Shown: positions 1 to 64,000 of the stretch, one piece after another
How the letters are laid out: the number at the start of each line of letters is the position of its first letter
How positions within the stretch are numbered: position 1 is the first letter of the stretch
From: Patiria pectinifera
Taxonomy: Eukaryota; Echinodermata; Asteroidea; Valvatida; Asterinidae
Direction of reading: 5' to 3'
Length of the DNA: 64,000 nt
NCBI GenBank assembly: GCA_029964075.1
Contig: CM057133.1
Span: 14,966,699 to 15,030,698, forward strand
Notes under the pieces: model-generated
Told to the model about the DNA's origin: nothing
The model's input: only the letters and a program-made list of their open reading frames with translations
Databases searched by the model: none
Made by a program: the position numbers and the translations under genes

Positions 1-57
1 AACTGGTTACTGTCCCCTCAAATTTTTTTAGGCTCTCGGCACTACGAATAAATCTAC

Positions 58-195
58 CTTCACCAGAGTCATTTGGCGTTGAATGGATGCAATAGGCATT
101 GTAATCATGGCAACAGTCGCCGTAATTTGGGCAGACGGAATCACAGTAACAACCTCCTTGACTGCCGTCAGTAAAGCATCTGAACTGACATGAAG
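58..195 (-). CDS. SMB domain exon S59 (subtype A)
   Basis: 46 codons, starting [11 protein letters not shown] and ending [10 protein letters not shown] before a GTAGAT donor. A histidine follows the CC pair (CCHDY), as in its duplicate S48. The donor shows that the gene continues off the left edge of the window. Confidence 0.88.
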
Positions 196-3100
196 CTGGT
201 ACAGAAGTTAACAGAAAAAAATAGTACACAAAACGAAGTAAAATCATACAATTTTCTTTGGTAAAGTGCACTCAATATTGACCTACTCATTCTTCATGCT
301 ATTAATGTGCGAAGGCCTCTCTATTTCGAGCAACTTGTTTCAGAGATTGTTAAGCCAATGGACAAAGACAGTTTTTAAAACCCTGAAAATGCTTCAGAAC
401 TTTTTTTGAGGGTAAAGACATGTCAAAATGGATAATGCAAGGAACATTGCTATTTATAATTTTGAAATATTAATATTCTCCTTTTCGTATGTTAAAATTG
501 CGTTTAAAGGAAAACAATTTCTGTCACTTAATCACAACATACACTTACCATCTCCAAAGACATCATTTGCAGGTTGGCGTACGCAAACAGAACTGAAGTC
601 AGAACAGCAATCGCCCCAAAACGTACAAGACGAGTCACAGTAACATCCTCCTTGACTGCCCCAGGAGTAACATCGATTGACGCAGGAAGCTTATATGGGG
701 ATATAAGAAGGAAATCAATAAATTAATTTCTGGAAAAACACCCACCCTACACCGAGATATCAAGAAAATATCACTCGATCCATGTCTAGAGCCAAAGATG
801 GACTAGAAAGTAAAACAAAACAAGTAAACTCATAGTTCTGGCATTCCATTCATTTACATTTAAAATTGTTGTTAAAATACTTCAACAAAACTTACCATCA
901 CCAGGGGTACTAGGTCCAGGATGGCGTGTGCAAATAGAATTGAAGTCTGTACAGCAGTCATTGAAATACGGACACGCTGAGTCACAATAGCATCCTCCTT
1001 GACTGCCCCAGGAGTAACACCGATTAACGCAGGTTGCTAAATGAGGGTATCAAAGGTAAATTGCACATGATTCGACTAATCGAGCCGGGGTTTCTAACAA
1101 GGGTTTTCCTCCAAGATTTCTTTTCACATACAAAATCGTGACTTGACCCAAAACTGTAAAGTCAATGATTAACTGACGATGGCAATTCAAAACACTGTAA
1201 AATGAAGATCTGATCCTGTGAAACACACACTGCTTGTGGAGTCAGTGAGATATTGAAGGTTCAAGGTAAGGTCACAATTTAAATATGTCAATACCAATGC
1301 ACACCAACGTTTTCCTCCGAAAAATTTACCTTCCCCGGAGCCATCTGGATTGGAATGGACGCAATATGTTTCGTAATCTGGACAGCAGTCGCCAAAATAC
1401 GGGCACGAGGAATCACAATAGCAACCTCCCTGACCGCCCCATGTGTAACATCGGAACTGACAAGAAGCTGTGGGAGAGGTAATAGCATCGGCATAATGAT
1501 TAAGAAAGTAATATTTGTGCAATCAACTGGAAAAATTAATCCTTGTATTTCTGTAAGTTTTCGGTTCTAAGCTGCCTGGTCTAAGAAAATATTAAAACCT
1601 TAGCTTGCAACGATTGGTAACTATTTTGTACCCAAAAAAACTGATTTCACAATTTTTAAATCCGACGTAGTTTGAAGATAAGAAAAGCTTAAAGGCAATG
1701 GTGCTGCGTTTTCAACCATTCTACCTTTCGATATAATAACTTATAGCACTCAAACATGGGACAGGATATAAAAACTACTTACGATCACCAGGGATATTAG
1801 GTCCAGGTTGGCGTGTGCACACAGCAGTGAAGTCTGAACAGCAGTCACCGAAATACGTACACGCCGAGTCACAATAACATCCTCCTTGACTGCCCCAGGA
1901 GTAACATCGGTTAACGCAGGTTGCTAGAATGGAGTTTCAGAAGTTAATCAGATATTAATAACACCGAGAGCCTTTTTGACAAAAAAGTGGTTCCTTTTAC
2001 AATCAACACATTTTGTAGCAAGCAAAACATTAACTAAGACTTCCGAGTGTAAGCATTTCAAAGCTGAATGAAATCGCTGAAAGGCCTCTTGATTTAATTG
2101 TTGTAACAATAAGTTCAAAATGTAAACAATGTGCAGTAAGCAACTGATAAAGTCATTTTCAACATAGACTAATTTACCTTCACCAGAGTCATCTGGCGTT
2201 GAATGGACACAATAAGTCTGGTAATCAGGACAGCAGTCGCCATAATCTGGACAGACGGAATCACAGTAGCATCCTCCTTGACTGCCGTCAGTATAGCATC
2301 TGAACTGACAAGAAGCTGGATGAACGGTAACAAGAAACAAGTGACATCCATTATGTACAAGTAATTGAAGAACACGAGTGTGTCATTATTTTGACAAAAC
2401 AGGTTGAGGGAAAATAATTATTTCTCTCGGTATGTAAAATACATCAGCTCACTTGTTTGTTTGGCAAAAATACAAAAATTAATTTGCAAGCAGTAGCAAT
2501 TTATTAGATAAGACATGACCAATTTCTTCAGAAATTTTTTTCACAAAAATTACTCAAAATAATACACTTACATTTTTAAACGGCCGGGAACAGTTTACTT
2601 GAAGAATCAGAAACTTACCGTCTCCAAAGGTATCATTAGCAGGTGTGCGTTTGCAGACAGTAGTGAAGTCTGAACAGCAGTCTTCATAATGTGTACACGC
2701 CGAGTCGCAGGCACATCCTCCTTGACTGCCCGAGGAGTAACATCTATCAACGCAAGTTGCTGAAAAGAGTTTGTTAAAATTTAGCGTTAAAAACACTCCA
2801 AGAATTCTTCATTGGAGACAATTATACCACTCACTAAGACAGTCGCAATGACACCCAAATTGTAAAATGAAATATCCACAGGACGTGATTTGATATAATC
2901 CAGGTCATTTTACGTTCTGATGTGAATACAAATTTGGATAATTTGATGAAACATCAAAGTTCAGGATTTCAAGTGTAAAGCGACAAGATTTGAGTTAAAC
3001 CTTGAACTGTGGTGTAATCTGCTAAGGTACATTTTAAAGCGTATACCAGGATATCACATTTACGTTTTGAGGTGAATAGAAATTTTGAAAATGTGTAGAA

Positions 3101-6100
3101 AGTATCATTTTTTTATAAAACATCAAAGTACAGGATTTCAGGTGTTAAAGCGACAAGATTTGAGTTAAACCTTGAACTGTGGTATAATCTGCTAAGGTAC
3201 ATTTTAAAGTGTATACCAACTACCAAGTGATATCATCACAGCAGCCAGTGGATGACAAAATCTCTAAGTGCATGTCTTACTCTAGAGTCAATACAGGCCT
3301 ACAACATGTAAAGATGCATTTGAAAACTATCACGGAATCAAGGTTGTTCATTTATCATGTTGTATAACCGCATACGAAGCACATTTCAGGAATGTCCCTC
3401 ATCGAGATTGCGCAACCCCCCCCCCCTTAAATCGTTCCCGACGTTGGCAATTTACCTTCACCAGAGCTATCATGTGGATGTGAATGGACGCAATAGATAT
3501 TGTAATCTGGACAGCAGTCGCCAAAAGTTGGGCACACAGAATCACAATAGCATCCTCCTTGACTGCCCCATGTGTAACATCGGAATTGGCAGGAGGCTAG
3601 AGAGATCATAATAGTTAAAAATCTTTATAGCCTCAAACCAGAAATTCGAAGTTTCTTAGAAATAGATATTCATTCAACAATGATATACTATGATTCAGAT
3701 GTTTTGTCTCCTTTTACTCCAATATGTAAACAGAGAATTCCTACACCTCATCGTAATGAAAAACTAGGATGTCAAAATTTGGGCAACGGAATGACAATAA
3801 CAGGCTCCTCGACTGCTTTCAGTTGATCATAAAAAGACAAGAAATTGAGAATGGGCTGAAAAGAAACACGAGAACATTTGAACAGGAAGCCACACATATT
3901 TATTCTTGTGCAACTGGCTATGTGTTGCTTTCTCTCGGAGATAACACCTTGAAGAAGCAATGCCTGAAAATCCATCTCCAGAAAAAAAGTGAAACAGTCA
4001 ACAATTGTGGAAAAAGATGAAAAATTATTACAAAACTGATCGATAAGAGAAACGAAATCTGTGACCAAATTTACAACATCATATTCTCGTATATTCATTG
4101 GCTCTTTTTCATTGTGCAAATCATTTGTGAATCAAACTGAAAGAGCTATCACTTACCATCTCCAAAGACATCATTTCCAGGTGTGCGTGTACAAACAGAA
4201 GTGAAGTCCGAACAGCAGTCGTTAAAATATGTACACGCTGAGTCGCAGGCACATCCTCCTTGACTGCCCCAGGAGTAACATCGATCAACGCAGGTTGCTA
4301 AAAAGAGAGTGCGAGGATTGCTATTATATTTAATCTAATTTCATTTCATTAAAAACATTCCAAGAATTTCTCATACTGAAGTGAAGTCTGAACAGCAGTC
4401 GTTAAAATATGTACACGCTGAGTCGCAGGCACATCCTCCTTGACTGCCCCAGGAGTAACATCGATTGACGCAGCTCGCTAAATGGAAGACGTTAATGTTT
4501 AATAACACACCGACAACGACAGGTTTAATGTTAACGAGATTGCCTCATGGTTCAGGTAACCTTAATGATACCGAACCTATTCAGAAGAAAAGTTATTGAA
4601 CTTGATCTGATCAGACGCAAAGGCAAAAATAGATAATTGACAAACCCAAAAAGTTCACAATTCTTGGATTTTGATTTGATCAACATTTTACGATCACGTG
4701 TATGGGGAAAGACCCGCTTCTTCCTCCACCGCATCGGTGCTTGTGACAATGACACCTGCCTAAGTCGATCACCAAAGACAATAATCCTGCTATATCCTGC
4801 CCAATCTTCGTAAATTGGAAATTTACCTTTACCAGCGCCATAATGTGGATGTTTGTGGACGCAATAGGTATGGTAATCTGGACAGCAGTCGCCATAATCC
4901 GGACAGACAGAATCACAGTAGCAACCTCCTTGACTGCCCCATTGGTAACATCGGAATTGGCAGGAAGCTAGGACAAAAAGTTTTTGAAATTGAAATTTTT
5001 GATGACGAATGCTTAACTGTATTACACAGATTTCCCATCAAATTCAAATGAAGTTTCCCAATCGGCTACCATAAAAACCCTACAAGACAAGTTATTGTGT
5101 TCAGCAACTATGCGCAATAATTTAGGCACACACTAACAGTAAGAACCTCCTTGATTGTTGGGAGTCTAACATCACACACAACACGAAACTGCAAATAGGG
5201 CAGAAAAGAAGCGTGCAACAATAAAACTTTCAACATTGATTTCTTCATACTAACTTACTCAAGGATTGAAGACTTACAAAGTTAAACATCGAAAGCCATG
5301 TCAAATGAAGGCACAACTTATATAAGTTTCACACAATTTGAAAACAGAATCGATTTAAAAATAATTTACAAGATTCGCTCAGACGGATTGCATCTTCTCA
5401 AATATCACGACTACAATGTAAACTTTTGGAATGGACAAATACATTCCAATTTAACGATTGGTGGAAATCCAGTAGTTCGTTTGAGTTAAAAACCACTCAC
5501 CGTCTCCAAAGACATTATTTGCAGGTGAGCGCGTGCAAACAGAGGTGAAGTCTAAACAACAGTCGCCCCAATACGTACACGCAGAGTCACAAAAACATCC
5601 TCCTTGACTGCCCCAGGAGTAACAGCGATTAACACAGCTTCCTGAAATGACGATGATAAAGGTAAACCTGATTAAGTACCCAACTCAGAAATCTGCAGAG
5701 TAGAATAGTCCTCTACAGTTATACAATCTTGATAAAAACCAACTATGCCACACGTGTCATACTATCCTGTTAACTGCAACCGATTAATGAATCTCAAAAC
5801 AATGAGAGGCGACGTTAATAAAAAAAAACTCCTTTAAACAACTAAAAATTATAAGAGAATAAATGTGTGCTTTGCCGGTTTTAAACACTGTGTGTAAGAC
5901 CGGTTTGGAGTTTGGACGCTGATAATGACCATATTGATAATAGTAGTGTTTAAAACCGACCAAACATATAATCCTATTCATAAATACCCTTTTTCGGTCA
6001 GAGGGTCACAACAAGAAAGTCAATAAATTTACTTCATATTATTTTAAACACCCCTCTTGCTGTGTTATTGTACGTGCCTCTCGCGAGTAAATCGTAAACA

Positions 6101-9100
6101 CGTGCCGTTCCGGTAAACACTGTCTTAGACAATTATTATGAACGTCTCAATACAGTCAAAAGCGGATACGGGTGTATGGTCATACAGAGTTAGGAACTGG
6201 TTACTGTCCCCTCAAATTCTTTTAGGCTCTCGGCACTACCAATAAATTTACCTTCACCGGAGTCATTTGGCATTGAATGGATGCAATAGGCATTGTAATC
6301 ATGGCAACAGTCGCCGTAATTTGGGCAGACGGAATCACAGTAACAACCTCCTTGACTGCCGTCAGTATAGCATCTGAACTGACACGAAGCTGGTACAGAA
6401 GTTAAAAGAAAAAAATGGTACACATAACGAAGTAAAACCATACAATTTTCTTTGGTAAAGTGTACTTAATATTGACGTACTCATTCTTCATGCTAATGTG
6501 CGAAGGTCTGTCTATTTCGAGCAACTTATTTCAAACACTGTTCGGCCAATGGACAAAGAGAGTAAATAAAACCCTGAAAAGCCTTCAGAACCTTTTTAGT
6601 GGTAAAGACATGTCAAAATGGATATTGCAAGGAACATTGCTATTGATAAATTTGAAATATTAATATTCCCCTTTTCGTATGTTAAAATTGCGTTTAAAGG
6701 AAACCAATTTCTGTCACTTAATCACAACATACACTTACCATCCCCAAAGACATCATTTGCAGGTTGGCGTACGCAAACAGAACTGAAGTCAGAACAGCAA
6801 TCGCCCCAAAACGTACAAGACGAGTCACAGTAACATCCTCCTTGACTGCCCCAGGAGTAACATCGATTGACGCAGGAAGCTTATACGAGGATATAAGAAG
6901 TAAATCAATGAATTAATTTCTGAAAAAAAAACACCCAACCTATACCGAGATATCAAGAAAATATCACTCGATCCATGTCTAGAGCCAAAGATGGACTAGA
7001 AAGTAAAACAAAACAAGTAAACTCATAGTTCTGGCATTCCATTCATTCACATTTAAAATTGTTGTTAAAATACTTCAACAAAACTTACCATCACCAGTGG
7101 TACTAGGTCCAGGATGGCGTGTGCAAATAGAATTGAAGTCTGTACAGCAGTCATTGAAATACGGACACGCTGAGTCACAATAACATCCTCCTTGACTGCC
7201 CCAGGAGTAACACCGATTAACGCAGGTTGCTAAATGAGGGTATCAAAGGTAAATTGCACTTGATTCGACTAATCGAGCCGGGGTTTCTAACAAGGGTTTT
7301 CCTCCAAGATTTCTTTTCACACACAAAATAGTGACTTGACCCAAAACTGTAAAGTGAATGATTACCTGACGATGGCAATTCAAAACACTGTAAAATGCAG
7401 ATCTGATCCTGTGAAACACTCACTGCTTGTGGAGTCAGTGAGATATTGAAGGTTCAAGGTAAGGTCAATGCAAATTAAATATGTCAATACCAATGCACAC
7501 CCACGTTTTCCTCCGAAAAATTTACCTTCCCCGGAGTCATCTGGATTGGAATGGACGCAATATGTTTCGTAATCTGGACAGCAGTCGCCAAAATACGGGC
7601 ACGAGGAATCACAATAGCAGCCTCCCTGACCGCCCCATGTGTAACATCGGAGCTGACACGAAGCTGTGGGAGAGGTAATAGCATCGGCATAATTATTAAG
7701 AAAGTAATATTTGTGCAATCAACTGGAAAAATTAATCCTTGTATTTCTGTAAGTTTTCTGTTCAAAGCTGCCTGGTCTAAGAAAATATTAAAACCTTAGC
7801 TTGCAACGATTGGTGACTATTTTGTAACCCAAAAACCTGATTTCACAATTTTTAAATCCGACGTAGTTTGAAGATAAGAAAAGCTTAAAGGCAATGGTGC
7901 TGCGTTTTCAACCATTCTACCTTTCGATATAACTTATAGCACTCAAACATGGGACAGGATATAAAAACCACTTACGATCACCAGGAGTACTTGGTCCAGG
8001 TTGGCGTGTGCACACAGCATTGAAGTCTGAACAGCAGTCACCGAAATACGTACACGCCGAGTCACAATAACATCCTCCTTGACTGCCCCATGAGTAACAT
8101 CGGTTAACGCAGGTTGCTAGAATGGAGTTCCAGAAGTTAATCAGAAATTAATAGCACCGAGAGCCTTATTGACAAAAAACTGGTTCCTTTAACAATCTAC
8201 ACATTTTGTAGCAAGCAAAACGTTAACTAAGACTTCCGAGTGTAAGCATTTCAAAGCTGAATGAAATCGCTGAAAGGCCTCTTGATTTAATTGTTGTAAC
8301 AATAAGTTCAAAATGTAAACGATGTGCAGTAAGCAACTGATAAAGTCATTTTCAACATAGACTAATTTACCTTCACCAGAGTCATCTGGTGTTGAATGGA
8401 CACAATAAGTCTGGTAATCAGGACAGCAGTCGCCATAATCTGGACAGACGGAATCACAGTAGCATCCTCCTTGACTGCCGTCAGTATAGCATCTGAACTG
8501 ACAAGAAGCTGGATGAACGGTAACAAGAAACAAGTGACATCCATTATGTACAAGTAATTGAAGAACACGAGTGTGTCATTATTTTGACAAAACAGGTTGA
8601 GGGAAATTAATTACTTCTCTCGGTATGTAAAATACATCAGCTCACTTGTTTGTTTGGCAAAAATACAAAAATTAATTTGCAAGCAGTAGCAATTTATTAG
8701 ATAAGACATGACCAATTTCTTCAGAAATTTTTTTCACAAAAAAAAATCAAAATAATACACTTACATTTTTAAATGGCCGGGAACAGTTTACTTGAAGAAT
8801 CAGAAACTTACCGTCTCCAAAGGTATCATTAGCAGGTGTGCGTTTGCAGACAGTAGTGAAGTCTGAACAGCAGTCTTCATAATGTGTACACGCCGAGTCG
8901 CAGGCACATCCTCCTTGACTGCCCGAGGAGTAACATCTATCAACGCAAGTTGCTGAAAAGAGTTTGTTAAAATTTAGCGTTAAAAACACTCCAAGAATTC
9001 TTCATTGGAGACAATTATACCACTCACTACGACAGTCGCAATGACACCCAAATTGTAAAATGAAATATCCACAGGACGTGATTTGATATAATCCAGGTCA

Positions 9101-12100
9101 TTTTACGTTCTGATGTGAATAAAAATTTGGATAATTTGATGAAACATCAAAGTCCAGGATTTCAAGTGTAAAGCTACGAGATTTGAGTTGAACCTTGAAC
9201 TGTGGTACAATCTGCTAAGGTACATTTTAAAGCGAATACCAACTACCAAGTGATATTACCACAGCACCCACTGGATGACGAAATCTCTGAGTGCATGTCT
9301 TACTCTAGAGTCAATACAGGCCTACAAGGCCAACATGTAAAGATGCAACTGAAAAATATCTTGGAATCAAGGTTGTTCGTTTATCATACGAAACACATTT
9401 TAGGAATGTTCCTCATGGAGATTAAGCAAACCCCTACAAACCATTCCCGATGGGAATTTACCTTCTCCGGAGCTATCATGTGGATGTGAATGGATGCAAT
9501 AGATATTGTAATCTGGACAGCAGTCGCCAAAAGTTGGGCAGACGGAATCACAATAGCATCCTCCTTGGCTGCCCGATGTGTAGCATCGGAATTGGCAGAA
9601 GGCTAGAGAGATCATAACAGTTACAAATCTTTATTGCCTCAAACAGAAACTGAAAGTTTCTTAGTAATAGATATTTATTCAAGAATGATAAACTATGACC
9701 CGGATGTTTTCTCTTCCTTTTTTTTTTTTACTTCATTATGGTTAAAGAATCCCTACACCTCATCGTAATGAAAGACGGAATGGCAATAACAGGCTCCTTG
9801 ACTGCTTTCAGTTGATCATAAGAAGACAAGAAATTCAAAATGGGCTTTAAAAAGCACAAGGAAGCCACACATATATGTATTCTTGTGCAACTGGCTATGT
9901 GTTGCTTTCTCTAGGATATAACACCTTGAAGGAGCAATGCCTGAAAATCCATCTCCAGAAAAAAAAAACAGTCAACAATTATTGAAAAAAAACAGTCAAT
10001 GAAAAGATTACAAAAACTGGACAAGAGTAACGGAATTTACACCACCGTTATATTCTTGTATATTATTCATGTACTCTTTTCCCATGTAAAAATTGGTATG
10101 TGAATCAAACTTTTTTCCTTGAAAGAGCTATCACTTACCATCTCCAAAGACATCATTTCCAGGTGCGCGTGTGCAAACCGAAGTGAAGTCCGAACAGCAG
10201 TCGTTAAAATATGTACATGCTGAGTCGCAGGCACATCCTCCTGTACTACCCCAGGAGTAACATCGATTGACGCAGCTCGCTAAATGGAAAAGGTTAAGGG
10301 TTTCAAAGTAAATGTTCAACAACACCCCGACCAAGATAGTTTTGTCAACAGACTGCCTCATTGTTGAGGTAACCTTAATGATAACGGACCTATTCAGAAA
10401 AAAAAGTTATTCAACAAGATCTGATCAGAGGCAAAGGCACAAATGGATAATTGACAAACACAAACAATTCACAATTCTTGGATTTTGATTTGATCAACAT
10501 TTTACGATCACGTGTATGGGGAAAGACCCGCTTCTTCCTCCACCGCATCGGTGCTTGTGACAACGACACCTGCCTAAGTCGATCACCAAAGACAATTAAT
10601 CTGCCATCCTGCCTAATCTTCAAGCCTCTATACAGACCCTTAGGACTGACTGAACTCGATGAAGACACAGTCAAGTGGCTGCAAGAATCGGACATTCCTG
10701 TGTGATTTGCTACGAAAGCAGCATACGAACAAACGATAACGTCCGTACAGCTGATAAAAAAGGGGTCGGGTTGGATGGTACGCTGTGTTTATGTAGTCAT
10801 TACGATGCACTTCCAATACATCCCTTCAAGAATACGCATACCCCAACATTGGAAATTTACCTTTACCAGCGCCATAATGTGGATGTTTGTGGACGCAATA
10901 GGTATGGTAATCTGGACAGCAGTCGCCATAACTGGGGCACACGGAATCACAATAGCAACCCCCTTGACTGCCCGATTGGTAACACCGGAATTGACAGGAA
11001 GCTAGAAGAAAAAGTCAAATAGAAAATAGAAAAACCGACGTAATATCTTCGCAAAGAATTAAAAATTGTGAAATCAATTTAATAAGTTGAGTTTACAAGT
11101 GAAGACTTTGCCCCTTGCATAGAAAACTAGAACGGCGAAGCCGCCATGGCTCACTGTCGAGGGCGGGAATGGAGGCTGAAGGTAGGGTCGGAGATGGGCA
11201 TGATGGAAGGGGATCAGGATTCTCGTTGATGTGCCAAGGTGTAGGGGTCAGTTTTTTTAACTGCCAACATAAACTACCAACAAATGTTCTTACACATGTG
11301 TACATGTTCATATACCACATCACCACCATCACCACACCTAATTCCATAATAATTGCTTTTTTGTCCGGCTTGCTCTGAGAAAAAATTTTTCCAGTAACAA
11401 CGAAACGCATTTTAGGTTGACACCATTTGAAAACAGCTATCATTTTTGAAACATTTTCAAAAATAACGGAATCTTCTAACATTATAACCGCCACTTTTTT
11501 CAGATATTTTCGTTTGATTGTTTTGAAATGTAAAGGTTGTGGGTTAACACAAAACAAATCCTCTGTACGCAATATATCTTACCGTCTCCAAAGACATCAT
11601 TTCCAGGTTCGCGGGTGCAAACAGAAGTGAAGTCCGAACAGCAGTCGTTAAAATTTGTACACGCCGAGTCACAAAAACATCCTCCTTGACTGCCCCACGA
11701 GTAACAGCGATTCACGCAGGTTGCTGAAACGAGGATGTTAAAGGTAAATGTTAACATCTGTCTCAAGAAGCTGACACAGCCGAATAGTCCAAATAGCGTA
11801 GACAATTCAGAAAATCGTTAAACCATCAGCTACAATTAAGGCAATGTAAATACAAAGCACCTTCTTTTATCTCTGATAGTGTCTAATCATCAATTTACTT
11901 TTTTAGAGAACATCATACCAGAACAGTAAAAGTTCAGGATTTCAAAATTTAACAGTAACGTATGCACAGCCGATAAGTGACAAGTCGAGTAACTGTGGCA
12001 ATGTGTGTCGTATTTGTCCATTTCACAAAATGTCCCTCCTTAAAATTACAAACCCCGAAATCCTTCCTGACGGAGGTAACTTACCCGGGCCGGGGTTATT

Positions 12101-15100
12101 ATGTGGATTTGAATGGACGCAATAGGTATTGTAATCTGGACAGCAGTCGCCATACTCTGGACAGACGGAATCACAGTAGCAACCTCCTTGACTGCCGTCA
12201 GTGTAGCATCTGAACTGACAAGAAGCTGGAGATGAAAAAAGAAAGAAAGACATCTAAACTTTGATTGGAAACCATTTAACTTCAATATTAATGGTTAGTT
12301 AATCTATTCATTTTTTGACAATAATATTCGAGCACTGATTTCCATACCTTGTCTAATCAGTAAACAAAACAAAATTAGGTTTGACCAATCTTTCAAAAAG
12401 TCTACTTTTACTGGCGAATGCCATGTGACTCGCTCGCGGCCAATCAAATACATAATTTGTGGGTGCGGTATTATAATAACAATTGTATTTTCACTCATGA
12501 GAAGACACCTACCGTCTCCAAAGACATCGTTTCCAGGTGTGCGTGTACAAACAGAATCAAAGTCCGTACAGCAGTCACCGAAGGACGGACACGACCAGTC
12601 ACAATAACATCCTCCTTGACTGCCCCAGGAGTAACAGCGATTGACGCAGGAAGCTTAAAGAGATTATTACAAGTAAATAATTAAATTACATTCTGACTAA
12701 GTCCACCTGTGTTTAATACTATCAAGATATTAAGGAAATTAAATGAAAAAAATAACACTCAACTGTTTAGAATCAGAGACTAGAAAGCAATCAAAGGTAG
12801 TTTGTCGAAGAATTTTGAAAGTATCATCATCATCACAAGGAATCCGAAGAAGCGCAAAACTAGGTGTCAAGTTTTAAATTCACAGTAGTTAAGGCTATGT
12901 TAATTAGTTGCAAAATAACATTGTATTTGTAAATTTTTCTTTTCTTTAAGTTTCTTAAATTGAAAAATACGGCCCTTTACTAATAAGTTGAAAAACCTTG
13001 TGCAATCAAAACAAACTTATTAAGAGAAAATACAAAACAGTAACTGCATCAATATTTGCATTTCACAATCATGTCGCAAACTTCGTAACGATTGAAACAG
13101 TATCAGTGCTACTTGATTAAATATAAAACTTACCATCACCAGAACTGTCAGTTGCAGGTTGGCGTGTGCAAACAGAATTGAAGTCCGCACAACAGTCATT
13201 GAAATACGGACACGCCGAGTCGCAAAAGCATCCTCCTTGACTGCCCCAGGAGTAACATCGATTGACGCAGGTTGCTAAATGAGGGTATCAGAGGTAAGTC
13301 TGATTAGTGACTTAATACAAACCCACTCTTGGAACTTGGGTTTCTACCAAGAGTCTCTAGTCATATCAAAGCAAATACTACAGAGCTAAAGCTGTAGAGT
13401 CTATTTGTATCGGAGTAGTTAAAAATCTTAAAAAATCAGTCGGAACTAAGCATCAATTAGGTTTTCTGGTTTAAAATCAGGTGTATATGCAGAGTCAACA
13501 AAATGTATAACATAAATCCAAAGCCTGTGAATGAGCTTAAAAAAAGTTCCAAATATATTTAAATCATTTTATGTCTCTGCGACAAACTTCCAAGATGCAA
13601 ACCATCACTTTTTCCCCTGCACAATTACCTTCGCCAGAGTCATCTGGTGTTGAATGAATGCAATAGGTATTGTAGTCGGGACAGCAGTCGCCAAAATACG
13701 GGCACGAGGAATCACAATAGCAGCCTCCTTGACTGCCCCATGTGTAACATCGGAACTGACACGAAGCTGGAAGAACGGTAGGAACAGGTGGACAACATAA
13801 CGCTTGCCTTCTACACAAGACCAGGCGCGGTTCTACGGGGGGGCTGTAGCCCCCCCAAAATTTTGTCTAGCCCCCCAAAATAAATTCCGTAAAACAAAAA
13901 ATTGCATTAGCAAAAAGAAGGATTGTGATGTACATGCGAACGGTCTCCCCCTAAAGACGAAATAGCCATGACAAGGGTGCATAAGTGCATTAGTTAATAT
14001 ACATGTAGTGTGAATGATTTTAGGATTTTATTGGCGCTCCCCATTGAAAATATGGCATGAGCCCTCCCCCCCCCCCCCTATTGATTTTCGGAGGCCTAAG
14101 TGTCTGGAAAAAATAACCGGTCAACATTTCAGCACGCCTCCCTGAAAAAAATTCTGGATCCACCGTGCTAGCCCCCCCCCCAAAATATTGGTTCTAGAAC
14201 CGCGCCTGCACAAGACTTAGAATTATTCCTTCATTTCGACTACGTTATGGATTGCTTGTTAAAAGCTCAATATTGAAAACTTTAATATCTAGCAGTGATT
14301 AGTAACATTTTGGATATGAAATAAAAAGCCAGATTTCAAATGTTTTATCAAAATTTTAAATATCCAAAAAATGAAAATTGCTTTTTTGATCATTTCGCTA
14401 TGGCAAGTTAGGAATGCATGGTCTCACAATTCAATTGAACTGGACATCACTTACCATTACCAGGGATATTGGTACCAGGTGCGCGTGTGCAGACAGCAGT
14501 GAAGTCTGAACAACAGTCACCGAAATGTGTACACGCGGAGTCGCAATAACATCCTCCTTGACTGCCCCAGGAGTAACACCGATTGACACAGGTTGCTGTA
14601 ATGAAGGTGTTACAGTTAAACCTCAGATAGCAAAACTGTACAGAAAAACATGTTTTTCTCGTGTAGACAGAATTGTATTGATTTACACACTGATTGTTAA
14701 AAGTTGAAGCCCTATAGGCCTAGATAGCTCAGCTGGTACTTCATTGGAACGGCAATCCGGCGGTCACCGGTTCAGACCCCGCTCCAGTTCAATTTATTTG
14801 TTCAACTATTTAACAATTATTATAACGCTCAGCTTTAGGTGTTGTCTGCCTTTAAGCTGTGGTGATCTTTTCCGGGGTGTGAGTGACTACTGATAAAAAT
14901 AGCTGAAAATAGCTGAAAACAGCTGAAAAAGGTGTAAAAAAAAGCTGAACTTTGGAAATCTCCTATACTTTTGTACACAGCAAGTGAGGGAAGAAAGCTG
15001 AAATCCAAAACAAAAAAAAGCTGAAATCAGCTATAAAGCTGAGATTTCACACCCCTGTCTTTTATTAAGGTGCATTTCAGATATATCCCTTCTACATAAT

Positions 15101-18100
15101 GACCAGTCCCCCTCGCTGAAACTTGGAATATCGTTTTCGAAAAATTTACCTTCACCAGATTCATCTGGTGTTGAATGGACGCAATAGATGTTGTAATCAG
15201 GACAGCAGTCGCCGTAATGCTGGCAGACGGAATCACAATAGCAACCTCCTTGGCTGCCGTCGGTGTAACATCGGAACTGACAAGAAGCTGGGAGAGAAGG
15301 CAAAATAGAAAACGATAAGAACTCTTCAATAGGCCATATTTTTAAAACGAGGACGATGTACAGGAAGCCATTTCCCGTGTGCAATTTTTTAACGAACCAA
15401 GTATGGTCAATGACCATAATGCGCATGCGTCCGTTGGTAACAGAATGGTTCTCGGACTTATAACTTCTCTTTGAAAAAAATCCTTCAGAGCCATGAATCT
15501 GAAGAAAAGACTGAATTATATTTTATCGATCATCAGGAGTTGATTCAACACAATTTGGGGAACAAAAATCACCTTTTGGGAAAAAAATTGCAAATGTCCA
15601 ATTCCCTCCAGAAATTGAACCTCAAACCTCCAGCATTGATATGTAGCTATTTAAGGCACACGCCAGGGCGTGGACCGTCGTGGAATATAAGCTATAAGAA
15701 CTTGTTCCGAATCAGGCGACATATTTAGGTGTTCACGTGAAATGCTTCACGCATGAGCATTATTATGGTCTTTGACTATACTTGGAAGCATGAACAAAAT
15801 GTTTCCCATGCAGATACAACATTAGAAATATGTTTGGACAGTGAAGCTCACTACTTCGCTAAAAAAATAAGGGCCAATTAGAAATGAAATACGTTTTGGA
15901 TATTAATGTCAATCTGTTAATACAATTGCCAAGAAAGGTTGCTTTGTAAGACAAATAAAAGGAGCCTTGGATAAAAACTAAAAAGCAAGCACACTAGCTC
16001 GTGAAGAACATACAAAAACCGTGACCAATTTTGTTTTCCAAGAAGGTGCCTAGTCTTTTTGTTTTCGACACCTTTCCAGTCTATCGCAAGTTGTACCTTA
16101 TAATGTATCAATCACTTACCATCTCCGAAGACATCAGTTTCAGGTTCACGTGTGCAAACAGAAGTGAAGTTTGAACAGCAGTCAACGAAATACGTACACG
16201 CTGAGTCGCAATAACATCCTCCTTGACTGCCCGAGGAGTAACATCGATTCACACATGTAGCTTAAACGAGAATGTTGTAGTAAGTTTTGATTAAACTGAA
16301 AGCCTGAATGATATGAAGCTACTCATCAAAGCAGATTCGATTTGAGCCCAAAGTAAATTCAGTTCAAAGCAACAGAATATAATAACAGTTATCAAATAAC
16401 CAGTTAAAACAAAAATATCATCCAAGTATCTCTAATGTTACTTTATCCTTAATTCTGTGATATGATAAGCATCACTCAGAAAAGAGTTTGATGCTGAGCT
16501 GTGGTAATCTATATATGTCATTGTAGTGCAATTGAAGAATGTTTCTCCAAGAATAAATCGAAGCCCAAAGTCGTTTCCACCACAAGCCAGTTTACCTGTT
16601 CCCGAGCCAACATGTGGATGTGAATGGTCATAGTAGATAATTCTATGTCTTTGCGACAAACGTCCAAGATGCAAACCAACATTTTCCCCCTGCATAATTA
16701 CCTTCGCCAGAGTCATCTGGTGTTGAATGAACGCAATAGATGTTGTAGTCGGGACAGCAGTCGCCAAAAGAAGTGCACGCGGAATCACAATAGCAACCTC
16801 CTTGACTGCCTCCGGTAAAACACCTGAACTGACAAATTCCTGAAAGTGCGTTAAAAATAGGAAATATCAGAGATGTCATGTTTAGGCCAAAAAAAAAAAT
16901 AGTTCTGCTTCCGATTACATGCCTTTCAAAAATAGGGTCGGTCGGTCGGAAATTCTTTTTTTTTTGCCAATTTTTTTTATGCAGATTGAATGGGGTATTC
17001 AATTATATGCAAAGTTTTAGCCTGAACTATTTCTATTGCACTACGAAAGCTATACACGAAATGGCAACAAAAAGTGAGTAAAACCTACCTTTAATTATTG
17101 TCAATATATTTACGTTCGATAATTTAAAAAAATAATGGAAAATTCAGGCCGTTCGCACCATATGCACAACGCTAGTCAAGACGCGGGGAGCTGGCCAAAA
17201 CTCCGAGGTGTGTGATGCGAGCATGTGTGGCGAGCGGCCCGCCATGGGCCGACAGATCTGTTTTTACCGGTCAACAATTTCGGGAAACACGCGGCATGTA
17301 TCACTCCAAATACGAGTAGTGTGATCTCAAAATGAACTCTTGAACACAGAAAATACATACACAGACAAGCTAGATCAATTCTGTAAATTAACTTGCAAAA
17401 ATGTTCTCTTTCCATCGGTGTTTTCTTGGCATTTTTACGATGTCGAATCCGACAAGTTGACAGTGGCCTGCACTGTACTGAAAGCGTGCTATCGGTCGCG
17501 CATAGCTAGCTATGGACTGGTTACCGCATTTTCATTATGTCTTCTAAATTGGCCCCTGCGCGGCGGCGCGGCGGGAACCAGTCATCGCCATGTGATTATA
17601 GTCACCGTGCGTGACATCGAATTGCGAAGTAGTTATATGATCGCGAAGCAAATTTGTAATTAATGACGGAGGTTTCTTTTGAAAAAAGCGAATGTAAGTA
17701 AGAAAACAAATAAATACAAGCATTTTTGGATGCAAAAGGGTTGTTGAGAGGTATTTTGTGAAGACAGAAAAGACAGATTTTATTTTTATTTATTAATTTT
17801 TTTTTTATTTTTTTTATTTTTTTTAATTTTTTTTTTGGAATTGCCGATAAAATTTTTAGGGTAGCAGCCTAAAAATAGGGTCGGTCGGGTACCGGAAGCA
17901 GAACTATTCTTTTTTAGCGTGAATTTAACTCCATGTCATGAATTTGTTCCTAATAGAATAAAACAATCCCTTACTATATAGCGCAGGGTTAAAAACCATG
18001 TCCAATCATAAGAAACGCTATGCTATGTATGAGAAGGGAAAATGAAGAACAAACAAACAAATTCGCATAATTCTTTACCGGATAAACCCCAAATAGCCAC

Positions 18101-21100
18101 ATAGGTGGACAATTTCTTTTTTATTGAAAAGATTAAATGGTATGAAAAGTGATACGCAAACACTTACCGTCTCCAAATACGTCATTTTCAGGTGCACGTG
18201 AGCATACGGAAGTGAAGTCCGAACAACAATCGCCCCAATACGTACATGCAGAGTCACAAAAACATCCTCCTTGACTGCCCCAGGTGTAACAGCGATTAAC
18301 GCAGGTTGCTAAAAAATAGAATGTTGTAGACAGGCATTGAGGCTTGACACTTTTGAAGAATTGTCAAACCAGTCACAAGTGTTTATATCTACAGTTCAAT
18401 TGATCAATTGTTCAACAGACGATTTTCCTCCTTCAAATGGGTGGGGCAGAAATATTTGTTTATCCAAGTTAAAAGTCAATACACTGAAACAAGGTTGGTT
18501 TGGGTCACTGCTAAGTATTTTGAGGATTAAGAAAATTGTCTGCAGATTCCTTAAAGTGTCATCTAATTTTTAACTGAAATCATTGAATTACTGTAAAAAA
18601 TCACTTGAATATACAAAGCAAGAACATTTCAGATATACCTTCGCCGGGGACATCTGGTGATGTATGGACGCAGTAGATACTGTAATCTTGACAGCAGTCG
18701 CCATAATTTGGGCAGACGGAATCACAGTAGCATCCTCCTTGGCTGCCTTGAGCGTAACATCGAAACTGACACGAAGCTGGATGAGAGACAACAAAAACAT
18801 TACAATAAAACAGGAACATCTTCAAACACATATTTGTAAATTAGAAAAACGGTTATTGAAATAAACCATCCATGTTTTCGCCTATAGTTAGTTGAAGACC
18901 AATATTGAAAAATTAAATACTCATAACAAAACGTTTTAAACTGACAAGGTGTGCAAGACTATCATGACTACTTTTTTTTTTTACAACAAAGTGATAAAGG
19001 CAGTTTATTGTTTTACCTGCACCAGGGACATCAGTTCCAGGAGAACGTGTGCAAACAGAATCGAAGTCTGAACAGCAGTCACCGAAGAATTTACACGCCG
19101 AGTCGCAATAACACCCTCCTTGACTGCCCCAGGAGTAACAGCGGTTGACGCAAGTTGCTAAAAAAGGTGGTTATCGATAAATTAATTTTTGAGTTGCATC
19201 GCAATTTCTGTTAATCGAACAATACTAATTACAAGTTGAAGTTTGCTTTTAATACTACGTTATTTAAAATACATAAAAGGTAGCTCTACATTATAAACTT
19301 CTTTTTTTTTCAGCCGAGCCTGCAGGACTTTGATAATATTTCCCCTTTTTTGTAGTGCGGCGCTTTTAGAAACATTGTATAAAATTCTGAAATACCAAAA
19401 GGGGTACTTGCAACTTACATTGCAACTTTATGATTACATTGTGCAGATGAATAGTGAAAGTTAATTAAAATTCCTGTATAGTGCCAGATGGCGACAAATG
19501 CTATTCTTGGCTAGGAAAATGTCGATTTAAAACAATGGCACTGTTAAAGTTAACATTTTGTCATTGTCCTTACACTAATGATGCATTTCAATTGTGCACT
19601 AATGCGATCAGTATCGGACGAAAAGCATTTGTACCCAACGCCTATCTCTACATACATCCTCAAAATTGTCTCACTGCATGATACAAGAATCTTTAAACTG
19701 CCTCATATAGGCCTATTAAATTCGTTCTTCTCGAAGATTCACAAGCACTGAAACGTTTCACATGAATAAAAAAAAAACCATTTACCAGCACCGGGAACAT
19801 CATTTGAAGGTTGCCGAGAGCAAACGGAACTGAAGTCTGAACAGCAGTCATTGAAAAACGGACACGCTGAGTCGCAGTAGCATCCTCCTTGACTGCCTGA
19901 GGAGTAACACCGATTGACGCAGGTAGCTAAAAACGAGGGTAATGTGGGTAAATCATCAAAATCGAAACCTGATTTAACCTGAGTTACTATAAAAAACATT
20001 CACAGAAAGTTTTGGGAACGGCCAAAGGTGTAATAGACATTTTCATATTGAAGCTTTAACGTTTCCCACTCTAAGAAAGGATCCACAAGGGTTTCGAGAT
20101 TCCAGGTTCAAAAGTGAAGGTGAGGTCTTAACAGAAGTCATGAGATCGTTTTCAAGGCATCAACTTTATTACCTTCGCCAGAGTCATTCAGAGCTGAATG
20201 GACGCAATACATATTGTAATCAGGACAGCAGTCGCCGTAATTTGGGCAGACAGAATCACAATAGCAACCTCCTTGACTACCAGATGTGTAACATCGGAAT
20301 TGACAAGAAGCTGGAACGAAGCGAACATAAAAAACAACAATGACTTTTTTCAACTGGAGAATAAGCATGAACAAGTTTTGAGATATCACAGGTAATTGTG
20401 AATCTTCAGGTCCTGCAATAATGCAAGCACGTTTGTTTGAACTAATATAACGTTTCCCCCCAAAATGACTTGATTTAAGACTATGTGTGAATTGAATAAA
20501 GACTTTAGCATACTGCAGAGGCCCAATTTTCGGGAACTAAAATGTTTCTACCCGGAAAATCCTTCAGGCGAGAAGTACACAAAAGCCATTTTAATTCTAA
20601 CGTTTACTCAGGTATATAGTATATGCCTAGTTGATAGTTTTGTTTTCCATTTGATTGATCTCTCCAACTGTTACCATTTCTTTGTAAAAGCGTTCAAAAG
20701 AGTGCACTCCTGACGAAACGATAACGAAGAGAGTCAAAGCTTCTTTTTCAAACATCCCTTTCATCGTGTTTTCCACACAAAAAACCCGATAACATCGTTT
20801 GAATTACACCAGTAATTCTGGAATCACTTACCGTCTCCAGAGACATCATTGTCAGGTGCTCGTGTGCAGAGAAATGTGAAGTCTGAACAGCAGTCACCGA
20901 AAAAAGTACAAGCTGAGTCACAGTAACATCCTCCTTGGCTGCCCCAGGAGTAACAGCGATTTAGGCAGGTTGCTAAAATGAGGGTAATTGAGATCAACAC
21001 AGTGATGGCCACAATATTCAGAAAGTTTCGACATTTTTTTGGGAGCCAGATCTCCAGCAGACAATTATGAACCACACGGATAATTTCAGTGTGGTTTAGA

Positions 21101-24100
21101 TTTAATAAGTTAATAAGGTGCACAGAGCCGATATGACAATAACATAACGAGATCTTCACTTGTGTCTGTGGTTGTCTTTATAATCATGGTGCATTGCAAG
21201 GGTGTGCGAATTAGAATAATGCAGCTTAATGATTCTTGCTGTCAATTCCCAGCGATTAATTTCTGCAGGACCGGGGCTACGGAGCACCAGCAGTCTACGC
21301 AGTGCGCAGGGCTCCACCAAGCCACAAAGACGTGAACAGGCTTCATTTTCCTTCAAGCCCTTGAAACCCAAGTATGTAGTATTGTACTTGTATAAAGTGA
21401 GTCATTCGAATCATAACTCATATGGATTTTCCAATTGAATAACTGAGATTTTGTTAGGTTCCATGTCCGCTGTTGTTTGGCTGTGATTAGCCAAGTAGTT
21501 ATCAAGGGAAAGCAATTAGGGATTATTTAGGCCTACTGTGCCCCTGTACCGGATGTTGGACGCGCATGTGCAGGAATGATGTGGTGTCAATCTTGTGCGC
21601 GCCTGCATGGTGGAAGATGGCGACAAAAACAAATTCACTGTGCCATTTACTGAACGCTTGCCGCCAAGGGCCAGATGCGAAACAGGGTAGCGGTCGACAC
21701 GACTTTTGAATATTTGTACTTACCTTCGCCAGAGTTATCCGGTGTAGAATGGACGCAGTAGATATTGTAATCTGGACAGCAGTCGCCGTAACTCGGGCAG
21801 ACGGAATCACAATAGCAACCCCCTTGACTGCCGTCAGTATAGCATCTGAACTGACAGGAAGCTGGTAGAAGTGTAAAACAGAAAACACAACTTCAATCTC
21901 AATAATTACAAACCATCCATGCAATTAGTTTCGGAAATAGATTATGTAGTCGCTATGCGATAGCTTGCTTTTTTAAAAATTAATAAATGCAACCTTTACT
22001 GGGAAGGAGCTGAAACTCTTGTACACTGAAAACAAAACTCGTGCAAATGCCGAAGCAATAAAAAAAAACCCAATAATCTTAATGTTCTCCGTCTTTTCTG
22101 TTTTCAAAATGAATGTCACAATGTAAATCAAACATTCTACTTATATATCACTTACGATCTCCAGGCACATTATTTCCAGGTGCGCGAGTGCAAACCGAAG
22201 TGAAGTCTGAACAGCAGTCATCCCAATACGTACATGCGGAGTCACAAAAACATCCTCCTTGACTACCCGAGGAGTAGCAGCGATTAACGCAGGTTGCTGA
22301 AAGGAGTGTGTCATAGGTTCATTTTATGTAATTAACTGAATACCAAAACTTCATAATGGCCCACATTGGCACTTTTACAATAGCTCGGACTATTTAATCC
22401 CCGATTTACTTTGAGAAAGCAACATACCAAAGCAGATTTCATCACAGTTCAGATTTACTACATTTCAAGCCATTTTGAAGTAAACTGAAGGTAACTTTTT
22501 GTAACAGTCTCTTTGAATATCAAAATCCCCATATCTTTTTTCCATGGTGAACGCGCAAAGCGAAACACTATAAAACCCCAACAACAGTTGTATATATATT
22601 AGTACTTACCTTCACCAGAGTCATCTGGAGCTGAATGGACACAATACATATTGTAATCAGGACAGCAGTCGCCGTAATCCTTGCACACGGAATCACAATA
22701 GCAGCCTCCTTGACTGCCGTCAGTATAGCATCTAAACTGACAGGAAGCTTAGCGGAAAAGAACCGTAAAAACATTCACACTAAACATTTCAAATTCCGAA
22801 GGTATTCATTGAAACAAATATTTATAGGCTACGTGGATGCTTCATCAAATGCGATAGTAAAGTTAAGGTCCCCCTTCTTAAACTTTTCAAATAGCATGCA
22901 CAAAAGCTGCTGGATTATTGTGTTTGAAAGACGGCATGGTTGTGTATCTTGAGAGAAACCGTGTGACAAGTTTACCCCCTCCCCCTCAAAAAAGATTTTG
23001 CAAATATGCCGAACGTGATGTCCGAAGAGCATCAATATGATAGACAGATGAAAAGTAACATTCTTTTTTATAACGCAGGCAGAAAACATCTCCAAACGAT
23101 GAAAAATCTTCACAAAACTAAACAGAAAGTGGGGTCTTAAAGGCAACAATAACTTCATTAGGAGTTCTTTGATTAGAGAAATAAGAACACCTCAGAATTC
23201 TCTCAACAATTATTTTATGAGCACTTCTGGTGCTGCGACAGTCCAAAAAAAAACACGCGGGACATTTGAACCAGAACCAGAGAAATAATGCATTTATGAG
23301 TTATTCAGCGTGTGTTGTTAACTCTTACAAACATAAAACCTCTACAAGCAAAGACTTGAAATCAATATCCACTTTTTAACAAAATCCCTGCCATCAAACA
23401 CCCGAACAGTTTTTAAAAACAATTTGATACATTTCGCAAACTGCATTATTGGAATATTCCAAATGCCAAGGCACTTTCAGAATTTTTTTGGAACCCGCGT
23501 AAATAAAACTTGTTAGTAATCACTTACCATCTCCAAAGACATCATTCTCAGGTGCGCGTGTGCAAACAGAATTGAAGTCTGAACAGCAGTCACCGAAATA
23601 CGTACACGCCGAGTCACAATAACATCCTCCTTGACTGCCCGAGGAGTAACAATGAGTCACGCAGCTTGCTGCAAAAAAAGGTAATGTTTAATTACAATGA
23701 GACAGCCTTAACCCTAAAAGGGCCGGGGGGGGGGGGGGCGGCCCCGCCTCTCGACTTTTTCGGCGATAACCTTTAAAAAATGTTCGTTCGCGACCCGAGC
23801 CTTGCGTATCTTTTGACACCAAAAACATGAAAATCAGACCAGGGGTTGTCGCGCAGCGAAAATTTTTCCGTGAAGCCTGAATTTTCCCATATACGTCATG
23901 TACACAGACCAGAATTGCCATTCATACATATGAATAATTAATTAGCCATAATTCCAAAACCCTTTGACCTTTGGTCATGAAATTTCTTGGGTATGTTCAT
24001 GAAGAGTTGCTCTATGCATGTACTGAGTTCCAAAAATTTTCGTCACTCGATGGCTGAGATCTTGGGGGGGGGGCATCCGGGGGGGGTATATACCCCTACA

Positions 24101-27100
24101 CTTTTCGACCGCGGGGATAGGCTATTGAATCATCCCCCACTTTTTTGATGAGAAAAAAAAATGAGGATTTTGAGGAATTTTCTGAACTAAAATGTATTCA
24201 ATAGCGCAGGAGAAATGGAGAAATAAAGTACAAAAAGCTTTCAAAAATGTAAGCGCGAGTATACATAATATTATTGATAAAGAGCGTCCCGTTATAATGT
24301 GGTGTCAAGCACCACCCCCCTTTTTCGAATGGCCACGGCCGGGCAATTAGGGCGTTTCATGTGGCACCAAGAGTTTGCCACACAGAGTTCATTTTTCTTA
24401 GTGTATTGTGGGAGATGGTCGACAGATTCGCAGGGCGGGACATTTGAAATTGTTAGTTTTTTCCGGTCAGTACTTTCGTAAGCGTATATGATTCGAGTAT
24501 AAATGTGCCTTCTTCTTTTCTTTGTATCAATATGGTGTTTTTAGTAAGGCGGCAGAATGCTTTACCCGAATTTATAACCATTTAGCTTAGAATTTTGGTC
24601 ATCCCCTATCCCCCCCCCCACTCGACCACTAGCACAGATTTACGCCACAGTCCGTCATTGCACTCGCGTGGTCACGATTCTAATTTGACGTCAATGTGAC
24701 ATTGTATTATAATGGCATCTTTCCCTAGACTTAGCATAAGTACAAGAAGAGATGAATTTGCCCAAGCTAAGGGAACTGAATTAGAATCAGACAAACAAAA
24801 TTCCATCGTAAAAATTTGGAAACGGTTCAGTGTTTGATATAAATATATTGAGATAGGGGAAACTTGCTAGAATTTCTCTCAATCATAGCGACGTGTCAGT
24901 GCCGGCCGAAAAACGCACGATGTGAAACAATAATTGATGAGACACAATAAGGACGAGCTTGGTAGGGTTAATTGCTCATAGTGACTCTGAATAGTCAACT
25001 GCTTGGTACATAAGAATGATTGTAGAAAAGAGTTACGTAACAGCATTCATGTGTATAGCACGATGCTGATGCATCTTTCGTGCAGCTATGAAACACAAAG
25101 TAACTCTTCCACGGCGGAAATAAACATTATGTTTTAAACGCAAGGAGAAAAGCACCTACTGAAACAGCCTAGTTGTTAAGCTGTCTGACGGCGGACCCAG
25201 GGTTAGGGGTTCGAATCCGCTTGGTGTCACTTTTTGGTTTTCGATGCCCGTGGATCTGTCATTTAAGAGTATTAATTTCCTGTCGTCATTTACCAACTGC
25301 AGTTAGCTCGGTCGGTCGGTAAGCTGACTCACAAGTTGGGACTGTCTGCGAAGTCCAGGTTGGCATCTGCGTATAGGTACGGGGTTCTTTTGCTGACTCG
25401 GCAGCAAGGCTTAGGGTGCCACCTCGTTTCCTCCCTTTATGGTGCCTGACTTTCGAGTTACATGGATGGACAGGGAAGGAGGTGTGGTGGGCCGGGTACC
25501 GAGTCCCAGAAGAGTTCTATATGGAAGTCGGTAAGGGGCTCATTGAGTTAGGGTCATAAGTCCGACTCCTGAAGACTTGGCCATCGCCACATAACTTTTT
25601 GTTTTATTTTCTTTCTTTTCTATCGGACAATTGCGAGAATGATTAATTTGTTGAGAGCTTGTACTGTAATCGTAGAAAATTAATTTTTAAAATTGCTCGA
25701 AAATACAAAATTCAATTCAGCTACAATGTTTTTATTCCATTGTCGCAAAAATGCATGTACATGCTCTCAGTACCTTTGCGCATACCTTGTTCAGGCCTGT
25801 TCCCTGATCCCAGACTGCAGGGTGGGGTCTTTAAATCCGATAGTGGAATTTTTTATATTTTTTATATGCACAGCTGTAGCTGTCAACCCCCGTATATGAA
25901 GCGACTTCGCGCGGCAGCTTGAGCCGACATGACAGAATGTACAATCTTTTGACATGGGTTTCGGAACCGGATTTTAGCTGGGGCAGCGGTGTTTATTATT
26001 TACATTCTCCACTTTGTTCGTATTTCCTCTTCCTTTCCCCTTCCTTCTCCATTCTTCGGAACACTGGTGCCTAGGGCCTACGAAAAACTTAATCCAGGCC
26101 TGCCTTTATATAGAATTATAATGTACCAAGCGTCAATGAGGCAAGCATAGTTGTTGTAATGTAAACCAAAATCAATTTGCAAACCAGAATATGCATCCCA
26201 AGAAATGTGGGTTTTTTTTAAACCACATCAGCTTTATTTACCTGCATCGGGGTCACCTCCACCCGAATGGACGCAATAGGTATTGTAATCAGGACAGCAG
26301 TCGCCGTAACTTGGGCACAGAGAATCACAATAACAACCTCCTTGACTGCCGTCTTGGTAACATCGGAACTGACAGGAAGCTGGAAGAGAGGTAAAATAAA
26401 AAACGGTGAATTCAAATTTATATATACCAGTCGTAATTATGATTTGCTACCCTGCAGATAAAATATCCCTAAAAAAAAATCAGGACCAATAAACGGGCCC
26501 CCAACAAGATTCAAGATATGTTTCGTACATTTGTGTACACCAATCAGTAAACACACTTGGCCAACATACAATAACCCATAGAATAAGCGATATATGACTC
26601 AAATATTTTAGACACATCACAATAATAGGGAACGACAGATACCCCAAAATAGCATACGATCCGAGGGCAGAACCCATGGGACAAGATCAAGAGGAAGACC
26701 AACAAAGAGATGGCTCGACTGTCTCAGAACGGACTGCAGTACGACAGACATCTCACTGTCAGAAGCAAGTCGGCTAGCGTCCCACAGAAGTGTTTGGCAG
26801 GACACCGTGAAGCAGAAGCTGTCACACAGCCAGCTTGTGTGGAAGGCTAAGTTTAAGGTCAAGGTTAATCAGTAAACACATATTTCAATTGAACTCACGG
26901 TCTCCAACGACATCAGTTCCCGGTGCGCGTGAGCAAACGAAATTGAAGTCTGAACAGCAGTCGCCCCAATACGTGCACGCCGAGTCACAATAACATCCTC
27001 CTTGACTGCCCGCGGTGTAACAGCGATTAACGCAGGTTGCTTTAATAAAGAGAATAAACAACACTTTGCTTTAGTTGTAATTCTTAAAAATGAATGAAGT

Positions 27101-30100
27101 TGGAAGGAATTTATAGCAAATAGTGTTAAACTGACCTATTTAATGTTTTGTGTTCTTAGATGCTAGAAAAAAACCAAGAAAATAATTATGTTCTTGTACT
27201 CTGGTCCCCTGGTTCCACTTCAGGTGAAAATGAGCGATTTATAGACGTCGGGGGCTGGTAAGGTCAGGGAACCAGTCTAGCTTGCTCTTATATGTTACCA
27301 AATGCAAATAATAGTATGTGGACTTCTGTAATTAAATTTGGTAAATTGAAGCCAGTTATTTTTCAAACGATGGTGGACAATTGATTCTAAAATTCCACTT
27401 TGCTTTGAAGATGTCAGCCTACCAGGTGCCATGACTGTATGTACAGGATGCTTTAGACGGTCATTCACTAAAAGTCCATTCAAATGACAATAAGCTAAAC
27501 GGAAAATGACAAATGATAAGAATGGATTTGTTAGTCATGAAAAAAAAAACCCCACCACCTTGAAAATGTGTTTACCTTCCGATTTAACACACATTGGGTG
27601 GAAACTTTACATCATCAGGATAATTGATGTAGAGTTACTTCGCATATTCAACAAAAAAGCTCTCAGTCTTCGCTTGCAAACCAAATTTTAACATGCCAAT
27701 CTACAAGGTTTAGTTTGCCGTTATACTGTAGAGCTTAAAACAAAATCTAACAAATCGTCCGCAAATTAAGTCTTATTACCTTCACCGGAGTCATCAGTTG
27801 TAGAATGGTCGCAATAGGTATTGTAATCAGGACAGCAGTCGCCGTAAAATGGACAGGAAGAATCACAGTAGCAACCTCCTTGACTGCCGTCAGTATAGCA
27901 TCTGAACTGACAAGAAGCTGGAATAAAGGTAAAAAAAAAAAGAAGGGAATCATCAGTTTAATACACCACAAGTTAAACGTTTTTATGCAATCAATTGATT
28001 TCAAGACGAAGTTGTAAGTTTTGTACTGTGAGTGACAACCTACTTGATCGAACAAATAATGTCGTCAGACTTTTAAAGTGTGTCAAACAGTATGAACAGC
28101 TCTTCGGTCATAATCGTGAAAGAGAATGCAAATATTTTTTTCAGGAAAAAAGTGTTAATAACAACATATAACTTCCAAACCTGCTTTAATACTTTTCAAG
28201 GCTTATTAATAGAAGAATAAAAGTTTGTAAAATAATTTACTCCGTTGGGAAACCACATACCATCACCAGGGACGTCATCTTCAGGTGCGCGTTTGCATAC
28301 AGTAGTAAAGTCCGAACAGCAGTCATCGAAATACGTACACGCTGAATCACAATAACATCCTCCTTGACTGCCCCAGGAGTAACATCGGTCCACGCAGGTT
28401 GCTAAAAAGAGGGCGTAACAGTTTGAAGGTGAATGTCTTATAATGGGCCCTGACAAAAGACAAAACCCTATACCCTGATATGTGTATAAACCGCACTTTT
28501 CAAAGTGGTTTTTCACTATGGGCCGTAGGGCAAAAAAAACCACCACTCCTAGATATGAAAACGTCACTCTAAAAATAAGGACAAAATGGATAAACCGAAG
28601 AAGGTTGGTCAGCAATTGACTCGCACAGATCTTCCCTCAATTGGTTAAATACGAAAAACGTGTTCTGATGAAAATCCACAAGATTATGCTAGACTCCTTA
28701 CACCCATTACATAACTGTATCAAATACAAATGTTCAGGTTTTTGTCTTCACGCACCACGTTCGTTGCATTGAAAAAGATATTTGGCTATGGGGCCATCGC
28801 AGATTTGTCTTTAAAAAAAAATAAAGGTAGAGTAACAACCAATGGCAGACATTTTGAAAAATTTAAAAACAACCTGCTATTCCGACTTTATTTTTTTCTA
28901 AGGCGACGGCCCTATAGCCAAATATCTTTCTCATGACATACTCTGACTGTGTGCCAAATCCCAAAACTTGTTTCCTTCCTTGGTCAACATTTACCTTCAC
29001 CAGAGTCATCTGGCGTTGAATGGACGCAATACACATTGAAGTCATGACAGCAGTCGCCATAATTGGGGCAGACGGAATCACAATAGCAACCCCCTTGACT
29101 GCCTGAAGTGTAACATCGGAATTGGCAGGAAGCTGGAAAGAGGTAATTGACAAAATGTCATCTTCCTAAAAAGAACATCTATGTCAATAAGTATTTCATT
29201 CAAGTTTCAATAAGAACTCGCAATGTTGTGGGCTCCTGCTTAAAAGAATCAGAAAACAGGTTGAGTAGCGAAAACGACAATCGAACAAATATTCTGAATC
29301 CATTAGAATTTACAGGTTCCGCATGAAAAGTTCAACTCGTACCATCGCCAAAGACATCATTTCCAGGTGCGCGTGTGCAAACAGCAGTGAAGTCTGAACA
29401 GCAGTCACCGAAAAAAGTACACCCGGAGTCGCAATAACATCCTCCTTGACTGCCCGAGGAGTAACATCGATTGACGCAGCTTGCTAAAACAGGGATGACA
29501 GAGGCAAACATAAAAAAAGTTTTTAAATAAGTTTCATGGGGGTCAAACATGGAAATGAGGATTGGCTTCGAATGGACCGTAGTCACAAGGGAGGTAAGAT
29601 ATTGCTCAATTATCAGTGTGATGAAGAGTTTATCTGCAGAGCCGGACAATGAGCTTTCAGCGCAATTTGTTTTACCACTGAACATTTCGCTAATGGAGTC
29701 ATGGAATAAATTATACTTTTTACTTTGGCCCTTTAACTTTAAGGGTTAAGGCCCTGTACGAATGGAACCCAAAAATAATTTTATTAACAGTAAAGCACGT
29801 ACCATCACCAGGGTTATCAGTTGCAGGTTGGCGAGTGCAAACAGAGCTGAAGTCAGAACAACAGTCATTGAAAGACGGGCACGCTGAGTCGCAGAAACAT
29901 CCTCCTTGACTGCCCGAGGAGTAACATCGATTGGCACAGGTTGCTAAAACGAGGGTAATGTGGGTAAATCATCAAAACCGAAACCTGATTTAACCTGAGT
30001 TACTATAAAAAACATTCACAGGAAGTTTTGGGAACGGCCAAAGGTGTAATAGACATTTTCATATTGAAGCTTTAACGTTTCCCACTCTAAGAAAGGATCC

Positions 30101-33100
30101 ACAAGGGTTTCGAGATTCCAGGTTCAAAAGTGAAGGTGAGGTCTTAACAGAAGTCATGAGATGAATATGCAACCAAAAAAAAAAAGTATTTCGTGAAGAC
30201 GCAACGCCACGAAACGTTTTCAAGGCATCAACTTTATTACCTTCGCCAGAGTCATCCGGAGCTGAATGGACGCAATACATATTGTAATCAGGACAGCAGT
30301 CGCCGTAATTTGGACACACGGAATCACAATAGCATCCTCCTTGACTGCCGAAAGTGTGACATCGGTACTGACAAGAAGCTGAAAGAGTAGAAACAAAACA
30401 AAACAAACTTGATGCTATAAATAACGTCAGCCACACCACGAAGTAACACCAAAGTGGACAAGAGTTCGCGCTTTGTGCGCGTATTTTCGAGAACCGAGTG
30501 ATTTTCGCTTTCACGAAGTGACACTCATGTACACCGTGCATGTTGAATCGGTTTTGTTCGTTTCACGAAGTTACTCTTATCATTATTTCACCACTTTGAG
30601 GGCTTTTAATTAAAATTTTCTGTGATCCTACAAGAATACGGATTAACTTCATTCCTGTCAAAACGTTTTAAAACGCTGCTATCCAAATATCATTTCCGTA
30701 ACAGTGTTGTAACTTTGTGAAAACGAGAATCGTTCGCGCCAGTGTCCGATGTCTAAAATATCTACTTATTTTTGGTATTATATAAGACGTGCACCCATAA
30801 TTCACATTTGTATAAGTCACATTCCATCATAATTAAATGTTATATTGTAAATTAGTACATGTATATTTCAATTTCCTTCAGTATTTCTACTATTATGCCA
30901 AGTAATTAATTAATCAATTAATTTATTGACCACTGATTTAAATTATAGCTCTAATTGTTGTTTATTTCATAAGTTATTCACAAACGGGACCAGGCTCTGT
31001 ATAAGCTTTGGCTTTTTTCCTGGTTCCCCCATCTGTCACCATTTATGTTTAAATTGATCAGAGTGTTGTACATGTACTAGCATTATATTAAGTTTAGTTA
31101 TTGTTATATTATATAAACTGTTGCATTTGCATTATATTATGTGACAAATGGAAATAACAATACAATACAAAACAATGTGCGGGCGCACACCTGAGTGTTA
31201 CATCGTGAAGCCAACATTTGCATTAAGTGGTTTTCACAAAGTAACACTGAAGTGGATTTTGATGTTACTTCGTGGTGTCGTTGATGGTAATGTAACAGTG
31301 CATTAAATGGTATTTAATATATCTTCAGTAGAATATGAAGGCACTTACCATCACCAGGGACGTCATTTTCAGGTTGGCGTGTGCAAAGAACTGTGAAGTC
31401 TGAACAGCAGTCACCATACGATGTACACGCTGAGTCACAATAGCATCCTCCTTGACTGCCCCAGGAGTAACAGCGATTCAAGCAAGTTCCTGAAACGAGG
31501 AGGATGTAGGTCCAGTGATTATGACGCCGCTTGGCTTAGTCAATTACAATGACAACAAAACTATTCACAAGAAAATAATGATCACAAGATCTCGATTTAG
31601 TTAAAATTTCGAACGAGATTTTAACATATTGAAGATCGTTATGAGAAAAACCCACTGTAGGCCTACTTCATAGAAAGGGCGATAGCAGTGAGACTTTTCA
31701 GGCTTTCTTTTTTTTAAGGGGCTGCAGGTCGGCTAATGAGGTGCTTGTTTTATGTCCTCTTCAATGTTTTGTTATGGTCCATATTGATTTAACTACAACA
31801 TACAAACTCAGTCGTGTCCAGCATAGGTCTATGCTTAATTACCTTCGCCGCCTGTCGTGGAGTGGACGCAGTAGATACTGTAATCTGGACAGCAGTCGCC
31901 GTAACTTGGGCAGACGGAATCACAGTAGCAACCTCCTTGACTGCCACTGGTCAAACATCGGAACTGACAAGAAGCTGTGAAAGAGGTCATGCAGAAAAAG
32001 AGCAGCTTTTACCGGGAATGTAAACTTGACACAATCAGTATCAACACGAATTCGTATATCGTTTCATCACGTAGCCGTTACAATGAGTCGATCTTTTACG
32101 GCAATGACATCTTTTAGAGCAATATGTCTACCTTGTCCCAAATTAATCTAATTCCCAATTGTATTTGAGAACAAAGACCGATTGTTTTTAAATTTTTTTA
32201 ACTTGTTAGATAAAAGAAATTTAAAAACTGTTATGGCTTCTATTTTAAGCATTCCTATTTTAATGCGGGCGTAAGAAAAATACTTGAATTAGAAGCACCT
32301 ACCATCACCAGAGACATCAGTTTCAGGTGCACGTTTGCAAATAGAATCGAAGTCCGAGCAGCAATCACCGAAAGAGGTACACGCCGAGTCACAATAACAT
32401 CCTCCTTGACTGCCCCAGGAGTAACATCGATCAGCACATGTTCCTAGTACAAAACAAGGGAAATCTTAAATCGCTCTCTGATTCAAACAGCTTGAATAAT
32501 AATAAAAAACAGTTTTATCATCAGCTCGGACAACGTTTTTTTTGGCTGAAGTAAAACAATGCTTCAAATTCATAGACCTCTGTTACTGCCTCATCACAAT
32601 TTGTGCAAGGGACGTCAATGCGACATCCGAAAGTCATAATTTCACAACTTGAGATGATGAGGACCGTAAAACCTATGGGAGGCAAGTCTCAATATAATTA
32701 TAGAGGTCTTTACACTACTGGTATAAGGCATTAAGGTATAAGGCACATTCGAGGTTTGCGTTCTAGAATAAGTCAACTAAAAAAAGTGTTTCTATGTAGG
32801 TTTTATACCACCAGAGCCGCTAGGCGTTGAATGGACGCAATAGATACTGTAGTCAGGACAGCAGTCGCCATAATTTGGGCAGACAGAGTCACAATAGCAT
32901 CCTCCTTGACTGCCACTGGTCAAACATCGGAACTGACAGGAAGCTGCAATAGAGGGCAAATAGGAAACACTTTTTGAACTACAATTCAATGCAGAAATTA
33001 CAAAGTCTTCTGCAGTGATTGTACTAATTTCTTTGTGGCGTTTCACTAGAAGCAAGTTTAAAAGAAGTGAGAACAAACTCGTCAGCTGACTTCCTCTCTC

Positions 33101-36100
33101 CCCCGAAAAAAAAAAAAACACACAAAAAATGTAAAGCCCACTTTAACGCCAAAGACCTTTGAAACACTTAAGAAACTAAAAAAACTTTCTAAAAATTAGA
33201 TTCTAAGCATCCCTCCCCGTTTTCTTTTGGGCAATAAACCGTATCAAATGAGGAAGTACAACGAGGAGTGCTGTGGCCTCGTGGTTAAGGGCATTGGATT
33301 CATGGCCCAATGATCAGGGGCAATAATAATGTGAAGTGCTTTGATCTAATAGTTGAAAGCGCTATATAAGAACCTGTTATTATTTATATACTTACCAGCT
33401 CCTAATGCATCGTTTTCGGGTTGACGTGAGCAAATGGTTGTGAAGTCTGAACAACAGTCGCCCCAGTACGTACACGCGGAGTCGCAATAGCATCCTCCTT
33501 GACTGCCCGAGGTGTAGCATCGATCAACACAGGTGGCTGTCATAGGGATAGATTATACATAAATTAGAAATAACCTTACTTTTTTTCTGCCATTTAATGG
33601 ATGAGGTAAGGGGTCAGAACATTTTGTTGAACTCTTCAACTGAATGAAAGAAGTACGTGCGTATATCGTCAACAATTACCTTCACAATGCTGATGATCAG
33701 CCACACATCAAGACTTTAGTTTCCTAACTAACATTGTGGGTTTGTGACAACATGTTCTTGTTGATGAAAGGTGTGCTAGACCATTATCTTCGCTCGTACC
33801 CCCCTGCCCTGCAAACAGGACGCTGGGATACTCTGATGAATTTACGCTCTGATTGGTTGGATTTTGCGTGACCTGTGACCTGCGCGTCATCACGGTCATG
33901 ACTCTGCAAGGTTTGAAACGGCCGTTAAGACTGGTTCATTACTCTTTTATTCCAGTTTAGAGATGTTTTTTTATTCGTTGAAAAGCGTAATAATGTAGGA
34001 AATTCTGTAAAACTTATCCGTGTTGTAAATTTACAATTCCCGTCACTTGCTCCGTTTCGAATCACGAACGGTCGGATTGCATTATGCGACGCTCAAAATT
34101 TTGTCCACATGGTCCGCAATGAAGCAGAAATCACATCCGGTATGGAACGTGTGAATTTCTATAGGAAGTTTTCGGATAGCATTTGCGCACATTGTCTAAC
34201 TGCGGTCTTGAACAGCTGCAGCCAGATGCTTTATACATAGGTCATAGGCCACTTCCTTCACAAGATTCTGTGAAGCTCATCAGAGTATCCCAGCGTCCTG
34301 TTTGCAGGGCGGGGGTACGAGCTAAGACCATTATCATGTTGCGGCCATCTTGATTTTTTCCCCATTCAAATCAACGTCACCAAATCGAGGCTCAGTAATG
34401 AAAAATAGTCTGGTTCCTTTTTTTGTACAAAAACACATTATCATTCAGTACCGCCATTGGATACAGGGAACATGACTGAAATGATGGCAGCATGATAAAG
34501 GTCTATTGTGGACAAATCAAGACAATGACATGAATCTGCGGTTAAAACGGACAAAATATATCAGATCAGCACACTTCATGGATTGATTAACCTTGAATTT
34601 ACATTTTTTTTTAATCCATGTTTAGCTTGAACCACAATGGCCACATTACCTGCACCCGAGGGGTCCCCCGGCGAATGCATACAAAGCGTATCAAAGTCCG
34701 AACAGCAGTCGCCGAGTTGAGAGCATAGTGAATCACAAAAACATCCGCCCTGGCTCCCAGAATGGTAGCACCGGAAATGACAAGTGGCTGGAATAATAAA
34801 ATTTCAACATTGTAAAAACTGACTGCACCTCATGCACCTGTATACTAGCACATTTTGTCCCCAAATCATGCACACTTGAGGATCTTGACAGCAACCTGGG
34901 GCAGTTGAGGTTATATTTGTAACTACACAAAGTGAAGCTCAAGTGGGGTGTTAGGAGGTTGCCAGTTATGTTTCACACGCTGTACTTGAAGCACATGGGG
35001 TGACAGTCGGCTTAACCTCGTGTGTGTGTCTTACCCAACATTGACACTTCACGTAAAATGAGGCAGTTGAGGTTATATTTGTAACTACACAAAGTGAAGC
35101 TCAAGTGGGGTGTTAGGAGGTTGCCAGTTATGTTTCACACGCTGTACTTGAGGCACATGGGGTGACAGTCGGCTTAACCTCAGGTGTGTGTCTTACCCAA
35201 CGTTGACACTTCACGTAAAATGAGGCAGTTGAGGTTATATTTGTAACTACACAAAGTGAAGCTCAAGTGGGGTGTTAGGAGGTTGCCAGTTATGTTTCAC
35301 ACGCTGTACTTGAAGCACATGGGGTGACAGTCGGCTTAACCTCGTGTGTGTGTCTTACCCAACATTGACACTTCACGTAAAATGAGGCAGTTGAGGTTAT
35401 ATTTGTAACTACACAAAGTGAAGCTCAAGTGGGGTGTTAGGAGGTTGCCAGTTATGTTTCACACGCTGTACTTGAAGCACATGGGGTGACAGTCGGCTTA
35501 ACCTCAGGTGTGTGTCTTACCCAACGTTGACTCTTCACCTGCATCAACTTGTTCGATTCACGCGTGCATGACGCTGAATCACTTTTTACAGTGAATATAT
35601 TCAGGTTCCCACAGAAATCTTAAAATGAAATTCCATGACTAATTCTTACGCTGTTTTAATAATATCTTAGGAACCAATTCACAATACACTTGCAAGTTAT
35701 TACATTATTAAAGGTCTATGCAGTGTGCAAGTGCCATCGTGATAACCCCCACCTCCCCCCAACAACCATCCGATCCTCTCCCATTTTCCAAGTTGAACTT
35801 ACACGACTTAGTCCCCAAACACTTATAAGGCTTCCTGTCATCGTCCCCGCATTACTATTGCAAAGCCTTGAAAACTCAACATACAACGATACAAACTGCA
35901 CTCAATGACAACCAAGCATCCCGCATCATCACGTACGAGTGAAGGATTTCAAGATATTTCCCATGACTTTTGTCTAGTGAACTGAACATTAAACTTCTGT
36001 TATAAGATTCCCCCGGGTTTTAATGTTGATATTCTGGCTCGCTGGCGTACTCTCTAAATTCGTACGAGTGAAATTAGGGACTAGACGTTTTAGAGTGAAA

Positions 36101-39100
36101 TCACTCTCATTTTCGATTGAAAAAGTCTGAAAAAAAAGGATCACCTCAGACGAAGCTCGAGTGAAAACTCGATCTTTACGATTAAAGGAATTTCACTCTA
36201 AAACGTCTACTACCCGACTGTGGGATTAAATTTTTACTCAAGATGGAGTGAATTTTCACTCTTTGGAATTTAGAGAGTATTCTTTGGAGGATTCATGGAT
36301 ATCAACAATGTGATATTTACCTCCTCCAAAGACATCCTGAACGGATGAGTGGGTACACAGCGAAGTGAAGTCTGGACAGCAATCGCTATAATATGAACAG
36401 TCCGTGTCACAGAAACATCCTCCTTGACTGCCTTTGGTATAGCATCGACCAGAGCAACTCACTGAAACGGTGAAACCAAGAGCAAGTAAAGGTTTGGTTT
36501 TGGTTTCAGCCAACTGACTTGAATAAATCACTGGACCTAGATAACACCAAATCGGGCGAAAATTGTGAAATGTCGAGAGGAGAATGATTTTGTAACGAAG
36601 CCGTACCGTACGCTGCAGGACATTCCGCATATGAGTGCTCTTCAACGGTCACCTCAGCAAGCTGCAAGACTGCAAAAGTGACACCAGGCCTGGAGGGGTC
36701 TATGTCCACACTCAAGTATCTGGCCAACCGTGCTGGGTCACACGGGAATTGAGTCACTGCACCGTCGGCGGACTGTGACGCTGTAGCTGGTAAACCGCAC
36801 GGTTGGTTCTCCACGTAGTTTGAGCTCATACCTGCGCGTACCACCGCTCCTAGGAATCGCTTCTGCCCTATACTCAGCAACATCAATTAAAAGAATACAG
36901 TACTCAAAACAAACAAAATGCTGTCAACTTATTTGCAGTTATCTTAGCAAGGACTGATGGAGTCACTACCAATACCAATCTGTTTAAATACCAAATTGGA
37001 AAATCTAACGCACTTTAACTAATAGCCATACATACCACAACATAGTTTTCGGATTTGGACGGTGATTGTACCCAAGCAGTGGGTGGTGATCAAGTCCACT
37101 TGCCACCACGGATGTGGATCATGAGGAATAGCTGCAATAAGACAATGAAACCTAATGTTTGGTGTTTTCTCCAATGATAGCTGACGACGACGTGCCTAAA
37201 AATCGTGCACGCGAATGAAGCTGTTGTTACAGGTCTACCATATTTAAAAGAAATTACCGCTAAACTTTAAGTAATACTTTAAAATAAAGATAACAATAAA
37301 AAAACACAAAAACACAACGGTAATATCAAGCAACATGGAGGGGGAATACTTAATATAACGGGAGGACTCAAAATTGGATGAGAAACAAACGAACATAACA
37401 ATAAAAGAAGACAACTCGTAGAAGAATCTAAGATCAAAGGCCAAAAAAAAAAGAAGAAGAATATTACAGTACTGTAAAGACTCACCGGTGTGTGCAAATG
37501 TGTCGGTATTACCATCTAAAGCTTTTTCTGGCGGGAAGAGTAGGCCGTTCTGGTAAGGTGTGCTTTGTGTAGCTGGCTTTCCAATTAAAGAAAGAGCTTC
37601 AAAAGAGAAACAAACAAAATGGCATTTATAAGCAAAAACAATAATTCATTACCCCAGCGTTGTGCTTTACAACGACCAAAACAAAAAGAGAAAAAGGGAC
37701 AACTCAAACAGAAATTTAAAAGTGTTCTCCGAGAGGTTCGTATAAAAAAGAATACGTATCTTATCAAATTAACCCATGGAGCCATTACTGGACCAAGCCC
37801 AGTCTAATGTGGCTTTCGCGAACCCGTGAATCCCCGGTTCGTATTCATGAGCCCCCTACTAAGATAATGGCTATTTAATCAGTTGACGACCATAAATATG
37901 TTCTTGATAAGCACTCAGGCTATCCCCAATGTATATGCGTCTGTTGTTTACAGCCAGCCTGCCTCCCATCAGAATTTGAGTGATGAGTGATGCGCCAGTT
38001 AAGTGCTGGAAAGCTACCTACAGCTAAGAAAGCCACTTTAGTCTGGGCTTGGTCCAGTAATGATATAGCGTTCTTCATGAGAAAACAAGAGTGAATGAAA
38101 CAAATCAAAGGCGAGAATGATCTTAATTGATTTACCTCCACCAGTTGCACACTCCAGGTATGGGTATTCCAGCAGGGTCACCTCAGCAAGCATCAAGACT
38201 GCGGTAGTAACCCCAGGCAAAGATGGATCTATGTCCACACTCACATATCTGGCCAACCGTCGTGGGTCACACAGGAAATCATTCACTGCCCCATCGGCAG
38301 ACTGATCGGCTGTAGCTGGCGAACCACATGGTTGGTTCTCCATGTAGTTAGAGCTGTGACCGGCGCGAACTACAGCACCAAGGAAACGATATTCTCCTAA
38401 AAAACGAGATGATCAAAGAAATATCATGGAGAGTTAACTAAAAACACTTATGAGGAGTGTGACAAAACATGGGCAAGTCTTTGAAAATAAATTTAAAAGA
38501 TACAAACAGGATTTTGTTATTCTATATGGGTGTAAAACACAAGCACTATGACATATTGATTCATTTACATTTTGTTACCAATTAATGAATCCAACAGACA
38601 TAATATCAAATTAACCTCATTTGCTTATAAAAAAAAACTCAATAAAAGTGTTCACAATGAAATTGGTCTTAACCCTAGTCTTTGATCTTAACAGAGTGTT
38701 TTCATATGACTGCAATTATACAGTTTACCCACCGCAGCAGCCTTTCCGTATACTGACAGTAACTCTTCCTAAACAGTGATCATTCTCCAAGTCCACTCTC
38801 CACCATGGATGCGAATCCCCAAAAGTGGCTGCAAAGTAACAAGGATTGCAAATTATTATAACGTCTTATTTCACCATAATGATATAAAGAATGAAGCATG
38901 CAGGAAAGATATTTAACCTGCTGCAAAGTATTTAACAAGGATTGCAAATGTGTAAGAATATTATTGTATTACGTCTTATTTTACCATGTATCCATATGCT
39001 GGCGTGATATTAAACTGAACTGGTCAATGCAGGCTTGATAATTAAACTTAATTGTTCAATGCTGTAATCATTTATTGCAACGAACGACGACAGAAATCGA

Positions 39101-42100
39101 AGAGGCATTTACCAGGCCTGAAGTAGACCTATTCTCGACTCACCGGTGTGTGCAAATGTGTCGTTATCACCATCTAAAGCATTTCCTGCTGGGTAGGATG
39201 AACTGTATGAGGTGCTTTGAGCGGCTGGCTTTCCAATGACCGAAAGAGCTTTAAAGATGAAAGAAATGAATCAACTTAAGTGGCGTTCATACAAATGCTT
39301 TGACACAATTATACAGGGTGAGTCCAAAAAAGCGAAACCCTAATGTCGAGACCATTGTTTTCTACATGTAGCACTTTCAAAATCTAGGATATGAAAGCCC
39401 AATTCATACGATTTCATTTAGTACAAGAATAATTCAAATCACTCATGTAATTTTCAAGTTGGTAATTTTAAACCTTAACCACCGTTTTAAAGTTCAACCA
39501 CAGATCACAAGAAAGGTAAGTGTTCTTTCAGCAAAATGAAAACAAATCCCGTAGGATGTGTGTGAGTTGTTTTTATTTTGCTGAAAGAACGCTCGTCTTT
39601 TTGTGATCCGTGGACAGAACTTTAAAACAGGGGTTGTGTTTACAATTCCTTAACTTGGAAAGTACTTGAGTGATTTAAATGATTCTTCTACTAAACGAAA
39701 GTTTATGAATATGAATTGGGCTTTTATATCCTAGAGTTTGAAAGTGCTATATGCAGAACTTCACTAAACAATAGTCACGACATATGGGTTTTGTATTTTG
39801 TGACTCGCCTTGTATAACAACACTTAAACTACATAATCATATAAGTACACACACAGATGACATTTTGTGCTTTGTATACGGGGTGAGTCAAACAGAAAGT
39901 GACCTGGATTACACATTTTTTTTCTAAAAAAGTAATCAAATTTTGACACACCAAGCAAGCATGTCCTAAAAGAGCATGTTTTTTCTTCCACTCATCTGAA
40001 GAAAAAAAAAATTAATGAAGTTGATCCATTCCATCAGAAGATAGCAGTACTCAAATAACCCATTTAATAGCTATTCAGAGAATGCAATAAGAAGCATTTG
40101 CGATTAGTGAGGATTATCTATGACACACAAGCATTCAAATACAAATGACATTTCAATAATTGAAATCGAGATTGAAACATGATTTTCACAGTCCGATTTT
40201 GTGTTTTGAATAAGAGGAAGAAGTAATCTCTCTTTTCCCCTGAAAAAGTGCTGGTGATTTTTGTTGATGTTTTCCTTTACAAGTTCTCGTTTATTCATTG
40301 AGGTGGGAAAATGTTCGCGTTTCATTGTATACTCGATGGGTCTGCATCAGTTCGTAGAACGGTACGAGATCACTGGCGGACAGCCCAGTTTTGTGTGTTT
40401 TTTTCACAGAAATAGACATAACCTTGGAATAGGGTATGCAAATTACGTATAATGTTCACAGTTAAAAGGTAAGAAGAGGTGCATTTTAATGAAATGAAGC
40501 AAGCCCAATAATTTAGATAATATTTTTTTTAAATGTGGCTTTTTTTTTCAAATACTGCCACCAATTTGTTGTAGAATTAAGTTAGTCCGCATTTTGTATG
40601 CAATCCATTACACACCCATGAACGGGTACAAGGCTAGTCTGGTTCTCTGACCTTACAATTCCCGGACGTCTATAAATTGCTCCGTTTCATCTGAAGTGGG
40701 GTCTGGGAACCAGACTACAAAAACAGGATTGTTTTTCTAGTATCTATGAACACAAAACTTCAAAAAAGTTAGTGAAACAATATTTGCTATAAAATATATA
40801 CCCCGAAATTGATCCATCACTGGAAAAAAAAGCAAAAGCAAATGCCGAATAATCCATTTAACAAGATACATGAACCGGGTCAAACATTAGACAAAGAAAC
40901 ACTTCAGCCCCCCCCCCCAAAAAAAAATAGCCAGAATAATAATGGAAAAATATACCTGTACAGTATATTTCGTCTTCTGGGAGCCTGCAACGGGACAGAA
41001 AATCTGAACAGCAGTCACCAAAATGTGTGCACAGTTCATCACAAAAACATCCTCCCTTACTGCCTTTGGAAAAGCATCGACCAGCACAGGTCGCTGTGGA
41101 GAAAGGACATTATGTCACATATATCAAATCTTTGAGGTAGCTCATACATTCTCATTGCGAGGAATTACAAGAATAATATGATTCTTCTGAAAGGGTCCAT
41201 GTAATGAATTTTTCCTAGGAACGCATTGTGTGTAACTGTCTACTCTTCGTAAATCTGTAGACAACGTTTTGATATCCCTTTTTCGGTTGATACGTTTTTT
41301 GAAAAGTGCACGTCTTTTCATGCTTTTCTGGTCAACTGAGGCTGCTGTTTTTGTGATGTCATTTCAGGAAAAAACTGTTCAGGTTATGGGTTTTGCGCTA
41401 TAATTGAGAGCCCAAAAAGTTGCTCAATGAAACGTTTGAGAACATATGTTGTGCACTGATCGTAAATATATGAAAACCATTTGATATCCCTATTTGGTTA
41501 ATATTATTGAAAAGTGCAGTTCTTTTCAAGCATTTTTCGACAACTGAGGGCGCTGTTGCTGCAATATCATTTCAGGAAGACACTGTTCAGTTATGGGTTT
41601 TCTGTTAAAAATTGTGAATCCAAAAATTTACTCTTTGAAAACATTTGTGAAAAAAGGTTGTGTATTGGAAGATTGTCATATACTGACACAATAACGAATC
41701 ACCAACGAAAAAATATACATCAGCAAAATATCCAAAATTCTGGCGTGCAGAAATATAGCTGCAACATTCAGATTTCTGCCTGAAATGACATCACAATTTG
41801 CTCGCAAATGCGGACATTTCATTAGGCACAAAAGTACCATAGAAAATGGCTAAATGCAAACTGAAAATAGGATTTAATTGGGACACAAAGGTGTTTTTTT
41901 TTCAAAGACTGCTGTCAAACCATTACAGGCCCTTAAAGTACGATAGGCTTTAATTTTTTAATAGAAGACGAAAAAACAACTCGACTTTGTATGCGGTGTA
42001 TAATCAAAACTACATTCTTTATGGTAAATTAAAAAAACCTTACAAGTCATCACAAATAAACAAACAAACAAACAAACAAACACCCCAACAAACAAACAAA

Positions 42101-45100
42101 TAAACAAGCAAACAAATTACATTACGAATTCTACCGTACCGTAGGATGCAGGGCATTCCGCATACGAGAACTCTTCCACGGCCACCTCAGCAAGCTGCAA
42201 GTATGCGTTAGTGACACCAGGCCTGGAAAGATCTATGTCCAAACTCACGTATCTGGACAACCGTGCTGGGTCACACGAGAATTCGTTAACTGCTCCAGTG
42301 GCAGACTGTTCAGCAGTTGCTGGTGAACCGCATGGTTGATTCTCTGAATAGCTGGAACCCAGTCCTGCGCGTACCACCGCCCCAAGGAATCGATTCTCCC
42401 CTTTAGAACGAGAAAAAAATATATGCAATTTAATATTACTCTTCTTTATTCAATAAAAGGGCAGTGTCGTTTGGTGTGCTATGGAACAGTGTCTATATTG
42501 TACATTGACATATTGACAATTTGCAAGATCAGTTCGTGCTACATAGGGACCCAAAAATGTTTATTTTCTCTCAATTTCACCAGCAAGTTCTTAGCTTGAA
42601 CTCAGCCCTGCGCGTACCACCGCCCCAAGGAATCAATCTTGGCCTGGTGGAGCGAAGAGAGTAAATAAAAAGTATGCAATTTAACCAGAATATTTCTTCT
42701 TGATTGATAAAAAAAATGCAGTGTCGCTTGCTGTGCACTGGAACAACATCTTTATATATTTATTAACAAATGGCAATTTTCAAAACTAGTTCATACTTTA
42801 TGGGGACCGCACAGTCTGTATTTTTCTCTGTCGATTTAACTTGCAAATTAGTTCCTATTGTTGCGCGTTTACTTATTTCCAGACGGATGTTTTGGGTGCA
42901 TACATGTACACACATGACGTCTTAGAAAAAAATTGTACTTAAATAACTTCATTGTGACTTGAAATGTACATTTCTTTCACTGTGCGTAATTCAAAAGAAA
43001 ATGAGGGGAAAAAAAAACGGTTCTCGATTCCGGACCAACTGTGTGAAATTTGTATGTGACTGAAGTCGAGGAACGCTTTGAACGTTTGACAGGAGGTGGT
43101 GGGGTGGGGAGGGATCTGCTGAAGGATGTAGGGTCCTTCGTCTGAAAGGAAGAAGACTATAATCATGACTAATCATACCACAACAGTCATGTCGGAGCGT
43201 GACGGTGATTGCACCCAAGCAGTGTTCGTCACCCAAATCCACTTGCCACCATGGATGCGAATCACCGGCTGTAATATCACGGGGAGAAAATGAGTATATT
43301 CATAGTGTAATGATGAAAATGAGGTTGAAGTCGTTAGAGAGTAGGACACTTCATCATGTAGAATAAAGCAACACGGTTGGCCAAATAGAGTTGGCCAGAA
43401 AAGTGTTGTAAATTAATTACTTTTATGTTCATCGGATGCTTTAACGCCTTAACACTACCAAATAATGATCTGGCTTCAAAGTATAAATTTAAAAAAAACA
43501 ATGTACATGATAACAGTCATTTCTTTAACACATTTTACACAGGAAAACACAAATACATTAATGCCTCACTTAAAGTGTGAAAGAAAGTAGCGATACTGCC
43601 ATCGATCGCATTTTCTGCAGGAAATGTAGCGGAACTGGTGCTTTTAGAAATTGGAAGTGGCTTTCCGACGAGAGAAAAATCTTCGGAGAAAGAAAAAAAA
43701 AAGATAAGATAAAATAACAAGAAATCATATCAAAGCATATTTTTACAAGATGATGTGATGAAGCACTTTTGAGATTTACACTACAATGGAGAAACTAGGA
43801 ACACCATTGCGCACTAAAGGAGAATTTTTTTTTTTCCCCCCAACTTTCACTCGGGAGGTAACACGCTGAGTATACGTGTTTATACGTCGGTGTAGGGCAA
43901 AACCTAAATTGAAGAACTTCCCCTACAAAACTTGCATAACCGTCAATTAAACAGATATATGACAGACGTTTGATTCCAATCACTTACCCCCATCGGTAGC
44001 ACACTCCAAATATGGGTATTCCAGCAGGGTCACCTCAGCAAGCATCAAGACTGCAAAGGTAACCCCAGGCAAAGATGGATCTATGTCCAAACTCACATAT
44101 CTGGCCGACAGTGGTGGGTCACACAGGTAATTGCTAACTGCACCATTCACAGACTGGTCTGCTGTAGCTGGCGAGCCACATGGTTGGTTCTCTATGTAGT
44201 TTGAGCTGTGACCGGCGCGAACTACAGCACCAAGGAAACGATATTCTCCTAAAAAACGAGATGATCAAAAAAATATCATGGAGAGTTAACTAAAAATACT
44301 TATGAGGAGTGTGACAAAACATGGGCAAGTCTTTGAAAATAAATTTAAAAGATAAAAACAGGATTTTGTTATTCTATATGGGTGTAAAACACAAGCACTA
44401 TGACATATTGATTCATTTACATTCTGTTACCAATTAATGAATGCAACAGACATAATATCGAATTAACCTCATTTGCTTATAAAAGAAAAAACTCAATAAA
44501 AGTGTTAACAATGAAATTGGTTTTAACCCTAGTCTTTGATCTTCACAGAGTTTTTTCATGTGACTGCAATTATACAGTTTACCCACCGCAGCAGCCTTTT
44601 CGTATACTGACAGTAACTCTTCCTAAACAGTGATCATTCTCCAAGTCCACTCTCCACCATGGATGCGAATCCCCAGAAGTGGCTGCAAAGTAACAAGGAT
44701 TGCAAATTATTACAACGTCTTATTTCACCATAATGATATAAAGAATGAAGCATGCAGGGAAGATATTTAACTTGCTGCAAAGTATTAAACAAGGATTGCA
44801 AATGTGTAAAAATATTATTGTATTACGTCTTATTTTACCATGTATCCAGGTGCTGGCGTGATATTAAACTGAACTGGTCAATGCAGGCTTGATAATTAAA
44901 CTTAATTGTTCAATGCTGTAATCATTTATTGCAACGGACAACGACAGAAATCGAAGAGGCATATACCAGGCCTGAAGTAGACCTATACTCGACTCACCGG
45001 TGTGTGCAAATGTGTTGATGTTACCATCCAAAGCTTTTCCTGCTGGGAAGGATGAACTGTAAGAGGTGCTTTGAGTGGCTGGCTTACCAATGAGCGAAAG

Positions 45101-48100
45101 AGCTTCAAAAAAAGGAAATAGAAAACTGAATGGCATGACCATCTTGCCACTGTATTGGCACCCAGTAAATAAGAAACTTAAATAATGGTACGTACATTGT
45201 ATAACCATGATAGTTTTGTATTGTTTTCAACATGGATATGAAGTGATTGAAATAAAGAAGATGCTGAGTTTCACATAGCCAACTCTATGTTAAGCACGTC
45301 TACATAACTTGTCATTAACCGTACAGGCGCCAAAGGCGCCAATCAAGACAGAAAAACTCGTTAGTTGTGAATAGCAAACAACCCATATTGAACCTCTAGG
45401 GGAATATGAAAGTTATATATACTACCGGTACACGTGTATATAGGGCGACCGCTCCATAGACACATGTACACAATTTACAAAACTGTGACCTAACCCAATT
45501 TTACCTTAATATCCGACCCAAACAAAATTTTGTATTTTACGTTTTGGACCAAAAGCGATCGATTAAACCAAATTACGACAACAAAATTCTGTGGCTATCT
45601 AGTACTTTTGCGTTACGACAACCGGCAAAATGTCGCCATTAGGACGGTGGTTGCCTTAATGCCGCAAAAGTAAGCACAACCGGTCACCACATGAAATTAG
45701 AAGTGTTTATGTACCTGTGCAATATATATCGTCTTGAGGAGGCCTACAATGGGATTCAAAATCTGCACAGCAGTCACCATATTGTGAACACAATGCGTCA
45801 CAAAAACAACCTCCCTTGCTGCCTTTGGACAAGCATCGATCAGCACAGACCGCTGTGGGGAAAGAAAAATATGTCTTCATTCAGAACAAAATGCCAAAAT
45901 TGCATGAAATACCGCTTACAATAAGCTCAACTCAAAGCGTCATTCGGTAAAGAACCAGATATTTTGTGTCCATCTGGCCCACAGACAATGCGAATTTTGG
46001 TATTTGCAAGTAGAGAATACGGGACTTGGGCACGATGCGCCCTCTGAATATATTTTGTTTACACAATAATAAGGCATCAACGCTGTCAACAGAAATTAAG
46101 TTCTTACAATTGTTTTTACTTTATCGAAGGCCAGATGAATACGAACATGAATATTTAACGGTTTGTCCAATAGGCCTAGGCCTATACCAATGTGAATTTT
46201 AAAAAAAATACAGCCACAATTTAAGTCACCTTCTGGATGTAGGTGAAAATGTAATATTTTAGATAGATATAATTAAACTATATTTGATGATTTACCGATA
46301 ATGGGCCACAAGGCAAACATTCCCATAGACTTGTAAACATATTTTCCCCAACTTTTATGACATCTAACCCCAAATTTACCTGATCATACTCCATGAATTT
46401 TGGTATTTTTTACTAATACATTGTAATTGGACCCCGTGCAATCGATCCAACTTATTAGGGAGACATTTACATGTCCATTATTATGCTAAACTGTTTGAGA
46501 ACGCTCGGCCGATTAAAATCATGCTACTAGATAAACGTTTTGTAAACATTCGATGTATGTGTAGGAAATAACTTCAAAAGTATTTCATCCTATATTTCAT
46601 TTTATTTCATTTCAGAAACATTTATTTCCACATGAATAAGCACTTTAGAAAACAAAACAATTGCTACATGAAAACTACTAAGTGGAGGCATTACACAAGA
46701 AGCCGGAGCTTACAAACGGAATGCCTTAAACACACAAAAAATATATATATAAACAATACTGAAAAAGGAAGACTAAATTCAAAGACAAAACACAACAAAA
46801 CAATGAAACAGAAACAGACAAACAAACGAAGTGGACATCAACTTAATATTCTTTACAGACGGACATACTAAACATACTAGAGAGACAACGACACAGTTTA
46901 TAAAATGGACGATGCAAGCAAAATAATAAGCAAAAATATTCATCTGGTTTTGTCATACTGACCATTCGAGAAAAAAAAAAAGATTGAAATATTAAGTAAA
47001 AAGTATCAGCTCCTTCAAATAAAGAATTAATTGCTCATATTATGTTCGTACCGTAGGATGCAGGGCATTCCGCATACGAGAACTCTTCCACGGCCACCTC
47101 AGCAAGCTGCAAGTATGCGTTAGTGACACCAGGCCTGGAAAGATCTATGTCCAAACTCACGTATCTGGACAACCGTGCTGGGTCACACGAGAATTCGTTA
47201 ACTGCTCCAGTGGCAGACTGTTCAGCAGTTGCTGGTGAACCGCATGGTTGATTCTCTGAATAGCTGGAACCCAGACCTGCGCGTACCACCGCCCCAAGGA
47301 ATCGATTTTGGCCTGGTGGAGCGACAAGAGTATAATATTACTCTTCTTTATTCAATAAAAGGGCAGTTTCGTTTGGTGTGCTATGGAACAGTGTCTCTAT
47401 TGTATATTGACATATTGACAATTTACAAAATCAGTTCGTGCTTCATGGGGACCGCAAAAATGTTTATTTTCTCTCAATTCGACCAGCAAGCTCTTTTCAT
47501 GCTGACTCTTTATGTGGTTTTAGATGGATGTTTTAGGTACATGACTTTTTCTATATTTTTTTGCAATTTGTACGATATCATTTTCCACGCAGGGTGCCGA
47601 AAAAGTCTCAAGTTTTTTCACTAATCAAAAAGGTTGAAGTAAACTAATTGCTATTTTACTTGTAACAAAATTTTTAGAGTTTTCGATTGATTCCGAAGAA
47701 ATGTAGAAAAAAAAAATCTTTTAAAAATTGTGGCGAAGGTCATTCCACCACAGGTTTTTTAAACCAAAAAAAATATTATCAACAAAAAGACGTTTTGCTG
47801 TTAAAAAAAGGAAGAAAATAAAACACGCATCAGATTTATAATACGTTGCGCAGCTACGATTTTTTTTTTTTTTTTAATTTAGCCTAAGTACGCAACAAAT
47901 TCGTTGCTTCAACACCTGCGTAAACATGGCGCAAGTTATGCACTGTTTCGTGAAAAGGCTGGCGGTTTGTGAGGGATAAAACTAATAACAATCAATCATA
48001 CCACAACAGCCTTGTCGGAGAGTGACGGTGATTGTACCCAAGCAGAGCTCGAGACCCAAATCCACTTGCCACCACGGATGCGAATCATCGGCTGTAATGA

Positions 48101-51100
48101 CGGGTAGAAATGAATGGCTTAGTTAAGTTGAAACAACAATATGATTTTGTATCTAATTCAGAGTAGGATAACTCATCGTGTAGAATGAGGCAATTACTTT
48201 TATGCTCATCGTATACTTTTCAATTTCTTAACACTATACCAAAGTTTGATCTGATTGGGTTTTTTTTAATTGCATATGATGACTGTCATTATACACAAGG
48301 AAGAATGAACACATTTAATGTCTCACTTATAGTGTGGAAGAAAGTATTGATATCGCCATCGATCGCGTTCTCTGCATCAAACAAAGCGGTGCTTTTGGAA
48401 ATCGGCAGTGGCTTTCCAGCAAGAGAAAAAGCTGCGAAGGGAACAAAAGAAAACATACGATGAAAAGAAATCAAAGAAAGTGGCATTTTTTTCATAGGAT
48501 GACGTTAATAAAGCACTTAAGAGATTGACAATACCATGGCGAAACATCCTAACTAGGAACACAATAAAAGGGCATTACGGCTTAAAATTCCCAAAAACTG
48601 TATGTTTTGGACTGTTATACTATTTGAAATGTCTGGTTGGAAGGTAATTAACCTAATGACTTATTGTTCCTGGAAAAAAACACCTGGTTGTTTACATCGG
48701 ACGCGGCAAATTGTATACGTACGTATACGTATTTCCAGCCGTTTCCTTCAAGTGACGTTGTCACAACTAACACTCAACTAGTACTCAGGAGCAACATTTT
48801 TGAGAGTCAAAATATTAATGCCTCTGCTTCAGTGCTGCGTTAACAGCCTCTGGAGGGTTATAAACACGCAGGCGTAGTGCTGGCAGCAAGATAATTTATA
48901 GTTTAGAGGGTAAGCGTGGTTTTAAGAGGTCTTTGCCATCCAAGGCTAACAAGTCTGATTTAAAGGTGTCAGCAGCAGTGGCTTCCTGTATGGAGTGTGG
49001 AAGACAGTTCCACTCTTGGATTGTTCGTGGAATGGGGGAATGTTTGTTACAGTCTTTTTTTGGTATGAAGTGGGATGAACGTAGAGTTTTGTGTGCAGCC
49101 CCGAGTTGATCTATTGGATGTTTTGGGTAGTTTATCTTCCTGGAAAGCTACCTTGCTATTTATGGCCATTATGGCCGAAATTCGTTCTCGCATGGTTCGA
49201 ATTGCAAGAATAACACAGAAAAACCCAGATTTTACAGGATGAATGCATAATATGGACGTTTATATCCTACCTTCAAATGCTCTTTCTAATTAAAGTATTT
49301 CGCTCAAAGCGCGTTTTGTTGCCAATTGTGTGCATTCCTGGACGTAATGTCAATTTAAACATTAAAGGAAGAAGATCTTCTGATAGCATGTAACCGTCAA
49401 TAAGGGAATAAATGTGTGCTCCGGAGGTTTTTATCACTCTGTTTAATACCACTTAGAGTCTGGGTGCTGATAATTACCCCAGCCGGAGGCGAGGGTAATT
49501 ATCAGCACCCAGACTCTAAGTGGTCTTAAACAGAGTGATGAATACCGACGGAGCACATATTTATTCCCATTCATAAATACCTTTTCGGTAAAAAAAAATC
49601 AAATAATTCGTTCAAAACATCCCGATTTTGTTCAACAAATTCACTTCATGCTTTTCGAAACATCCCTCTTGCAAAATAATGGAGTGTTCAGCTGGCGAGT
49701 AAGATATAAAACAACCCTTTTATGGAGATTGACGCGCGCGAATCATGTTCTGCGCGAAATCGCGCAGAACGCACCTGGCGCGTTGCGTTTTGAATTTAGA
49801 ACTATAAAATTTTGACTCCCTGGTAGTGTTGCGCATGCCTACGTGAGGATTGTGAACGTTCAACCAATGAAACGATAAGAGGCCCTGGATTTTTAGGAGT
49901 CCACATTTTGTTGTGACACTGGAAAAGTGTTTAAGACCAGCTATCCATGTCTTTATCATCCGTTTAAGACCGGCCACGTGACGGGCTCTCGACCAATAGG
50001 AATAGCTAAACTGTCTGAGGTATTTATGAATAACAGATAATGATTGATGTTTGATTCTACATCAATTACCTCCATCAGTAGCGCACTCCAAATAGGGGTA
50101 TTCCAGCAAAGTTACCTCGGCTAGCATCAAGAATGCATTAGTGACCCCAGGCGTTGATGGATCAATGTCCAAACTGACGTATCTCGTCAACCGTGTTGGG
50201 GCACACAAGAAATCATTAACTGCCCCATTGGCAGACTGTTCATCTGTAGCTGGTGAACCACATGGTTGGTTCTCTGCGTAGTTTGAGCTTAGACCGGCAC
50301 GTACAACAGCACCACGAAAACGTTTCTGTCCTAAGAGTGAATTGATCGAAAAGATCCTTATCAAAAAATAAAACACTTGATGAATAAAGGGCAAGACTTA
50401 GAATAAACCTTCAAAAATAATATGTGAAAACTGTTTTGGATTCTTACATGTGAAGTTGAACCGTGTATAAGCACAATGTGTAAGTATTTGGTATTCTAAA
50501 TTCATCCCATGACATGATATACATATTCCTATGCGCATACCCCTATGCAAGATGGTTTTTTTAAATCGATTAGACAATGAAAAGAACACTCTTTGTAATG
50601 ATATACTGATCTTGAATCGCTGCAGTTTTCAGTGTTATCAAGCGCTTCATTTTGACAATCCAAAACTTGATAAAACGTACGGCTGACCCCTCAGCTAATT
50701 CAACATCACGTGCTGGTGTAATTCCCATTCACTTTTTCTTATAAGTACATCAACTTCACCTCTGTTCACCCAATATTATGATTGAATCGAGTTATTCTTC
50801 ACATAAATTGGTAAGAGTGAAATAGGTCTTAATCTACAGAATACTTTCGGATAACCGCAATTACATGTATTCGCTTAACTCACCACAGCAACCTTTTCGG
50901 AGACTGACGGTAACTCTTCCTAAACAGTGGTCATTCTCTAAGTCTACTTTCCACCATGGATGCGAATCCCCGTTGGCTGCAAAGTAACAAGGATGCAAAG
51001 AAAAGTCCTATTTCACCATCTGATTTTAAGAATGAAGCATAATGTAGAAACCACTCTACAAAAAATGAATAATGATTAAGCTGCTGCAAACTGCTCACTG

Positions 51101-54100
51101 ACTGGATTGATCTGAAATATACAAATCAAAAAGTTGGAGAGGCCTGAAATAATTATTTCGTCTTTAGCAAAGACCTCTTCAAAAGCAAATGACACACGGA
51201 CAAGAAACAAACATGCAGGGGCATTGCAGACAGGCAGGGTTGGTCAAAGACGAAATGAAACATATCGGGCCTCTGTAACTTTTTGATTCACTTTACAAAC
51301 AGTAAATTTTGCAAATTATGTCCAGGTGCAGGCTCGATATAAATAAACCTGATTCTTCAATGCTGAAAAAATTTATTGCAACAAAAAAGACTGAAATCGA
51401 AGAAGAATCCCAGACCCAAAGTAGGCCTGTTCTCGACTCACCGGTGATTGAAACTGTATTGATATATGATATTCTGCTGCAGCATTAAACTAGACTCACC
51501 GGTGGTTGCAAATGTGTCGGTATCACCATCTAAAGCTTTTTCTGCTGTGTAGGCTGAACTGTGAGTAGTGCTTTGAGTGGCTGGCTTTCCAATGATCGAA
51601 AGAGCTTTAAAGATAAAAGAAACTGAATCAAGAGGCAATCATCCAAATGCATTGAAATTGAATAACAACTTTTGTGATTCTCTTTTCAAGTATTATTAAT
51701 TACCGATAATGGATAACCTATGATGCATTCCCATACACTAAGTGTGCACACCTTTGCTTTCCAACTTGAATCTCAACTATAGCCAATCCCAAATTTTACC
51801 AAGGGTGGATTCAGAACACGATTGGGGGGGGGGGGCAACAATAAGTTGGTCCCCCAAAAAGTAGGTCCAAAAAATTTGGGCAAGAGGTTCGAGGCCAGTT
51901 CAAGGGCCCCAAAAAGAATTTTTTTTGTGGATTCTAGATGATCTAGGGGGGCGATCGGAGGCAATTTCTGACCAATTTAACCATTTTTTTTTTTGAAAGA
52001 TGGTAGTTTACGCAGTTCCTGCCTTAATTTTGACGTCACTTAATACAAACAAAAATTGGGTTCGTTTTGGGAAAGGCCATGGCCCTGTTTCCCCCCCCCC
52101 CCTGGATTTTACCTTATCCAACCCCCACGAATTCTGGTATATATACGTTTTGGATCACGAGCAATCGACCTAGCCTGTTTGCGACATTAAAGGTTTTGCT
52201 CTAAATATAGGAGCTGAGACATTAGGGAGACCTTGAAATGTCTCCCTAATGTCCGGTGTCTCCTAAGGTATAACGACAAAATGTCTCCTTAAGGTGCCAT
52301 TTAGGGTAATACATATAAAAAAACAATAACAATTAATAAATCAATCTTATACTTGTTTAGTGCAAAACATAACAGAAATATATCTCAATGCACTGTACAA
52401 TATTGGACATGATCTGAATGTACAAAACTTAGAGACACTTTCATGATGTGTAGTTATAAGCCTGGTAAATTTGGGGGCGGGGGGTTCAGGGTGGATTTGA
52501 ACCGGTCCAAAGTGTCTACAGATTGAAGAGGCCTGGGGTTGGAAGTGAGTTCCACAGCCTAGGTTCAGTGTGTGAGAATGTCTTTGAGCCATATGAGTCA
52601 CTCTATTATAAGAGTACAACTAATAATGGTAAATCTGTGATATTTCCTTTTTAAAAATATTCTGCTAATGAAGCAAACTACATGTGGTATCGTCAAAAAT
52701 TGTAGAGGATCACTACTTATATATTAGCCCACATAACACAGACGCCAAATACCTCTACAATAAACATCGTCCTCCGGGAGCCTGCAACGGGATTCAAAAT
52801 CTGAACAGCAGTCACCGTACTGTGAGCACAACGAGTCACAAGAACATCCTCCCTTACTGCCTTCGGAAAAGCATCGACCGGCACAAGTCGCTGTGGGGCA
52901 AAGAAAAATACGTCTCCATTCAGAGAATGTAGCATGCTGATGTTTTTCATCTTAAAACTGTTGCCAACAGACTACGAACGTTGAATCATTGCTTATCATG
53001 TTAGGACCTAGAGAGAAAACATGGGCAACGTTGGCTGAAAGGCCAGGTGTACTGACGCTCCCTCCCCCTCCCCCAACCAATAAAATAAAGACAGCGAGAA
53101 AGAGAGAGACGTGGATCGGACTGGTTCAGAAAAATGTTGTTCTCTTTCTCTCTACCAAGTCCTTTATTTGTCCTCATCCGGACCCGTAAAAAGAAAAAAA
53201 TCATGTTGGGTATTTTCAATAATCAATCCATAATGCTGAAGCCAATCCAATTGCAATTTGGGAGACTTTTTCTGAAATTGTTGTCGTCATTTCCGTATAA
53301 AAAAGAAGAATTTTGCGGGACGGATGTCACTGGGAATTAGTGTGATAGGTCAATGATAGTATAAGGTCTCAATTAATATTAGTTACGGTTAGACCAAGGT
53401 TTGAGCCTGTCAAACATCCTCTTTAGCCAAGAGGATGCTCTCTCACTGAATTCCAAATCATGGTGGTTTTGTGACAGCTCTCTGTATTCTAAAGCCACGG
53501 AATAACTTCGGGAATGTGCCACAACCCAAAACTAAGATCATTTTCAGCAAACAAATACGTTTACTGCGTTCAATCGGCATATAAGTGTCATCCAAACTGG
53601 TCGGCAGATAATATAACCAATAAACAATTCACTGATAAACGATAAACGGAAACCAATAAATATATCTATCGAACGAACGTTGTCGTACCGTAGGTTGCAG
53701 CACATGCCGAATACGAGTACTCTTCTACAGTCACTTCAGCAAGCTGCAAGATTGCTGTTGTGACTCCAGGTCTGGAGATATCTATGTCCAAGCTCACGTA
53801 TCTGGCCAAGCGTGCTGGGGCACACAGGAACTCACTGATCTCCCCAGTGGCAGACTGTGACGCCGTAGCTGGTAAACCGCACGGTTGGTTCTCTGCGTAG
53901 TTTGAGCTCAGACCTGCGCGTACCACCGCTCCCAGGAATCGGTTCTGCCCTATAAACAGCAACAGCAATGATAAACAAAAATAATTCACTGGCTCAGTTC
54001 ATCTCTTCATAAATTATCGATGATTCAAAGGTCTATTGAGTGGAATGTTACATTTATTTCTGGTAGACTTTATTTAAAAAAAAAAGGGAGTTATATTACC

Positions 54101-57100
54101 ACACTACTTTTTTTCCTTTGTATTTTCAAAGGGAGGAATTGTTGGAAGTGTATTTCAGGAACATCATCATTATTTTCTGTTAAAAACTATAGATAGTTTG
54201 CTAAATCAATTCACACTTTCACCTGTGATGAATGGTTGTCTGTGATAACTGTTTTTTGTTTTGTTTTTTTACACTAAATTTTGGATGACCGTTTTTCGCG
54301 CAGTTTACATAAACTGAAGTTGATAAATAGAAATAGAAGCTCATTTTGGACGGTGAAAATTAATGGTAGCCTTAAAATATAGCTTTTCCAATTCCGGGGT
54401 CAAGAACTTTGCAAATGCATGAGGCTTGTTTTTTCAATCAAAAAGATGTTTCACCAAAGTCTCACGCTGTACAGTCGAGATTTGAAGAAGGGTTGGAATC
54501 TGCCAAAGGCTGTAACAGTGAGTCAAACACGGGGTTAATAATGCATACTAATAATGGTCAAACATAATACCACAACAGCCTTGTCGGAGCGTGACGGTGA
54601 TTGTACCCAAGCAGTGTTCGTCACCCAAATCCACTTGCCACCAAGGATGCAGATCGGAACTCCCTGTAAGGGAAAAAAAGGTTGATGTTTCGATACTGAC
54701 GATTGATATTTTGATGCAGATTAAGTTGAAGTAAGCTTCAGACAATTGTATGTAACATTCAAAGAAAAGAAACTCATCAACAAGAATGGAGCAATCGCTT
54801 TTATTTTTGAAGGGTTCTTTTCAATTCACAACAATACCAACTGAAACATAAAGGAGCATGAAGATTTAAGATTGCTTTGACGATTTGCACGATTGGTGTA
54901 CACTAGGGAAAAAAGAAATACAGTGCAATTTCTCACCTGAAGTATGGAAAAAAGTATCATTGTTGCCATCAACCGCATTTGCTGCAGAAAAACCACCTAA
55001 CACGGAGCTTCGCGAAACTGGCTTTCCAATGATAGAAAAGGCTTCAAATTAAAAGAAGATAATTATTATTACATTTAGCCAATAAAACAATTCCAAGACA
55101 AATAACAATAAGGAACGATACATAACAAACAGAACAGCACAGAATATAAGACTAAACCATAATAATTATAATGGCATGAGGAGGGAGAAAAAGAACATCA
55201 TTATAGTCCGTTGACCTAACCCAGAGGCAGACATAGAAAAATAGAAATAGATAACAATATATATTAAAATTTGAATTGTATGTGTAAAATTAAGTACACA
55301 CACTAAAACAGTAATATAAATAAAAGAGGCACACAATGCATAAAAGGGAGAGAGCGAAATTAAAATCGAGTTATAAAATAACGTAAACAAACAACAACAG
55401 TGACTGCAATATCACTACACCAAAATGAAACGACAGGAACATTGCACATCAAAGGAAAACAAAACACAAGCGGGATAAGGGGCAGATGAAACACAAAACG
55501 ATAACAAATTAACACACTGACTAGCCCTAACCATGACCTGACCAAAATGAGCAAACCATCATACAAAACAAGCCTGCCTTTTAGTGTTAAATACAATTAC
55601 CAGTTTGTCCTTTAAAAAACAGTGATTTTGTTTGTTTGATGGGTCGTTGGGTTTGTCTGTTTGGTTGTTTGTTCATATAATTCTGGGTGTCGTTTGATTC
55701 TGCAGTCTGGCTGGCCAGTTTTGTGCCTTTTATGAGTTCGAAATCACTTACCCCCATCGATAGCGCACTCCAGGTATGGGTATTCCAGCAAAGTCACCTC
55801 AGCAAGCTCCAGGATTGCTTCAGTAACCCCAGGCAAGGAGGTATCTATATCCACACTCACATATCTGGCCAACCGTCGTGGGGCACACAGGAAAGCATTC
55901 ACTGCCCCAACGGCAGACTGATTTGCTGTAGCTGGCGAACCACATGGTTGGTTCTCTGCGTAGTTTGAGCTTAGACCGGCACGTACAACAGCACCAAAGA
56001 AACGGTCGTTTCCTAAAAGAGAGAGATTCGAAAAGATCACAATCAAAAAGATAATATTGCATGATAAAGATAGTGATGGCATGCTGCGACCAGACCAAAT
56101 CTTAACACATATGCCGTACTGTCGTTTAACTGCTTTTACAGAAACAAAATAATCCCTTTTCTTCGAATTGCTTATAATTTTTTTTTTAAGGGCCAGAAAT
56201 AGTGATTTTATTTTATTAGGGCAGGTACGGTAGGCATATAGGTCGAGTAGATTGGTTATTTGTTATCGGAAGGCAGGGGCTATAAAAAAGACAGGACACT
56301 TTTCGTACATTCTCGCACTACTTAAATAATGTGGAAACATGGTCGACCAGCTGTTGTTTATAAAAAAAAAGGGAAGTTATTTATATGAATACATTGGTCC
56401 ATCAAACAGCCGTTACATGTGGCTCAATAGTTAACATAAAACAGTCGTAAAACCAGACACCCAAGGAGAATTCCCTTTTGTACGCAACGATCCCCATTTG
56501 CTGTACACACGCAGTACAATGTACGTGGCATTCAATGAACGTTTTTAAGGCGTAGGCGTTGTCAACTTCAAATTTCAAGGGGGCTGCAGGGCATCTCCTA
56601 GTTAACTTATTGTAACGAAACCTGGCGAAGTTCTCGACCTATTATCAAATTTTTAGACCTGTTATTAAAGTGCCATGTAAAGCTGATGATGATGATGATA
56701 AAGGCAAAGGCAAGTTATAGACTAATTAAAAGGCATGCGAGAGCAGGGGCGGAGCCAGGAGTTGTTGCAGGGGTGGGGGGTCAGGCTCGACAGATTGTTT
56801 TATGTCCGATTGTTGCGGACAGGCAGAATGTCATCTTTTGTCATCTCATTATTATCATATTTTTTTTTAATGTTAGTGTGAGTGTCAGAGCAGGGGAGTG
56901 GGGGGGGGGGGGGAGTTCGCGTCTGCGTATAGAAAGTTACTACCTCCATCGTTTGATATATTGCCATCAAAAGAGTTGACAACCCAGTCAAGGACACATG
57001 GCATCCTCGGCTGTGTCTCAAGTGTCATGCGTCCCTAGGCCAATGTGAATAACAACCAATTCTATATTCTTTCCAGTAATTCTATATTTACCTTCTCCAT

Positions 57101-60100
57101 TTGTCGGCTCTGAGCACTCCACCCCAGCGTCTTCGTGATGCCCGCAGTTTTGCTGCTGTATGCCATTATGCGAGCAGTCGAAGATGGAACCCTCTTGCCC
57201 CGTGCATGCCACATTGTCCAGCTGTATCGGTCCCTGTCCCTGGCCGTACGCGGCGTTCGTGGCCGCTGTCACGGCCGCTCCGAAGCCCAGCTCACGGCAG
57301 ACCACGTTGGCGTCGTTCAGGTCCCACTGGTCGTCGCACACGGTGCCCCACTGGCCGTTGGCGTAGACCTCCACTCGGCCTTCGTACATGGACCCTCCGT
57401 CCCGTAGACGAACTGCCGGATAGGTAAACGGATATTAATTGGCAATAAGCAACAAAGAAAAAAGGATATCTGCGTTTTGTTCGTAGAAGATAATGAAATT
57501 AAGTAGAGCTGGCATAGTAACTTTGTTCCAAGATGGTCCCTTCTCGAAACTTGCAATCTATGCCGTACTGTCGTTTCACTGCTTTTACAGAAACAAATTA
57601 TTCCCTTTTTTCGAATTGCTTATCATTTTTAAAAGTGCCAGAAATGGTGATTTAATTTTATTAGGGCAGGTACGGTAGGCGTATATGTCGAGTAGATTGG
57701 TTATTTGTTATCGAAAGGCAGGGGCTATAAAAAAAGACACTTTTTGTACATTCTCACACTACTTGTTAGAAAATTATGTGGAAGAATGGTCAACTAGCTG
57801 TTGTTTATAAAAAAAGGAAGTTGTTTCGTAAAGTTTCGTCAGATATACAAAGTGAGTCAAGAAAGTTACCAAATCAATAAATTTAAGCATTTAAATTTGA
57901 TACACAAATGAAGTTAAAAGAGCATGTCCTTCCACTCATCTGAATTTTTTTTTACTGAAATTGATAAATGCTTTCAGAAGTTATGAATCTTTTACTACAA
58001 GAACCCTTGTTCGTGACTGTCTCTATTAAATGCCACTGGAAGCTGTGGAGCAAAGTAAGAATTCAATATTAGACACAAAATTAGGCTAAAATACAATTTG
58101 TTACTGTCCGATTTTGTGTTTTGAATAATATGAGGAACATAATGTTCATTGCGATTTTTGTATGTTTTCGTTGCCAGTTTTCGTTCATCCGAGGAGGCTG
58201 GAAAACGTAAATGATTCGTTGTATTTAATGGGTATTCATCAGTTCGTAAAACGGTGAATGATCAGTGGTGGACAGCTGAGTTTTGTGATCTTATAATTAA
58301 AATAATTTGGGAATGGAGTACGCAAATGACGTGACATTTTCACAAGTACTAGTCAATAACATGTATGGATCCAGGGGTAGTATTTTATGTGAAATCAACC
58401 AATTTGCATAATTAGTGATGTTTGTATTGATGTAAATTAATTGGTAATGTTTCTCAACTCAGTCGTGTGCAAACTGTTATTACAATAATAATAATAGTAA
58501 ATATTACCCTGGATTGGACATTTTGGGAGACATCCCCATAGACTTGTGCACAAAAATGTTTCAAACTTAAATGTGCCCTAACCCAATATTCCCTTGTCCT
58601 TTTCCCACGAATTTCGGTTGGTTTACTAATTAGACCACGAGCAACAAATATAACCTAATTGCGACAAAATTGTGATTCACATGTCTCTCTAATGACCGAT
58701 GTCTCCCATCGTGCGAAGAAATTACGATAACGTGTCTTTACACGTATAATAATAATAATAATAACAGCACTTATACAGTGCACAGTATCTGCCATAAAGT
58801 GCCATGATGGGCTATGCTGTGTTCTGAGGTCAAGCGGTAATTCCATAAACGGGTTGCAATATAAAGAGAAGGCTATTTCACATTGGGGTTATTGTAAATG
58901 CAATTTTGCGTTTGCTCGCCGTCTTTGAATAAACACACTGTAGACTCGGGATCGGTTGGCCGATACATCATATTCAAACTGCATATTAACTCCTATTCAC
59001 ACTCACCGCAGCAGCCCTCTAGTCCGAGACTGACAGTAACTGTTCCCAAACAGTGAACATTCTGTAAGTCCACTTGCCACAATGGATGCGAATCCCCTTT
59101 AGCTGCAAAGTAACAAGGATTGGAAGAAATACTACAGTCTTATTTCGCCACATGAATTTAAGAATGAAGCATGGATTGAAGAACAATATCTGAAAACTTT
59201 ACTCACGGATGCGAATCCCCAAGATTGACAGCAAAAAATAATTAAAGATTGGTAAAATTTTGAGAGTGCATTTCACTGCACGATTTTGAGAATGAAGCAT
59301 GCACTTTGCAAATGCAGCGTCTTGTAACTACTGTCCATTGCTGAAATTTATTGCAACAAACAAAGGGAGTATACTCGCAAACGAATCTCACATGTGGAGT
59401 TTAAGTATTTTTGCTGCAGTTTATAGACTCACCAGTGAGGGAGAATGTGTCGGTACTACCATCTAAAGCATTTCCTGCTGCGTAGGCTGCACCGAAAGTG
59501 GTACTCTGTGTAGCTGGCTTTCCGATAACCGAAAGAGCTTTAAATAAGTCAGAGAAGGCCAGGTGAAGTGATGATGGGGTTCATAGTTATGAGAGCATTG
59601 ATACTGATAAGAAATGTCAACTGCTGAAATGGTACAAACAATGCGGAAGGCATATTCATGACTTCAACATTAGGCAAAATGAATTCAAAATAATAAGCCC
59701 TATGGAAATTATACACATGACTCAGGGGCCTACTATATTGACTGCTTCGAGTGGTTTTACATAGCTGCCAACTTTTCAAAATCCCAATTAGTAATCAACC
59801 CGCGCGGTCATTTTCAACTGCTCGTTTTATCAAAAGCTTTACCAACATCGAGTACAGGTACATGGTTTACACGTACACATACATGTGCATACCCTTCTTG
59901 TTGTGAATAATAATGTACAGTAGGCCAAAAGATAATTTTAAAATGGCAACAAAAAAATTTAAAAAAAATTAAAAAAAATATTTTTATTTTTTTTATTAAT
60001 TTTTTTTAATGTCTGTATTTGTTTGTTGAAGTCAAATAAATAATAACAATAATAACATGTGCGCATACTTTTTTGAGATGCATGCTATCGATGTGGAGTT

Positions 60101-61546: not shown

Positions 61547-64000
61547 CTGTGTGGGAAAAGCGTTAAATTCATCAAGGTTCTGGATTTCTAAAAGGGTGAG
61601 ATGAATTTTCTTAGGAATACGTTTTGTGCAACTTTCTTCTCCTCTTAAATCTATGAAAACTATTACGATCACCCACTCCCCTGCTCCTCCGGTCAATGTT
61701 GTTCTCCCCAGCTGATGGAGCACACACCGTGCAATGAGAGACAAAATTGAACGGGGGCCGGGGGATCGCGAGGGTGGGGGCCCAGCGAGATTTGGCCAGG
61801 GTTGTAGGTACAGGCCAGTAAATCGGTCCGAAATTGCCTAATTGCCAAATCACGATTTACATGCCCTCGTAATTATCCAGTATTTGAGCACACTGTCGGC
61901 CATGAACTTGAGGATTCGTATAAGGATAGGAGCCGTTCACTGGAACGTGAGCTTGTATTTCTGTACAATTTGGATGAAATTGGGGCCCTAAAAGCGCTCA
62001 CTTTTGCAATGGAGTGGGGGGGGGGGAACATTTTTCAAAATGGCGATGGGCTTCAGGACTATTATTTTAAGGGATGATTATATTTGGGTGGAAATTTCTC
62101 CCAAACTTGTTCATCAAGTTAAAGAAAGACCATGAAATAAGCTTTAAGCTTGATGTGTGTCTCGAACACCTTGGGGTAAATTATGAGTATATTTCCTGAC
62201 TTTCTGAAGTGGGGCCATTTATCATTGGGGTCTTTATTGCACCCATATAGGGACACTGTTAAAAGCGGGCCTTTGTATGGACGCTCTCGGACAGTAGGTG
62301 GCGCTCTCCATCGCTGCCGACTGACGTGACTCGCTTTTTTCCTATGATGTCGCCGCCCCCTTCGCGCTCCCCCTCCCCTCCCGGCTCACTCTTATAAAAT
62401 CTGTCGCCGGTTGCAATTTGCAACTGTACAACACCCCCACCCCTATGACATTGCCCTGAGGTGGGTATTATCAGCACTAAGAATGTCGGTAAAACTTAGA
62501 ACAACAAATATCAAGCAGCGGCATCCATTTTTAGAGATCTTCGAAATACTTCATCGACGCGTCACGCACACATTTTTATAAAGTATGACATTTTTAAAAG
62601 TTGGTATATAGAGCCCATGTGCCTTTTCAAAAATTTGAATTTTCTTTTCCGAACGAAATATGAACTATTATGTCCTGTAACAAATAAATTTGCTTGTTTG
62701 AGTTTGCAGGCCTTTACTCAGATTTGAAAGTTGGCTTTAACTGACGCGCTCCAGTTCTGAAATTGCGCACACTATCGCTCTTAATTCGAAAATTGAAATT
62801 AAATGATTGATTGCTTGGTATGGGCCGATTTTTTTCGTGCGATGTCTCATTTGAAAGGTCGTTGAAATTTTCGATTTTGGGGATTTAATTCCATTTGTAA
62901 TTGTAAACAACATAGCTATTTACGATCATAAGTAAGACTTTTTTTGACACGACGACTATGGAAAGACGTCGCGCCGGCAGATACATGTACTATCAAATTC
63001 CAGCACTGTACAAGAGTCGCCCAGACCCCTATCCAGGAGGGGGGGGGGTGGGTGTTCCAAACCCCCAGCTCTGTTAAACAATATTTTTTCCGTAGAAATT
63101 CTCCTGAAACTAATGGGAACCCCCCCCCCCCTCCGCTCTGACACCCCCGAAAATTTATACTGGTAATAACGTCTGCCTGTGCACAACATACGGACAGCAG
63201 AGGCAGCTTCGTCGTGGGATATTGTACGCTATTCTGTAATAATATAGCATTAATAATCGTCGAATTTGAACCGCACCCAAATAGTATGGTGCGAGTCCAT
63301 CCCCCCTCCCCCCATGATTTTCGGCGGCCAAAATATCCGGAGAAAAAAACCTGTCTACATTGCAGATTTTTTGAGTTGATGAACTCCTCCCCCCCTGTCA
63401 AAATGTCTGGTTCCGCCCCTGCCTCCGGTTGGGCTCCGCGCGTTTGGCGGATTCATCATCGGCAGTTTTTCAAGGTGTCAAAAGGCAACTGAACGGACGA
63501 GCCATCAGCTGATATCCTGCTGCCTAGCTGCTTGGTCGTGGCCCACAGGCCTTCCCACATTCTGGGGACTCCAACAATAATTAATTACCTCATTTCATTT
63601 TCTCATCCTACATGAGCTACAGCAACTTCATTTGGGTCAAAATAGTGATAAGCCGATATCACATTTCATATCAATGTACCAACTTACGTCAGAGGTGGAT
63701 CTAGTAACTTTTGCTGGGGATGGGTTGGGAGGAGGGGGAGTGGTTCAGGCCCGTCAGATTCAGATACACATGTACATACTTTATTGTGTGAGAGCAGGAG
63801 AAGGGTTCGACCCCCACCCCAGCCCCTCTGGATCCGTGACTACAGTCAAAGGCAAGTCTGTATTAAAAAGCCCCATGTTATGGAATTTTCCAATTCAATC
63901 CTTAAGGTCCATTGGGGTTTTCCACTTGACTTTGTTTTCTATTTTGTATTTCCAGTTTTAAGGTGAGGGGCTTTGTTTTCTTGCGTCTTCCTATTTTGCG
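61547..64000. other. Upstream flank or long intron without recognised exons
   Basis: 2.45 kb with poly-G/poly-C element pieces (62.0, 63.03, 63.12 and 63.3 kb). The segment at 63.31-63.42 kb repeats ATTTTCGG-GGCC and CCCCTGTCAAAATG-type words resembling the interior of the hAT-like element at 14.0-14.15 kb. No promoter, signal-peptide exon or further domain was found. Confidence 0.6.

Follow-up and report, generated by a model that had tools for sequence, protein, structure and literature searches.

A candidate MUC4-like membrane mucin with a stalk built mainly of SMB modules, predicted from the genome of the sea star Patiria pectinifera

Introduction

MUC4 is described as having a C-terminus of NIDO, AMOP, VWD (with a GDPH motif), EGF and transmembrane (TM) parts beneath an N-terminal stalk that is both very large and extended (PMC8660890, PMC9080433). 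Its paralogue SUSD2 is cut between the D and the P of GDPH; the two halves stay disulfide-linked, transport to the surface requires the cleavage, and MUC4 is reportedly cut at the same site (PMC6696261). GDPH cleavage in this pair of proteins is also treated in a second account (PMC8660890). F-type lectins, which are relevant to the other end of the protein discussed here, are characterized by the fucose-binding motif HX24RXDX4(R/K), and copies that depart from it are said to have other specificities, or possibly none (PMC5712786).

Here we describe a locus in the 613.5-Mb assembly of the sea star Patiria pectinifera at which exons for somatomedin B (SMB) and F-type lectin (FTP) domains continue in frame into a MUC4-type C-terminus. 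We found no annotated protein of similar architecture in searches that were each limited to one length range and to shared 5-residue words, and no published account of such a protein by title or opening abstract among the matches listed from the openly licensed literature.

Results

The stretch of DNA that we analyzed (the window) comprises 64,000 nucleotides, C5:14966699-15030698, and the surrounding 234 kb (C5:14836699-15070698) were fetched in addition. An earlier sequence-only reading of the window had counted 59 SMB and eight FTP domains in one orientation and one splice phase, arranged as a fourfold SMB-FTP-FTP unit followed by at least 55 SMB domains. Both the count and the order hold, with all domains on the minus strand in phase-1 exons, and the outer limits of that reading, positions 58 and 61546, are exon ends in our model. 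The HMM scan of spliced pieces that it had suggested gave Pfam matches to SMB (7.8e-17, and 1.2e-16 for an SMB pair), F5_F8_type_C_2 (PF22633; 4.1e-24) and SRCR (6.9e-34), and there were no Rfam matches to RNA genes in the window. The features of the window, in the order of transcription, are:

61487..61546, minus strand, N-terminal linker exon, phase 1-1
60849..60974, minus strand, SMB 1 (unit 1), 8-Cys pattern
55752..59537, minus strand, FTP 1, three exons (59537-59433, 59102-59007, 56012-55752)
57092..57412, minus strand, SRCR exon, phase 1-1, between FTP 1 exons 2 and 3, Pfam match as above
53689..55041, minus strand, FTP 2, three exons
52753..52890, minus strand, SMB 2 (unit 2), 8-Cys pattern
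50070..51604, minus strand, FTP 3, three exons; alternative first acceptor at 51622
47052..48431, minus strand, FTP 4, three exons
45715..45852, minus strand, SMB 3 (unit 3), 8-Cys pattern
43988..45102, minus strand, FTP 5, three exons
42140..43680, minus strand, FTP 6, three exons; sole copy with R-X-D
40956..41093, minus strand, SMB 4 (unit 4), 8-Cys pattern
38136..39248, minus strand, FTP 7, three exons
36607..37596, minus strand, FTP 8, three exons
58..36461, minus strand, SMB 5-59, 55 single-exon domains in the window, 8-Cys pattern
4371..4477, minus strand, SMB exon that looks decayed (early stop, no donor), immediately upstream of an intact SMB

The possibility that the window holds the whole gene was rejected: in the 234-kb region the gene overruns the window at both ends, and the array and the C-terminus continue outside. 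The earlier proposal of a giant protein is supported by the sequence in its architecture and in the single-gene reading (a 231-exon frame, a 145-bp intron and purifying selection), but the window contains only part of it. Our gene model, predicted from the DNA, is a single open frame of 231 exons that spans 174,008 bp (~174 kb) of the minus strand and encodes 10,402 aa without a stop, or 10,295 aa without the SRCR exon; 224 of its 230 introns are in phase 1. The predicted product without SRCR has a mass of 1.10 MDa, a pI of 4.1 and 1,358 cysteines. From the N to the C terminus its modules are four SMBs within the FTP units, 148 SMBs, 24 copies of a Thr/Ser/Pro-rich (PTS) exon, two further SMBs and the C-terminal part. 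Two long open frames flank the gene; judging by eye, we take the one on the minus strand at C5:14848.6k to be a hexokinase, and the one on the plus strand at C5:15061.8k is, on the same footing, presumably an HTH-type protein.

Outside the window, at C5:15041986 and 13.7 kb upstream of the linker exon, lies a signal-peptide-like exon (MTRISSSGIFLLLVTTLFMTTSVTVSAL) with a donor score of 8/8 and an A-X-A-like cleavage site, at the position expected of the 5' end; the 13.7-kb first intron that it implies is our choice. Five signal-peptide-like exons in phase 1 were found on the minus strand of the 234 kb, and only this one combines such a donor with such a site, while all nine plus-strand candidates have donor scores of at most 6/8. 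A scan of the minus strand in three phases, limited to short exons that begin with ATG and score at least 6/8 at the donor, gave 22 phase-0, 5 phase-1 and 4 phase-2 candidates, and most of the phase-0 ones appear to be SMB exons read out of frame. None, in any of the three phases, falls between the last SMB before the PTS tract and the first NIDO exon. A stretch that resembles another copy of the signal-peptide exon (MARMFFFGIFSFLVTTPCMTTL) is present at C5:15037627, 4.4 kb downstream of the first; it is absent from the phase-1 candidates but appears among the phase-0 ones, where its donor scores 6/8.

On its minus strand, the window has 59 exons with the full eight-cysteine SMB pattern, each domain being one exon, and every one of the 59 has an AG acceptor 5 nt ahead of its first cysteine and at least one in-phase GT donor. 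The intact copies outside the window likewise have an AG acceptor and an in-phase GT donor. Across the 234-kb region the minus strand carries 154 intact SMB exons and the plus strand not a single one, by which we rejected a chance origin of the patterns; the count takes in one intact copy, at C5:14904533, that the pattern scan had missed. The exons extend to C5:14888816, the last two of the 154 sitting after the 24 PTS exon copies. The array is interrupted by a gap of 500 N, so that this assembly puts the number of SMB exons at 154 or more. All eight cysteine columns are invariant in 154/154 domains, although, as the exons were chosen by their cysteine pattern, this chiefly says that only three broken copies were found alongside. 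One of these three is the 60th copy of the window, with its first cysteine at 4472, which looks like a decayed exon because it has a stop at its end and no donor; the other two lie outside the window. Altogether, the SMB exons encode 7,162 aa with 17.3% cysteine, a pI of ~4.1 and 23 N-glycosylation sequons.

Two SMB types alternate along the array (67 of type A, 82 of type B and 5 others), and similarity between SMB exons is highest at a distance of 11 exons. Pooling 113 nearest pairs gives a dN/dS of 0.149; the value is 0.139 within type A and 0.173 within type B. Self-matches of at least 1.2 kb within the array have offsets of 6-20 kb, and among the 15 listed, 14 are 92-97% identical and one is 82% identical. 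We rejected an assembly artefact since these are not identical duplicates. We also rejected the idea that the genome has several arrays of this kind, as the SMB matches away from this locus, among the 150 scored of 276 candidates, occur in small groups only. A search of an array-type SMB exon against proteins returned no candidate with three common 5-residue words in the length range covered. One array intron, on the 3' side of the window and outside it (C5:14940760-14948640), is unusually long at 7.9 kb and contains a same-strand open frame of 1,821 codons, whose resemblance to a retroelement polyprotein suggests an insertion.

Each of the eight FTP domains is split across three phase-1 exons, and the intron that leads from FTP8 to SMB5 is only 145 bp long. 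In searches against solved structures, one FTP matched eel agglutinin (1k12; 1.3e-15) and FBP32 (3cqo; 2.6e-17). All 28 FTP pairs have dN/dS between 0.14 and 0.43; on these ratios the SMB and FTP exons are under purifying selection. Synonymous distances (dS) split the FTPs into an odd set (1, 3, 5, 7) and an even set (2, 4, 6, 8), with FTP8 the least clear-cut, which is what duplication of a three-domain unit would give. The SRCR exon, which is flanked on both sides by a 279-bp direct repeat (87%), must be skipped for FTP1 to be contiguous. At the fucose site, FTP1 alone lacks H and R together (in FTP3 only the H is missing), which suggests that FTP1 is degenerating. An extra fragment of FTP exon 3 among the FTP6 exons, at position 42632, is probably a decayed duplicate.

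The strict fucose motif is found in none of the eight FTPs, although its spacing is a poor test, given that by our own count 1k12 has 26 rather than 24 residues between H and R. Read from the alignment, H is present in 6/8, R in 7/8, D in 1/8 and the CC pair in 8/8 domains, and only FTP6 has H, R and D together; on this account, the label of lectin for the protein is uncertain. For the cation motif h2DGx (h = V/A/I), DG followed by N, D or S is present in all eight FTPs, with a strict h2 in three (AV, AI, AI) and AL in the other five. A form with RQGCC or RHGCC is common to these domains and to the FTPs of a 5014-aa protein of another sea star, Acanthaster planci (P0033, LOC110982186), and the set therefore reads, by its sequence, as a sea-star subfamily rather than as random decay.

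The PTS block repeats a 21-aa exon 24 times, as GPTSGDDQGPTTASPGDGGPG or with slight changes; most copies sit in units of 423 bp, and together they form a short tract of ~500 aa that is predicted to be O-glycosylatable. All 24 copies have an AG acceptor and a GT donor in phase 1, and the 423-bp tandem array that holds them, at C5:14891600-14902700, amounts to 22.8 units by TRF. A second potential exon in each unit keeps its AG acceptor in only one of 24.

The C-terminal part comprises 24 exons and 1,313 aa without an inner stop and ends at C5:14867979. It encodes, in this order, NIDO (Pfam 1.5e-27; score 97.3 against a cut-off of 25 bits), an AMOP-like region, VWD (5e-10) with GDPH in the VWD exon (SSGDPHVRILDG), C8-3_MUC4 (PF23263; 3.7e-11), EGF-like exons (EGF_CA; 2.1e-38), a hydrophobic segment and a tail. 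For the AMOP-like region there was no Pfam match at E<=0.01, and the locus is absent among the 32 matches of a whole-genome AMOP search; hhalign, in contrast, aligned ten sea-star sequences with the matching region of PF03782-bearing proteins (from amphioxus, rotifers and metagenomes) at 97.3% and E 2.2e-11. The last exon carries the hydrophobic stretch LSTLDIVLISLGLLVVLLATVGIILGIVYLLRR followed by the tail, and it aligns to the homologue P0008 (tblastn, 1.45e-9). Sushi (PF00084) is absent among the 11 Pfam families matched by the C-terminal part. The acceptor that we chose for the first NIDO exon is the second-best site; a better-looking one upstream gives phase 0 instead of phase 1.

The C-terminal part is 49% identical to a 'mucin-like protein' of Patiria miniata (800 scored residues); the nearest proteins in the search came from this sea star and, next, from Acanthaster planci. 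With 12 homologues as tblastn queries, 22 of its 24 exons were matched, all on the minus strand and collinear with the queries, and the VWD_b and EGF5 exons had no match at E<=1e-3. GDPH is present in all 11 MUC4-like homologues checked. By motif, four of these 11 (P0002, P0003, P0004, P0009) have a single SMB ahead of NIDO or VWD, and Pfam's precomputed list names two of the four. The same four give small tblastn matches in the array. HYR domains, which Pfam lists for P0002 and P0003, have no match between the PTS block and NIDO here.

Other MUC4-like genes of the genome cluster at ~8.3-8.4, 14.5-15.2 and 22.5-23.2 Mb of chromosome 10, with further copies on C780 and C762. One paralogue on chromosome 10 has one SMB followed by the P0002 exons in order. 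For seven of the nine chromosome-10 SMB matches listed, a NIDO/AMOP match lies 6-14 kb downstream on the same strand, and among the NIDO/AMOP matches listed for this chromosome 8/15 have no counterpart among the SMB matches listed. The best copies of P. miniata P0001 in the genome are 93-94% identical in its top exon and 81-98% identical in other exons.

Discussion

We consider it probable, on the basis of the sequence, that the locus is one 174-kb gene whose product is a type-I membrane glycoprotein of giant size, belongs to the MUC4/'mucin-like protein' family and would be cleaved and brush-forming. A membrane-tethered MUC4-like mucin with a mainly SMB stalk is the most likely product, and a free secreted opsonin less likely, because the frame continues into a MUC4-type C-terminus of NIDO, AMOP-like, VWD, EGF and putative transmembrane parts. 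One alternative splits the locus into two genes, i.e., a secreted FTP-SMB protein (opsonin or matrix) and an independent, downstream MUC4-like membrane gene in the same orientation. On its own, the C-terminal part does resemble shorter members of the family in their larger, C-terminal portion; a boundary could lie at the PTS tandem block; and the acceptor that looks better for the first NIDO exon is out of phase with the SMB exon before it. One gene is nevertheless supported by the single frame with nearly one phase throughout, by the 145-bp intron that joins the FTP part to the array, by the lack of a signal-peptide candidate between the last pre-PTS SMB and NIDO, by the two post-PTS SMBs, which have the phase of the array, and by the relatives that have an SMB motif before NIDO or VWD within one protein. 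We therefore regard two genes as improbable. A single locus that makes many isoforms is an unlikely though serious alternative, in which alternative phase-1 exons would yield much shorter membrane proteins and the full-length chain would be made rarely or never. The frame survives any subset of the exons bounded by phase-1 introns, and the SRCR exon needs skipping in any contiguous FTP1. Against this stand the conserved cysteines of all 154 SMBs and their pooled dN/dS of ~0.15, which argue that most SMB copies are used often enough for selection to act on them.

The sequence-only reading had suggested a secreted lectin or opsonin; FTP heads would then bind fucosylated microbial glycans, and the SMB rod would cross-link. 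The matches of an FTP to the eel and striped bass lectin structures, the CC pair in all eight copies and the first R in seven would fit such a function, and ectodomain release by GDPH cleavage is conceivable. However, the frame runs into a hydrophobic, membrane-anchor-like exon in the MUC4-type C-terminus, and the fucose site is mostly incomplete, above all in the D of RXD. These observations weaken a free-standing secreted lectin; the proposal is not supported as stated, and we rate it as quite improbable. The second part of that reading, a mucus or matrix protein whose stalk is made of disulfide knots, comes close to our best explanation. A structural adhesive, e.g., a tube-foot footprint protein that, like Sfp1 of sea stars, forms a large multimodular polymer rich in disulfides, would share part of the domain repertoire, in that the footprint proteins of sea stars include VWD, C8, EGF, FA58C and D-galactose-binding lectin domains according to a legend (PMC9382459). 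The words somatomedin and NIDO are each absent from the main text of that paper (PMC9382459), and footprint proteins are secreted, so that an adhesive of this kind seems very improbable.

If the locus does produce one membrane-tethered MUC4-like protein from a single transcript, a signal peptide would lead the ectodomain and the FTP/SMB heads would lie at its far end. The heads may be followed by a rod of ~150 SMB knots with short linkers and then by the short Thr/Ser/Pro tract, and NIDO, the AMOP-like region, VWD with GDPH, C8-3, the EGF repeats, a transmembrane helix and a short tail would be arranged near the membrane. By analogy with MUC4 and SUSD2, a cut at GDPH in the secretory pathway would split the product into a giant alpha chain and a beta chain that stays bound to the membrane. 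On the surface of an epithelium or cuticle, the alpha chain could then stand as a brush of great length, negatively charged and resistant to proteases, whose FTP tips would bind ligands multivalently; for the extended stalk, half a micrometre or so is only an estimate. Mature proteins may hold far fewer modules, since exons that are in phase 1 at both ends can drop out and leave the frame intact.

It is tempting to go one step further and to propose a new type of surface mucin, in which, in an asterinid sea star, ~150 disulfide-knotted SMB modules, amplified as an 11-exon higher-order repeat, have largely replaced the O-glycan-dependent PTS stalk of a MUC4-like protein. Such a protein would be a strongly acidic, protease-resistant megadalton brush with lectin-fold tips, sheddable at GDPH and quickly changeable in length and sequence by segmental exon duplication; we advance this tentatively, the doubts somewhat outweighing the case for it. 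If it is made as a single chain, this would be a membrane-tethered extracellular protein of very large size (~1.1 MDa predicted) and an extreme SMB protein, with 154 SMBs compared with 0-1 in the 11 MUC4-like relatives examined. If true, a folded cysteine-knot module can largely build a mucin stalk in place of a disordered glycosylated tract, an unusual way of building a cell-surface coat that is known so far from DNA alone. The gene would also link MUC4-like mucins with the FTP/SRCR giant of Acanthaster and offer a test case for ongoing higher-order-repeat evolution inside coding exons.

Among known systems, human MUC4 is described as having a like C-terminal layout beneath a large stalk. The tandem-repeat domain of MUC4 is a PTS domain and dominates its large subunit, whereas here the PTS tract is short and the stalk consists mostly of SMB knots. 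SUSD2 has one SMB, and its solved piece 2cqw matches an SMB pair only weakly (E 0.0017); it also carries a Sushi domain, a family that had no match here. Eel agglutinin (1k12) and striped bass FBP32 (3cqo) share the F-type fold family with the FTPs by sequence, but 1k12 and the first FBP32 domain read R-G-D-C-C, and seven of the eight FTPs described here are without that D. The Acanthaster protein P0033 is the only match to an FTP exon within its length range (55%) and has a signal-peptide-like start, the same FTP subfamily in tandem, and SRCR domains. Its layout is FTP, EGF and a long SRCR array, with no SMB by motif and no NIDO or VWD in the Pfam list. It is a second giant FTP protein of sea stars and hints at a possible source of the SRCR exon of the window. 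The mucin-like proteins of asteroids (P0001 and P0002 of P. miniata, P0003 and P0004 of Acanthaster planci) likewise have NIDO, an AMOP-like region, VWD with GDPH, C8-3_MUC4 and EGFs, and P0003 also has a Ser/Thr/Pro-rich stretch near its N-terminus. P0001-P0009 are 1145-2243 aa long, with 0-1 SMB and no FTP by motif, whereas the gene described here has 154 SMBs, eight FTPs and an SRCR exon in ~10,400 aa.
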